The notes beneath the pieces are model-generated. The model ran no database searches, had not been told where the DNA came from, and saw only the letters and a program-made list of their open reading frames with translations. The position numbers and the translations under genes were made by a program. Positions 1-64,000 of a DNA stretch of 64,000 bases are shown here, piece by piece (position 1 is the first letter of the stretch; every line of letters starts with the position of its first letter). The DNA is taken from NCBI GenBank assembly GCA_037355855.1, contig CM074759.1, positions 6,448,001-6,512,000 on the forward strand, read 5' to 3'. The DNA comes from Pseudo-nitzschia pungens. Taxonomy: Eukaryota > Bacillariophyta > Bacillariophyceae > Bacillariales > Bacillariaceae.

Positions 1-349
1 AAGAAGTAACTTATACCGTAGGGATGAATTTTTGATCGCGTTCACCAAGTTCCCGGAAGCTTCGTTGATGACACGCTCGACAACTTTCAAGCTCCATCTC
101 CGGAACGAGAACTCTGCAGATCTGCCAGTCGGGACAAGCCTGCTTCGTTTTTTTTCGTTCTTTCCAAGGATCGAATCGAATCAATTTCAAAATCGATCAA
201 TCGATCTGAAACACTCACATCACCCATATCATTATTATTATTTCTACACGGTACCGTGCGGTGAGTTCTGACATGTATTATAACAATAAGTATTATTATT
301 CTGGAAACGGAAACAACAAACAAAACAAAACAAACAAACAAACAAGAGC
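1..349. other. intergenic leader, no gene seen
   Basis: Low-complexity, AT-rich sequence with CAAA-type runs just before the first coding region. The short open frames here have no recognisable domain. The last 50 bases (A/C-rich) probably form the 5' UTR of the next gene. Confidence 0.5.
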
Positions 350-1081
350 ATGATCATGGCGTCCGTCATCAAGGTCGTTGTCTATTCGGATCTCGCGTGA
401 CCCTGGTGTTACGTCGGCCAGCAGCGATTGCACAAGGCCGTTCGCTCCTTCGGCAAACCCGTCGACGTGGAATGGAGGCCCTTCCAGATCGACCCGCGGA
501 CGGCCCCCCTCGGCGAAACCGTCGACGACTACTGCGAGCGCCGGTGGGGCGGAGCCGGATGGACCCACCGCCTCCGATCCGAGGGACGAAAGGACGGCGC
601 CGGCTTTGGGGACTGGAAGTGGTGGCCCAACACCTCCCGGGCCCACCAGCTGATCCACTACTGCAAATCCAGGGGCATCTCGTCCACCGACCGGGTCAAC
701 GCGCTGCTCTTTCGGGCCGAGTACGAAACCGGCGAGAACATTTCGCTGGTGGACGTCCTGGTGGCCATTGGCAGAGCCGCGAGCGCCGAGGACGAGGACG
801 AGGACGGAGAGCAAGCAAGGGCAGAGGCAAGTGCGTCCGGTTTCGACGAGGACGATCTGCGCCGCTACCTGACCCTCAACGAGGGAAAGGCGGAGGTCGA
901 GGCGGAGATTTCGGCGGGCCGGAAAAAGTACGGGATCTCGGGCGTCCCGTATTTCATCGTGTCGGCCGGGGATCCCAAAAACAACAAGGACCGCCCGTTT
1001 GGATTTTCGGGGGCCCAATCACCGGAAACCTTTCTGGACGTCTTTGAAGAACTCGAGGGAAGGGCGGCGAGCAGCAAGTAA
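350..1081 (+). CDS. FrnE/DsbA-family thiol oxidoreductase, probable selenoprotein (UGA at 398-400)
   Basis: Seen: from ATG 350 (or ATG 356) the frame reads a beta-strand-like VIKVVVYSDLA, then TGA at 398-400, then PWCYVGQQRL, and stays open to TAA at 1079-1081. The family (2-hydroxychromene-2-carboxylate isomerase/FrnE branch of DSBA thioredoxins) has SDxxCPWCYxG here, so the TGA sits exactly at the first Cys of the CxxC active site. The C-terminal part contains GVPYFIV, the cis-Pro loop of the fold, and a final FxGAQSPETF helix, both typical of the family. Full length about 243 residues, normal for the family. Inference: UGA is decoded as selenocysteine, giving a U-P-W-C redox centre. A SECIS-like hairpin lies about 150 nt after the stop. 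An acidic insert (EDEDEDGEQ) interrupts the helical domain. Alternatives: a nonsense mutation (TGC/TGT to TGA), or a shorter protein starting after the motif, which would lack the active site. Confidence 0.75.
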
Positions 1082-1230
1082 TGAAAATCATGATTGCCGC
1101 AATGAATCATGATTGCCGGGCAGTACCAAGCAGATTGGTAGAATTCGAAATGACTGTGACGACGGCGCAATGGCGACGGAAACGAGCGGAACCGAATCCA
1201 ATCCAATCCGATCCGATCTAACACGAACCT

Positions 1231-1293
1231 GCGACGGGTCTCGGAATGACCGTTTCCACAGATCAACAACGGAAACGTGACGCAAAGACACGC
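1231..1293 (+). promoter_or_regulatory. candidate SECIS element in the 3' UTR
   Basis: Seen: ATGA at 1246-1249 is followed by CGTTTCC (1251-1257), which pairs perfectly with GGAAACG (1271-1277), followed directly by TGAC (1278-1281). This gives the opposed ATGA/TGA quartet of a SECIS core. The apical loop (1258-1270) contains AA twice. Below the core, GTCT (1238-1241) pairs with AGAC (1286-1289) and GCG (1231-1233) with CGC (1291-1293), with a small internal loop between. Weak point: the upper helix is only 7 bp and the first AA is 15 nt from the quartet, longer than usual. Confidence 0.45.
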
Positions 1294-1913
1294 GCAAGGG
1301 TCCGAGTATGGGAGGTTTGATTGGAGGTTTCTACCCTATAGTGTACCGTGTTATTGGCTGGACGGTCAGTGCGCGTGCAATGCATAGAATTCTGTTTGTC
1401 GATCGATAGTAATTACGAAGTACTACGTATACCTAGCATCTGGAAACCAAGTAAGGAATGAATCAACGTCTGTTGCACAGCAACAACCACACCCTTTGGA
1501 AACGGTTCGGCAATCCACCATGCCCAGAACAGTTTGTTTCGTTTCGTTTCGTTTCGTTTCGTGGATTCGACGTGCGCTCTCCGGTTGGTTCGGTAAGACG
1601 ACTGTGAGTTCGTCGTACAATCCGGCACGACAGTGTTGATCTGTTTAGTATTTTGGATAAATACGCAGAAAAAATTTGCGCACTATATAATTCATCGAAC
1701 CCAGTGCCGTCAAAAAGTCTCATCCTCGAATGACGTGAGGTATCATGCGTGTATAATTATACGCATGTACTTTGATGCGTCTTGAATCTTGATGCCGCAG
1801 GACGAATTCAACTGTATCGGACGTAATATTGTATTGTATTGTATTGTATTGTATTATCATTGTTATTGTTATTATAGTCTCTGAATGGAACCACTCCAAA
1901 ATCAATGCCCCTT
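1294..1913. other. intergenic, simple repeats only
   Basis: Contains a TTTCG pentamer run near 1537-1560 and an ATTGT pentamer run near 1828-1853. No open frame here shows a domain. The right end holds the 3' UTR of the minus-strand topoisomerase gene. Confidence 0.5.
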
Positions 1914-4201
1914 TTACTTTTCCGCAATGCTCGCCTCGAAGTTCCATTCGGGTTCGACGGCCATGGCCCAGTTGAACTTGTCGCGAAGGGTCTTGGAAAA
2001 GACCTTCTCGATGGGCACCTCGTTTCGCTTGCACCACGCCACGGTGATCCGCGGATCCATGTAGTTGATCTTGGAGGTGCCCAGGGAAACCTCCTTGTTG
2101 TCGTCCTTGTGCTTCAGATCCATTTCCATCTTGGAGATCTTGGCGGTCCAGTTCTGGATCTTCTTGGCCACCTGTTCCTTCGTGGGCACGTTGTTCCACA
2201 GGTGCGCCTGCTTGAATTTGATGGCCGCGACCTCCCGCTTTTTCTCCTTGGCCTTGTCGTCGGCTTCCTTGGCCCTGATCTTTTCCTCGTTGGTCTTGGC
2301 CTTGTCCTTCATCTTCTTGGCCCGTTCCACGCCCTTTGCGGCCTCCTCCGCCAGTTTCTTCTCGTCGATCTTCTTCACGGGGATCTTGTCCGTGTCCCTT
2401 CCCTTGTTCAGGTGGACGAGCATCTTCTTCAGGACGCTCTTTTGTTTCTTGAGCTGGTTGAGCTTGTCCCCGATGTTGGAGAGCTGCGTCTCCTGCGCCT
2501 TGCTCACGGAGCGCTGGTGATTGCACAGAATGGCGACCTCCCGGTTGGCATTGTTGTACTCGACGACCTTCTCGGCCGCGGACAGCCTGCTCCAGCCGGC
2601 ATTGCCTTCCGTCTTGCGGAGTTCCGTTTGCAGCGTCATGGATGCGTTGTAGGTACGAAAGACCTTGGCCGAGAGTCCGTCCATGAATTGCTTCAGGTGG
2701 TTGTTGAGCATGGTGGGGTTGATGCCGTCGAAGACCTCCTCCGTCTGTTTCTTCCGGGAGCAAAAGGACTTGAGATTCGCAAAGACCTTGTCTCCCATCC
2801 CGCCGTTCTCGTTGTACATGGCAGCGCCGAAGTCGATCGTCTGCTTGAACAGCATGGAATCCTTTCCGAGAAACTCGAGTTCGATTTCCTTGTTGTCCCC
2901 GCCCTCCCCGTTGGGGTCGAAGTGGAGGTGCTCGACTCGGAGCGAGCAGCATCCGACCGTGTCGGCCTCCTCGTCGGTGTCCTTTTCCCCACCGACACGG
3001 AGCGCCAACCGGTCTATCACCCACGTCGCGGTGGCCAGCTGCTTGATCTCCTTGTCCTTGGACTTGAGGTCGGTCTTGTAGGACTTGCGAATGTCGGTGA
3101 TCTTGTCGCACAGCTTGGCGGCCTTGTTGTACTTGAATCGGTCCGATTTTCCCTTGAAGGACGATTGCGCCGCCAGCTGCATGTACTTGGACTGGTTGTT
3201 GATGTTTTCTTTCCAGGTGGCCAGCCACTGTCCCCGTGGGTCGTGCCGGATGTCGCCCCAGGCATGCCCGGGAACGTTGCACCGCGGCACGGCGGCGCAC
3301 TCCGACAGGTTGAGCGAGACCTGTTCCGGCGCCACCCGCGACTTGAGCTTTCCCATCTTGGGATGCTCCCCGCGTCCCCGAAAGGCACCGGGGGGTTCCA
3401 TGTTGTAGTTCCCGACCTTTTCTATGTGCCCGTCGACCATGGCGTACCCGAATCGGAACATGGCCTTGTTGCGGTCGTCCTTGTTGGCCTTGCGCTCCTG
3501 GTCCGAGATGGCTTTCTTGATGATCTTTTGTTCCTCCAGGTGCTTTCGGATGGGTCCGAAATCGCATTTCTTAAAGTCCTTGATCACGTGGCCCCTGCCC
3601 AGCGTCTTCTTGAAATCGGCAAAGAAGTTGTTGATGAAAATCTTGGCCGTCTTTGGGTTCCCCAGGTGCATTCCCTCGGGATCCATGGCCGCAAAGAAGG
3701 TGGCACTGTTGTTGTGTGGTGCGATTTTATGCGATGCGATGCGATGAGTTGGAATAGGAGTTGGAATTGGGAGGTCGCAACCGCAAAGTCAATCGGTAGT
3801 CGGGGGAAATGTTGTTTGCGTTCCCAGCAGGAGCGTGAGACACAGCGCAGAAAGGAACCGGAACCAATCGCAACATGATGACAGTCACCTAGCCACTACC
3901 AAACAAACAAACCAACTCGGATACCATACTCTACTATACTTACGCTTCCTCCTGGATCGGGTTCAGATCGACCGGTTTTCCGTTGTATTTCATTCGCACC
4001 CGGTGCGGCATGTAGGGATCGGGAAAGGAGACCCCTGAGTGTTCCATCTTTACCCATTGGCATCCCGCGGGAGGCTCTTTGGCGTTCCACCACAAAAAGG
4101 ATTGCATCGCGTACTGGAGGCGTTCCGCCTTGTCGAGTTGTTTCAATTGCTTCTTGGGAGGCGCGGCCCCCGCCGTCTTTCTGGGCTTTTTCGCCGTCTT
4201 G

Positions 4202-4234
<33 letters not shown>

Positions 4235-4479
4235 ACCGGATCCGGTTTGCTCTCCTCGCGCTTTCGTTTGGCGGCGGTGGAAGTCTTTTTTGTGGTAGAA
4301 GTTTTGGTCTTTTTCGCGGTGGTGGTCTTGGTCTTTTTCGTGGAAGTCTTTTTCGTTGCTGCGCCATCGCCATCGTCGTAGTCCTCGTCACTTTCCTCCA
4401 CGACCTTTTTCTTTTTCGTCCTTCCATTCTTGGTGGCCATGGCCGCCAATGGCATGTCGTCGTCTTCCTCGGAGCTCAT
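1914..4479 (-). CDS. TOP1: DNA topoisomerase IB (eukaryotic type), two exons
   Basis: Relaxes supercoiled nuclear DNA through a 3'-phosphotyrosine intermediate. Exon 1 is 4479-3944 and exon 2 is 3705-1914; the intron 3943-3706 has GTAAGT and CAG ends and splits a codon after two bases. The join gives 775 residues, close to the 765 of human TOP1, and the junction reads [15 protein letters not shown], matching the conserved EEVATFFAKM block. Order: acidic, Lys/Ser-rich nuclear N-terminus with a Ser run; core ([16 protein letters not shown]); catalytic Arg in LALRVGGEK, Lys in FLGKDSM, Arg in [10 protein letters not shown], His in AILCNHQR; a charged coiled linker; and the active Tyr (about residue 727) in [16 protein letters not shown]. 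All catalytic residues are present, so the gene looks intact. ATG 4479 is the first in-frame Met before the acidic domain. Confidence 0.96.
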
Positions 4480-5831
4480 GGTGGATAGAGGCGGTTGCCA
4501 ATTCGTGTGATTGCGTGACTGATTGCAATGTGGTCACCGTCTCGATCCACAAATAATAATATAGTTCTGCTTGTGTTCGATGTAGGTCCTTGCCCTTCGC
4601 GGTATGCGGTGTGGTTGTTTCGAAACTATTGCGAGCGCACGGCGTAAGATCGTGTGGTAAGTTACCGTATGCCGACGAAAGTAAAGTGTCACCGAGATTT
4701 CGAAGTTTTTGGATGGAAAACAAGAAATAAAAATTGCTTGGCACTGAATTGAGGACAGTGTGGAGTATTTTTTTCAGCTTGGGTAAGACTTAGTACGTCT
4801 CAAGTATGGGATGTTAGTTACCGTTAGCTATCTGTTGGTGGTTGTAGCGACTTGCGAAAAAAAAAAAAATTGAAGGTCAACCCAGGGGACATGAGCTACA
4901 TAATTTTCCGTACGGTACTACGTAGTAACTTAACTCATAACGTTACTTGTGAAACAACCGAAAGGATCGTAAGGTTAAGAACCTTACCGCTCTTAGTAAA
5001 GAATAAAGAGAGAAAAACTGCAGTTTGACTCTCGGAATTTTTTATGTGTACGATCAACTACCGGTGACAACCTGCAATATTCGCAGTTACTTCAACCATA
5101 ATTGATAATCATGATATTTTTAAGCCGCTTCGAAGTTCGAACATACCAGTATTTTATTTATTGGCAATCGTATTCGTGCGCTGTGATTGAAGGTGTGGTT
5201 TGCGGTTGTACAGTTCTCTATTACTGTACTTCGTATTCACTATTATGGACTTCTACCGATATTAGCATCATGCGCTTCTAGTTGATACTCAGTAAAAACC
5301 TTACCAGGTTGAAGGCACAGTATGAACTTCCCATGAAAACTGTACCGGTATGAGCTATGGAACAAAATTTAGCGCGTTTAACGCCGTCAATCAACAAAGT
5401 AGTTTCAATCGCACGTTCAAAATTCACGAAGATAGTCATTACATTACCGGTACTGTATTTGATTTGAGAGTATCGGTAAAAATAAGACTTACTCGTAGAT
5501 AACCGACGGTTAAATCCTTACTATGTTCCGACCTTGCCATAAGAATTTGCAACACTAGAACGAAGGAAACTAGTCCGTACAGACGGTTAGACCGAACCAT
5601 CAAAAACATCAACGACACAAAACACTAAACACATTACGAAGTAAGATTAGGGTCTTATTAAAGTATTATTATTTGTTTCGATCGTCCCTTTTTTTTTCTT
5701 CCGACCCTCCTTTCCATACCGGTACTGGAACGAGTCAATCCATCCTGTCGAAAGGGAGCAACGCGTTTGCTTTTTCCTTCGCAACACGACACGACACTCC
5801 ATCAATCGCAATCGCGTATCACGCCATTCCG
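4480..5831. other. intergenic region between divergent genes
   Basis: AT-rich, with many GTACCGTA-like words and a poly-A run near 4857. It lies between the 5' ends of the minus-strand topoisomerase gene and the plus-strand methyltransferase, so it must hold both promoters. No discrete element can be assigned. The frame from 5673 is open into the next gene but probably is 5' UTR. Confidence 0.5.
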
Positions 5832-7722
5832 ATGATCCCGGTTCCGATGGTTCGCTCCCGGGCTGCTTGGCGGCGACTCGTCGTCGTTGCCATTGCGCTG
5901 CTCGCTGCGGAACGCGGCGCGACACCAGCGTCCGCATTCGTTGCGGTGCCCATTCGCAACGATTTCGAAACGAGGAATCGTCCGTGGACCGATGCTTTTG
6001 CGGCTTCTCGGTCCGCGCTGGAGGCATCGCTCGCAGAGGACACCGAAACCGGAACCGCCGGTAACAGCGATAACGACAGCGACAGCGATCCCTCCGCGGT
6101 TCGTCTCCATACGGTGCAGGGGGTGCGGTGCCGTGAAGTAGTCAACGAGCTTCCGGTAGTGGGCAGGGTCGTGGTGCTGGAGGCCACCGCGGATGCCCAG
6201 GAGGAGCTCGTCGACGAATGCCTCGAACTCGAAGACGAAAAGACGGACGACAAGCCCTCGCGGATTGCCGAGGGGGATCCGTACGGGTGCGTAGAAACGC
6301 GATGCACGCATGCATTCATTCATTCATTGATTCTTTCTTTCGTTCATTGATTCATACATACATACCTTTTGTCGATCCAATGCCGCTCGAAACAACGGTT
6401 TCTTTCAGGCACCAAAGCCATATACGGAACTATGATCCTCACGTGTTCCTTCTTACTGTGTTCTATTTTCTGTGGGTGTCATGACGTTTGTGACGTGATG
6501 GGATGTGATGGGATGGGATGTGACGTGATGCGGCACTCTGCATACCTTTGCCATTTGCTTTTCGAATGATTCATTCGATTTCTCGGTTCCGCAAAACACG
6601 CACACACACACACAAACACACAAATAGAGCCGTGCTGTGGCCGGCCGCCTGGGCGGTTTCGAACTACCTCTTGTCGCAACCCGACCTGCGAGACAACCTT
6701 TCGTCGCTGTCGATACTGGAACTCGGCACGGGGACCGGACTCGTATCGATCGCCGCGGCCATGGGCGGTGCCAAGCGCGTCATTGCCACGGACTACGAGC
6801 CACTGGCACTCGACCTGACGCGGTACGCGGCTTCCGAGGCCGTCGGCAACCACCACCACCACAACAACAACGCAATCGCCAACACCATCGAGACGCGGTT
6901 GCTGGACATGTGCGCCCTGGACACGCAGCCGCTGCCGTTATCGAGCAATGGCAATGGCGATGACAATGGTGGTGGTGGTGACGATCGCGTCGACGTCGTA
7001 GTCGCTGCCGACATTATGTACGAACCCAAGACGGGAATTGCCATGGCCCACCGAGCGATCGAAGCCCTGAGACAGAATTGCCGGGTGATCATCGGGGACA
7101 GTCCCGGCCGGGTACGTGTCGAGACGTGATCGCATCGATCGCAAGCGTCGATTGGATCGAATTGAATTGAATTGAATTGAATTGAATTGAATTGAATTGG
7201 ATCGGATCGGATTGGATTTGCCTCCCCCATCGCAGAATGCAGACCCAAAAGACGAACCGCTGTGGACCGATGGAATGGATCGTTCGGATTTGATGGGATG
7301 GGATGGGATGGGATGGGATGGGATCCACCGGAACTGACTTTGCTTTGATCTTCTCGCACCACTCTAACCCCAAACACGCTTTGCATTATTTCTCCGTCGT
7401 GCTGTTGCGTTTGCATCCGCATCGTCTGCATTATTTCTGGTTGCTGCTGCTCTTTCGTCTTCGTCGTCCTCTTGTTCGTCTTTGGCAGCCGGGAAGGCCC
7501 GCCTTTTTGAAAACCCTGCGGGAACTGGGGATAGACGAGGGCGTCGACTTTGTCGAGACCGTCGGCAGGACGTGTTCCGGACCGCGACACGATCTGATTT
7601 GCGGAAAGGGATCGACGTCCGTATCGGAGACCCCGGAGGAGTTGTCCGTCGCCCTGCTGGACCTCAGGCCCGAGATGCTCCGGGACCGACCGGGTCCCCC
7701 CGAAACGCACCGCATGAAATGA
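5832..7722 (+). CDS. plastid-targeted METTL-type (Methyltransf_16) protein methyltransferase, three exons
   Basis: Exons 5832-6286, 6628-7111 and 7489-7722; introns have GTGCGT...TAG and GTACGT...CAG ends, and the joined frame gives 390 residues. The N-terminus has a hydrophobic signal stretch (LVVVAIALLAAERG) followed by PASAFVAVP, the ASA|F motif that in diatoms marks a bipartite signal/transit peptide for the complex plastid. After a linker comes DPYGAVLWPAAWAVSNYL (made by the first splice), the SAM-binding motif I ILELGTGTGLVSIAAAM, the acidic VIATDYEPLALDL, VVVAADIMYEP, and the GDSPGRPGRPAFL loop made by the second splice. These are the hallmarks of the ETFBKMT/METTL21 lysine methyltransferase family. 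A His/Asn run and a Gly/Asp-rich insert sit in surface loops. The substrate is unknown. ATG 5832 and ATG 5847 are both possible starts. Confidence 0.85.
7112..7488 (+). other. intron with pentanucleotide runs
   Basis: Second intron of the methyltransferase gene. It holds an AATTG pentamer run (about 7155-7200) and a GGGAT run (about 7293-7323). The first intron (6287-6627) has ATTC/CATA repeats and a CA run before its TAG acceptor. Confidence 0.75.
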
Positions 7723-8156
7723 AAGGACACGACACGACACGACACGACATGAGATGAGATGCGATACAATGCTGCGCAACGAAATACGACGCAACGCAAC
7801 GCAACGCTGCCCCAATGCCACCGCCGTATGGTGCGAGTTATTTAGTAGGGATTAATGACAGAGGCAAACCAATGCAGTGAATGAATCATTTGATTATAGT
7901 AAGTTGTTGTTACAATGATTAATGTACACCTTGCGTCTCTATGATAGCTTTTGTTCCGCGTCTATGAATTGTGAATGGAAGCGTTTTGGATCACTGTATA
8001 GCAGCCGCTCGAGTTCTGGTAGCTGCGAGTGTGTGTGTGCGCTTGCGTGTGTGTGCTTCCGGGTGTGCGTGCTTCCGGGTGTGTAGCGAGAACGGAACCG
8101 ACCCATTCGGTTCGTGCGCACGAGTATTGCGTCCCGAGACCATGGTTTCCGAGTCA
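7723..8156. other. short intergenic region between convergent genes
   Basis: Starts with ACACG pentamers (about 7727-7750) and CAACG pentamers (about 7780-7806), later a GTGT-rich stretch (8028-8080). Both flanking genes end here, so it contains two 3' UTRs. No gene seen. Confidence 0.5.
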
Positions 8157-10400
8157 TTACCGAGATTCCGTGGCAATGACGGCATTGCGACCCGCCGCGG
8201 GTGAGAGGCTGGCGGACGCTTGTCCTCCGCCATTTTCGATTTCATTGTCATTGCCATTGCCATTGCCGTTGCCATCCCCCCGATCCTCCGCCAGGAGGAG
8301 CCACTCCCGGGCCAGGCTTCCCTCGTTCCACTCGATCCCCAGGGCCTGCTTGGCGACCGCGGCTCCCTGCTTCTCGATCCGGGCCAGGACCTTCCGCGCG
8401 TGCTCCATTTCCCCGTCGACCTGGTTCTTGCCGGCCGTCTTGGCCGCCTTTTGGACCAGCTTGCTTCCGTGGCTCACCAGCGCCAGGTTGGACATGGTCT
8501 GCAGGACATTGTCGTAGGTGTCCGCGGCGTCCTTCGCCACGTCCCCCACCACGCTCCCGTACTTGTGGCCGATCGTGTCCGCCGTCACCCCGACCGTGGT
8601 CTGGCCGACCGACTTGCCGGATGCGGCGACGGCCTCCGCCACCAGCGCCAGGGCCCCGACGCTCGCCATGCCCACCTTTCCGGCGGCCCGGATCCGCTCG
8701 CGGTTCTCCGGGGTGAACCGATCGTGGGAGCTCTCGTCGAGCTTGGTTCCGAGCCGGTAGAGGCTGGAGAGAGCCGTGTCGAGGGTCGATTCCGCGACGC
8801 GCTTGCTGCTCTGCTTGGCGTATTCCGAGGCGCGCTTGGCCGAGCCCGAGAACGCCCGGACCACCACCGCGTCCCGGTCGTTGCGGCGGGCGGCGGCGGC
8901 CGCTCCGGAGGATTCGCTGCTTGGATGATTTCCCTTGTTATCATCATTAGTATTATTATTATTGTTGATGTTGTTGTTGTTGTTGGTATTGGTATTGGTA
9001 TCGGTATTGCCCTCATCGATCCATCCCTTGACGGTTCGCCCCGCGGTGGATATCTTTCCCTCGATGGCGCGATTCGACCGGTGAATGCCCAGTTCCACAA
9101 GCTTGGCCCCCGTCGCGATCCACACCGCGGTCGTGTCTCCCTTGTCGGCCACCGACCGGATCCGCTCCCGCTCCAGGTCGAGATCCCGCAGGCACCTCGC
9201 GCGGAGCTCGCAGACGAGCGCAAAAAAGTACGAATCGTGGATTGACGTGGTTCGTTCTGCGGTTGCTGCGGTTTCGTTGGCGTCGGAGTCGGAGTCAAAG
9301 CCAGCGTCGGATTCGGCGCCTGCTCCTGCGCTTTCGCTAGTTGCATCTGCCTCCAGCAGCTCGGGGTTCCAGTCTCGGTTCCGATTCGTCAAAAACTCCA
9401 GGAGGTCTTCCGCGGTCTGGTTCGACGAGTGCGACGAATGCGACGACGAATGCGACGACGAATGCGACGAGTCACAGTCGGTGTCCGGCAGGCACATCTT
9501 GCAGAGCGCCTCGACCACGGCCAGCTTGAGCGTCCGGGAGTGCCTCCGCGTGGACAGGACGCTCGCCAGTGCCGCCACGTGCTCGTCGTGGAGCGCAAAA
9601 TCGACGGCGCCCCGGGGATCGTGTTCGGCGGGGCTTCCGCTTCCGCCGCTTCCGCTTCGGTTGGCAAGAAGACACCCCATGCTCCGCACCAGCTCGCGGG
9701 ACCGCCGCGGGGTGAGACCCATGTCGGAGGTTCCGCGAAAGTAAAACTCCCGGCAGATTTCGAGCCGGTCCAGGTTCCCGTTCAGGTCGATGTAGAGATC
9801 GTCCTCCGTCTCCTCCCAGATCACCCTGTCCCGATTGCGCGAGAGAATCGCGAGCAGTTCGGACACGCCGTTCGGGCAGCACCGCTGTGGTTGTTGCTGT
9901 TGCTGTTGCTGGATGCTCCGGAAATGGCTCGCAACCGAATCGAGATTGAAATTGGTGGTGGAATTGGCATCCATGGTTCTGCCGGAAGTTCTATTGCTGC
10001 GAACGGGCGTAACACCCGACGCTTCGGGCTCGGGCTCGGCCCTCGGAAACGACAAAGACGCGGGCGGGGCGGGAAAGAAGACACCATCTCCGTCTCCATC
10101 TCCAACCCCCGCACCGGAGGGCACCGAGGAGAACCCAAAAGAGGACAGAGACACCGAGGACGAGGCCAGGGACGAGTTGGATGCGGTTTCGTCCAGGGAG
10201 AGCAACGAGGACGCGGACGCAAAGCCTTTCGACAATTCCTTCGCGGCGGAGCAGCGATCGGCGAGACTCATGCTCGCGAATGATTGTCGCGACGTTTCCT
10301 TCCGCGGCGTCTCGAGCGCTGCCATCGAAAAACAATGAGAAACCAGGGAGGGAGCGGCCCTGGCCTTGGTCTTCCCGAACGCCGTTTCGAAGCGCTCCAT
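8157..10400 (-). CDS. senescence/spartin-domain (ERD7-like) protein
   Basis: Single open frame of 747 residues. The N-terminal third is Ser-rich and low complexity with a Gln run (near residues 165-172), then a block containing DLYIDLNGNLDRLEI, Ser/His and Asn runs, and a C-terminal helical domain (about residues 530-690). The tail contains AKRASEYAKQSSKRVAEST, ALALVAEAVAASGKSVGQTT and ADTIGHKYGSVVGDVAKD. This Ala/Gly-rich pattern with HKYG and a following amphipathic helix resembles the plant senescence/ERD7 and animal spartin C-terminal domain (PF06911), which binds lipids and associates with lipid droplets or endosomes. The middle part is not recognised. The domain call rests on motif resemblance. 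The long homopolymer stretches suggest disordered linkers. ATG 10400 is the most upstream start. Confidence 0.6.
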   Translation of the reverse strand: MERFETAFGKTKARAAPSLVSHCFSMAALETPRKETSRQSFASMSLADRCSAAKELSKGFASASSLLSLDETASNSSLASSSVSLSSFGFSSVPSGAGVGDGDGDGVFFPAPPASLSFPRAEPEPEASGVTPVRSNRTSGRTMDANSTTNFNLDSVASHFRSIQQQQQQQPQRCCPNGVSELLAILSRNRDRVIWEETEDDLYIDLNGNLDRLEICREFYFRGTSDMGLTPRRSRELVRSMGCLLANRSGSGGSGSPAEHDPRGAVDFALHDEHVAALASVLSTRRHSRTLKLAVVEALCKMCLPDTDCDSSHSSSHSSSHSSHSSNQTAEDLLEFLTNRNRDWNPELLEADATSESAGAGAESDAGFDSDSDANETAATAERTTSIHDSYFFALVCELRARCLRDLDLERERIRSVADKGDTTAVWIATGAKLVELGIHRSNRAIEGKISTAGRTVKGWIDEGNTDTNTNTNNNNNINNNNNTNDDNKGNHPSSESSGAAAAARRNDRDAVVVRAFSGSAKRASEYAKQSSKRVAESTLDTALSSLYRLGTKLDESSHDRFTPENRERIRAAGKVGMASVGALALVAEAVAASGKSVGQTTVGVTADTIGHKYGSVVGDVAKDAADTYDNVLQTMSNLALVSHGSKLVQKAAKTAGKNQVDGEMEHARKVLARIEKQGAAVAKQALGIEWNEGSLAREWLLLAEDRGDGNGNGNGNDNEIENGGGQASASLSPAAGRNAVIATESR

Positions 10401-12741
10401 GATTCCAAAAGTGTCGTGCCGTTGCCCGGAATCCGCCGCTTCATGGAATCATGGTTTCGATTGGGAAAACCTGCTCCTGCTGATGCTGCTGATGCTGCTG
10501 ATGCTGCTGATGCTGATGCTGATGATGAGAGTGGAATCTGTTCCCAGAGGTGGACGTGGACGTTCTGCGATTGATTGGTTCTGTTTTCGGTCTTGTCCGT
10601 TGTCGGTTGGCTGCTTTCTGTTGTTTGGTTTCAAATTCAAACACAGCGGGCAAAGGTTTCGTAATTGCTATCGTATCGTTCCGGTATCGTGTCGGTGTCC
10701 TAAACCTTGCTTGGCAATCCGATGCGATACCTGGTAAGTTACCGTTTAAAAGTACCGAAAAATAAACAATGATGATGCTGCGGTAACCTTATCTGTACGG
10801 TATGAGTGCTATGACAATTACTTCGTAAACCTTACTTCGTATTTCATTTGTACCGTAACTTAGTCCTGCGTCCGTAAGGCACGCCACCGTGGACATGCGA
10901 TCGATTTTAGATTTAGATGAGAGGTGATCAAAATAATTCCTGTACTGCGATCGATCTTGATGTTTGATGATTGATCAATTCTGATTCGCTCCAATTGTGT
11001 GTGTGTATTCGATTTCGCGAGGAAGCTTGTTTCCCAACTCTTGCGAACGAGTGTGCCTCGACGTTCGGCGGAGTGAGGCGGTACGACGGTCTAAGCCGTC
11101 CCGATGTCAGTCGTGGAAGATTGGATGGAAGCCGCCAATGGATGTTATTCCTGTATTCGTATTCGTATACTTTGGTGGATCTCCCGGGCAATTCTCGACG
11201 CCCAAAAATAGCGTGCTTTTTTTGGTGGCGGCAGCAGGCATTATCATTATTATACGTACTACAGTACGTACTTTTTTAAGAAGCACATACAGTAAGGCTA
11301 TGTTGTAGTACGTAGAATTATTTTTTTGGACGCTTCTTGTTGGATGCAGTAAATTAACTTATGGGTAAGGTTATTGAGATGATTCATGCAACTCGCAACG
11401 AAACCAATCGCCGCTGCAAACCAACTTTCTGTCATCAGAACCAAGAAAAGAAAACAGGAATCGATCAAACCAATCTGCAAACCAAAAAACAATGGTCTAG
11501 AGTGAGATGCTGATTCACCACCACCACCACCACCACCACCACCTGCCCCCTCCACATGATGGAGGAGTTCCTCCTCCCACCACTACTACTAGTACTAGTA
11601 GTAGAACTAGTACTAGTAGTACTAGAACTAGTACTAGTAGTACTACTCTGCTACTACTACTGATGCTGATTGTTATTGCTGCTTGTTCTTATTGATGAGG
11701 AGGACAACAAGCACCTGGTGGACCACCACTACTAGTAGGAGCAAAGAATGCAATGGCAATTGTAAGGGGAACAGGCAGTTTTCCAAAAGCAGCCAGTCTA
11801 CAAGCAGCCAGTCTACAAAAGCATCTGGGAGTCAAATGGAAAACTTGTTTCCCAGGAGGGTGTCCTCCTACTGTTGTTTTGGTGGTTGTTGAACAAGCAA
11901 GAAAGCAACCAAATGCTGTGAGAAGGACCACTCTTGCACAGAAGCCAATGCGAGACAACCAACAATGGAGGATTGCAGCAGATGAAAGAGAGACAATCAT
12001 CTCAAGAGGATGATCATCATGATGCCAGTCCATTGATGGAGAGCAGCCAGCAACTTGTCTCCTACATACTAGTACTAGTATTACCATACTATTACTAGTA
12101 GTAGCTACTATTCCCTGCCTCTCCAAAGTGTGCACTGCTGTTGGTTAGTAGTCAGAAATAGTAACAAGGGCACTCCTCCCAAGGAGAACAAGCATCAGCA
12201 GATGCCAATACTACTAGTACTACTGTTGTCTTTGAAATTGCTGCTGTTCTCTAGTAGAATGATCTGCTACTAGTAGTACTACTACAAGTAGTAGTCTAAT
12301 GGCAACCTTCGTAATATTACAAATATCCTTGCAGCATACTAACCACATGACAGTATTTTGCAATCAGTTTCTTGGTGAGCACCAAGTACTAGTAGTACCG
12401 TATTTATTGTATACACTTAGTTTTTGTTCATGGAAGCAACCTTGTGTGGTGAGCACTCCTGCCAAGGAGCAGTCAGCTCATTTTCCTCCTTTCGAATCCC
12501 AGCATTTTCAATCCTGTTGACCACCAGATCCAATCCCTACTAATGATGGGAAGAATGAAACTCTACTAATCCTGATTGGATTGTTGTCTCTACTAGTAGT
12601 AGTGCTGGTTCTGTGCACTTCTTCATTTTATTGATATGGTAGATTTCCCTTCTCTATTACTATCAGTTGCTTTGCAGGAGAAGAAATGCAAGTTTCCTTT
12701 GCTGCTTGGGCGTGCATAAGTAGTACTACCGTAGTACTACA
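10401..12741. other. intergenic, repeat-rich, no gene seen
   Basis: Begins with a TGATGC trinucleotide-type run (about 10480-10525). From 11510 to 12310 it is filled with short palindromic words of the ACTAGT / TAGTAC type plus a CAC run at 11517-11541. Open frames over this stretch are low complexity and unrecognised. Confidence 0.5.
11515..12300. repeat. ACTAGT-rich low-complexity region
   Basis: ACTAGT, TAGTAGT and AGTACT words recur in clusters at about 11583-11660, 11690-11735, 12067-12112, 12208-12225 and 12270-12295. The words are self-complementary or nearly so. It is interspersed rather than a clean tandem array. Confidence 0.6.
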
Positions 12742-13801
12742 ACGGAATTCCTATCAGCCGATCCCCCCCAATTTTAATCTCCTTTACTCGGGAGTTTAGG
12801 GCATTTTGACCTTCGTCTGGTAGTAGATTTTTCTACACGGCTCTACAGAGCAGCTCCTAGGCAGCAACTCGTTGAGAAATCTCTCCAGTACTAATTCTAC
12901 GTGATATTGTTCAAAAATACATTTTGGCTCCTACTCAACCAATCTTGACTTGATAACACCAGATAAACCAACTCTGGGCACAAGGGTTGGATGGACATAT
13001 GTGGTATGGCTTCAAGTCTATTGCAACTGCTTCCAATTCAATCACCATGGTCAGGAGGAGTTGTAGCCTAATATGTACATGAATTTGTGTAGAAAATTAG
13101 TACTTCCTCCGTTTCAAAATAAGTGTGCGATGACTTTTACGTGTGCGTTCCATTTTAACTGTGCGTTTGTGTAGAAAGTATGTAGAAGTTGTACTACAGA
13201 ATTAAAATAGGTGCGCATCGTGCAAAAAACTCACTCAAAACAAACAAACAAAAATAACTAGTGTTATCACGCTAATAATTAATTAATTAATTAATTAATT
13301 AATAGGCTATCTTTGAACATAAAACGGAAGACAAGAACTCTCTCCCTGTTTCTATCACCTATACCTGGACAAAAATTCAGTGTCTGAGCTTTCGAAAGAA
13401 CCTTCCCCGAGGTTCAAATGCCATGTGGAACCCTTTCAACCGGTCAAATCACATTTGAAGGGCAAAACGGGCCCTTTTCAAGTCCCAATGAAAGGCAGAC
13501 CAATAGCACGAGCCTAGTATCAGTGTCTAATCAGGCATAAGGACTTAGTTGAAGAGAGTTTAACCCAAAAAGAACGATTTGAAATGGTTGAAAATTGATC
13601 GATAGACAAGCTTGTATGTGCGAAGCGCACACCAGTTATTTTGAAACGGAGGAAGTACCAGATTTTCTTTCTGGGAAATGACAGAGTCGTGTAGTAGACT
13701 CCAGTAGAAAAATGTACCATCAGACGAAGGTCAAAATGCCCTAAACTCCCAACAAGTAAAGGAGATTAAAAATGGGGGGGATCAGCTGATAGGAATTCCG
13801 T
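12742..13801. mobile_element. MITE-like element with ~80-bp inverted ends (outer)
   Basis: The stretch 12742-12820 (starting ACGGAATTCCTATCAGC) recurs in inverted orientation at about 13723-13801 (ending GGAATTCCGT) with a few mismatches and small indels. Similarity continues weakly for about 20 bp further in. There is no coding capacity inside, so a non-autonomous DNA transposon is likely. A clear target-site duplication is not visible. A second element is nested inside it. Confidence 0.7.
13101..13657. mobile_element. Stowaway-like MITE nested in the outer element
   Basis: A perfect inverted repeat, TACTTCCTCCGTTTCAAAAT plus AA, occupies 13101-13122 and 13636-13657. TA at both outer ends fits the TA duplication of Tc1/mariner insertions, leaving a 553-bp element at 13103-13655. 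The end CTTCCTCCGTTTCAAAATAA is very close to the plant Stowaway consensus CTCCCTCCGT. The interior is non-coding and includes a TTAA run at 13278-13302. Confidence 0.8.
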
Positions 13802-14650
13802 AGAAACACGGTAAATTACTGCAAATCTTCCTTGTGACGATTCTGGTGGTGGTGATTGAAATAATAGTAGTAAAAAGAATATTCTACTACTACCGTACGG
13901 GTACTAAAGTAGCTGAAAGCTACTCGTACTTTTGAATAAGGAACATAATCAATAAACAAAGAATCATCAAAATAATAATAATAATAATAATGCACGTGTT
14001 CGTTGTTCATAAGGTTTCTTACGGGTATGCTTAATTAAATGCGAAAGAAGAATCAGTAGTACTAAGAACAATTATACTGTAAGTAAGAAGAATTAGATGT
14101 ACCAGTATTCATTCGGAAGTTGGAACCACATCTGCTACCTATATTCGTAAGGTTTAATTACTGCTTGTAGAATCAATGGGTGATGTACGATACCTGGCTT
14201 TCTTATTCTGTACCGTTGTCGTACGGTTTTGAAACAATAATTAAAATGTCGAAGGGAGTAATACTTGTACATAATAATGGACATTTATAATTCTCAGTAT
14301 GATGCCTTGTATTCTCAATTCAAATACCAAGTACTGTACAGCTGTTTCGAATTCGTGGCTCAAAGTACGGTACTGCATACGAATTTTGAAAATTCATTGA
14401 ACTTGAAACCGTGTTTTCGCCTCGCTCCTTTCGCTTTAGTCACTTAGGACCTACCCGTACGGCACACGCTAGCCTTACCTCGCTTTTAATTATTTCTGTC
14501 TAGAATTTCTTGCCCTCCCAGTAAGGTTACGCATGATGTTACAGTAAGATTTACCATGCGTGTTTCTTGTTTTTCGAAAGTTTTTCGCCGCTTCATAATT
14601 TTTTGACATGCGATAAGATTACCGTAGACTGTGAAAAAGTGAAAATTACG
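13802..14650. other. intergenic upstream of the M11 peptidase
   Basis: AT-rich, with an AAT run at about 13972-13991. No gene seen. The last part is presumably promoter and 5' UTR of the metallopeptidase gene. Confidence 0.5.
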
Positions 14651-16520
14651 ATGAGATATGCCGGATTCATAACTATTTTTGTTGCCACACACGTGCAGCA
14701 ACATGCGTTCGCTGCCAATCATCGCCATCGCCACCATATATTGGACGACGAGATAGAGTGCAAGTTGATCTTGACGCACATTGCACACTTGGATCCAACA
14801 CTCAATGAAGAATCATGGGGGTGCATGTTCACAAAGGAACAAGCACAACATTTTGGTGGCGACTCCATTGTCGGCATCGAAGGCATTTCCGAATCATTTT
14901 TCGAGGATGAAGAGATTTTCATCGGAGAAACTGGTCTTCGGTTCACAGGCGGCGCCTTCATCAAACGGTCGACTGGTACCTACCGCAAAGCAGTGGTGGT
15001 CCCCAAATATGCACGAGTGGAGATTGTGCAATCGCACGCCTCGTCAAAAAGGACCAAAGTAATTGGCACCCAATCCATTTTGGTAGTTCGCGTCATCGAT
15101 GCGGAGAACAATTCACCAAACATGACTGTGGCGGACTTCAGGAACGACCTTTTTGAAGACTCGCCTAGTTTGAAGTCACAGTTTGCAGCCCTGTTCCTAT
15201 AACCGATTGATCATTGAACCGGCTGAAATCGGTAACAACGGAGTTGTCGAAATGACCGTCGACGCAAAGGCCAGCGACGGATTTGATGCTATGATGTATG
15301 CTTCCTATGCGGAAGCGAGAGCAAGCTACGAGATCGACTTGTACGACTTCATCATGTTTTGCTTTCCAGATATACCCGAGCTTAACCTCGGTACTTATCA
15401 AGCCTGGGCCACATATTGGGACGGAAAAGGGCAAACCTTTTATAATAATTTAGTTTGTGGCAGTTTGTCTTTCCACATGCACGAAATTGGCCACAACCTG
15501 AATTTGGCCCACAGTGGAAAGATTGTGAATGGCATCAAAGATTTTTATGGTGACAAGAGTTCTTATATGGGATCTTCCTATCTTGATGACGATGCTCCAC
15601 AAATGTGTTTCAATGCTGCCAATAACTACCAACTTGGATGGTATTCGTCCGAACAACTTTTGATTGATCCTCTTGTCAGTTCCGTTCCTCAAACCTATGT
15701 TCTCAAAGGAATTAACAGGTACACCCCTGATGAAACGGACGGGAAATATATTCTAATTGGGATTCAACTGAAGCCAGAAGAAGGAGATGCTGGTTACTAC
15801 ATTGGATACAACCGTAAAGCTGGATTAAATAATGGAACAATGGATGGCACCAACACGGTGATGGTTCACTACAAAAGAAAGAATGGTTATGATCAAACCT
15901 GGCGTTACGATGTACCCGTGGGAGACAGCTTCCGCATCTACAACTTCTTGAATTCTTTATCCGACGTCGTTATCAAAACGCAATCCATTTCTACTGACCT
16001 CGAGGAGGCTACCATTTTGATTTCCAAAGAGCCCACGGACCTGGTCAACATGCCTAACTGGCCTTCCCAGTACCCTACTTTTTCCCCCACTACTTGGTTA
16101 CCCACCGACTACTCCACCACTTTCACTTCCACCGGAAACACACTTGTGCCTGGTGTTCAAACCATCGCGCCTACATTGTCTAATACCGAGACTCCCTCCG
16201 AAACTCCTACGGCGTTTCCAACGGATTCGCCCACTCTGACTCCAAGCGCTGCTCCAACGGAGTCACCCACTCTCGCTCCAACCGCTGCTCCGACGAAGGA
16301 ACCCACTCCATCCCCAACCAAGGTGTCGAAAAAGGCTAAGGCACCGAAACCAACCAAGGCCCCGAAAAAGACCAAGGATCCCAAATCAATCAAAGCCCCG
16401 AAGGCTACCAAGACTTCCACGCCAACCAACACGCCGAAAGAGACAAAGACTCCGAAGTCAACCAAAGCTCCAAAGTTGAAATCAGAGAAGCATCTAGCGA
16501 CGACAGCAGTTTTTGTGTGA
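14651..16520 (+). CDS. gametolysin-like M11 zinc metallopeptidase, one-base frameshift
   Basis: The start ATG 14651 gives a signal peptide (MRYAGFITIFVATHVQQHAFA). The first frame runs to a stop at 15200-15202; the protein continues in another frame from 15192. Skipping one C of the CCC at 15189-15191 restores SQFAACSYNRL, the block expected for M11 peptidases, so the break is a single extra base. The second part has the zinc-binding motif HEIGHNLNLAHSG (about 15481-15519), then YMGSSY and an NxxQLGWY block typical of the family. The C-terminus (about 16070-16500) is a Pro/Thr/Ser-rich linker with PTxSPTLxP repeats turning into Lys-rich AP(K)KTK repeats, as in diatom surface proteins. Known role: gametolysins digest cell-wall glycoproteins outside the cell. 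Either a recent pseudogene or a base-call error in a short homopolymer. Confidence 0.82.
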
Positions 16521-17653
16521 GATTGGCGTTGTCGGACGCACAAAAGTCTTGATTGATTGGATCTGATCGATTCAACGAGATAGTCCCTCCATGCGGGCTG
16601 CTTGCGCGTCTGTAGTGTTCTTTACCGCTTGATGGAGGTTCAAGTGCCTGTGATGAATACACGCAATGTAACACAAGCACATCTCCAACTATTTCTCATA
16701 CAATGTCTGCAGGAGATAGGTCATGATAACCGTCTTGCCGAGATGAATGAAAAAAGATCATCAGCGGTACATGTCAACGTCTAACATCGTTGCTACCGTC
16801 ACTTGGACCATCAGCGGGTCCTCCGCCATCCACCGCATTTTCAACCCAGGTGTGGGGCGGGTCCCATGGCAAACGGCGTGCGCGTGGTTGGGTCTGGAAT
16901 GGCAGCGCCAGGCAAGGGACAAGAAAAGCTGCCCCCAGCAAGGGCACACCATAGACGACATTGGATGGGAGACCGGTGGAACAACTTTCGGGCCGTGAGG
17001 ATTTCGAAGCATAGCGCGTCGTGTAGCCACGGGTGAGACGAAACCGTCGGAATCGAATCAATCCACTGCGTATCGGTTCGTCCCGATGATCGTTTCCTGG
17101 GAATATCGATTACGTGGCAATCCACAGTCGGTTGCAACCGGGAACGAGTGAATAAGTCGGCGTTGGAGGGATAGGCAATCGATTCACTCGCCAGTAGTGG
17201 AAGCATGGTCGGTCGGTGGCTGGGTCACGTCCGGAACGAGGAATCTATTGTCGATGGGGGAAAAGATGGTGGAAAGGTAGGTAGGCAAAACAGAACAGAA
17301 CGGAACAGAACAACGGAATGTGTGCGGATTTGGATGCCGTGTCGGGCTTTGTCGATGGTTTAATAGACGGAGGCCGACCGAAACCGGGTGTGCTGCCGCG
17401 AAAGCAAATGGACGGGGAACGGACCGATGCGTGTGATAGACGGTTTGGTGAAAAAATTTGCGACTGTCGACCCCAAACAACTCAGCAACTCGACGGGTTG
17501 CACCTTTCTTCAGATTCCCCGGTCGGTCAGGGTTCTCGTATGGAACCAGTAGGAGCAGCATCTTAAACCTCTCGCTGTTCGTTAGGTTCCGGTTCTTCTT
17601 TGCAATCTCTTCGGTGGTTGCAGGGGTTGTTTGGACGTGACTTCCAGTCGTGC
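16521..17653. other. intergenic, no gene supported
   Basis: Several 60-125 codon frames on both strands overlap each other (for example 17184-17561 minus) but none shows a recognisable domain or repeated codon bias. Confidence 0.5.
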
Positions 17654-18025
17654 TTGAAACAGTGACTTGCCCGAATTCCGAAGAACTAAAAATAAAAGGT
17701 TAAGTACTGACCCTACAAGGCCTTAAGTGTATTCCTACAGTATCCAGTACACAAATATATGGGGCTTGAAATGAATGGACCTGAATAAAGAAAACAATAA
17801 ATAACACAAGAACACATGAAGGAAAATAATGGACAACACAAGAATAGAGAAACAAAATTTAGTAATTTAGAAAATTAGAGTGGATTCATTTCTGCTCACA
17901 ATTCAAGTAAGTCTTACTAAGCCAAACGTTAAAACACCAAATAGGAATTACGAAGCGCTTTGTAAGACCGTTAGAAGGAGTACCAGGTAGTAAGGTTAAG
18001 GCTTACAGGTCTATCTTCCATATAC
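17654..18025. repeat. inverted repeat flanking the transposon island, left copy
   Basis: Begins CTTGAAACAGTGACTTGCCC and matches the reverse complement of about 54735-55165 over most of its length, with indels. Shared blocks include GAGTGGATTCATTTCTGCTC and ACGAAGCGCTTTGTAAGACC. Non-coding. Confidence 0.8.
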
Positions 18026-18086
18026 GATACGTCGACGAATCGATACAGAGGATACAATTGCAGATCTATTTATTGTACAACGATAG

Positions 18087-18311
18087 TGCCGTGCACCAGA
18101 TCAGTCACGAGTCCGCTCAGGACTGGGAATGAAAATACGATTAGCGAGCCTCCGGATCGCTGATTCGGAGACTGCTGATATCAATAACAGATAGACTAAC
18201 TGATAGAGCTCACAATTTGCATATCACAACTATTCTAATCACTAGTAGACCTGGGGTATGGCATGATTGTAAAATCAAGCTGAGTGCTGATGACCATGAG
18301 CAGAAAGGTAC
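18087..18311 (+). mobile_element. gypsy relic A: LTR and start of leader (left part)
   Basis: The LTR (18087-18263, TGCCGTGCAC...GGTATGGCA) is about 177 bp and diverged from the intact copy at 20473. It is followed by leader sequence up to GAGCAGAAAGGTAC, where E1 is inserted. The same leader resumes at 29811 after E1, so both pieces belonged to one retrotransposon. Confidence 0.85.
18308..18311. repeat. target-site duplication of E1 (left GTAC)
   Basis: GTAC here and at 29811-29814 flanks E1. The intact gypsy copy has a single GTAC at this point of its leader (AAAGGTACCGATCG near 20698), which shows the pre-insertion state. Confidence 0.85.
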
Positions 18312-18859
18312 GTCTGAAAACTGTTTCGCGACCCCTCCCAAGAATTTATTTGGGGGGGTCGCGATTTATTCCTGGCTCATTTTGACGTAGCTCGATTCCT
18401 AGCTCTCTCGCGATTCGCAACCCCAATCGCGACCCAGTTACTACCTCAATTAGGAGAAAAAAAAATAAAATTCAAACAAGACCCAAATTTTTTTGTAAGA
18501 CTCAAATATTTTTCTTCAGTCACTTAATCAAATTAATCAACCCCATTCTAATTTTCTCGTGCTTTTTTCAGAAAAATTAATTCTTTTTTTTGAACACGGC
18601 ACAAATTATTTCCCGGCACGCCCCTCAAGAAATTCCAGCATACATTCAAAAAATTCTTCACAAAAATTATGGACTACTCCAGAAATCACGACCCCTCTCC
18701 TCACACAAATCACGACCCTCCCATAAAAGATTTTGAATTATTGTGATGCAAAACCAGTCAATCTTTCAAAAAAATTTTAGAATTTATAGTAACAATTTTA
18801 TTCTCGATTCGTTTTTTCTTGTTCCCACCACCACACAAATTTACTTCCTATATCATATT

Positions 18860-19330
18860 TGAGTTGTGATCGCATCATATTTCAGTTGCAATAGGATCAT
18901 ATTTCAGTTGCAATAGGATCATATTTGAGTTGCGATCGGATCATATTTCAGTTGCGATCCCATCATATTTCCTCAGTTGCGATCCCATCATATTTGAGTT
19001 GCGATCGGATCATATTTCAGTTGCGATCGGATCATATTTCAGTTGCGATCGGATCATATTTCAGTTGCGATCGGATCATATTTCAGTTGCGATCCCATCA
19101 TATTTCCTCAGTTGCAATCCCATCATATTTGAGTTGCGATCCCATCATATTTCCTCAGTTGCGATCGCATCATATTTGAGTTGCGATTGCATCATCATAT
19201 TTCCTCAGTTGCGATCGCATCAGATTGTTTGAGTTGCGATCGCATCATTTTTGAGTTGCGATCCCATTATGTGTCAGTTGCCCCGTCGCATCATTTTTCA
19301 GTTGCCCCGTCACATTAAAGTTGATTCTTC
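18860..19330. repeat. 22-bp minisatellite (GATC/CATATTTCAG type)
   Basis: About 20 units of the form TTGCGATCGGATCATATTTC plus AG, with variants TTGAG, CCTCAG and GATCCC. A shorter inverted version lies at about 42540-42700 in E2. No conserved spacers, so not a CRISPR array. Confidence 0.85.
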
Positions 19331-19929
19331 CCTATCAGTAGCAAGCAGGCAACTCAGTGCAGAATTAGAACAATTGAAATCCATCATCAATACCCCAGAT
19401 CTTGATGTGCTTCACTCACCGTTGCATTATATTTCATTTGCCGTTGCATCCTATTTCATCAGCAGTTGCGGTCGCCTCCCTATTAGGAGCAAGCAGGCAA
19501 GTCAATGATGCACAGTTAGACAAATCAAAATCCATTATTAATACCTCCTCCAACCTTGATGTGGTTCACTTACCATTTCCAGGTGCCGTCTTTCTTGTTC
19601 CATTCCGACCCAAAATTATGTGAAGTAAGATTTACGACACATGCATTTTCTGTCATGCATTTATTTGCTGAGAATTGATTTCTTCTACATGATAGCAGTA
19701 GAGTTACTACTAGTAGTATGTACGGTACCGAAGTAATAGTAGAAACCAGTAGAAACCTGATGGTGGTATTGCGCGCCACCTAAACCACAGAGAGCCTGCC
19801 CCGCTGCGCCATAATTTTGGACTACCTCTTATGTACTACTACCTAGTACGCACTGCAGTAGTATGTAGCAGCAGTGTATAACTGTACTACTCTTACAAGC
19901 AGCAAGAATAGTACTACCTCAGTGAATAT

Positions 19930-20472
19930 ACCATCAAATCAAATATCTGAATGAATCTGGCCAATCTTTGTGTGATTCCAGTGTGAATATTTCTCATCCT
20001 ATTAATGGGCAAGAGAATTCAAAAAGAAGTATTCAAAAATCACCAATGGTATGGGTGTCACCACTGAATAATTAATATTTGTTCCACTACTGCGGAATTT
20101 ACAAGAAAAAAGTACCAAATCACATATCTGAATGAATCTGGCCAATAGTTGTATGATTCCAGTGTGAATATTCCTCATACTGTGCATGGGCAAGAGTATG
20201 CAAAAAGAAGTATTCAAAAATCACCAATAGTTTGGGTGTCACCACTGAATAATTAATATTTAGCCCAGTACTGCGGAATGTACTAGAAAATACTGTAAAA
20301 TCACATACCTGAATGAATCTGGTCAGTATTCCTGTGATTCCAGTGTGAATATTCCTCATCATATGCATGGGCAAGACTATGCAAAAAGAAGTATTCAAAA
20401 ATCACCAATAATTTGGATGTCACCACTGAATAATTAATATTTGGCCCGGTACTGTGGAATTTACTAGAAAAT
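19930..20472. repeat. ~180-bp satellite, E1 part left of the gypsy
   Basis: About three units, each with AATGAATCTGGCCAAT, GATTCCAGTGTGAATATTCC, GTATTCAAAAATCACCAAT and CACTGAATAATTAATATTTG. The array resumes at 26352 after the gypsy insertion, and seven inverted units occur in E2. Confidence 0.85.
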
Positions 20473-20657
20473 TGCCGTGCACCGGAATACAGTCACGAGT
20501 CTACTCGGGACTGGATTAAGGTTGAGGATAAATTAGCGAGGCGTTGGAATCGCCGATTCCAAATGCCAATCGAAAGCAATAGCAATAGACTAATTGATAG
20601 AGCTCACAATTTGCATATCACTACTATTCTAATCACTAGTAGACCCGGGGTATGGCA
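20473..20657 (+). repeat. 5' LTR of the gypsy element
   Basis: 185 bp, TG...CA ends. Matches the 3' LTR with no difference that I could find by eye. Confidence 0.93.
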
Positions 20658-21432
20658 TGATTTTAAAATCAAGCTGAGCGCTGATGACCATGAGCAGAAA
20701 GGTACCGATCGACCAAGGCGCCGACGGGACCGAAAGACTGCCAAAAATGGAGGCGCAGAGAAGCAAAACAGGGAGAAGGATATCCAGTGTCTGCAGCACA
20801 AGGAAGACCGACCCCAGCAGTGGTTAGCCCCAGAAGAAGGAGCAACAGCAGCAACAGAGACACCTAAGGACCCAAACAGGACCATGGTCGACAACAAGAA
20901 TAATCGAAAAATTCGAAAATACACACTGAAAAAGTGACACATAATCCAGTGAGTGGACTAATTGGACCAACACTGAGTGGACGGACAGACCAAAAAGGGT
21001 ATGCCGACCAAAACCAGAACATATAAATATCCGGACAGGTATAAAATAAATACCTAAACACCACTAAATCCCACGGGAGACAGGAAGTGGGACCGGCCCG
21101 GTGAGTGCTTAATAGGGAAGCAACGCCGGAGAACCACGGGAATCGAATCCCACGAAATAAAAACAGAAACAACTCTGGAGAACCACAGGATTCCCGGGAA
21201 CTAAAGAGAGAAACAACTCCCACCACTGGACAAGCCTAAAGCAAAATCAGTTACAACACGGAATAACGTGTATTACGAAAGGGGAAAATCAGTTACAACA
21301 CGGGATATCGTGTAGACAAAGAGAAAACTGGAGCAAACTGAAACAACCACTTTTTGCTCATTTCCACCCCAAATAACAACTTACAGAAATACTGTAACTA
21401 AACTAAAGTAAATAAAAAGAAACTGATTAACC

Positions 21433-22872
21433 ATGGCGTCTAAAGGAACCAAACTGAAACCCTTCAACATCACACGGGAGGACTGGCTGGAAGACGCCAC
21501 CACCGTAAAGATGAATGTAGACAGCGAACAAGGTGGAATCGCATTCAGCGACTACCTGAAGGTTCTCAATGGTACTGAAAGACCAGAACTCTTCCTTATC
21601 TGGAAGAGAGACTTTGACCAGAAAATTGCTGGCAATGACAAACTCAACGGAGACCAGAAATTGGAGGTTCTACAGAGAATTCTCTCTACTGAGGCACTCG
21701 GACTTGTCCAGCGAACGCTCGCTCGGACCTACTTGGCCGAACCAACCCACAAGGTCCATCACACCAGACACGTACAGAAAAAGATCCAAGAGATCGAGCA
21801 AAGGGACCAAGCAAACATACTACTATCAATGGGGCAAGACGCCACCGAAACTCCCACGGGAGCCTCCAAGGAGACGGCAAAGGAGAAACCTCCAAACGCC
21901 GACAAAACCGACACAGCCACGGCGAGATCGGACAAAGAATCGGAGACCGACAACCTCGAGTCTCCAATCCCAAAGAAGAAGGTCGCAAGCGCCCTCATCC
22001 AGTACTACCAATCCCAGGAGTACAGAAAGGATGTCATCGAGGAATGCATGCATGCCCTCAAGCTCAAAATCTTTGGCAATGACCAACACGGCAAGCGCTC
22101 GTATATCGTCCTCCGCCGATTCATGCGAGGCATGCGCGTGGACCTCAAACATGGCATTAGAGCCTGGGCCAATCGAATGGCCGAACTCCAAAGCTACCTC
22201 CCAGAATGCCTCTGGGAATGTGGCAGTGACCAAATGGAAACACCAAGAAGTTTCACCCAAGGAGAAATGAAGGAAATCTTGGATTCCAACATGACCCACT
22301 CCCAACGCGAGAAGCTGGAGCACATTAGTTGGGACCTCTACACCCACTCCTTTAACACCACTATCGACAAGCTCGAAAACCTGGAAATCACCATCCGGAA
22401 GGAAGCAGTAATGCAACAACGCATCACCGACCTCGAAAAGCAGACCGGTGTCACCAAGAAGACCTCCAAGGCCGCATCTGGGGGAGGAACCCACCACGGG
22501 AAATCCCCTGGCAAAAAGAAGCGCCCTGTGGACAACAGCAACAAACAGCTATGCAAGACCTGTGGCAAGGTCCATGCCGGCAAATGCTGGAAACTAACCG
22601 GTGGTCCCCACAAGAAGGGGAAGTTCGACCGGGAAACCATCAACCTGCTCAAGGAGCACTTTGTGGCAAAAGAACAAGACTCGGACAACGAGCAACACTC
22701 CAAACCCCACTGGGGAAGGAACTTATCAAACCACGAGTACTCTTATGTACTGGCCACGGCCCAAGCTGACCACGAAGTCTCCGATGACGAGATCGACATC
22801 TCCGAACGGGAACTCAAAGAGTACAGAAGAAAGTACAGAAAGACCTTTAAAAAGAAAGGATCCCACAACTGA
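21433..22872 (+). CDS. gag: retrotransposon Gag polyprotein
   Basis: 479 residues from ATG 21433. A conserved helical N-terminal part (FSDYLKVLNGTERPELF, IWKRDFDQKIAGNDKL) also occurs in the relic copy at 30512. It is followed by a charged linker and a zinc-knuckle-like CKTCGKVHAGKC near residues 375-386, then an acidic/basic tail. It would assemble the virus-like particle and bind element RNA. It ends in TGA at 22870-22872, directly followed by the pol ATG in the same frame. Leader of about 775 nt upstream. Confidence 0.9.
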   Translation: MASKGTKLKPFNITREDWLEDATTVKMNVDSEQGGIAFSDYLKVLNGTERPELFLIWKRDFDQKIAGNDKLNGDQKLEVLQRILSTEALGLVQRTLARTYLAEPTHKVHHTRHVQKKIQEIEQRDQANILLSMGQDATETPTGASKETAKEKPPNADKTDTATARSDKESETDNLESPIPKKKVASALIQYYQSQEYRKDVIEECMHALKLKIFGNDQHGKRSYIVLRRFMRGMRVDLKHGIRAWANRMAELQSYLPECLWECGSDQMETPRSFTQGEMKEILDSNMTHSQREKLEHISWDLYTHSFNTTIDKLENLEITIRKEAVMQQRITDLEKQTGVTKKTSKAASGGGTHHGKSPGKKKRPVDNSNKQLCKTCGKVHAGKCWKLTGGPHKKGKFDRETINLLKEHFVAKEQDSDNEQHSKPHWGRNLSNHEYSYVLATAQADHEVSDDEIDISERELKEYRRKYRKTFKKKGSHN

Positions 22873-25800
22873 ATGGCCAATACCATCCACACCGGACCAC
22901 GCATAATCAATCGATTTGCGGACGTCTGTGTGGAGGTATTGGACCATAAAGGAAGGGGGAGGATGCTCCGGGGCCTACTGGACTCAGGTTGCTCCAAGTC
23001 CATAATTCTAAGGCAATTTGTCGACCGAAGTCAACTAACGAACCGAGACCACAGATCTGTCACCTATAATACCTATGGGGGCAAGTTCCGAACCAAGTCT
23101 GCGGCTTCAGTGGGACTGAGGTTGATAGAATTTTCAAACTCCAAGACCATCAAATGGACCTTCCAAGTGGATGAATATCATCACCATGAGGAGGTGCCCT
23201 ACGACATGATCATAGGATCCGACATGATGGCACAACTGGGACTGGATATAAAATACAGCTCCCGAACCATCGAATGGCAGGGTGACTCCATCCCCATGAA
23301 GGGAATGGGGGAACTTACTGACCCGGACAAATGTGAGGCAGTATTCTTTGCCAACACACAAAGTCCGATCCTCCAACAGGAGGAAGAGAGGCAAGCCAAA
23401 ATCTTGGACGCAGACTACTCCAAAGTTGATATAGACGCCATGGTCAATGACCTGGAGATTACGGACGCGTCCAAGGAAGCCTTGAAGAAAACACTGAAGA
23501 AATTCCCAACACTCTTTGGAGGAGGGTTGGGTCTACTCAAAAATATAGAACCGGTGTCCATTGAGCTCCAACCAGGAGTCAAACCGGTCCGGCAGAGGTA
23601 CTACTCTGTGCCCCATGCCTTTGAACAAGCACTTCGAAAGGAGATCACCAGGCTCTGTGAGATTGGAGTCCTGGAGAAACTCCCCCACGATGATGACTCA
23701 CCGTGGGCATCCCCTACCTTCTGCCAACCAAAGAAGACAGGCGATATCCGAGTCCTCACAGACTTCCGGAAAATGAACGCCGCCATCCAGAGGAAACCAT
23801 TCCCACTGCCACGAATAGGGGAAACAATCCAACGACTACAGAAGTTCCAATCAGCTACGGCGCTGGACTTGTCCCAAGGATACTATACCATCCCCATCTG
23901 CAAAGAGAGCCAGAAAATCTGCTCCACCATCCTGCCGTGGGGAAAGTATGCCTACAAGAGACTAGCAATGGGGATTGCCTGCGCTCCTGACATATTCCAG
24001 TCAGTAATGATGAACCTACTAGGGGACCTGGACTACGTCCTTGTCTATATTGATGATATCCTGATCATTCAACGAGAGGGAGAATCCGAACAGGATCACC
24101 TCAACAAAATCGATACAGTCCTACAGAGACTGGATGATGCCGGCTTCCGAGCCAACCTCAGAAAATCCTTCTTCATGCAAAAAGAAGTGGAGTATTTGGG
24201 GTTTCTACTAACAACAGAGGGCATTCAACCCCAGCCAAAGAAACTGGAGGCGATGAAGCGCCTGGAACCCCCCAAGAACACCAAGCAACTCAAGATGTTC
24301 CTTGGGATGGTCAACTTTTACAGGGACATGTGGAAGCGCCGCTCCCACATCCTGGCCCCCCTCAACAAGCTTGCAGGGAAAAAGGGAAAACTGAACTGGT
24401 ACTGGGGCCCAGCAGAGCAGAAAGCTTTCATGGAGGCGAAGAGGATGCTCGCAGATGAAGCGAAACTCGCATTCCCGGATTTTACGAAACCATTTCACCT
24501 CTACTCAGACGCCAGTGACAGGCAACTGGGAGCAACCGTATGTCAAGATGGCAAACCCCTTGGTTTCTACACAAGGAAACTGAACTCAGCGCAGCTCAAC
24601 TACACTGTCGGGGAAAAAGAACTCCTTGGTATAGTGGAGGGCTTGAAAGCGTTTGAGGGAATCCTACGAGGACAAGATGTAATTATTCACACAGACCACC
24701 TTAACCTGCTCTATCAGCAGATGCCCACCCAAAGGATGGTCCGATGGAGACTCCTCATGGAGGAGTTCCACCCCGTAGTCAAGCACATTGCTGGCAAAGA
24801 CAACGATGCAGCAGACGCGTTGTCCCGACTGGACATCACAGATGACCCAGCGGACACAGTGGAATGGCTACCACCAAATAAGCCCCTCACCTACGCGGAT
24901 GAGGAAGAGCACCTCCGGCAACTCCTATTCCCACTTGGAGAAGCGCCGGAAGAATTCCAGGGCAATAGTGCATTCCCACTTGCCCCGGACATGATTCAGT
25001 TCTACCAGCAACAGGACACAGGAATCGTGAATGCTCTGGAAAAAGACAACCGCCTAACCACCAAAAATGTGGAAGGTTACAGTCTAATCCACAAGGAAGG
25101 GAAGATTCTGATCCCGGACAAACTCAAGGATAGAGTTATGGAATGGTACCACAGCATGTTGGTCCATCCCGGAGAAAAGAGAATGGAACAGAGCATACGC
25201 TCAGTGTTCACCTGGAAAGGCCTACGGAAGGACGTTCAGGACCTCTGCAAACACTGCCACACGTGTCAGATGTTTAAGAAGAGTGGCCGGAAGAAGTATG
25301 GACTACTACCGGAAAAAGCAGCTGAGGTCACCAAATGGCAGAGGGTCAATGTGGACCTCTGGGGACCTGCAACTGTCCACAACAAAAATGGTAAAGACTA
25401 CCAAATCCATGTCCTCACCATGGTGGACCCAGTGACCGGATGGTTTGAACTGGCTCACCTGAAGGACTCCCCAAATGCAGCAGAAACTCAACGATTGTTG
25501 GACAGTACCTGGCTGGCAAGATATCCGCGCCCAAAGGAAATTGGCTTTGATGGCGGAAGTGAGTTCAAAGCAGAGTTCCAAGAGCTCTGCGAGAACATGG
25601 GGATGAAAAGAAAGCCCAGTGGGGCTTGGAACCCACAATCCAACTCGGTGTTGGAAAGGATCCATCAGGTATTAAAGGACTGTCTGTTGTCCTTCAACCT
25701 GGAAAACAGGGACCTCCACGAGGAGGACCCTTTTGAGGAATTCACCACCAAGGCAGCATATGCTATCAGAAGCGCCATCCATACCACCCTGGGGTACTCC

Positions 25801-26142
25801 CCAGCGCAACTGGTGTTTGGTCGAGACATGTTCATGCCGGTGAACTTCCCAGTGGATTGGGAAGCAATCCAAGCAAGGAAGCAGAAAAGCATCCACAAGA
25901 GCAACATCAGGGAAAACCAGAAGAGGATCCCCCATGTCTATAAAGAAGGAGACTATGTCACCCTGGAAAGGAAGGGCATTATTCCAAAACTATCCTTCCC
26001 ACGGCAAGGACCTTACAAGGTGCTCAAGGCCCATGATAATGGAACTGTAACTATTGAAACTGCTCCTTTTGTAACTGACCGGGTTAACATCAGGAGAGTC
26101 CATCCCTATTATTGCAGGGATAGCCCTGAACCAGAGAAGTAA
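22873..26142 (+). CDS. pol: retrotransposon Pol polyprotein (protease, RT, RNase H, integrase)
   Basis: 1089 residues. Aspartic protease with LLDSGCSKSII (about residues 36-46); reverse transcriptase with LTDFRKMN, LDLSQGYY and the catalytic YIDD (about 391-394); RNase H with YSDAS (about 544) and HTDHLNL (about 606); integrase with an H...H...CxxC zinc domain (about 760-800, CKHCHTC) and a D,D-35-E type core (VDLWGP, FDGGSEF, SVLERIH). No chromodomain is seen after the integrase. Frame equals that of gag and only one TGA separates them, so it is made either by stop readthrough or by reinitiation at the adjacent ATG. All catalytic motifs are intact. Confidence 0.93.
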   Translation: MANTIHTGPRIINRFADVCVEVLDHKGRGRMLRGLLDSGCSKSIILRQFVDRSQLTNRDHRSVTYNTYGGKFRTKSAASVGLRLIEFSNSKTIKWTFQVDEYHHHEEVPYDMIIGSDMMAQLGLDIKYSSRTIEWQGDSIPMKGMGELTDPDKCEAVFFANTQSPILQQEEERQAKILDADYSKVDIDAMVNDLEITDASKEALKKTLKKFPTLFGGGLGLLKNIEPVSIELQPGVKPVRQRYYSVPHAFEQALRKEITRLCEIGVLEKLPHDDDSPWASPTFCQPKKTGDIRVLTDFRKMNAAIQRKPFPLPRIGETIQRLQKFQSATALDLSQGYYTIPICKESQKICSTILPWGKYAYKRLAMGIACAPDIFQSVMMNLLGDLDYVLVYIDDILIIQREGESEQDHLNKIDTVLQRLDDAGFRANLRKSFFMQKEVEYLGFLLTTEGIQPQPKKLEAMKRLEPPKNTKQLKMFLGMVNFYRDMWKRRSHILAPLNKLAGKKGKLNWYWGPAEQKAFMEAKRMLADEAKLAFPDFTKPFHLYSDASDRQLGATVCQDGKPLGFYTRKLNSAQLNYTVGEKELLGIVEGLKAFEGILRGQDVIIHTDHLNLLYQQMPTQRMVRWRLLMEEFHPVVKHIAGKDNDAADALSRLDITDDPADTVEWLPPNKPLTYADEEEHLRQLLFPLGEAPEEFQGNSAFPLAPDMIQFYQQQDTGIVNALEKDNRLTTKNVEGYSLIHKEGKILIPDKLKDRVMEWYHSMLVHPGEKRMEQSIRSVFTWKGLRKDVQDLCKHCHTCQMFKKSGRKKYGLLPEKAAEVTKWQRVNVDLWGPATVHNKNGKDYQIHVLTMVDPVTGWFELAHLKDSPNAAETQRLLDSTWLARYPRPKEIGFDGGSEFKAEFQELCENMGMKRKPSGAWNPQSNSVLERIHQVLKDCLLSFNLENRDLHEEDPFEEFTTKAAYAIRSAIHTTLGYSPAQLVFGRDMFMPVNFPVDWEAIQARKQKSIHKSNIRENQKRIPHVYKEGDYVTLERKGIIPKLSFPRQGPYKVLKAHDNGTVTIETAPFVTDRVNIRRVHPYYCRDSPEPEK

Positions 26143-26166
26143 TTGTTACAGTACCATGGAGGAGCA

Positions 26167-26351
26167 TGCCGTGCACCGGAATACAGTCACGAGTCTACTC
26201 GGGACTGGATTAAGGTTGAGGATAAATTAGCGAGGCGTTGGAATCGCCGATTCCAAATGCCAATCGAAAGCAATAGCAATAGACTAATTGATAGAGCTCA
26301 CAATTTGCATATCACTACTATTCTAATCACTAGTAGACCCGGGGTATGGCA
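26167..26351 (+). repeat. 3' LTR of the gypsy element
   Basis: 185 bp, TG...CA ends, followed by AAAAT, the right copy of the target duplication. Confidence 0.93.
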
Positions 26352-26690
26352 AAAATACTGTAAAATCACATATCGGAATGAATCTGGCCAATCTTTGTGT
26401 GATTCCAGTGTGTATATTCCTCATACTGTGCCTGGGCAAGAGTATGCAAAAAGAAGTATTCAAAAATCACGGATGATATGGGTGTCACCACTGAATATTT
26501 AAAATATTTGGTCCACTACTGCGGAATTTACTAGAAAAAAGTACCAAATCAAATATCTGAACAAATCTGGCCAATAGTTGTATGATTCCAGTGTGAATAT
26601 TCCTCATACTGTGCATGGGCAAGAGTATGCAAAAAGAAGTATTCAAAAATCACCAATGGTATGGATGTCACCATTGAATAACTGAATAGA
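26352..26690. repeat. ~180-bp satellite, E1 part right of the gypsy
   Basis: About two units continuing the array of 19930-20472. The junction across the gypsy (CTAGAAAAT then ACTGTAAAATCACAT) restores a unit seen whole at 20283. Confidence 0.82.
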
Positions 26691-28035
26691 GCACTTAGTG
26701 ACATGTGCTTCGCAGCAAAAATATTGCTATTTCATTGTAAAAAGATATTGCCGGGGCAGGACTTTAACCAACCACACCACAGTGTTTGCATCCGACAGTG
26801 CCACTATTACTATCTCCTGCTTGTAGCATGGTTTTATCTCTAATTCATAATGCTACTACGATCTCGGGTAAGGCTCATCCTGTATAATATGTACCAACAG
26901 TAAGGTACCGTATCTCCACCTCCACCACTTCGCGCCAAAAGATTTGTACCAGTACTGTACGTACAGTATACACAGTACTCGTACATTGCTGTCATTTTTT
27001 CCAGTCAGCCTGTACACACAGTACCGTAAAGCACGTAATAAAGCACTAAAGCACTACGTCACAGTGGCAGATCGATTTTCCGCCCCACATCTCCCCCTTC
27101 CGATGTGTCATAATTTTCATTTTCATTTTCATTTTCGTTTCAATTCTTGCATCGGAATATTCTGGCCGGTCCAGTTTAACCTAGCCATCAGGCACCGGGA
27201 CCATCTCTTTTGAAAAAGACACACGCTGTGGGGAGCTTGAGAACGGCCGCTCTTGCTTCCTGCTCTGTTGTCCGATTCATATCACGGAGGTCGGGTGTGT
27301 TGAAGTCCTGGAACTACCTGGCTTACCCAGATATACGACGTACTGATATTGAAAACAACGAAAAGGAAGACGAAAATCACCACCGATTGGTGCGGAGACG
27401 GACGACGACGACGACGACGAAGGTACGATCGCTCCAGAGAGGGACGACGGGGGTACGGTCGCTACGATCGCTTCTAACAGGATGTTTGTTGTTATTTTTA
27501 CTTTCGTCTTGCCATAGGGGAACGACGGCAACGACAAAGAGGAAGGTACGATCGCTTCGGACAGGGACGACGGCGGGTACGATCGCTTCGGACAGGGACG
27601 ATCGGGTACGACGAATGACGAACGACGACGAACGGTACGATCGCTCCAGAGAGGGCCGACGAGGGTACGGTCGCTACGATCGCTTCTAACAGGATGTTTG
27701 TTGTTATTTTTACTTTCGTCTTTCCATAGGGGAACGACGGCAACGATCGGGTACGACGACGAACGACGACGACAACGAAGGTACGGGCCGACGGGGGTAC
27801 GATCGCTCCAGAGAGGGCCGACGGGGGTACGATCGCTTCGAACGTGTCTAACAGGAGTTTGGATTGCTGAAGAGGAGAACGACCAATACAATTGTTGAAG
27901 AGGGGAACGACGGATACGATTGCTGAAGAGGGGAACGACCAATACGATTGCTGAAGAGGGGAACGACCGATACAATCGCTGACAAGGAAAGACAACCCCA
28001 ACGACAAGGAAAGACGGCGATAGTTCTTTAACAAT
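26691..28035. repeat. E1 unique block and CGACGA/GTACGATCGC duplications
   Basis: The part 26700-27200 is unique apart from E2 (inverse near 40180-40690). From 27390 to 28030 blocks with GGTACGATCGCT and GGGACGACGG repeat, including a direct duplication of the stretch with AACAGGATGTTTGTTGTTAT (27476 and 27688). Open frames in all directions are low complexity. No gene supported. Confidence 0.6.
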
Positions 28036-28039
28036 ATTC

Positions 28040-29470
28040 TCGTGTATTATCCCCCCTGTATTATCGACGCGTTGCTGCTTGCTGTCCCCCCTGTATTGTT
28101 GACGCGTTGGTTGCTGCTTGCTGTCCCCCCCCTGTATTATCGACGCGTTTATATTATCGACTCGTTTATATTATTGACGCGTTGCTGCTGCTTGCTGTCC
28201 CCCCCTGTATTATCGACGCGTTGCTGCTGCTTGCTGTCCCCCCTGTATTATCGACGCGTTGCTGCTGTTTGCTGTCCCCCCGTGTATTATCGACGCGTTG
28301 CTCCTGCTTGCTGTTGCCCCCTGTATTATCGACGCGTTGCTGCTGCTTGCTGTCCCCCCTCTATATTATCGACGCGTTGCTGCTTGCTGTCCCCCCTCTG
28401 TATTGTCGACGCGTTGCTGCTTGCTGTCCCCCTGTATTATCGACGCGTTTGTACTATCGACGCGTTGCTGCTGCTTGCTGTCCCCCCTGTATTATCGACG
28501 CGTTTGTACTATCGACGCGTTGCTGCTGCTTGCTGTCCCCCCTGTATTATCGACGCGTTGCTGCTGCTTGCTGTCCCCCCTGTATTATCGACGCGTTGCT
28601 GCTTGCTGTCCCCCTGTATTATCGACGCGTTGCTGCTGCTTGCTGTCCCACATGTATTATCGACGCGTTGCTGCTTGCTGTCCCCCTGTATTATCGACGC
28701 GTTGCTGCTGCTTGCTGTCCCACCTGTATTATCGACGCGTTTGTATTATCGACGTGTTGCTGCTGCTTGCTGTCCCCCCACCTGTATTATCGACGCGTTG
28801 CTGCTTGCTGTCCCCCTCTATTATCGACGCGTTGCTGCAGCTTGCTGCTTGCTGTCCCCCCCCCTGTATTATCGACGCGTTCGTTGTTCTTTGCTGTTTG
28901 CTGTCCCCCCCCCCTTGTATTATCGACGCGTTGCTGCTTGCTGCTGCTTGCTGTCCCCCCTGTTTTCATTTTTTTTCTACATAAATCCCTGTACAATTTG
29001 TACTGGAAAATTGAATTTTTTGATTGGCTCATTCACTCAGCACCTCTATCTGCTTGCTGCTTGCTGTCCCTGTATTATCGACGCGTTGCTGCTTGCTGTT
29101 TGCTGTCCCCCCTGTATTATCGAAGTGTTGCTGCTGCTTGCTGTCCCCCCCCTGTATTATCGACGCGTTGCTGCTTGCTGCTGCTTGTTGTCCACCCCTG
29201 TATTATCGACGCGTTGCTGTTTGCTGTTTGCTGTCCCCCCTGTATTATCGACGCGTTGCTGCTGCTTGCTGTCCCCCCCCCTGTATTATCGACGCGTTGC
29301 TGCTGCTTGCTGTCCCCCCCCCTGTATTATCGACGTGTTGCTGCTGCTTGCTGTCCCCCCTGTATTATCGACGCGTTGCTCCTGCTTGCTGTCGCCCCCT
29401 GTATTATCGACGCGTTGCTGTTTGCTGTTTGCTGTCCCCCCCTGTATTATCGACGCGTTGCTGCTTGTAA
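28040..29470. repeat. ~38-bp GC-rich minisatellite in E1
   Basis: About 35 units of the type CTGTATTATCGACGCGTTGC followed by TGCTGCTTGCTGTCCCCC. Length varies by C-tract size, by CTG number and by deletion. The unit has no stop codon in any of the three forward frames, which explains the long overlapping open frames. The inverse array in E2 is at 37810-39490. Confidence 0.9.
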
Positions 29471-29810
29471 AAAAGGTTTACAATGGTGCGAGACATAATT
29501 TTTGTGTGATTGAAGTAAATTTGATTAAAAATTATTTGTTGTGTTGAGTCTAATGTGTCAAATGTGTAAAATGGAATGAAAATATGACGAGGGACTGAAT
29601 ATCAGGGTCTAGATCTGAACATTTGTCTCGGACCATTGGGGGAGTTGAGAAAAGGGAGAAATATGGTTGAGAATAATGGAAAAAAGTTGAGAATAATGGA
29701 AAAAAGGTTGTGAAATAAAAAATTGGGGTCGTGTTTTTTTTAGACAAGTCGCGATCCGGTCGCGATCTGGTCGCGATTGGTCGCGATGGGTCGCGAAACA
29801 GTTTTCGGAC

Positions 29811-31188
29811 GTACCGATCGGTCAAAAAGGAGCGACGAGACCAAAAGACTGCCAAAAATGGAGGCGCAAAGAAGCAAAACAGGGAGAAGGATATCCAGTG
29901 TCTGCAGCACTAAGGAAGACCGACCCCAGCACCAGCAGTTAGCACCATTAGATGGAGCAGCAGCAGCAACAGAGACACCTAAGGACCTAAACAGGACCAT
30001 GGTTGACAACAGAAATAATCGAAAAATACAGAAATATGTGCTGAAAAAGTGACACATAATCCAGTGAGTGGACTAATTGGACCAACACTGAGTGGGTGGA
30101 CAGACCGAAGAGGGTATGCAAACCAAAACCGAAATATACGGATATCCGGAAAGGTATATAACAAGTACCCAAACACCACTAATCCCACGGGAAAACTGGA
30201 AGTGGGACCGGCCCGGTGATTGCTTAATAGAGAAGCAACGCCAGAGAACCACGGGAATCAAATCCCACAAAATAAAAACAGAAACAACTCCAGGGAACCA
30301 CAGGATTCCTGGGAACTAAAGAGAGAAACAACTCCCACCACTGGACAAACCAGGGGGAAAAATCAGTTATAACACGAGTTATCATGAGAGCAATGAAAAT
30401 CGAGCAAGAAAAACTGGAGGAGCTGGAGCAATCATTCTTGCTCAGTTTCAACACAAAGCAACAAGATAACAGAAATAGTGTTAAAATTAATAGAAAACTG
30501 ATTAACCCACCATGGCGTCTAAAGGAACCAAACTGAAACCCTTCAACTTCACTCGAGAGGACTGGCCGGAGGATGCCACCACGGTGAAGATGAGTGTAGA
30601 CAGTGAGAAGGGTGGTGTTGCGTTCAGCGACTACCTGAAAGTCCTCACCGGCACTGAAAGACCGGAACTCTTCATTATCTGGAAGAGAGACTTTGACCAG
30701 AAGATTGCTGGCAATGACAAACTCCAAGGAGACTTGAAATTGGATGTCCTACAGCGGATTCTCGCCAATGAGGCACTATCCCTTGTCCAGAGGGCACTTG
30801 CCCGGTCCTACCATGCAGAATCGAAGCACAAAATACACAACAACAAACTGGTCCAGAAAAAGATCCACTAGATTGAAAAACGCAATCAAACAACCAACGT
30901 CAACGAACCTCCCTCTGGGACACCCAAGGAGGCGGCGAAGGAGAAATCCACCCCAGAAGCCGACAAAACCAAACCGACTGCTACAGCAAAATCGGATGAG
31001 GAAACAGAGCTGGAAGATTTCACAGCTCCAATTCCAAAGAAAAGCGTACCAACCGCCCTTACCCAGTACTACCAATCTGAGGAGTACAAGAAGGACGTCA
31101 TCGAGGAATGCATGCATGTCCTCAAGCTCAAAATCTTTGGCAATGACACGAATGGGAAGCGCTCATAGTACATCCTCCTTTGCAGATT
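29811..31188 (+). mobile_element. gypsy relic A: leader and truncated gag (right part)
   Basis: Continues the leader broken at 18311 (GTACCGATCGGTCAAAAAGG...). It is about 85-90% similar by eye to 20698-22140 of the intact element and ends near 31188 inside gag, where unrelated sequence begins. Confidence 0.85.
30512..31188 (+). pseudogene. truncated gag relic
   Basis: Starts MASKGTKLKPFNFTREDW like the intact gag. An in-frame TAG follows after 119 codons (30869-30871), another stop occurs near 31167, and the similarity stops about halfway through gag. Not functional. Confidence 0.88.
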
Positions 31189-31189
31189 A

Positions 31190-32205
31190 TGGCGCCCATC
31201 AGCAACTGTAGGGGACAATCCTTCTCCTCCTGTACATTCTTGGACCAACACATCTGCGCAGTGAGGTATCCTGGATATGTTAGACTCTCGCGAATGCTTG
31301 CCTTCCTCATGTGGGAGGTATCATCTCCTCTTGCAATTAGATGGAACTGGAACTTGAGCATGGCCCGGTGCCTCAAGTTTAGAATAGTCGGCGCCGGTCC
31401 TATTAGATCCAGCATTTGGATGAACTCGTCGAGTGTGAAGGCTCGATCAGCTTGTCCCTCCTTTCCAAGCATTCGCGCCTCCTTTTTCTTTACAGCTTTG
31501 ATAAGATTGTTAATTTTCTTTGACTTGGTTGGATTCCCCTCCTCTTTAGTATCATCCCAAGCTGATGTCAGTGGCATGAAATAAGAGATCGATTTCTTCC
31601 AGCACTCCAGAGTAGATGCTCGAGCGTAATAAGGATTGTCCTCCGGTCCCGGATCCTCCAGTCCAAATGCCCTGTAACACATCCACTTGTAGATGTGGAT
31701 GGGTTCGACAATAGAGAGTTCAGCAGTCTTGAATACCTTGTTCGTGGGGTGCATAATTCCTGTAAAGTGGCTCATCATTTCAAGCAGTGTGGAATGGTAC
31801 TTCAATAACTGAGTTGGGGCATTAACATCATTCGGAAGATTTGGTGGTCCCAGGTTCTCCCTCCGGGGAATAACTGGGGGAGGTGGTCGATCGGGCTCAT
31901 TCTCCTGTTCAGGGGGTTCTGGTTCTTCTTCTTGTTCCTCGTCGTCTTCTTGGGGAGCAGGACAAGGAGCAGGAGCAGCAGGAACAGCACCACCAGCAGC
32001 AACAGCAGGAGGGGGCGCGTCTGCTGCTGCAGCAGCGAGCCGGGCGCGAGCGTCGGCATCCAGGGGGAATGCAGCTGCGAACGTTACGCTGTTTTGTGCT
32101 GCATCTGCCCTAGCAGCCCTGAGCCTTGCGCGCCTCTCCCTTTGCCTAATTCTCTTGGATTCATCAATAGTTGTCTTCTTGGCATGTTTTTTCTTCTTTA
32201 TTCTC
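31190..32205 (-). pseudogene. tyrosine-recombinase-like (Crypton-like) fragment
   Basis: A minus-strand frame stays open from a TTTTTCAG acceptor near 32206 down to about 31190. Order: Lys/Arg-rich stretch, Ala/Pro-rich and Glu-rich linkers, then a helical domain with WCKxSISYF-like text (LECWKKSISYFMPL), GNPTKSKKINNLIKAVKKKE, and LRHRAMLKFQFHLIARGDD. This layout resembles the SAM-like DNA-binding domain and the first catalytic Arg of tyrosine recombinases in Crypton-type transposons, which is inferred from pattern only. It ends abruptly against the gag relic before the other catalytic residues. An upstream exon is implied but not found. Confidence 0.45.
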
Positions 32206-32980
32206 TGAAAAAGTGAGCAAACAGGGAATTTTATTCCATTTTATTCAGCGTTTGGAGACTCGACTGGCAGAAATTTTGATAGACACGAGTCCTGTCTTTT
32301 TAATAATGCAACGGAAGGTTGCACACCTCCGTGTTAATATACGGAGAAAAAAACTACTGTTCGAGCAATGTTAAGGGGGTCTCAGAAGCAACCGGTACTG
32401 TACTCTCAGCCATTAAAAATGGTCCCATGCGTTAAAAAATGAGACGTACATAGGATTGTACGTATGTATACATACTATGTAGTAGGAGTTGCACGGGCGC
32501 GCAGCGCGCGCAACAACGGTTGCATTTTACCGATACCGTACTTTTCATTTCCGTGGTACATTTTCTACTTTTTTGTACGGTCAACGTTCATTTATTGAGT
32601 GATTCCCGAAACTAATTACATTATTCGTGACGTGGCACACATATTATTTGTCGCCTGTAACATACTTATATGAAATTTTTAACTGATTTTTTCATATTCT
32701 GGAGGAGGCAAATTTGCCTCCTCCAGAATATGCAACTGTAATAAAATTTTTAGGGAATCTTGAAAACAAGAACCGACTCTCAAATTTCAGTCACTCAACG
32801 GATGTCAGTCACCCAACGGTCGACAAAGATGTGTTTGTTTTTCGGCCACTCGGAGTATGTTTTTTTGTTAACCTTTTTTCTTTTGTCTTTGCCACAGTCC
32901 GTGTTGCCACTCTTGTTGCTGCTTTTGCTGTTTTATTGCACCTCTTTTATTCCCAACCATCCAAATCAAATCAAAGAACA
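32206..32980. other. spacer between the recombinase fragment and the Harbinger genes
   Basis: Contains a GC palindrome (GGGCGCGCAGCGCGCGCAAC near 32498) and TGAGTGATTCCCGAAACTAA near 32596. The latter's inverse is near 36105 and may mark sub-terminal repeats of the Harbinger element. Confidence 0.45.
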
Positions 32981-34504
32981 ATGACGATGCTGACTCAAGA
33001 TGGTACAGGCGTGCTGACAAGCCCTGGAATCACGAGAGCAACTATGGTGATGGGCGTTTCGTCGTGTAAATTTTGTGGAAGCAAACTCGAACATAAATCG
33101 CGAATACCACAATCCATAACGATCACCAAAAAAAAGATGGTGCAAGGTGGAGGCCGGAGAGCTGGTGCTGGGAACTACACAGAGGTGGAACTCAGGCACA
33201 TGTTTGCTGTGTTGAGGGAGATCCTACCAATCGGACCAGACGAGTGGCAGCGCGTTTGTGATAGACACGCAGAAAAATTCCCAGGAAGAGAGGTTGACTC
33301 CATTCGTAGGAAGTATGCAACCTACCACAGGAAGCAAGTTCCAACTGGAGATCCTCTCTGCCCATGGGAAGTAAGAGAGGCAAAGACAATCAAACGTTTG
33401 ATTGGTGAAAGGGCTCAACTTGGAGAAGCAGAAGATGAGGTCTTTGATCTTGAAACCGGACAGTTCACCAACAAGAAGAACACTGAAGATGTTCCCCCCC
33501 CACCACCACTTGGTCAACCTTCTCAACTAACCTTGACCGCCGCTGACGACGAGGAGCAGACTCGCGCTGTCTTGACTCCAGGGATTAATTCTGTGTCTTC
33601 TGGTTTATCTGTTTCTGGCGTTGCAAGTATCAGAACAACCAGAACCCGACAATACAACAGAAGAAGAGGAGGAGAACAAGAAGTGTTTCAAGACCTCATG
33701 CAGTTGCAGAGACAAGCCCTGGAACATTATGGAAAAAAGTGTTTTTGAGAAAATTTCCATATTCATGCGCGTTGCGCGCAATAAAATTGATGTTTTAACG
33801 GCTGTTTTTTGTTGAATATCCACTTTAACGGCTGTACGAGTACGCAGAGTGTCCTCAAAACTGTCCTCAAAAAACTGTCCTCAAAACGTGTCCTCAAAAA
33901 GTGTCCTCAACGATTTTGTCCTCAACAGACTGTCCTCAACCATTCTGTCCTCAACAATTATGTCCTCAACATTTTGTCCTCAACCTCTATGACTTCAACG
34001 TTGAGGTTGAGGACAAAACGTTGAGGACATAATTGTTGAGGACAGAATGGTTGAGGACAGTCTGTTGAGGACAAAATCGTTGAGGACACGTTTTGAGGAC
34101 AGTTTTGAGGACACTCTAAGTAACTTACTCGTACATCCAGCCAGCCGTTAAAGTGTATATCTAACAAAAAACAGACGTTAAAAATTACATCAATTTTATC
34201 GCGCGCAAAACGCGCATGAATATGGAAATTTTTCTCAAAAAAACTTTTTTCCATAATGTTCCTGTTGGATGCTAAGGATCATCAAACGATGATGTTGGAA
34301 ACTATCCAAGCTTGCGTCGCCGGTGCTGTCGAGTTCTCCAAGAACATACTTGCTGCACGCAATCCCCCGGTCGCTGCTCCGAATGATGTTGCCACTGTTG
34401 CTACTGCTGCTCGTACTGCTCCGAATCCTGTTACTGCTAAGAAGCGCAAGCGTCCTACTATCGATCTTGATGATAGTAGTGACAGTGACATCGATTTGGA
34501 ATAA
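32981..34504 (+). pseudogene. Harbinger Myb/SANT-like protein gene, split by a MITE
   Basis: From ATG 32981 (upstream in-frame Met codons look like leader): CKFCGSKLEH zinc-like pair, then a Myb-like helical domain (YTEVELRHMF, EWQRVCDRHAEKF, DSIRRKYATYHRK), a Pro-rich linker, and a helix-rich end. At CTG 33719-33721 a 540-bp foldback element enters and stops the frame at 33746-33748. After the second CTG (34262) the same frame continues with LDAKDHQTMMLETIQA and a basic plus Asp/Ser-rich tail to TAA 34502-34504. In the family this protein helps the transposase enter the nucleus and bind DNA. Now broken unless the insert is spliced out. Confidence 0.72.
33722..34261. mobile_element. foldback MITE with CTG target duplication
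   Basis: 540 bp. Ends GAACATTATGGAAAAAAGTG and its inverse; inverted similarity covers nearly the entire length. The centre (33847-34115) is a palindrome of TGTCCTCAA-type 9-mers meeting near 33995. CTG at 33719-33721 and 34262-34264 is the duplication. Insert plus duplication is 543 nt, a multiple of three. Confidence 0.85.
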
Positions 34505-34671
34505 AAGACAGTGATTTACAGAGTAATTTATGGAGTTTTTCTTTGCCAGGAACATAAGTATACCTGTTGTTTAGGCTAAAGGCTAATTTTAGTACTTATC
34601 AAACCAAAACCTGAAATATATAATTAACTCAATCAAAACGATCGAATCGAAACGATCGAAATCGAAACGCG

Positions 34672-35856
34672 CTAATTAGTAACATTATCGAAGAAGTCAT
34701 TCGCCGTGTCAGTTGGAATCAACTCATAAGAAAAGAAGCCTTTGGTCTCACTCATGAAGGTGTTCAGGATGGTATTAATCTGCACCCTTGAGGTTTGGTA
34801 GTTGTATAGAAGGATCGCAAGATGGATTATAATCTTTCTCTCTCCAAAGTCTTCTAAGGACATGTTGTCCTTTAGTCGGGGAAATCCCCCTTGAATCTGC
34901 CTCATCCCCCACTCAGAGAGTTGTCGACAGCTAGTCGCGGCGTTGTTGAGAATAAGATCCCTTGGGGTGTCCGGATCTTGTTGTCCACTCTTCACGAGGT
35001 AGTCTTTGGTTTGTTTGTGAAAAGCTGAGTCGACCACTACCCTTGCATTGAAATCATCGAACACCTTCTCCATCTTGTCGTATAAACCATAGTCGGCTAT
35101 AGTACTGTCATGCCAACAACCAGGGGCGTTGTATACAGCAGCCCGGATCTTTCCATCCGGTGCAAATAGAAGCACCGAGTTAATGTAAGTTCCACTAGTC
35201 CATCCATTGTAGAATTTGTTCTGTATAATCCAGTTACAGGATTTCTCGAATGGAAGTTTAAGTCCATCACAAGCGCCCCAGACTCTGTGGTCCCCTAGGA
35301 CAGGATATTTTGCAGCGAGGGCTTTGATGTATATCTCAATCTCATCAGCAGTTGGCAACCTCACTTCTGCAAGAGGATGTGTTTGCAAGGCAGACAGAAG
35401 GATACTACGAGCGAATCGAAGCCATTTGTACATGGGAGTAGCAGTTGAACCGAAAGCCCAGCCTATAGCTCTTGCAGCGGATCCACGAGTTCTGTACCAA
35501 TACAACAGGAGACCAAGACAACCAGTTGCGTCAAGCTCTCTTTTTCTTCCTGTTTTAATCTTCAACTTCCTAATAATTCCAGTGTCGACGTCATAGGTAT
35601 AAGTTTCGTACAAAGGCTCAAACAGTTCAAGCATCTCGTTGAAGACTTCATGATTAACTCCACAGCAGTTTAAGAGCGCTTGCTCATTGCCAGATCTAAA
35701 CATGTAAAGGAAGGGGGAAAGATTGTATCTCCTAATCGCAATCCGCGGGGTTCTCCGATCCCTGTTTCTTTTATCTTCATCCGAAAGCCTTGGTCGATTG
35801 TAATCCACAGCTAAATGCGTATCGTAGTAGTAGTAGTAGAGTAGCTCAAGAGACAT
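34672..35856 (-). CDS. PIF/Harbinger transposase (DDE_Tnp_4 type)
   Basis: 394 residues from ATG 35856; the frame is open further to 36144 but that part is hydrophobic and unlike transposases. Order: RRYNLSPFLYMF region, HTH-like segment (GRKRELDATGCLGLLLYWYR, GSTATPMYKWLRF), then the RNase-H-like core: ACDGLKLPFE (first Asp), NGWTSGTYINSVLLFAPDGK, NAPGCWHDSTIAD (second Asp region), VVVDSAF, and SEWGMRQIQGGFPRLK with the catalytic Glu. These are the signature blocks of Harbinger/DDE_Tnp_4 nucleases that cut and paste the element. No internal stop, so possibly active, but its Myb-like partner is disrupted. Confidence 0.88.
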   Translation of the reverse strand: MSLELLYYYYYDTHLAVDYNRPRLSDEDKRNRDRRTPRIAIRRYNLSPFLYMFRSGNEQALLNCCGVNHEVFNEMLELFEPLYETYTYDVDTGIIRKLKIKTGRKRELDATGCLGLLLYWYRTRGSAARAIGWAFGSTATPMYKWLRFARSILLSALQTHPLAEVRLPTADEIEIYIKALAAKYPVLGDHRVWGACDGLKLPFEKSCNWIIQNKFYNGWTSGTYINSVLLFAPDGKIRAAVYNAPGCWHDSTIADYGLYDKMEKVFDDFNARVVVDSAFHKQTKDYLVKSGQQDPDTPRDLILNNAATSCRQLSEWGMRQIQGGFPRLKDNMSLEDFGERKIIIHLAILLYNYQTSRVQINTILNTFMSETKGFFSYELIPTDTANDFFDNVTN

Positions 35857-37512
35857 GGTGGTGGTATTGTTATTGTTATTTTCGATCGAAATAAAAAGTG
35901 TTTTTTGTTGGAGATATAACTCCCCCCTGTTGTTGAGGATAACAACAAAGGCAAAAAAAGCGAGTGAAACGGCGAGTACAAGAAAATTAACGGGTTGCTG
36001 GCGCGCTAAAAATTGGCAATAGAGGCGTGGGTAGGGAATAAAGAGTGCATTTTTTGTTTTTCGAAACAAGATTCCAAATTCCAAAATATGCCAACGCATA
36101 TAGTTTCGGGAATCACTCATTAGGAACGCACACATATCGGTCATAGTTCAATTATTTTGGTAATCCGAAGTTTTCTCGGATGAGCACGTGCACTCGCGCC
36201 TAAGTAATAATTTGAAAAAGGGCGCACAACGGAAAAAATGAGAGTCATTTCTTTAGTAATCGAGTTATTTCTTTGGTAATGAATTGCATTTCTTTGGCAA
36301 TGAATTGCATTACTTTGGAATTGCTTGGAATTGATCCTCCCAGAACGCACAAAGGCACTCACCAGAAAGGGACAAAGCATATGCCAAAAATAAGCTGAGA
36401 ATGGTCAAATGGACCCATTTCTTGCCAGAGAGCGGACCATGGTGAATATTGAGGCTGTAGATGCCAAAAAGAGATCTTCGTGGAATTCGTTGCAGCGTTA
36501 GAAAACGCTCGTAGTTCATCGCACTTGGTGGTTGTCGTGGGAGAGGGAAACCGATTCAATCGCCTGGCCCTGTCCACCGCTCAGCTTGGAAAAAAGGGCC
36601 GGTTCATTGGCCAAGGGGGTTGAATGATGGCGGCGGCTTGGGCCAGTCGCGCACCCACAAACATGGCAGCCAATTTTTGGCTTTTGTGTTGCTCCAACGT
36701 ACCAGTAGAACTCTTCTCCATGGTCGAAAGCAAAAAGAAGCAGTGGGTGAGTGAATTGGAAACAGCAAGAACCCCACACGCATCAGCACCAAGAGCAGAC
36801 GCATCAGCAATAAGAAAAAAAACAGATGCAGCAGCAACAACAGCAGACGCTGCAGACGCCGCCGCAGCAACAACAACAGCAGCAGCAGACGCAGCAGCAG
36901 CAGCCACGAACGCAACAACAGCAGACGCAGACGCAGCAGCGGCAACAACAGCAGCAGCAGCCAAGAATGCAACAGCAGCAACGGCAGCCGCAGCAGACGC
37001 CATAGCAAAGCGGACGCTGTGAAGCAGTCGCAGCAGAAGCAACAGTACAGCAGACGCCGCAGAAAATCAGACGCAGCGAAGCAGAAGCAACGCCACACGC
37101 ATCAGCAGCAACAGCAAACTTCGTGTTCCGGCTCATCGAATCCGAGGATCGGTGCTCTCATTGTTGCTGAGCAGAGGAACTGGGCTTTTACCATGGCCGA
37201 CAGCAAATTTGCTTTTGAAAACTGATCGGTTTCGAAATTATGGCAACAGACGCGATGGCAACCGACGCGACAGCAGCAACGACAGCAACAGACGTGACGG
37301 CAACAGATGCCACAGCAGCAACAATGACAGCAACAACAGCAACAGCGACGCGTTAGAGGACTTACAGGAGCAGAGGAACTGGGTTCAACCATGGTCGACA
37401 GCAAATTTGCTTTTGAAAACTGATCAGTTTTGAAATTATGAACAAATAGTGGGATCCAAAAAAAAAGAAGCAACACGATAACACCTTCTAAAGATGTAGG
37501 GCTCAGTACTAC
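35857..37512. other. Harbinger flank and CAG-rich spacer
   Basis: 36820-37345 is rich in CAG/CAA/GAC triplets (CAGCAGCAGCAGACGC type), open in several frames and not supported as a gene. A ~70-bp direct repeat beginning GAGCAGAGGAACTGGG lies at 37171 and 37371 (both with CAGCAAATTTGCTTTTGAAA). Confidence 0.6.
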
Positions 37513-37809
37513 GTCCGAAAACTGGTTCGCGACCCATCGCGACCAATCGCGACCGGATCGCGACCCAATCGCGACTTGTCTCAGAAAAATGCGACCCCAA
37601 TTTTTTATTTCACAACCTTTTTTCCATTATTCTCAACCTTGTTTCTCCTTTTTCTCCACCCCCGCAACGTTCCCAGGAAAATGTTCTGATCTAGACCCTG
37701 GTATTCAGTCCCTCGTCACCCTTTCATTCCATTTTACACATTTGACACATTTGACTCAACATAACAAATAATTTTTAATCAGATTAACTTCAATCACACG
37801 AAAGTGACA

Positions 37810-39490
37810 GCATAACCGTGGGGACAGCAAGCAGCAGCAACGCGTCAATAATACAAACGCGTCGATAATACAGAGGGGGGACAGCAAGCAGCAGCAACGC
37901 GTCGATAATACAGCAGGGGGGACAGCAAGCAGCAGCAACGCGTCGATAATACAGCAGGGGGGACAGCAAGCAGCAGCAACGCGTCAATAATACAAACGCG
38001 TCGATAATACAGCAGGGGGGACAGCAAGCAGCAGCAACGCGTCGATAATACAAACGCGTCGATAATACAGGGGGGACAGCAAGCAGCAGCAACGCGTCAA
38101 TAATACAGGGGAACAGCAAGCAGCAGCAACGCGTCGATAATACAGGGGGGGACAGCAAGCAGCAGCAAGCAGCAACGCATCGATAATACAGGGGGGGGAC
38201 AGCAAGCAGCAATGCGTCGATAATACAGGGGGGGACAGCAAGCAGCAAGCAGCAGCAACGCGTCGATAATACAGGGGGGGGACAGCAAGCAGCAACGCGT
38301 CGATAATACAGGGGGGGACAGCAAGCAGCAAGCAGCAGCAACGCGTCTCGAGAATACAAACGCGTCGATAATACAGGGGGGGGACAGCAAGCAGCAAGCA
38401 GCAGCAACGCGTCGATAATACAGAGGGGGACAGCAAGCAGCAACGCGTCAATAATACAGAAGGAGCAACTCGTCTACAATACAGGGGGGGGGGGACAGCA
38501 AGCAGCAGAAAGCAGCAGCAAGCAGCAACCAACGCGTCGATAATACAGGGGAGACAGCAAGCAGAAAGCAGCAGCAACGCGTCGATAATACAGGGGGGGG
38601 ACAGCAAGCAGCAACGCGTCAATAATACAGAAGGAGCAACTCGTCTACAATACAGGGGGGGGGGGGACAGCAAGCAGCAGAAAGCAGCAGCAAGCAGCAA
38701 CCAACGCGTCGATAATACAGGGGAGACAGCAAGCAGCAACGAACGCGTCAAAAATACAGGGGGGGCAGCAACGAACGCGTCAAAAATACAGGGGGGACAG
38801 CAAGCAGCAACGAACGCGTTGAAAATACAGGGGGGACAGCAAGCAGCAAGCAGCAACAAATGCGTCGACAATACAGGGGGGACAGCAAGCAGCAACGAAT
38901 GCGTCGAAAATACAGGGGGGACAGCAATTAGCAATTAGCAAGCAGCAACGAACGCGTTGACAATACAGGGGGGACAGCAAGCAGTAACGAACGCGTCAAA
39001 AATACAGGGGGGACAGCAAGCAGCAAGCAGCAACGAACGCGTCGACAATACAGGGGGGACAGCAATTTTCAACGAACGCGTCGAAAATACAGGGGGGACA
39101 GCAAGCAGCAGCAACACGTCGATAATACAGGGGGGACAGCAAGCAGCAAGCAGCAACGCGTCGATAATACAGGGGGGGACAGCAAGCAGCAGCAACACGT
39201 CGATAATACAGGGGGGACAGCAAGCAGCAAGCAGCAACGCGTCGATAATACAGGGGGGGACAGCAAGCAGCAGCAACGCGTCGATAATACAAACGCGTCA
39301 ATAATACAGGGGGGACAGCAAGCAGCAACGCGTCGATAATACAGGGGGGACAGCAAGCAGCAACGCGTCGATAATACAGGGGGGGACAGCAAGCAGCAGC
39401 AACAACGCGTCGATATTACAGGGGGGGGACAGCAAGAAGCAGCAACGCGTCGATATTACAGGGGGCAACGATAATACAGGGGGGATAATA
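37810..39490. repeat. ~38-bp minisatellite in E2 (inverse of the E1 array)
   Basis: About 40 units of the form GGGGGGACAGCAAGCAGCAG with CAACGCGTCGATAATACA. A sub-block (38740-39100) has AACGAACGCGTCAAAAATAC variants. Two larger duplications start at about 38433 and 38604. Confidence 0.9.
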
Positions 39491-40689
39491 CACGAGAATA
39501 TTTTTAAACAACTATCGCCGTCTTTCGATCGTATCGGTCGTTCCCCTCTTCAACAATCGTATCGGTCGGTCGTCGTTCCCCTCGTCGTCGTCCTTGAAAT
39601 CGTCATTGCTCTTCGTTTCGATCGTCGTCGTCGTCCTTGAAATCGTCGTTGCTCTTCGCTTCGATCGTCTTTGTCGTTGCTCTTCGTTTCGATCGTCGTC
39701 GTCGTCATCCTTGAAATCGGTATTCAATTACAGTACCTTTTAGTGTTGTCGTCCCTCTTTCTTCTGATCGTCTCTGTCGTTGCTCTTTGCTACGATCTGT
39801 GTGTGGTTGTACAAAATAAACAACGGGCGGTTAGTCGTCATCGTCGTCGTCGTCGTCGTCCCGGTCGTCGTCGTCGTCCCCCTCTTCTACGATCGTACCT
39901 TCGTCGTACCTTATAGTGTCTTCGGTCTTCGTTGTTCCAATCGTCGTCGTCGTCTGCAGGTTCGTTTGCGCGTCGTACTCGTAGATATCTGGGTAAGCCA
40001 GATGACTCAAGGTCTGCAGCCCACCCTACCTTGATAACAAAAGATAACAGGAAGGATTTCAAGAGTGATCAGTTCTTTACTTTCTTTGCCATTAGTCTCT
40101 CCAAGATGGTACCAGGCGCCTTGCTCTCACTTTAAACTGGTCCGGCCAGAAAATTCCAACACCGAAACGAAAATGAAAATTATGACACATCCTCCACGAG
40201 GGAGATGTGGGGCGGAAAATCGATCTGCCACTGTGACGTAGTGCTTTAGTGCTTTATTACGTGCTATGTACGTACTTTACAGTACTAAGTGTACAGGCTG
40301 AGAAAAAAAATGACAGGTCTGTGCATACCCGTTCCTAGTAGGTACCGACACTACGTACAGGCTGGGGATGTGTAGGTTTCCAGTACGGTGTAAACGGTAC
40401 GTATAAACTGTACGTACGGTACTGGTACAAATCCTTTGGCGCGAAGTGGTGGAGGTACGGTAACTTAGTGTTGGTACATATTATACAGGATGAGCCTTCC
40501 CCGAGATGGTGGTAGCATTAAAACATGGAGAGAACACCTGTTTAGCAGTAGTAGACAGTAATAGTGGCACTACTGGATTGTATGCAGTTGGTATTGTTGG
40601 TTCGAGTCCCATCACGGGAATGTCTTTTGCTACATCACGATGCAATAGAAATATTTTTGCTGCGAAGCATTTGTCACCAAGTGATCTAT

Positions 40690-41930
40690 TCAGTTATTCA
40701 ATGGTGACATCCATACCATTGGTGATTTTTGAATACTTCTTTTTGCATACTCTTGCCCATGCATAGGATGAGAAATATTCACACTGGAATCACAAAATAT
40801 TGACTAGATTCATTCACATATTTGATTTTACAGCAGTTTCTACTAAATGCTGCGGTACTGGGCCAAATATTAATTATTCAGTGGTGACATCCAAATTATT
40901 GGTGATTTTTGAATACTTCTTTTTGCATACTCTTGCCCATGCATAGGATGAGAAATATTCACACTGGAATCACAGGAATACTGACCAGATTCATTCAGGT
41001 ATGTGATTTTACAGTATTTTCTAGTACATTCTCCAGTAGTTGGCCAAATATTAATTATTCTGTGGTGACACCAAAATTATTGGTGATTTGTGAATACTTC
41101 TTTTTGAATAGTCTTGCCCATGCACAGGATGAGAAATATTCACACTGGAATCACACAAAGAATGACCAGATTCATTCTGATATGTGATTTGGTACTTTTT
41201 TCTAGCAAATTCCGCAGTAGTGGGCCAAATATTAATTATTCAGTGGTGACACCCAAATTATAGGTGATTTTTGAATACTTCTTTTTGAATAGTCTTGCCC
41301 ATGCACAGGATGAGAAATATTCACACTGGAATCACACAACTATTGGCCGCATTCATTCAGATATGTGATTTGGTACTTGTTTGTAGTAAATTCCGCAGTA
41401 GTGGAATAAATATTAATTATTCAGTGGTGACACCCAAATTATTGGTGATTTTTGAATACTTCTTTTGGAATACTCTTGCCCATGCACAGTATGAGGAATA
41501 TTCACACTGGAATCACACAACTATTGGCCAGATTCATTCCGATATGTGATTTGCTACTTTTTTCTAGTAAATTCCGCAGTAGTGGAACAAATATTAATTA
41601 TTCAGTGGTGACACCCATACCATTGGTGATTTTTGAATACTTCTTTTTGCATACTCTTGCCCATGGATAGGATGAGAAATATTCACACTGGAATCACACA
41701 AAGATTGGCCAGATTCATTCAGATATGTGATTTTACAGTATTTTCTACTAGTAAATTCCGCAGTACTGGGCCAACTACTAATTATTCAGTGGTGACATCC
41801 AAATTATTGGTGATTTGTGAATACTTCTTTTTGAATAGTCTTGCCCATGCATAGGATGAGAAATATTCACACTGGAATCACACAAAGAATGGCCAGATTC
41901 ATTCAGATATTTGATTTGATGGTATATTCA
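40690..41930. repeat. ~180-bp satellite array in E2
   Basis: Seven units whose start (ATTCAGTGGTGACATCC or similar) falls at about 40697, 40878, 41057, 41238, 41418, 41599 and 41783, spacing 179-184 bp. Each carries GATTTTTGAATACTTC, CTTGCCCATGCA and ATTCACACTGGAATCACA. Confidence 0.9.
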
Positions 41931-43564
41931 CTGAGGTAGTACTATTCTTGCTGCTTGTAGTAGTAGTACAGTTATACACTGCTGCTACATACTACTGCAG
42001 TGCGTAGGTAGTAGTACATAAGAGGTAGTCCAAAATTATGGCGCAGCGGGGCTGGCTCTCTGTGGTTTAGGTGGCGCGCGATATCACCATCATCAGCTTT
42101 CTACTGGTTTCTACTATTACTTCAGTACGGTACATACTTACTAGTAGTAACTCTACTGCTATCATGTAGAAGAAATCAATTCTCGGCAAACACATGCATG
42201 ACAGAAAATGCATGTGTCGTAAATCTTACTTCACATAATTTTGGGTCGGAACGGAACAAGAAAGACGGCAACTGAAATATAATGAGATGGAAATGGTAAG
42301 TGAACCACATCAAGGTTGGAGGAGGTATTAATAATGGATTTTGATTCGTCTAACTGTGCATCATTGACTTGCCTGCTTGCTCCTGATAGGGAGGCGACCG
42401 CAACTGCTGATGAAATAGGATGCAACGGCAAATGAAATATAATGCAACGGTGAGTGAAGCACATCAAGATCTGGGGTATTGATAATGGATTTCAATTGTT
42501 CTAATTCTGAATTGAGTTGCCTGCTTGCTACTGATAGGGAAGAATCAACTTTAGTAATGCGACGGGGCAACTGAAAAATGATGCGAAAAATGATGCGACG
42601 GGGCAACTGACACATATTGCGATCACAAGACAAATATGATGTGATCGCAACGGACAAAATGATGCGATTGCAACTGATGAAATATGATGCGATGTGAGGA
42701 GACCTTTACTGGCAGTACAGATACCGGTATGGATGAAATTATCACGATGACCATTATTTAAAAATCGTTTGAACCAAAATTTGTGTGGTGTGCATGAGGA
42801 CGAAGACGATCGGAGCAAAGAGCAACGACAATTTCAAGGACAACGAAGACGATCGAAGCAAAGAGCAACGACGATTTCAGAGAGGACGACGAAGACAATC
42901 GAAGCGAAGAGCAACGACAATTTCAGAGAGGACGACGATTTCAGGGAGGACGACAAAGAGGAAGGCAATTTGGAGCGAAGAGCAACGACGACTTCAGGGA
43001 GGACGAAGACGATCGAAGCGAGAAGCAACGACGACTTCAAGGACGACGAAGACAAGGACGATCGAAACGAAGAGCGACGACGATTTCAAGGACGATGACT
43101 TCTTTTAACGAACCAAAATTTGTGTGTGCGTGTGTGAGAAAATTGAACAGAGAATAAACAATTATTAGAGTAATATCAATATTTATCAAAAGAAAGACTT
43201 ATATTTTGCATCATAGTGTTTCAAATTTTTTTTTCATGGGGGTCGCGATGCCTGGGCTTCGGGTAATAATTGTGATTTTTGTGATGAATTTCTTGAGGGG
43301 TGTGATGGGAAATACTTTGTGTCGGGATGAGAAATCAATTTTTGGGAGTGAATTTCTGCAACAGTCTCATAATATATAATGATGGTAGGGTCGGTAATAA
43401 TGAGTCAGATTAAAAAAAATTTGCAATTGAGGTAGTTAGTGGGTCGCGATTGGGGTTGCGAATCGCGAGAGGGCTACGAGTGGAGCTACGTCAAAATGAG
43501 CCAGGAATAAATCGCGACCCCCCTAAATAAATTCTTGGGAGGGGTCGCGAAACAGTTTTCGGAC

Positions 43565-43830
43565 GTAATTCTACAGAGATCTTCAGTCCCACCTACAGAA
43601 TGCACGAGCCAACCAGTCCCGTCCAGAAAAGTATTGGTCCAGCAAAGTATTGCTCAAAGCACGGAGTTGTGTGTGAAATTTCAAACAAAAATACTCCCAC
43701 ATGCAGCTCTGTGTACTGTAAATCTACTGAGTCCCACGCTAGAAAACAAAAGCATTACTTTGGTATTACAGTACAGATTTTCATGTACCCTTTCTATGAG
43801 TAACACGAACAGTATCAAAAACACCCTGCA
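43565..43830. other. unique spacer right of E2
   Basis: No repeat of the other parts and no recognisable gene. Confidence 0.45.
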
Positions 43831-44164
43831 TGCCGTGCACCAAAATACAGTCACGAGTCCACTCGGGACTGGATTAAGGATAAGGATAAAAGAATCAGCG
43901 AGCCGACAGAATCGCTGATTCGGAGGGCTCTTAGAACTGTAGCAAATAGACTAACCAATAGGGCTCACAATTTGCATATCACTATTATTCTAATCACTAG
44001 TAGACCCGGGGTATGGCATGATTTTAAAATCAAGCTGAGCGCTGACGACCATGAGCAGAAAGGAACCGATCGGCCTAGGGACCGACGAGACCGAAAGACT
44101 GCCGGAAAATGGAGGCGCAGAGAAGCAAAAACAGGGAGAAGGATATCCAGTGTCTGCAGCACAA
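43831..44164 (+). mobile_element. gypsy relic B: LTR plus truncated leader
   Basis: The LTR (43831-44018) has TGCCGTGCAC and GGTATGGCA ends and is diverged from the intact copy. Leader follows to CTGCAGCACAA at 44164, where similarity stops. It has the same orientation as the other gypsy copies. Confidence 0.85.
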
Positions 44165-44274
44165 CGTCTGATAACTGATTTTAGACGTGGGTCAAAATTT
44201 TTTGTGCCGGGTCCTTTTGGGGTCAAATATTTGACCAATTCCTTGTCCCTGGCTTAATTTTTTCAGTCCCATAC

Positions 44275-44935
44275 CACATATATTTTCGAGCCAACGCCCA
44301 TTAATTTTCGAGCCAACGCCCATTAATTTTCGAGGCACCGCCCATTAATTTTCGAGGCACCGCCCATTAATTTTGGAGGCAACGCCCATTAATTTATGAG
44401 TCAACGCCCATCATTTTTAGAGGCAACGCCCATTAATTTATGAGGCAATGCCCATTAATTTATGAGGCAACGCCCATTAATTTATGAAGCCACGCCCATC
44501 ATTTTTAGAGGCACCGCCCATTAATTTATGAGGCAACGCCCATTAATATATGAGGCAACGCCCGTCATTTTTAGAGGCACCGCCCATTAATTTATGAGGC
44601 CACGCCCATTATTTTTAGAGGCACCGCCCATTAATTTATGAGGCAACGCCCATCATTTTTATAGCCTACCCCCATCATTTCTAGAGGCAATGCCCATTAT
44701 TTCAAGAGGCAACGCCCGTCATTTTTAGAGGCACCGCCCGTCATTTTTAGAGGCACCGCCCATTAATTTATGAGGCAACGCCCATCATTTTTATAGCCTA
44801 CCCCCATCATTTCAAGAGGCAATGCCCATCATTTTTATAGCCTACCCCCATCATTTTTAGAGGCAATGCCCATCGTTTCTAGACGGAACCCCCATCAATT
44901 TTAGAGGCAACGCCCATCATTTTGACACGCAACGA
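44275..44935. repeat. 22-bp minisatellite (GAGGCAACGCCCATTAATTTAT)-type
   Basis: About 29 units with the core GAGGCAACGCCCAT and a variable AT part (TAATTTAT, CATTTTTA). A higher-order block with ATAGCCTACCCCCATC occurs three times (44660, 44790, 44837). No spacers of CRISPR type. Confidence 0.88.
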
Positions 44936-45019
44936 TCATCTTGTCTACCCTATGGTATTTCAATCACAATTTGCTTTTAATTTAAACTATCACTAACGAA
45001 CTTCAATATTACCATCCAT

Positions 45020-46694
45020 TTACAATTCCTCTAACCACTTCCTTCTCTCATTACTCATTATTGGATCAATATGCTTTCTCCTCTTCTTTCGCTTCGTTTT
45101 GCTACCAGCTGAATCTGATTGTAATGCCATACCTCCAGCTCCACCTTTTCGTTTCGAAGCCATTTGGATTCGTCTCATCACGGCGATTTCAAAATCTTCC
45201 ACTTTTTCCTTTTGCCTTTTCGCCTCGATTTTTGCTTTTTCCCTTGCCTCGATGTCTTCCTCCTCTTCTTCCTCGTCTTCGTCTTCTTCCTTGTCTTCGT
45301 CTTCTTCCTCGTCTTTGTCTTTATCTTTGTCTTCTTTTCCCCCTAGGTTGTAGCCAGGGAAGCGGATATCCATCAGTTCTTCACACACTCTTTCATACAT
45401 TTCTATTCCATCTTCCGACCACCCCTCCTCGTTTCCACTTCTCGGGTCACAATATTTTTTGCTAACCTCAGGAATACTTTTGTCATCAACTCTTTCCAAG
45501 TAATTCACCCATCTTGCATATTCGTTATGAATTATAACCAATGCAAATGCCTCATCACTCACGGAATATATTTCACCAATCAATTTTGTTTTTTGCCATT
45601 TTGGGCAAAAAACCGATGGCAGGAATGCAGCCAAGATGCGGGTCGCAAAATAATAGAAGTCATCTTCTCCTTCCTTCTTCCTATAGCTCGGATGCAGGAC
45701 GGGAGCATCATCATCCTCCGTCTCGAGAAGCTTTAGCGTGCCTGGAAATCCTTCAGGCAGCACCCATTCATTTCGCCTCGTTTTTGCCTTCTTGAAGTCA
45801 TCTGTAACAGGAACGGTAACCGTGTGCTTGTTAGTATTGGCATCCACTTGCTCATTATAATAATCATTCCCACATCGTTTTACATTAGTAGCATTAGCAC
45901 TCACCAATCCAATGCTTCCTAACTAAAGACTGCACCGCAGTTCTCAAGTCATTTACCGCCCTTCTGATTATCATCCAGTTGTATTCATAGAATTCGTTTT
46001 TGGCAACGCCTTCCGGTAGTTGAAGCTTTTCCTCCTTCATCATTGTTTTCAGAATTTGGATCGACTCTTTCTTATCCACAAATTTATGACTCTGAAAAAT
46101 ATTTAGCTTTACATACTGATTCACCCTTTGGCTCAACACCGTCGCTTGATGGATCCTAAGTTTCCGCTCGATTTCTTCCTTATCGACGTTGCCTTTTTCC
46201 TTTTCCGTTCGTTGTCCTTCTGTCTCTTTTTCAACCAGTTTTCTCTCCCTTTCGTCAAGTCGTTTCTCCTTTTCTTCAAGTCGTTTCTCCATTTCAGCTA
46301 ATCGTCTCTCTGTTGCTGCGACTCTGTCGTCCCATTCACTGTTCCGCACCGTCCTCGGCTCTGTCATATTTGCATTCTCTGCGACAATAACGTTCCCGTT
46401 TGCGTTGAAGTTCACATTCCCTCTTGTGCTGAAGGTCACATTGTCTATCGAAGTTTTGGTGGATTGGGGTTTATTAGTGTGCTTCATTTTCCGATGCTGC
46501 TGCTTCTTCGACGGCTGATGCTGCTTCTTCGTCGACGGCTGCTGCTGCTTCCGCGCCGATGCCACAGTTGGTGTTATCACATTGGGATCGGGTAGTGATA
46601 ATCCACTGCGATTCTTTCTTGGACTGTTCACATCAGCTGAGACTGGACTAATTTCTGCAATAGCTTTAGTCAGTTGCAATGCTTCTCTATTCAT
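45020..46694 (-). CDS. two-exon protein of unknown function, coiled coil and acidic stretch
   Basis: Exon 1 is 46694-45905 and exon 2 is 45801-45020; the intron (45904-45802, 103 bp) has GTGAGT and TTACAG ends and keeps the frame, replacing two overlapping open frames by one 523-residue protein. Seen: Gln/Lys-rich N-part, a strong heptad coiled coil (RRLAEMEKRLEEKEKRLDER), a helical region (NEFYEYNWMIIRRAVNDLR), after the junction WVLPEGFPGTLKLLE, then an acidic Glu/Asp run and a basic, nuclear-signal-like tail (SKTKRKKRRKH). Not recognised. It lies just downstream of the Plavaka-like transposase on the same strand and may be its accessory protein, which is inference from position. Confidence 0.6.
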
Positions 46695-47144
46695 GGTGAT
46701 TAATGTTGTAATTTAGTGGAATTTCTGAAAAGTTGTTTTCAATCAGTTGTGTTACTCAATTATGAAGACTTTCCGCAAAAATCAAGATCGAAGAATTACA
46801 ACAAAAATCACGTCCACACGTCCACATCCAATAATTACTGGACGGCTTCCTCTATCAATGCAAGCCATCATGCCGCGCCATTTTATTGTTTCCAAAAAAC
46901 GTACTTATCCTCTACATGATATTCTCTGTTAGCTTTGCATCCTCTCAAGGTGGAAGCGTACTCGCCCGCGCCAATTTTGCTCTCTTATAATTTCTGTACC
47001 TGACATAGTAACGTTTTTTTGGGGCGGTCGCGTCGCGATGAATTTGCGAATTAGGGACTATCTTAGCTATTACCAAAAAAAAAATTGCGAAGTAGGGACT
47101 ATCTTACTTTTTACATGAAAAAAAAAGTAACTACTATTTCTTAC
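46695..47144. other. spacer between two minus-strand transposon genes
   Basis: Includes GGGACTATCTTA twice (47052 and 47095). No gene seen. Confidence 0.45.
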
Positions 47145-50100
47145 TCACTCTTCCTCTGTTTCGTCCATGTCTTTTGCCAATTGACATTGACTGTAAAGTG
47201 TTGCATATGATGTAGAAGCCAGGCTCTCATTCCTTTCTTCAAAACTGTCCAACCAAGCACCACGATTGGCCACTACTAGCCACCTGTTTGCAGCCGAGAT
47301 ACTTCCATCTTTATTCAACTCTGGCACAACAGCAATATCTGATAAAATTGCGTCTGTGTTGAATACAAAGAAACCTTCTTCCAAAGTACCCTTGGAAACA
47401 AATCTTGACTTCGACCTTGTGGGCTCTTTCTTGAATTTTCTAACGACGGCATAAAGACCTTCATTTTCAATTGGGTAATTATTCACTCTACCCGTTGGCT
47501 GTTTGAGGTTATCTAGTTCAAGAAAACACAGAATCTGACACGGGATTGCTTCCGAATCAACACTGATCACTACCCAATCCATCCAAACGGCATTCACTTG
47601 CCCAGATGTCGATCTGTAGGAGGGATGGCATCGAAATAAATATCCGACCTCGTTTGTTGAATCCCATCGATTGTGTTCTGTGAATCCTTCTACCGATGTG
47701 TCATCAACGAGTAACGGCAACACCGAATCGCAGACAAAATCCAGAATTACTGATGGCAAAAACGGTTTTTCCTTATTTGATGTTCTATGCCAGGTCATGC
47801 TTCCCTTCTTTTCGTTGCCGTCCCGGTGTATTTTGAATAGCGAGCCGGCTTTCTTCGGTCTTGGTTTCGCGGTCGGGTCTTCATGCTTTTCCTCCAACCC
47901 ATAACACATATTGGCAGTACGCAACAGCAACTTTTCCGTTTGTCGTTTTGTTGTTTGGCTAATCAATGTCGCTGCGTTTTGTTGTGTATTCTTTGCTGGA
48001 GCCTTCACCTCTGTCTTGTGATGACTCTCACTGAAGCTACTATCCCACCCTAGTGGATGCCCCCACAACTTTATGTACTCTGGGATGTGAAAATACAGAT
48101 GATTCTTGATGAGTCTCGTCCCCATTCCTTTCCGAATACATGCAGTATTGATTGTGTTAATAAAATGAATTATCATTTTTGGTAGATTCCGGAGACCTTT
48201 GGGAGTAATTCGTCCGTGTTTGAGAAACTCTTCCATTGATATGATTTGTTCAATGACGTCAATTTGTGTAGTTGCAAATCTCAGATCACCCACTATCTCC
48301 TGGCCACCTTCCGACGTCAGTGCTACAAGGATGCACAATAGCATACCGCTATAGTCTTTTCCTTCTTTTTTCGCAATGGACATAATGCTCGTTCCAAATT
48401 TGGTTCTAGGAAAATCCCGGTCGGATTGTCTTGATAAGAGAGCACCATATCTTTGAGCAATATAACCAAGTGCTTCCATCGTCGCCCTCCCTTTGTTCAG
48501 GTTCGTGGCGTATTTACACTCAACACTAGTGTTTACCAACTGTTGTTCTATTGCTTCCACACATCGCCTGGCTACCCCTAATTGATGCATATGTAGTGTT
48601 TCACCTGGTGTTGCCAGGTGTATGTTATTGACATTTGACCCAAAATTTAAACTGTGGAATGCATTCTGGATACGGTGGTGTGATTGTTGTTTGAAATAAT
48701 CCGTTGCATCTTCTCCGATCGGTATTTCGAAGTCTTCCGGTTTCCACAGTTTTACATGTTGTTGTGATGCTGGCCTATTGATCTCAGTTGTTGCACAATC
48801 ACAGTGCCTGCATAGTTTTTTAACCCTGGCCGATCATGATCCATATTTTCCACATAGCTTGTCATGGAGTTCGGTATCTCCTACAACATATGCAATCGCA
48901 AATTTCATTCTAACACTCCATACTTTCCCTGCATACGGAAGGTAATCCCACAGAATTCCATCACCTCCTTCATCAATTTCCCTCAACGATTCTAGTGCAA
49001 CGGCAATCGCATTATGAATGTTCTGTACCCCTTCGGTCGCTGTAGCTTTCCTCGAATGATGAGTGTTTTCCCATTCGCTGTCTGGATGGAAGTAAATAGT
49101 AGTCCAAGCTTCTGGGCGTTTTCTTGTCTCTACACTGAAAATACCCAGGGTCATATTGAGAGGAGTAAGAGACAATCTGCCATGCGCATCCAGGCTTATC
49201 CCGTCCATGTAAAAAATCAGTGGTACCAAAATTTCAGAAGGCTCTGTGTTTTGCTGGCACATCAACCTCCATGAGTCCTTCCACCAAGTTCCATGATGAA
49301 GCTCTGAAATGTATGTGTCGTCCGTTATGGCAGGATCACTGTCTGGCTGCAGCGGAGTTGTTCTACTTGGAAAGGAGAGATTTCCGTCGCACATCAGCTC
49401 ACTATTCGATAGAAGAGAATACAGTGCATCTTTAAAATCACGAACGTATATCTGAGCTGGTTTCTTGTCTGGTAGCCAAGTAACTATCTTCGGTTCAAAT
49501 CTTGTGTTGGGTATTTTGACATGCTTCTGTATTTCTTGGAAAACAACTTCACGTTTTCTGATTTTCGCCGTACGGAAATCAAAACCAGGGAGGTTTTGAC
49601 ATTCCTTTGCCCAATTCATTATGGTTTGAAATGTACCTAATTGTAAGCGATGCCTTGACATTAGATTCATAAGCTTGATTTCAGCGTGTAGTTGCTGAGT
49701 TGTATCAGGTATATGGTGGGAACGGAACATCTGTTCCATGTTATTGAGCGCCTCCGGTTCTGTACTTTTTTGTTCATTTGCATCATCCATCAGTGTACCT
49801 TCGTCATTGTCTTCCTCTTCATCTACGTCCGCTGCTGCTAAATAGGATTGTATAACATTGCGCTGTATAGGTGGTACCAGAACATCTGGTACCACTTGCC
49901 TATTTAAATCCTGATTCTGGTTCCCGGTGGAAATACTATTGGATGCCGCTTCTCCCTGGGGACCGTTTCCTGTCATCGTCAATGAAAAACTGGATGGGTT
50001 GTGTCGGCCCGCACCTCCACCCGTGTGGTGGGTTGCGAAAACAGACGCGGCTGTTTTATCTACTACATTGTGATAGTAGTAACTGCTGCATTCACCTGAT

Positions 50101-50276
50101 TTCGTCAAGTGGCTTGTAAGCCCGCTGCATACATATCTGAAAGACGAGGGATCGTTTTTAGACACTCTTTTGTACCCACGAAATTTTTTCAGGGTGTTCG
50201 TGTTCTTAAAACATGCCAGACAGTAGAAGTCTGCCTGGATTTTAACACCATCGGTATACTTTCTTTTGTTTGGCAT
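47145..50276 (-). pseudogene. Plavaka/CACTA-like (KDZ-type) transposase with one in-frame TGA
   Basis: A single frame from ATG 50276 to TAG/TAA-type end at 47145 is interrupted only by TGA at 48834-48836 (codon 481 of 1044). N-part: Cys/His pattern (FYCLACFKN...YVCSGLTSHLTKSGEC). Middle: YVRDFKDALYSLLSN, HHGTWWKDSWRLM, ILVPLIFYMDGISLD, NMTLGIFSVETRKRPEAW, the block typical of Plavaka/CACTA transposases. After the TGA: VKKLCRHCDCATTEI and TPGETLHMHQLGVARR, also typical. Related proteins have an Arg or similar where the TGA falls, so CGA to TGA is a simple explanation. The C-part (about 47145-48100) is not recognised. The family call is based on block resemblance. Confidence 0.6.
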
Positions 50277-52133
50277 CACGTCAACAGGTAGATAACGATT
50301 TCTGGGTGTCAAAGGACAGCAATATTCATTATCTTGTTATCATTAATTTCACCAATACCTTGTGGTTTCAAGAAAGGAAGCAAGAACCAAAATCGTCGTC
50401 ACGGAAAGATGATCCTTTAGCGTTAGTGCAGCACTTGCATTCAAAATGAAGTGAAGAAGGAAAAAACTCTTCATGTTCTTAAGCTAATCGTGAATTAGTG
50501 GTGACACACGCGCATGTGCTATCTTGTGCTGCTGTCAGTTCAAGCCACTCCAATGTCTCTCCTCTTTTGTCTTATTTAGTGCTTGCGTTATCTGTGTATT
50601 ATTTTGCATCTTCATGAATACTTTTTGGAATATTTCCAGCATTCAAGCAACCATATTCCTCACCATATGTATGCTTCTGACTATGAAAAAGATTAAACTG
50701 AAAAGATCCTATTGTGTGGGCGTCCCATATGTTTCATGGATATTTCCTCCAGTAGTGTCAGCACTTTCTACTAGAAAATATACAGCGGTCGAATGAATGG
50801 GATATCTATGATACTACAAATACAGTGCTGTTAGAAGATCTGGAAGAAAAATGGCTATTAAATGTAGTGTTGTCTGTTGGTAGTTTAAGTGGTGTCTGTT
50901 GGCTGATAAACATTTGTGTGAATAAATTTTAATGGTTAAGTGTTGTCTGTTGTGAGCAAACCAATGTTAAGGCGATTAAATTTGTTGTATGTTGGTAAGT
51001 TAACATGATCAAGATTAAATTCAGTTTTGTCTGTTGGTAGTTTAAGTGGTGTCTGTTGGCTGATAAACATTACTCTGAATAAATTTTAATGGTTTCAAAT
51101 GTACTTTGTATGTCTAATGAAGTGTACATGTAGAAGTAACCAGTTAAAACCTAAACTTTTGTGAATGAATTTTGGTTTTTTTATATTTCCTGTAAATTGT
51201 ACTCTGTGATAGCGTGAATCAATTTTGGATTTTTCATATTTCCTGTAAATTGTACTCTGCGATTCTAATGAAGTGTACATATAGAAGTATCCAATTTAAA
51301 CCTGAGTTGTTTCAGAAAAAACACTCTGATTCAGAATAAACACGCTACTAGATTAGTAGTGAAAGTAGCAGTTGCAATAGTGGAAGTATCACCACCAGCT
51401 GTTACAATAGTGGAATTAGCATTTTCACTTCTTTGTTTTCCAACAACAGTAAAAGATCACAATTCTAGTTTTGCATCCTGGCAAAACTGAATTCGTCATA
51501 CTTCGGATTGACACAACAATGTTGGATCGAAGGTCACCATGGGATTCTCTTCAGGGCTAACTCAATGTACAGGGCTAGCCTAGTGGTGGGGTAGCTCCCT
51601 GAGATCATACCACTAGCTGTACGAGCGCACTGTTGAGATACCATGGAGAGGGACAACAACCTAATACCTCCACTATGACTCTGGATCAAGGTATGCCTGG
51701 TTGCTAAATGTCTCTCTAGACTGGAGATGGTGGTTTCCTCATGTCAGAGTCTTCGTTGGTTTCCTCAAGTCAGAGTCTTCGTTGGGTTCCTCAAGTCAGA
51801 GTCATCGTTGGGTGTAACCACAAGGGAAGGATCTTTTACATAGCAAAATGCAGTGGCCCTGGTGGGACAGGGTGGTGAACCTTGCATAATTTTGCTGTGA
51901 TTGAGGTCTTTTCAACAAGGCTGCTGGTGTCTTTAAAGGAGTGATTCTGATTGAACTTGCGGTGGCCCCGCGGTGGTTTCGACTGCTTTCAGTTGTTACT
52001 ACCTTTGTTCATTGGATAACCTCCGTACACAGCGACGGTTTGGATAACTGACCGTATCAGTCCAGGTGTCATCGGTGCCTCATCTCCATATACAAAGTGC
52101 CTCTGGCAGCCCGTTTGGAGAAGAAACTGATAG
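50277..52133. other. transposon flank with short repeats, no gene seen
   Basis: GTGTTGTCTGTTGGTAGTTT and GTGTCTGTTGGCTGATAAAC recur at 50868-50912 and 51024-51069, and TTTCCTGTAAATTGTACTCT at 51185 and 51238. Such short repeats are common near CACTA-like ends, but no terminal repeat was located. CAAGTCAGAGTC-type units recur three times at 51740-51805. Confidence 0.5.
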
Positions 52134-52258
52134 GTTCGGGCTTGCCTTAAAAGTCAAGTGGGGAGTATTGCTTCGCGCAATCTCCTCGCGCTAGGTTCGG
52201 GCTTGCCTTAAAAGTCAAGTGGGGAGTATTGCAAAGCGCAATCTCCTCGCGCCCCCAC
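52134..52258. repeat. ~60-bp direct duplication
   Basis: GTTCGGGCTTGCCTTAAAAG plus the following 40 bp appears at 52134 and 52195. The second copy differs at GCTTCGCGC / GCAAAGCGC. Confidence 0.8.
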
Positions 52259-52274
52259 TTCAACAATCAACCAT

Positions 52275-52495
52275 ATCTATCGGAATCGCAATCGAAGAAG
52301 TATCGAAATCTATCGGAATCGAAATCTATCGGAATCGCAATCGAAGAAGTATCGGAATCGCAATCGAAGAAGTATCGGAATCGCAATCGAAGAAGTATCG
52401 GAATCGCAATCGAAGAAGTATCGGAATCGCAATCGAAGAAGTATCGGAATCGCAATCGAAGAAGTATCGGAATCGCAATCGAAATCGCAATCACA
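52275..52495. repeat. 23-bp minisatellite
   Basis: About eight units of TCGGAATCGCAATCGAAGAA plus GTA. Open in all forward frames for that reason. Non-coding. Confidence 0.88.
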
Positions 52496-52727
52496 AAGAG
52501 TTTTTCGAAATTCTTGTGTTTCTGAACGAGATATTTCTACAGTCACGATATTTCTACTGTCAACCAAAACAAACACCAAACATGACGCTGTTTACAACGG
52601 AAGCGATTCCCACAAACAACAACGGCGGCGTTGCGTTTCGAATAACAAAGGCGGCGTTTCGAACAACAACGGCGGCGTTTTGAAAACGCTACTATCTAAA
52701 TCAACTTTAAATTGTAAATTAATATTA

Positions 52728-54010
52728 TTATATTGGATCGGCCCTGAGTACAGTTCTACATGGGACGAAGGCGCTCATAATATAACAACCGTCGTATTTG
52801 GGATTCGAACAGCTGTGCAAGATGGTAGAGTTAAACAACAGTGCTTCCCCAGAACGTAGTGGAATTTTGATTCCGTACGTAGGGAATATAAAATAATATA
52901 TAACTTCATCGTCGTCTACCCCCTGGGGACCTACCACAGTCAAAAGACTGTAGTAATAGTCACGATCGGTATGGCATTTGGAGTGGTAATTCTTACCCGT
53001 TGAAAAGGCAAGATAGTGACTATCGCCGCCGACCGTTTCAAGTGTTGTTTGCCTCACCACCTGACGTATCACCGAAATTTCATGACCAAAATAATTCCGA
53101 ACCGGACGTATAGTATCCTCCAATTCATTGACAATATGAGATGCAACCATGTTCAAATCTGCCTGTTTCCGTTCCCCCACATTCTTTTTGAACGCATACT
53201 GACCTATGCCACGACTTGCACGGTTGGGTCGAATACCAACAATGGCATACCCATCATCGACGCTACCACACTCGCATCCTCTTTCAACTGTTGGTTTCGC
53301 TGCAACAACATCTTCTGCAAACGTTCTTGTATATCGGATATTATTGGTTCCAGCCAGATGTTTTCTCGCTTCTGTTCTGGATGCTTTGGCAAATATTCGC
53401 AGTGATGGTTGCGATCGATCCACTGCAATTAGGTGGTTATCCTCTGTACTATCCATGGTCTCGAAAGGTTTCATCTTCGGTTGCGGATCAATAGACACAA
53501 CGTCATTCCATTCGTATTTGTTGGATTCAACTTTCTCTTTATCCCATTTCGTTACAAAAAATTTACCTTTGTAAAATAGATCGTTGTTGCTTACCCTCTT
53601 CAGCTGTGTTTTGACGACGTTATTGGATGTTGGTGAATGAGTAGGTTCATCGATTCTTGGTCTTATCCTAGCCACGTGTTTATAGGTGGTGTGGGTTTTC
53701 GACTTGGGTGGTGCATTTTTGATAAAATTCGATGTCATTCTTCTTCTCGCTTCCTTAGCAGCTTTCCTTTTGGCTTTTTTGTAGAGGCCTCTTTTGGAAA
53801 TTTTGTTCCCGGTGATTGTTGTCCTGCCTTTCTTCATCGTTGCGTCGTCTTCGTTGCGTCGTTTGATTCGTCTTTTGATTCGTCTTCGTTGCGTCGTCTT
53901 CGTTGCGTCGTCTTCGTTGCGTCGTCTTCGTTGCGTCGCGTCGTCGTCTTTTTTGTCTTCCGTTGTTTCGCTTGTACTGTTTGGGTCGTATCGCACCTCC
54001 GTCGTCTCGT
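52728..54010 (-). CDS. probable Fe(II)/2-oxoglutarate oxygenase-like protein of a transposon family (5' end unresolved)
   Basis: A minus-strand frame of about 427 residues, open from a TTTCACGCAG acceptor at 54011 to TAA near 52728. The N-terminal part is Asp/Arg-rich low complexity (encoded by CGTCGT runs) and strongly basic. The C-terminal part has a jelly-roll look: NYHSKCHTDRDYYYSLLTVV gives an H-x-D pair, followed by YYFIFPTYGIKIPLRSGEAL and LFNSTILHSCSNPKY with a distal His. H-x-D...H with the RxGxxLxFN block before the distal His is the pattern of Fe(II)/2OG dioxygenases; an obvious 2OG-binding Arg is not identified. TET/JBP-like oxygenases occur inside KDZ transposons in fungi, and a KDZ-like transposase lies next door, so an accessory role is possible. 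First exon not determined. Confidence 0.5.
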
Positions 54011-54600
54011 CTGCGTGAAAGGTTAAGTAGGGGGGGGGTTAGTAATAATTACAATTAAATCTTCCTGGGTGAAAACGTAATCGTGTTAGCGTACCTTTGT
54101 CGTCGTTTTCGAACGTTCGTCTTTGTCGTCTTCCGTTGTTGTCTTCCGTTGTTGTCTTCCGTTGTTGTCTTCCGTCGTCGTCTTCCCTGGTCGTATTCAA
54201 TTCTTCCTCCTATGTCACGAAAACAAGAACTTGCGCCTGTTGAAGTCCTATCGCACCTCCGTCGTCTCGTCTGCGTGAAAGGTTAAATAGGGGGGGGTTA
54301 GTAATAATTACAATTAAATCTTCCTGGGTGAAAACGTAATCGTGTTAGCGTACCTTTGTCGTCGTTTTCGTTCGTCTTTGTCGTCTTCCGTTGTTGTCTT
54401 CCGTCGTCGTCTTCCGTCGTCGTCTTCCGTCGTCGTCGTCTTCCCTGGTCGTATTCAATTCTTCCTCCTATGTCACGAAAACAAGAACTTGCGCCTGTTG
54501 AAGTCCTATCGCACCTCCGTCGTCTCGTCTGCGTGAAAGGTTAAATAGGGGGGGGGTTAGTAATAATTACAATTAAATCTTCCTGGGTGAAAACATGGGT
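53990..54600. repeat. ~258-bp tandem repeat carrying splice-site-like exon units
   Basis: The block CGCACCTCCGTCGTCTCGTC...GGTGAAAAC starts at about 53992, 54251 and 54510. Read on the minus strand, each unit has an acceptor (TTTCACGCAG), a ~175-nt open stretch ending AAAG, and a donor GTACGC (exon-like segments 54270-54095 and 54528-54354). A poly-G stretch and TTAGTAATAATTACAATTAA lie in the intron-like part. CGTCGTCTTC copy number differs between units. Confidence 0.75.
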
Positions 54601-54734
54601 CTGCTCCCTTAGTCCACCGCAAATCTCATCCACTTGGATAGATCCAATCGTATTCACCGTACCGTCGTATGGATGAATAGATCTGCAATCGTACCCTCGG
54701 TCAGTCCGTTGTACTGAATCCTGGGTAGACCTGT

Positions 54735-55165
54735 AAGCTTTAAACCTTACTACCTGTCTTGTACTCAGTCTAACGGTCTTACAAAGCGCTTCGTAATTCT
54801 TCGAAGAATGTTTGGAGGGCTCTGTAGGATCGTGTAGATTTTGTACTAGGTGTGAGATTTTGTTTGTTGTATTTTAACTAACTCGCTTACTTAAATTGTG
54901 AGCAGAAATGAATCCACTCTATTTTCACTAAATTACTAAATTTTCTCTTTCGCGCACGTATTCTCGTGTTATTTATTCTTTTCTTTGTTCCGGTCCGTTC
55001 ATTCCAGTCCCATGGTATATTTGTGTACTGGATCCTGTAGGAATATACTTAGTGTCCTGTAGGTTTGGTACTTATAGTCCTATTTTTAGTACATGGGAAT
55101 TTCCGGTCCGGTAGGAGGTAAATCTTTCCTTTGAATCGGGCAAGTCACTGTTTCAAGCACGACTG
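54735..55165. repeat. inverted repeat flanking the transposon island, right copy
   Basis: Reverse complement resembles 17654-18025: ends GGGCAAGTCACTGTTTCAAG, contains GAGCAGAAATGAATCCACTC and GGTCTTACAAAGCGCTTCGT. Diverged, with indels. Confidence 0.8.
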
Positions 55166-55232
55166 AAAATCAGGTCCGAACAACTTCACCGTACTAGTAG
55201 TCACAGCTACGATCTCAGGAAGAAGAAAACTC

Positions 55233-56148
55233 ATGTTGTCAAACGCAAACAAGAATCATGGTGTCTTCTTGATTCTCAACGAGTGTCCTCCGGATATTGC
55301 GGAAGTCCTCCAGCCGCTCGACATTGACGGCAACGGATGCATCGACCGCGAAGAAATCGTGGAAGCGGCCCAGGCCCTCACCAGCGAGCGAGGGAAAAAC
55401 TTACAGCTGAAGCGGATCGTGCTGCTGATGTTTTATCGGATATATCGTCTTGGTCGCCACCATTACCGGTCTCGTGTACGGGGTGGTCCGTGCCACGAGG
55501 TACACCGAAATCCTGCCCGGAAGCAGCTCGCTGATGGTGGTGCGAGGCGGCAGCTCGGACACCAACAAGTCCGAACCTGAACCGGTTGCGGTAAACTCCA
55601 ATGAGGTATCCATGCCCCTCGGTATGCTTCCGTTTCTGCCCCCAGAGATTGTCTCCAAGGTTGCCTCGTTTGCTATCTTCGAGGATGACGACTACTACGA
55701 TGACGACTTCGGCGACAACAAGAGCAACTACGGCTCCGGCTCCTCCGGCGTGGTGAGGTACCGCACGGTTGCCTCCATCGATGTTCTGCCGGAATCGGGC
55801 TTCGTCATCACGTCCACTGTCGGGGATGTTCTAACCTGGGACTCTAGAGCAGCCTCGAGCGAGGGCGACAACGATCCCAAAAACGATCCTGTTGCTGTAG
55901 AGATGGAGGTCGTTCTCGGCGACGGTGCTAGTACCTCTTTCACCAAGAACGTGTTTTGTGGGCGTTGTTCCGCCGTCAGTGTGGTCTCGACCGACAAGGC
56001 GGTCCGTGCGGCATTTGAGACGGTCCAGGACGTCTTTGATCACGAACTTCTACTCGACAACGAGGAATCGGCTGGCGGTGGCAAGACCGACGGTTTGGGT
56101 ATTCGTCGTCGTCTTGCCCGCCATTGTCATCGTTTTAATTTGTACTAA
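55233..56148 (+). CDS. EF-hand transmembrane protein, one-base frameshift
   Basis: The first frame (from ATG 55233) carries a canonical EF-hand loop DIDGNGCIDREE (Asp, Asp, Asn, Glu at 1, 3, 5, 12) and a helix leading to RIVLLMF. Skipping one T in TTTT 55431-55434 continues into IGYIVLVATITGLVYGVVRA, completing a transmembrane helix exactly where diatom EF-hand/TM proteins have one. The rest (about 220 residues) is an acidic ectodomain with VVRYRTVASIDVLPESG and two Cys (FCGRC). Full length about 304 residues. Expected role: a calcium-binding cytosolic head on a membrane or surface protein. The one-base break is either a recent inactivation or a homopolymer error; nothing else is damaged. Confidence 0.7.
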
Positions 56149-56787
56149 CAATGGAAGGGTTTACGTATTGCATTGTTCTGTTCATCCAAGCATGCCACAG
56201 AACGCCAGCAACACTGCAAGCAAGCAAACAAGCACCCCCGTACGTCGTGTCACAGGGGAGAGAAAGAGAAGCTTCACAAGCCGAACATTACTGTATTAGG
56301 GTACAAGTATAATACGACTATCATCATATCTGTATCTACCCTAGAGTGTTACACAGTAATTACTGTCCACTTGAAAGTAGAGACAAGAAGTGAAGCAAAC
56401 TCAATTCTGAATCCAAAACACCTTTATCCTAAACAATAGGTATACATCGATACCCTGACAAGCAGGAAGAAATCAAGATCTACAAGTTAATCGAAGAAAA
56501 ACGGTCGAAAATGATCGATATGTACGAAATGATCGAAAAGACGATCGAACGCTCCATTAGAAATCGAATCAAGTCATGATCAATACTATTTTTGTAATAT
56601 TATTTTTTTAATGAGTTTGTGACCTTGTACTTCACCGCAATGCAGAGCCAACCACTGGAGACCAGCGAATAATAAATGACGGCAGAGTAGAAGAGAATAA
56701 AAAACCCAACAATGAATCGTAGATCCACCGATGGGAAAAATCACAAACAGATGATGACGATGATGCGTCGTGAACATCAGCGAGGCC
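56149..56787. other. intergenic between convergent genes
   Basis: AT-rich, no gene seen; contains two 3' UTRs. Confidence 0.5.
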
Positions 56788-57233
56788 TTACAACATTGCA
56801 AAGACTACCGACAGCAACAAGGCACTCATCATTCCAACACCGACAAAGGATCCACCTGCAAGCAAGGTGCTATCGAATTTCTGTGACTCCAGAGGAATGC
56901 TCGAGGCAAATGGACTGGTGTTGCTTCCCTCTTCTTGGAGGAGACGCTCCATTTCGTCCCCAGAGAAAGTGAATGGTCGAGACAACAAGCGGCGGGAACC
57001 GCTCAGAGAAACCTCACCGGCGCAGTTAAAGGTGCTTTCCAACTTTCCAAAATAGCCTGCGGTGACAAGGCTCACAAAGCCAGCAGCTTTGGGACCCACA
57101 CCAGTCCCACTGGCGTCAAAGGCAGTGGAAATATCCACGATCCTGGTCAATACATCTGTGTTTGAATTGTCAAACAACGTACGAGTTGCAGCTTCGTTCG
57201 AGCACACAACATCGACAAAGCCCGTCACAGAGT
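56788..57233 (-). CDS. C-terminal part of a secreted/surface-type protein, cut by the assembly gap
   Basis: At least 146 residues, open into the N run at 57234, so the N-terminus is missing. Seen: TGFVDVVCSNEAATRTLF, FNCAGEVSLSGSRRLLSRPF (two Cys, Ser-rich), and a final hydrophobic segment GGSFVGVGMMSALLLSVVFA ending right at the stop, as in tail-anchored or GPI-anchored surface proteins. No family recognised. The hydrophobic tail and composition support a real gene. Confidence 0.5.
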
Positions 57234-57733
57234 NNNNNNNNNNNNNNNNNNNNNNNNNNNNNNNNNNNNNNNNNNNNNNNNNNNNNNNNNNNNNNNNNNN
57301 NNNNNNNNNNNNNNNNNNNNNNNNNNNNNNNNNNNNNNNNNNNNNNNNNNNNNNNNNNNNNNNNNNNNNNNNNNNNNNNNNNNNNNNNNNNNNNNNNNNN
57401 NNNNNNNNNNNNNNNNNNNNNNNNNNNNNNNNNNNNNNNNNNNNNNNNNNNNNNNNNNNNNNNNNNNNNNNNNNNNNNNNNNNNNNNNNNNNNNNNNNNN
57501 NNNNNNNNNNNNNNNNNNNNNNNNNNNNNNNNNNNNNNNNNNNNNNNNNNNNNNNNNNNNNNNNNNNNNNNNNNNNNNNNNNNNNNNNNNNNNNNNNNNN
57601 NNNNNNNNNNNNNNNNNNNNNNNNNNNNNNNNNNNNNNNNNNNNNNNNNNNNNNNNNNNNNNNNNNNNNNNNNNNNNNNNNNNNNNNNNNNNNNNNNNNN
57701 NNNNNNNNNNNNNNNNNNNNNNNNNNNNNNNNN
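57234..57733. other. assembly gap (500 N)
   Basis: Run of N; the round size suggests a scaffold gap of unknown true length. Frames reading through it are artefacts. Confidence 0.99.
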
Positions 57734-59093
57734 TGAATGCAAGAGCTACCTCGTGAAGAAGCGCGGCATGGAAAAGAAGGAGGCTTGCAAATTTCTCCAA
57801 ATCTCGGCCGATTTCGATTGTGAGTTTCTTTGTTCGTCTTGCGTTTCTCTTTCTACAAACCAGGTTGCCTCTCTGTGCCATCCGATATCGGTTTGAAGTT
57901 GCAATGGTCCGGTCCATCTAAGGATACTGCTTTCCTCCCGGGTTTCGTTTTTCACGCGTTTCGACACCATTTCTTGCGACAGACCCCGAGGAAAAGAAGT
58001 AACGACACTATTATTTTTTCGCGATTCGAAAACCGACGAAAGTCATTGGATTGCGAAACACGCCTTTTGTGCCATTGTCGTCGGCAGTAGATAGTATGTC
58101 CTCGTCACCACCACCAACAACAACAACTCGGACATCGCACATCGATGTCGCAATTTCGGCAAACCGCTCAACTCTCCTCTTGGACAGAATCGACAATCAT
58201 CAAAAATTAGCGGTAACGAAGCAATGGAATTGTTGAACGATCCATTGCCGTGTGCCACCGAGTCCTAGAATTGCAGAGAATCCAGAACTTGACATGTCAC
58301 AACAGGTTCTTCCGAGATTGACGACAGTCCACACGATTGTCGTTCAACGCAGCACCGAGGATCTTTCTGCTGGAAACGTGATAATGATTGGGCGCCCGAG
58401 TTCCTTTATCGAAAATTGCGAGGTTTCCGGCAGGTTGAAATCCTACCGCATGCTATGAGTCGAAACTTGTATGCAACCGAAGTTTTGAAATGAACTACCA
58501 ATCAAACACAACGAACTTTAGTCCATTTAGATCGAACATTTTCGAATGATTGATTGTCTTTTTCTATAGTATTGAGTTCCTAAAGTATCGTCAGTAGTTG
58601 TGTTCCAAGTGTCACTTCCGGAAAATCACCGGGTTCACATCCCATTTCAAGGCATGGTAACGACCCAGAAGGTGACAAGGTGACGACATTGCCATTGTCG
58701 TTTCCTCTGGCCTGCTTCGCTAGCAGATTTTGCCCGATGGGGCCGGGCCTAGCATTTCCGCCGGGAACTCGGACTTTGCGTTTGCTCCGTCCGGTGGATT
58801 TTTGCAGCAAGAGATGGTTCTCGTCTATCCCACTGCTTCCGATCGCGATGGCCGTTGGGAATCATTGCCTCGCCGACGCAATCGTCGGATGATTCGATGG
58901 GCTGGATGGTTGGTTGGTTCCGAACAACACCGGGAACCCGAGGGGTCTGCTTCGTCGGTTTCCTCTCGGACCTGCGAAAGCCTCCCGGAGTATCGAGTTG
59001 TTCCTGCCGCGGACGGACATTGATCGCCATTGGACCCTGCGCTCGGGAGATGGTGGTCGCCTGATTGCTTTCCCCGCACTGCACTGCTCTGCA
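57734..59093. other. region right of the gap, no firm gene
   Basis: Just after the gap a plus-strand frame (CKSYLVKKRGMEKKEACKFL...) is open to a possible donor ATT|GTGAGT at 57821, with a possible acceptor CAAACCAG 44 nt later. This could be the end of an exon but no family is recognised and the continuation is poor. The rest has no supported gene. Confidence 0.35.
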
Positions 59094-59384
59094 CTACGCC
59101 CGTGTCTGCGTCTGCTGCTTCTGCTGCTGCTGCTCCTTTTGGTGGCACTCGCGAAAGGCCTCCCACTCCCTGGCGCAGGAGGAAATCTGTCCCTCGTGCC
59201 GGCTCATGCACGTGGTGACGGCTTCGTACGAGGAAGCGCAGGGCTGTCCGGTTTGCGACACGGGATCGTCGGCGGGCAGGTCCTTTTGATGTTTCTTGTC
59301 GCAATCCAGGCAAACCGGTGCGGCCTCGTTGTTGCTGCCGCTGTCGCTGTTGTCGCCGCCGCTGTGGCTCGATGCGTTGCCCAT
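59094..59384 (-). CDS. twin-CX9C protein, COA4-like cytochrome c oxidase assembly factor
   Basis: 96 residues from ATG 59384 (MGNASSHSGG); the frame is open 47 codons upstream but that part is unlike the family. A Ser/Asn-rich N-terminus with a CLDC pair is followed by DPVSQTGQPCASSYEAVTTC and SSCAREWEAFREC, two exact CX9C motifs in the coiled-coil-helix-coiled-coil-helix fold, then a Gln-rich end. The DP...C(x9)CM..H layout resembles human COA4 (CHCHD8). Such proteins enter the mitochondrial intermembrane space through Mia40 and assist complex IV assembly. The twin-CX9C fold is clear; the COA4 assignment is less certain. Confidence 0.72.
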   Translation of the reverse strand: MGNASSHSGGDNSDSGSNNEAAPVCLDCDKKHQKDLPADDPVSQTGQPCASSYEAVTTCMSRHEGQISSCAREWEAFRECHQKEQQQQKQQTQTRA

Positions 59385-60212
59385 TGGTAGCCGAGAATGT
59401 ACGGTACGTGTCGCGCCGTGCCTTGTTTTGTCGTGCGCTGTCGTGCGCCGTGTTGCGATCTCCGTTGTCGGTTGCGGTTTCACAAACTCGACTCGACTGC
59501 TGTCTCCGGGTTTGGTGGGGATCACTGCTGTCTCGTTTGAAACAAATAGGTCAAGAAGGTTGCAGTGCAGTGCAATACAGTGCCAGCAACATCAAGTAAC
59601 TCTTACTCGTACAAAGTAATATTTGCACCCCTAGTAATAACCACCAATACGACCAAGCGCGTTGATGCGAAAAAAACTGAGCAGCGGATGAGGAGGGCAA
59701 GAAAGGGTTACGGTTACGGTCCCTGTTTCGCGTTGTACCGTAGAATGAATCAGCGCGCGAAATAAAGCCGAATGGACTTTTTTCTTTCACTGCTGATTGG
59801 TCCTTGTCTTTTTTTTTTATGAGAGATGATTCGCGCTCATTTCATTTTCGAGAGAAGTTGTCACTTTCATCGAAATCACGTCGACGCCAGTCGACCATCA
59901 CAAGCCACAAGCCACAAGCCCGAGAGAAACAAACATTGTCTCTTGTTCAATCATTCGTTCGTCGATAGGAGTAATCGTACGCAGTTGTTGAAAGAAACCC
60001 GGCATCTCCAATTGACAAACAATCCATCGTCGGAATTCGTGTCTCGAGTTTCGGGTTCGATTGATTCCACGACAACTTTCAACTCCTGCCCCGGACCCAA
60101 ATACGATATTCGATATTGTCTCGGGAGTTCCCGTCGTTTCGAAACACAATCCGCAACACCGCGCGCGCAGAGCGGAGCAGAGCAGCAGTCCGCTTCGCAC
60201 CCCACCGAGACC
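59385..60212. other. divergent promoter region
   Basis: Lies between the minus-strand CX9C gene and the plus-strand zinc-finger gene. The frame open from 59826 into the next gene lacks any domain and has 5'-UTR character. Confidence 0.5.
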
Positions 60213-63124
60213 ATGTCTGCCGCCAGCAGGACCAAGAGCAATAAGAACGGCGACGACGGCGACGACGAATCTTCCAACAACGGAGCTTCTCACGTCCGCA
60301 GTCAATTTTCCAAGATCTTTAGCTTGTTGCGCGGCGCCAGATCCCTGAAAAGCTCGGACGACGACGATGACGACGACGAGGACACCGAACGAAGAGCGCC
60401 GACGCTCCGGCGCTCGAAACGGCAGAGACGAAGCCAACGACTCGTCAACTACAACGTGAACAATACCAAGAACGAAAAGGACAAGGACGGCAGCGACGAC
60501 GACGAGTTAGTGTCTACCGACGAGGAGGAACAGGACAACAATGACGATAACGGAAACGATAACGACAGATTTGGAGACGGAGAGAGCGATTCCGACCACG
60601 AGAAGGACGACGAGAAGGACGATCACCCAACACGAAAACGAAAGCGTAACCCCAAACCAAAAAACCAAGACTCCCCGTCACCGCTCGCCGAACCAAATCC
60701 GACATCCCTCGTCTGCCCGCACTGCGACAAGGCCTTCAAGACCATGCGAGGTTTGCAGAACCACATCGATAAGAGGGTGTGCCGCGGCGGCGATGGCGGC
60801 AACAACAACAAAGACAACAAGGACGAAGGCCACGCGTCTCCCAAGCCCAAAGCAGCGAGGAAATCGTCGGTTTCCTCGCGGCGCAAGTCCAAATCCCCCA
60901 AGTTTCGCGGAACCGTCGAGGAGCGAACGTGTCCGCACTGCAAGCGCCTGTTTTCCAGCGCCCTGGGTGCGAGATACCACATCGGTGCGTACCATCTCAA
61001 CGAGGGTTGCGACTTTAGATGCTGGTTTCATTGTGTTGTGTTGTGTTGTGTTGCATTGCGTTTTAGTACATTGGGTTGCACTGCACTGCACTGCACTTTA
61101 CTGCATTCCATTGCGCCGTTTGAAAGAGTCGAACATAGTGTTGGGAGCATGCAGATAACGACCGATTCCGCTACACGCGATTCGTGCTGACTTGGATGTT
61201 GTTTCTCTCTTGTTTTGTCTGCTGTCCGCATCTCGATGTATTTCGCGCCTGTCATGGACAAATCAATCCATTGAACAACCGAACTACCAACCAACCAACC
61301 AACCAACCATTTACCCCCTTGCCCCAACACCGGTGAACAGAACAAAAGGTATGTCGAAAAGCACCCCTTGTTATGACGGCCGACCAGAAGATACGGCCGT
61401 TTCCAACACTGGAACCCGGCCAGAAATTCGTGACTCGCTTCGGTGTTGTGGAAGTGGTCAGGGACGACAGAGCTACCCCAACCGCCATTCTCCCCGACGA
61501 TGCACAGGAGCAGCACAGAAAGTTCAAAAAGTCGGAGGCCCACAGAAACATCAAAGAAGCGGGGGCCTACGTGAGGCGCTCGAGCAAGCTGAGGGTTCGT
61601 CGTAACGCAATCAACGCCGTCTACGAAAAAGGAAACGCCAATCGCCGATCCGTCTTCGAGGCGTATTTCGATGGCGACCCGGAACACATGAAGAGCGTCA
61701 TTTCCGCCAAAAAGGCCCTCGCGAAGGAAGGTGCCACGGCAACAACCCCGTCGACCGACGATCCCGATGCCGAACGGGATCCCAAAGAACCGAGGGATGC
61801 CTTCCCCGAACGCATCGTGGAATGCGTATTGGTTCCCGACGAGCGATCGCACATGCTGGACCACGGAAAGGATTCCCTGGTGCGGTACACCCAACAACCA
61901 CTCTCAAAACCCATGAAACTATTTCTTCAGCGGAGGCTCCTCACGGAGAGATACGAAGGTGCCGACCGCGTCTACTACTGTCCGGACTGCGGGCGGAGAT
62001 TCAACAGCTCGCACACTCGAAAGTCGCACTGCGGACAGCGGAAATGCCTCCAAGAGGCCAGCAACAAGAAAGAGAAACGCGAAGCAATCGAGGCGAGAAT
62101 CGAGAGGGAAGTGAACGACATTCTCCGATTCCCGGAGCGACGAAAATTCATCAAGAAGAGAAAGACCGATTCCACCACCAACGTGGACGAAAACGGAAAG
62201 AAGAAACGATGGAAAAAGAAGAAAAAGCGCGAGTCGAGCGTTTATCCCGAAATCCTGATCGGGATGGGGTTCAAGCTCGTGGCAAAGCAAAAGATTGGTG
62301 CTCCGGATAGGATAAAGAAGGAACCAGACAGCGCACCGGTGGCGTCCCTGTTGCGGGGAGACACCCACGAGATGGACCACATCCTGCAGAACCTCAAGGG
62401 TGCGTTCAAAGTCCAGAAACGAAAGGCGGACGACCAAAAGCACGGAAGCATGTACGCCGAGGTCTACAAGAAACTGGGATTCAAGTTCCCGGGCAAGCGG
62501 AAGGGGACCAATGTCGGGAACAACATTGGGCCGAAAAAGAGGCGAAAGCGCGCCGTCAAGCCCAAGCCACCCCCGCCACCCAAACCGCTCCCACCGGCCA
62601 TTGATGTCGGGGCCCTGGTGGACGAAATCAAATCGGGGCGCTACCCCAGCATCAAGGTCTTTGACGGAGAACACGAGGATTATTGCCTCCTGTGCAAATC
62701 GGGCGGCAGCCTCTATTGCTGCGAATTCTGCAACAAGGTGGAGCACTTTAAGTGCATCCGGACCAAGTACACGATCAAACGACCCGAGCCCGACGAAGAC
62801 TTTATGTGCCACAGGTGCATCGGCATCATCCTCTCGCGACGGGCGCGTGCCGAGAAGCGGCGGCTCTTGAAGCAGGGAAAGAACAACGAGAAACAGAAAA
62901 AAGAGGAGGAGGAAAAGGCCAGGATCGTCCAGAGCCCCACGGAGGGGAAGGAGTACCCCTACATGGCCGCGCAGGCGCAGGAAGTCAACGAGCTGGTGGA
63001 GCTCCTGAAGGACTCCCAGATCCGATTGCGCCGGAGCATCGAAACCACGAAAATGAACAACATACGGAGGCAGGTGATTTCCGGTGTCTATCCGGACGGG
63101 TATTCTCCGCCCTACTGGAACTAG
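60213..63124 (+). CDS. C2HC zinc-finger and PHD-finger nuclear protein, two exons
   Basis: Exons 60213-60984 and 61341-63124; the intron (356 bp) has GTGCGT and AACAG ends and the join gives 851 residues with ARYHI|EQKVCRK completing a zinc finger. Order: acidic and Lys/Arg-rich N-part; C2HC finger CPHCDKAFKTMRGLQNHIDK..C (about residue 168); a second CPHCKRLFSSALGARYHI...C (about 240) across the splice; LEPGQKFVTRFGVVEVV; a third finger YYCPDCGRRFNSSHTRKSHC (about 470); basic segments like nuclear signals (KKKRWKKKKKRE); and a PHD-type C4HC3 finger (DYCLLCKSGGSLYCCEFC, HFKC, MCHRC, about 705-755). PHD fingers usually read histone tails, so a chromatin or transcription role is inferred. The intron has TTGTG and CTGCA repeats. 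Confidence 0.82.
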
Positions 63125-63289
63125 TAGGAATCTTGCGATTCGATTCCGTTCGATTCGATTCGATTCGATTCCATTCGATTTCATTCGTTTGATGAAAAAG
63201 CGAATCGGATTCGACGATTCATTCGAAACCGTACAGCTATAGATCGTTTCGGAATTTAATAAGCGATGCTTGTAACTATTCAACGAATA

Positions 63290-64000
63290 TCATGGTTGGA
63301 ACCGTCGCAGCGCGCGTTTTATCGGTCTCTGGACCCGCTCTTGCCACCGTTGCAGTCGTCGCGGATTCCCTCTGGAGATCTCGTGCTCGCTAGCCCCCAC
63401 GACAACCGTAGCGGCCAGCACTCCACCGGCCAAGTGATTGATTCGGGGCGTCAATCCGTGAAAGTGTGCGGTGGTTCCGCCCCCGGCTCCCTTCATGGTC
63501 GACGCCCAGGTGCTCTTGGGGAGGAGACCCAAACTCCTCCCGGTTTTCGACAGGATCGAACCCTGCACGTTGGAACACGACGCGCACTGCGGATAAAACC
63601 GAAACTTCACCCTGGGCCACAATCCCTTTCGCCGAAACCACCGGTTGTTCATGTGCTCGGCGACGCTCTTGGGCGGCATGTGGTCCCCCACGAAGCGATA
63701 CGTTTTGCCGGTGCTCGGGGATTTGGCGGACGAGAAGAACATTCTCGATCCGCACGTGTGGCAGCCCCATTTTCGTCCCATTTGTTCGATCATGATCCGT
63801 TCCTTGGCGTTCGCGTAGTTCTCGGTGCACGGAATGGACCACCGCGAGAACGATCCGAGGTGGGTGTAGGAAGAAGGCGAGATGGCCCAGAAACGACCAC
63901 CCAGGCCCTTGAAGGCCAGCAGGCCCAGGAGGCAACTGTCGGTGTGGTTTTTAGGAACGAAAGAAGCAAAGCACAGTTTGTTTGTTTGAGCAAAACCAGA
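63290..64000 (-). CDS. conserved protein with HNH-like Cys/His pattern, 5' end outside the window
   Basis: The minus-strand frame is open from the window edge to TGA/TAA-type stop at 63290, at least 236 residues, N-terminus missing. Near the front CLLGLLAFKGLGGRFWAIS could be a targeting or membrane stretch. The core has WGCHTCGSRMFF (CxxC), GDHMPPKSVAEHM (Asp-His), and YPQCASCSNVQGSILS (CxxC), a CxxC...DH...CxxC layout as in treble-clef/HNH folds. The C-terminus has a hydrophobic AGGVLAATVVVGAS and a basic tail. I recognise a conserved eukaryotic pattern but not a named family; nuclease activity is not established. Confidence 0.6.
   Translation of the reverse strand, partial: SGFAQTNKLCFASFVPKNHTDSCLLGLLAFKGLGGRFWAISPSSYTHLGSFSRWSIPCTENYANAKERIMIEQMGRKWGCHTCGSRMFFSSAKSPSTGKTYRFVGDHMPPKSVAEHMNNRWFRRKGLWPRVKFRFYPQCASCSNVQGSILSKTGRSLGLLPKSTWASTMKGAGGGTTAHFHGLTPRINHLAGGVLAATVVVGASEHEISRGNPRRLQRWQERVQRPIKRALRRFQP

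Follow-up and report, generated by a model that had tools for sequence, protein, structure and literature searches.

The 64,000-nucleotide stretch of DNA that we analysed, hereafter the window, contains two real mobile elements, E1 and E2. Both lack a transposase and carry a cassette of satellite arrays. The same ordered cassette occurs within at least four families of element ends, here named F1 to F4. Hence, satellites seem to spread by riding on transposons and by changing between them. The sharing of one cassette by four sets of ends is new and goes beyond what a sequence-only reading of the window had expected. Coordinates are collected in Table 1.

We focused on the ends of E1 and E2. 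A 20-bp end motif occurs four times in the window, at 18312 (+), 29810 (-), 37513 (+) and 43564 (-), and is inverted pairwise as the sequence-only reading had proposed. The motif was absent from 100 shuffled windows. The F1 end starts with C (CGTCCGAAAACTG...), and the base preceding GTCC is C in 42/42 end rows, which represent 40 distinct places, four of them in the window. This C belongs to the element. Hence, only 2 bp are duplicated at the target, TA for both E1 and E2, rather than the perfect GTAC first read at E1. The apparent GTAC consists of TA, the element's own C or G and one chance flanking base per side. The borders of E2 read ...CTA[C and G]TAA.... For E1, the empty site is readable: positions 18087-18310 and 29812-31188 form a single retroelement that E1 interrupts. 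These flanks are collinear with relatives at 20473-22121 and 43831-44164, both uninterrupted at the insertion point of E1. The former has GGTACC once, as at E1, and the latter has GGAACC.

Table 1. Features of E1, E2 and E3 in the window
Feature	Position	Strand	Note
Older retroelement copy, left part (right part 29812-31188)	18087..18310	+	interrupted by E1
TSD TA, left copy, E1	18309..18310	.	
E1, nonautonomous F1 element, A end left / B end right	18311..29811	+	11,501 bp; ends, length, empty site
22-bp array, E1	18852..19305	+	
181-bp satellite, E1, left part (resumes 26352-26681)	19936..20472	+	
Nested Ty3/gypsy-type LTR retrotransposon in E1	20473..26351	+	LTRs 20473-20657 / 26167-26351, TSD AAAAT
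181-bp satellite, E1, right part	26352..26681	+	
38/39-bp array, E1	28050..29465	+	
TSD TA, right copy, E1	29812..29813	.	
TSD TA, left copy, E2	37510..37511	.	
E2, nonautonomous F1 element, B end left / A end right	37512..43565	-	6,054 bp; ends, length
39-bp array, E2 cassette	37856..39465	-	several overlapping repeat rows
U block, unique sequence adjoining 181-bp array, tracer for cassette exchange	40470..40693	-	
181-bp satellite, E2, 6.8 copies	40694..41919	-	
46-bp array, E2, near A end	42799..42938	-	
TSD TA, right copy, E2	43566..43567	.	
E3 (family F3) A end	44165..44187	+	E3 runs from 44165
Accessory ORF in E3, homologous to P0006 (F1)	45023..45922	-	
Accessory ORF in E3, homologous to P0005 (F1)	45897..46712	-	
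E3 Plavaka transposase, PF18759 in N-terminal half	47148..50336	-	one in-frame TGA 48834-48836
ORF P0111, HxD...H pattern, assigned to E3	52731..54038	-	

E1 and E2 lie in opposite orientation and keep their arrays in one order: 22/23-bp, 181-bp, 28/46-bp and 39-bp. This agrees with the first reading, which saw at least four arrays in one internal order. Its length of ~6 kb for both elements holds for E2. E1 reaches 11.5 kb since its satellite houses a recently inserted Ty3/gypsy-type retrotransposon; without this insertion, E1 measures ~5.6 kb. The 185-bp LTRs of the retrotransposon are identical to each other and its duplication is 5 bp. Its ORFs are gag-like (by position) and pol, with RVT, RNaseH and integrase domains. 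Hence, the claim that no coding gene is present is true of E2 only. Neither an Rfam scan (gathering threshold) nor a tRNA scan returned a match in the window.

The F1 end has 457 matches with ≤2 mismatches across 66.9 Mb; the reversed control has none. The shared ends are 24 bp long and lie within a conserved A end (~140 bp) or B end (~290 bp), the latter rich in TCGCGACC. These two sub-terminal types were recognised correctly at first, but they are two ends of one element and not two types of element. The search for paired inverted ends with flanking duplications was positive: a 2-bp target duplication was found in 31/34 F1 candidate pairs, in addition to E1 and E2, and all 31 such pairs are A...B. 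The three pairs lacking a duplication are one A...A and two tentative B...A pairings that span a nested cluster containing further ends. Flanks never matched over 3 bp (0/24 pairs) and matched over 2 bp instead; with the constant C before GTCC, this excludes GTAC as the duplication. The duplications vary (TA, AA, CA, GG, CG, AG and others), which rules out a TA-only target of the Tc1/mariner-like kind. The A and B sides diverge beyond the first ~24 bp, and F1 does not show the long TIRs holding tandem repeats of Foldback elements. F1 is a large family that was probably active recently. The F1 elements that we fetched were drawn from the first 100 exact ends and hence favour young copies.

An autonomous copy with a transposase had been sought, and such copies exist. 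They span 14.1-16.6 kb and have at least five long ORFs, one of which is a DDE transposase. A stop-to-stop ORF of 1081-1089 aa is kept in 6/6 fetched F1 copies of ~15 kb. Among 42 transposase candidates scored out of 254, 23 are stop-free over residues 3-1089 or more, with 95-100% identity. One 6-kb passenger (L025) retains 219 aa of open frame from the start of the transposase. Together with the paired ends and duplications, these copies support the earlier idea of a TIR family that carries satellites and disperses tandem repeats.

Briefly, in an alignment of 33 transposases (A1), D399 is conserved in at least 90%, while D509, C531-xx-C534, H770-xxx-H774 and E794 are invariant. PMC12730594 reports a C(2)C and H(3-4)H layout between the second D and E for the Plavaka/CMCT clade, and a Plavaka target duplication of 2 bp (or 3 bp). 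The Pfam Plavaka profile PF18759 matched 21/33 A1 members at E≤0.001, not all above the curated cut-off, and one of two homologues scanned scored below it (24.5 vs 26.3). The N-terminal half of the E3 transposase (ORF 48837-50336) matched with E 7.2e-8 and 32.5 bits (cut-off 26.3). P0001 of F1 did not match even at E 1. Hence, F1 is placed in Plavaka through its homologues and E3. The features found are PF18759 by this route, D-D-E with C(2)C and H(3-4)H, and the 2-bp duplication. The transposase thus belongs in kind to the Plavaka group (CMC/CACTA-like), and the family, first called undescribed, is not wholly so. Its termini differ from those given for fungal PlavakaA and PlavakaB in PMC12730594 (TGT...ACA or CATCA...TGATG). 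F1 has CGTCCG...CGGACG and F2-F4 have CGTCT...AGACG. Since F1 ends begin CGTC in 42/42 rows, we file F1 in neither PlavakaA nor PlavakaB. Nor do F1 ends show the CA..TG termini that the same source gives for the CMCT clade 'in most cases'. The PIF/Harbinger domain DDE_Tnp_4 was not matched by P0001 or A1 members. A Harbinger-like DDE_Tnp_4 ORF at 34675-36147 was rejected as the engine: it lies between E1 and E2, in neither, and its family does not match. A PDB search with the transposase profile found no relative, and a search with P0002 found no homologue at E≤0.001.

The cassette spans ~4 kb and comprises 22-bp, 181-bp, 46-bp and 39-bp arrays separated by unique blocks. It occurs in the same order between F2, F3 and F4 ends, with duplications AG, TA and AA, respectively; order and orientation are the same in the three non-F1 carriers read. 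The F1-F4 ends have only their first ~13 bp in common, in the pattern CGTCYRWWAACTG (F2 also ends AATG; F4 CGTCTGTTAACTG). No alignment was obtained between the terminal regions of F1 and those of either F3 or F4. As a tracer we used the U block, scoring 40 of ~170 candidates per search. Its identity is 97.9-98.9% between F4 and F1, 95% between F2 and E2 and 97% between F2 and F3. The nearest other-family copy is 95-99% identical for F2 and F4, and 95-97% for seven pair-labelled F3 copies. In contrast, F1 and E3 (F3) transposases are only 51-58% identical as proteins. Hence, the identity of the cassette is hard to explain without exchange. Consistent with this, a U-block tree of 27 pair-labelled rows rejected F1, F2 and F3 as clades (p 3e-5, 4e-4 and 0.004), in tests set up after pairwise identities and a tree had been inspected; F4 as a clade was not rejected. 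The block is short (~190-226 bp), over half of the internal branchings are poorly supported and the bootstrap had yet to converge. The full tree has 33 rows. The 27-row tree omits L093, L094 and L101 (one-end labels) and L103, L107 and L108 (no family). In both trees, family labels come mostly from end pairs rather than from reading whole elements.

We consider it very probable, for the explanation as a whole, that autonomous F1 copies mobilise satellite-bearing copies of the E1/E2 type and that the cassette changes families by recombination. E1 and E2 would be nonautonomous cut-and-paste elements of a Plavaka-group (CMC/CACTA-like) family. The 14-17 kb autonomous copies would supply a DDE transposase that recognises the shared 24-bp ends, also in trans; it would excise the element and reinsert it, creating a 2-bp target duplication. 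Nonautonomous copies have lost most or all genes and carry the satellite cassette. We infer that the cassette moves between families most likely via homologous recombination or gap repair, with a template switch in or near the tandem arrays. Such a switch would leave an element with its own ends and another family's interior.

A bolder version is possible but doubtful. Here, the ~4-kb cassette is a semi-independent passenger that entered at least four families by interior swapping, transposases disperse its satellites, and the ~181-bp length is kept for function. A length of ~181 bp may be nucleosome-related. Autonomous F1 copies have their own ~181-190-bp array in 6/6 cases, so the period recurs in these copies and in the F1-F4 cassettes, with sequence nearly or wholly diverged between both. 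With lenient scoring, comparison of the autonomous ~183-bp array with the cassette 181-bp array gave scores of 32 and 36, where the best of 100 shuffles reached 23 and 25; with strict scoring the similarity did not exceed shuffles. The arrays could then be a working part, for transposase binding, nucleosome phasing or silencing escape, and ~181-bp units would persist for that reason. We think this unlikely: one of two fetched F2 elements (L081) has neither cassette nor ~181-bp array, and in L028 the 181-bp array is down to part of one unit.

Alternatively, F1 elements could have landed within F2, F3 or F4 elements, with subsequent loss of the F1 ends. Nesting is common, with several nests in the window and the F2 element of L072 inside an F1 B end. 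However, F1 terminal sequence was not detected in the F3 (L080) or F4 (L079) carriers, and the F2 carrier (L072) resembles the B end over 43 bp alone, at 79%. At L109, the F3 A end leads through F3 sequence to the array with no F1 end (≤2 mismatches, first 13 bp). Four further U blocks flanked by F4 ends match the L079 block at 98-100% identity; among these F4 elements, only L079 was read fully. Hence, nesting is improbable as the source of sharing. Inheritance of the cassette by all four families from one ancestor, with only the ends diverging, is less probable still. The constant order and orientation, the common first 13 bp and the array in autonomous copies, weakly similar under lenient scoring alone, would fit such descent. 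The U-block and transposase identities, the unaligned longer termini and the rejected clades conflict with it. Recombination between families remains our preferred reading.

We next consider where satellites lie. Exact 30-mer satellite matches were placed on C1-C4 up to C4:6.05 Mb, using 57 of 100 listed (1177 in total); seven listed C4 matches past this point, beyond the end list, were dropped. Ends were 100 of 457 plus 100 of 223 for F1, 73/73 for F2 and 100 of 127 for F3 (C1-C4 part); not all 127 F3 matches are ends, as two lie inside the F2 element of L072. Among the matches listed, 29/42 clusters fall inside F1-F3 pairs, which are at most 22 kb wide and together occupy 2.7% of C1-C4. Three lie in a nested outer pair or F4 pairs, five have one correct end, one adjoins a decayed F1 end and four have no correctly placed end. 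The last group and L078, its one cluster read, a satellite fragment without ends, fit independent expansion in place, with elements landing in or beside free arrays, but this is the least probable account given the concentration in pairs, the same internal place of the array in elements read and the lack of any long free array among the 100 matches listed.

The dispersal of satellites is an old question; arrays are often found near transposons and the link is guessed. Here, one genome shows vehicle, ends, duplications, a probable engine and interchange of the load, in many young copies. Helitrons are rolling-circle elements and are not known to have a TIR or duplication. Helitrons and Helentrons, for instance in Crassostrea gigas, likewise have central tandem arrays between conserved ends, and one array type occurs across different Helitron elements (PMC12628747). 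Unlike these, the ordered multi-array cassette recurs in four families that bear the marks of cut-and-paste transposition. The foldback element Tetris of Drosophila virilis, whose internal tandem repeats measure ~220 bp, is likewise nonautonomous and seeds satellites. According to PMC4079207, however, its duplications are 8-10 bp, its repeats lie in long TIRs and an autonomous partner was not found, whereas F1 has same-end transposase copies and several arrays between short TIRs. Jozin and satellite CficCl-61-40 of Chenopodium also tie a CMC/CACTA-like element to tandem arrays (PMC7320549). There, a transposase fragment seeds the satellite; in F1-F4, arrays ride in nonautonomous copies and change families. 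Fungal PlavakaA and PlavakaB (CMCT clade; PMC12730594) share with F1 the Plavaka-type DDE, C(2)C and H(3)H between the second D and last E, and 2-bp duplications. F1 differs in its diatom-like host, at least five long ORFs and satellite-bearing nonautonomous derivatives. F1 also extends Plavaka by a lineage with several genes, whose termini differ from those described in fungi. Among the open-licence titles listed, none concerned diatom Plavaka or a cassette common to several cut-and-paste families; Repbase lay outside this search. Near-identical autonomous copies and short passengers provide material for a transposition assay.

E3 is a third Plavaka element, of the related family F3, and its transposase is disrupted; its right end was not found within the window. 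A search with its ORF at 45023-45922 returned no homologue at E≤0.001. The pattern in P0111, seen by eye, could suggest a 2-oxoglutarate oxygenase, which Pfam and PDB searches with a single sequence or profile did not confirm. Fungal Plavaka elements may carry TET/JBP genes, according to PMC12730594. We assigned P0111 to E3 because of its position and its relatives between F3 ends elsewhere.

We searched 66.88 Mb of the genome, in 28 contigs, for the ends of F1, the family of elements E1 and E2; the window corresponds to C2:6448001-6512000. Within the window, the end motif occurs four times, as the two inverted pairs claimed by the sequence-only reading; 100 shuffles gave none. Across the genome there were 227 forward and 230 reverse matches with up to two mismatches, none for a reversed control motif and 223 for the exact GG variant of the end. 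The base preceding GTCC is C in all 42 aligned end rows (40 distinct places). Counting this C as part of the element, the flanking 2 bp are equal on both sides in 23 of 24 candidate pairs (TA, AA, TT, AT, AG, CA, GG, CG, AC and TG), where chance predicts about 1 in 16. No 3-bp match flanks any of these 24. Further candidate pairs agreed in 8 of 10 cases. In all, a 2-bp duplication was present in 31 of 34 candidate pairs. All 31 matched pairs join an A end to a B end; the other three are one A...A and two B...A guesses spanning a nested cluster. At least ten exact F1 ends form a nested cluster in 92 kb at C1:3612646-3704475.

The same reading had called for an autonomous copy with a transposase. 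Six F1 pairs, spaced 14.1-16.6 kb apart, contain long stop-to-stop ORFs including this enzyme. Briefly, the DDE transposase P0001 (1081-1089 aa, stop to stop) lies close to the B end and is followed by P0002 (732-790 aa, with a Cys-rich stretch). P0003/P0004 is acidic, with conservation in its C-terminal part and a frame that differs among copies; P0005 and P0006 are two shorter ORFs. Searches in a set of libraries that varied among ORFs assigned no function to P0002-P0006. P0001 has 104 homologues, the best with 49% identity over 95%. Those with a source name come from 'Psemu1', which we take to be the diatom Pseudo-nitzschia multiseries, so the host is likely to be a diatom or a near relative. 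Among 33 aligned transposase members, 21 gave a Plavaka match with E<=0.001. The alignment shows conservation of the catalytic and zinc-type residues, and PMC12730594 reports the same layout for the clade. We scored 42 transposase copies from 254 candidate genome places; 23 are practically full length, free of stops and 95-100% identical. Hence, F1 has probably been active recently.

The length of E1 is due to an LTR retrotransposon within its 181-bp array. E1 in turn splits an older copy of the same retroelement family, and two relatives in the window that have no interruption at that point display the empty site. In a tblastn search of the window, the sole match of P0001-P0006 to E1 and E2 was 41 residues of P0002, inside the 46-bp array of E2. 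Since the ends of E2 align with autonomous ends (A, 94-96% over ~140 bp; B, 83-89% over ~290-315 bp), the natural reading would be mobilisation by the F1 transposase. Elsewhere in the window, a Harbinger-like ORF and a DUF6818 ORF possibly represent a separate two-gene element.

Positions of features in the window
Feature	Position	Strand	Remarks
Fragments of Ty3/gypsy-type relative	18087-18310 with 29812-31188		older copy of the nested LTR element's family, split by E1
E1	18311-29811
LTR retrotransposon, Ty3/gypsy-type	20473-26351		nested in E1; identical 185-bp LTRs, AAAAT duplication on both sides
DUF6818 ORF	32687-33745	+
Inverted TGTCCTCAA arrays	33850-34114		between DUF6818 and DDE_Tnp_4 ORFs
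DDE_Tnp_4 ORF	34675-36147	-	Harbinger-like
E2	37512-43565
Fragment of Ty3/gypsy-type relative	43831-44164		older; ends at E3
E3, A end	from 44165		starts CGTCTGATAACTG...
22-bp array (ATTTTAGAGGCAACGCCCATTA)	44282-44917		directly inside E3 A end
P0111	52731-54038	-
ORF	55429-56145		host-gene-like by eye
500 N	57234-57733		assembly gap or withheld stretch

We sampled eight nonautonomous F1 elements of 4.7-8.9 kb (L021-L028). Seven carry the cassette, an ordered block of 22-bp, 181-bp, 46-bp and 39-bp arrays with unique sequence; in L028 its 181-bp array is cut down to part of one unit. The one element without it, L027, is a shortened copy retaining a 965-aa piece of the transposase frame. L025 combines the cassette with an open stretch of 219 aa from the start of the transposase, which suggests that nonautonomous copies descend from autonomous ones by deletion.

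The cassette was also found between other ends. Five loci were read around satellites for which no exact F1 ends were listed. Of these, L071 is an F1 element whose ends are variant (duplication TA/TA), L072 an F2 element (AG/AG), L079 an F4 element (AA/AA), L077 a decayed F1 copy and L078 a fragment. Two loci fetched as family members, L080 and L081, belong to F3 (TA/TA) and F2 (TT/TT), respectively. In L072, L079 and L080, the 181-bp array, the adjoining unique U block and the 39-bp array are arranged and oriented alike with respect to A and B; L081 lacks the cassette. The first 13 bp of the four ends are alike (CGTCCGAAAACTG, CGTCTRATAAMTG, CGTCTRATAACTG, CGTCTGTTAACTG). Hence, the end types probably share an origin, and several of the families might use a single enzyme. 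Beyond these, neither the terminal 140 bp of F1 nor its sub-terminal 540 bp nor the 290 bp of its B side aligned to F3 or F4; the F2 element of L072 aligned over just 43 bp. This F2 element (L072:615-9293) sits inside the B end of an F1 element and contains two distinct, adjacent 181-bp arrays.

With up to three mismatches allowed, the pattern of the 181-bp monomer gave 1177 matches. Exact matches among those listed for C1-C4, up to C4:6.05 Mb, form 42 clusters. Among these, 29 are enclosed by listed F1, F2 or F3 ends that converge (pairs up to 22.4 kb); such listed pairs span 2.7% of C1-C4. Adding C2:7937805, within an outer nested F1 pair, and C2:4893994 and C3:4911342, within F4 pairs, brings the total inside end pairs to 32 of 42. 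Still among the matches listed, five of the remaining clusters have one correctly placed end and four have none; at C2:4324493 there is a decayed F1 end. On the A side, each of the six autonomous copies carries an array with a period of 181-190 bp, not similar to the satellite with strict scoring and weakly similar with lenient scoring. It is a fair reading that the ~181-bp satellite is an old resident of these elements; that its length has a function is conjecture.

We compared U blocks across families, which are set by ends. F4 copies are 97.9-98.9% identical to the F1 copy L024. The F2 copy in L072 shares 95% identity with E2 and 98.7% with L101, an F3-side copy labelled from one end only; that in L102 is 97% identical to F3 copies. 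L093, likewise F3-side by one end only, is 100% identical to two F1 copies over ~189 bp. In its neighbourhood (L109), an F3 A end leads through F3 sub-terminal sequence to the array, with no F1 end between. This array is 95% like that of F1 L025 and 91% like that of F3 L080. In a tree of all 33 U-block rows, F1, F2 and F3 were rejected as clades, and 8 family changes are required. The three were again rejected among the 27 rows between paired ends, which require at least four changes; here F4 forms one group (support 87/86). Both sets of tests were made after identities and a tree had been inspected, on a short block whose bootstrap had not settled.

On the B side, the similarity of F1 to F2, F3 and F4 breaks off within the 39-bp array or where that array ends. 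On the A side, it breaks off near the 22-bp array in F2 and F3, and in unique sequence in F4. Together with the common cassette order, these breakpoints suggest that interiors could be swapped within the arrays or close to them, by homologous recombination or template switching. Repair of excision gaps is one way in which cut-and-paste elements exchange internal sequence. PMC4079207, PMC12628747 and PMC7320549 already describe nonautonomous elements with tandem arrays, and the review PMC12628747 points out that different Helitron elements carry the same arrays. Our literature search, with Repbase outside it, found among the titles listed none on an ordered cassette common to four cut-and-paste families, or on Plavaka in diatoms.

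To the right of E2, a retroelement fragment breaks off where the A end of E3 starts. This is the A end of a third family, F3, whose ends have 127 matches with up to three mismatches (A and B together, some internal ones included). Further in from this end come homologues of P0006 and P0005, then a Plavaka transposase with 51-58% identity to P0001 and one in-frame TGA, so the window contains a broken relative of the engine. A search of the window for the right end of E3 found none; the run of 500 N lies near its expected position, if E3 were as long as other F3 pairs. A 22-bp array similar in appearance to that of E3 occupies the same place in the F3 copy L080. The ORF P0111, assigned to E3, recurs between F3 ends, and copies between F2 ends are ~62% similar. 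Copies lie at C1:4831087, C6:4841687, C1:3242791 and C10:2866942. The first, between F2-type ends, is 92% identical to that in the window, and three others between F2-type ends are 62-63% identical. These identities hint that genes, too, may be exchanged between families. H356, D358 and H408 of P0111 are invariant and, by eye only, the protein resembles a 2-oxoglutarate oxygenase.
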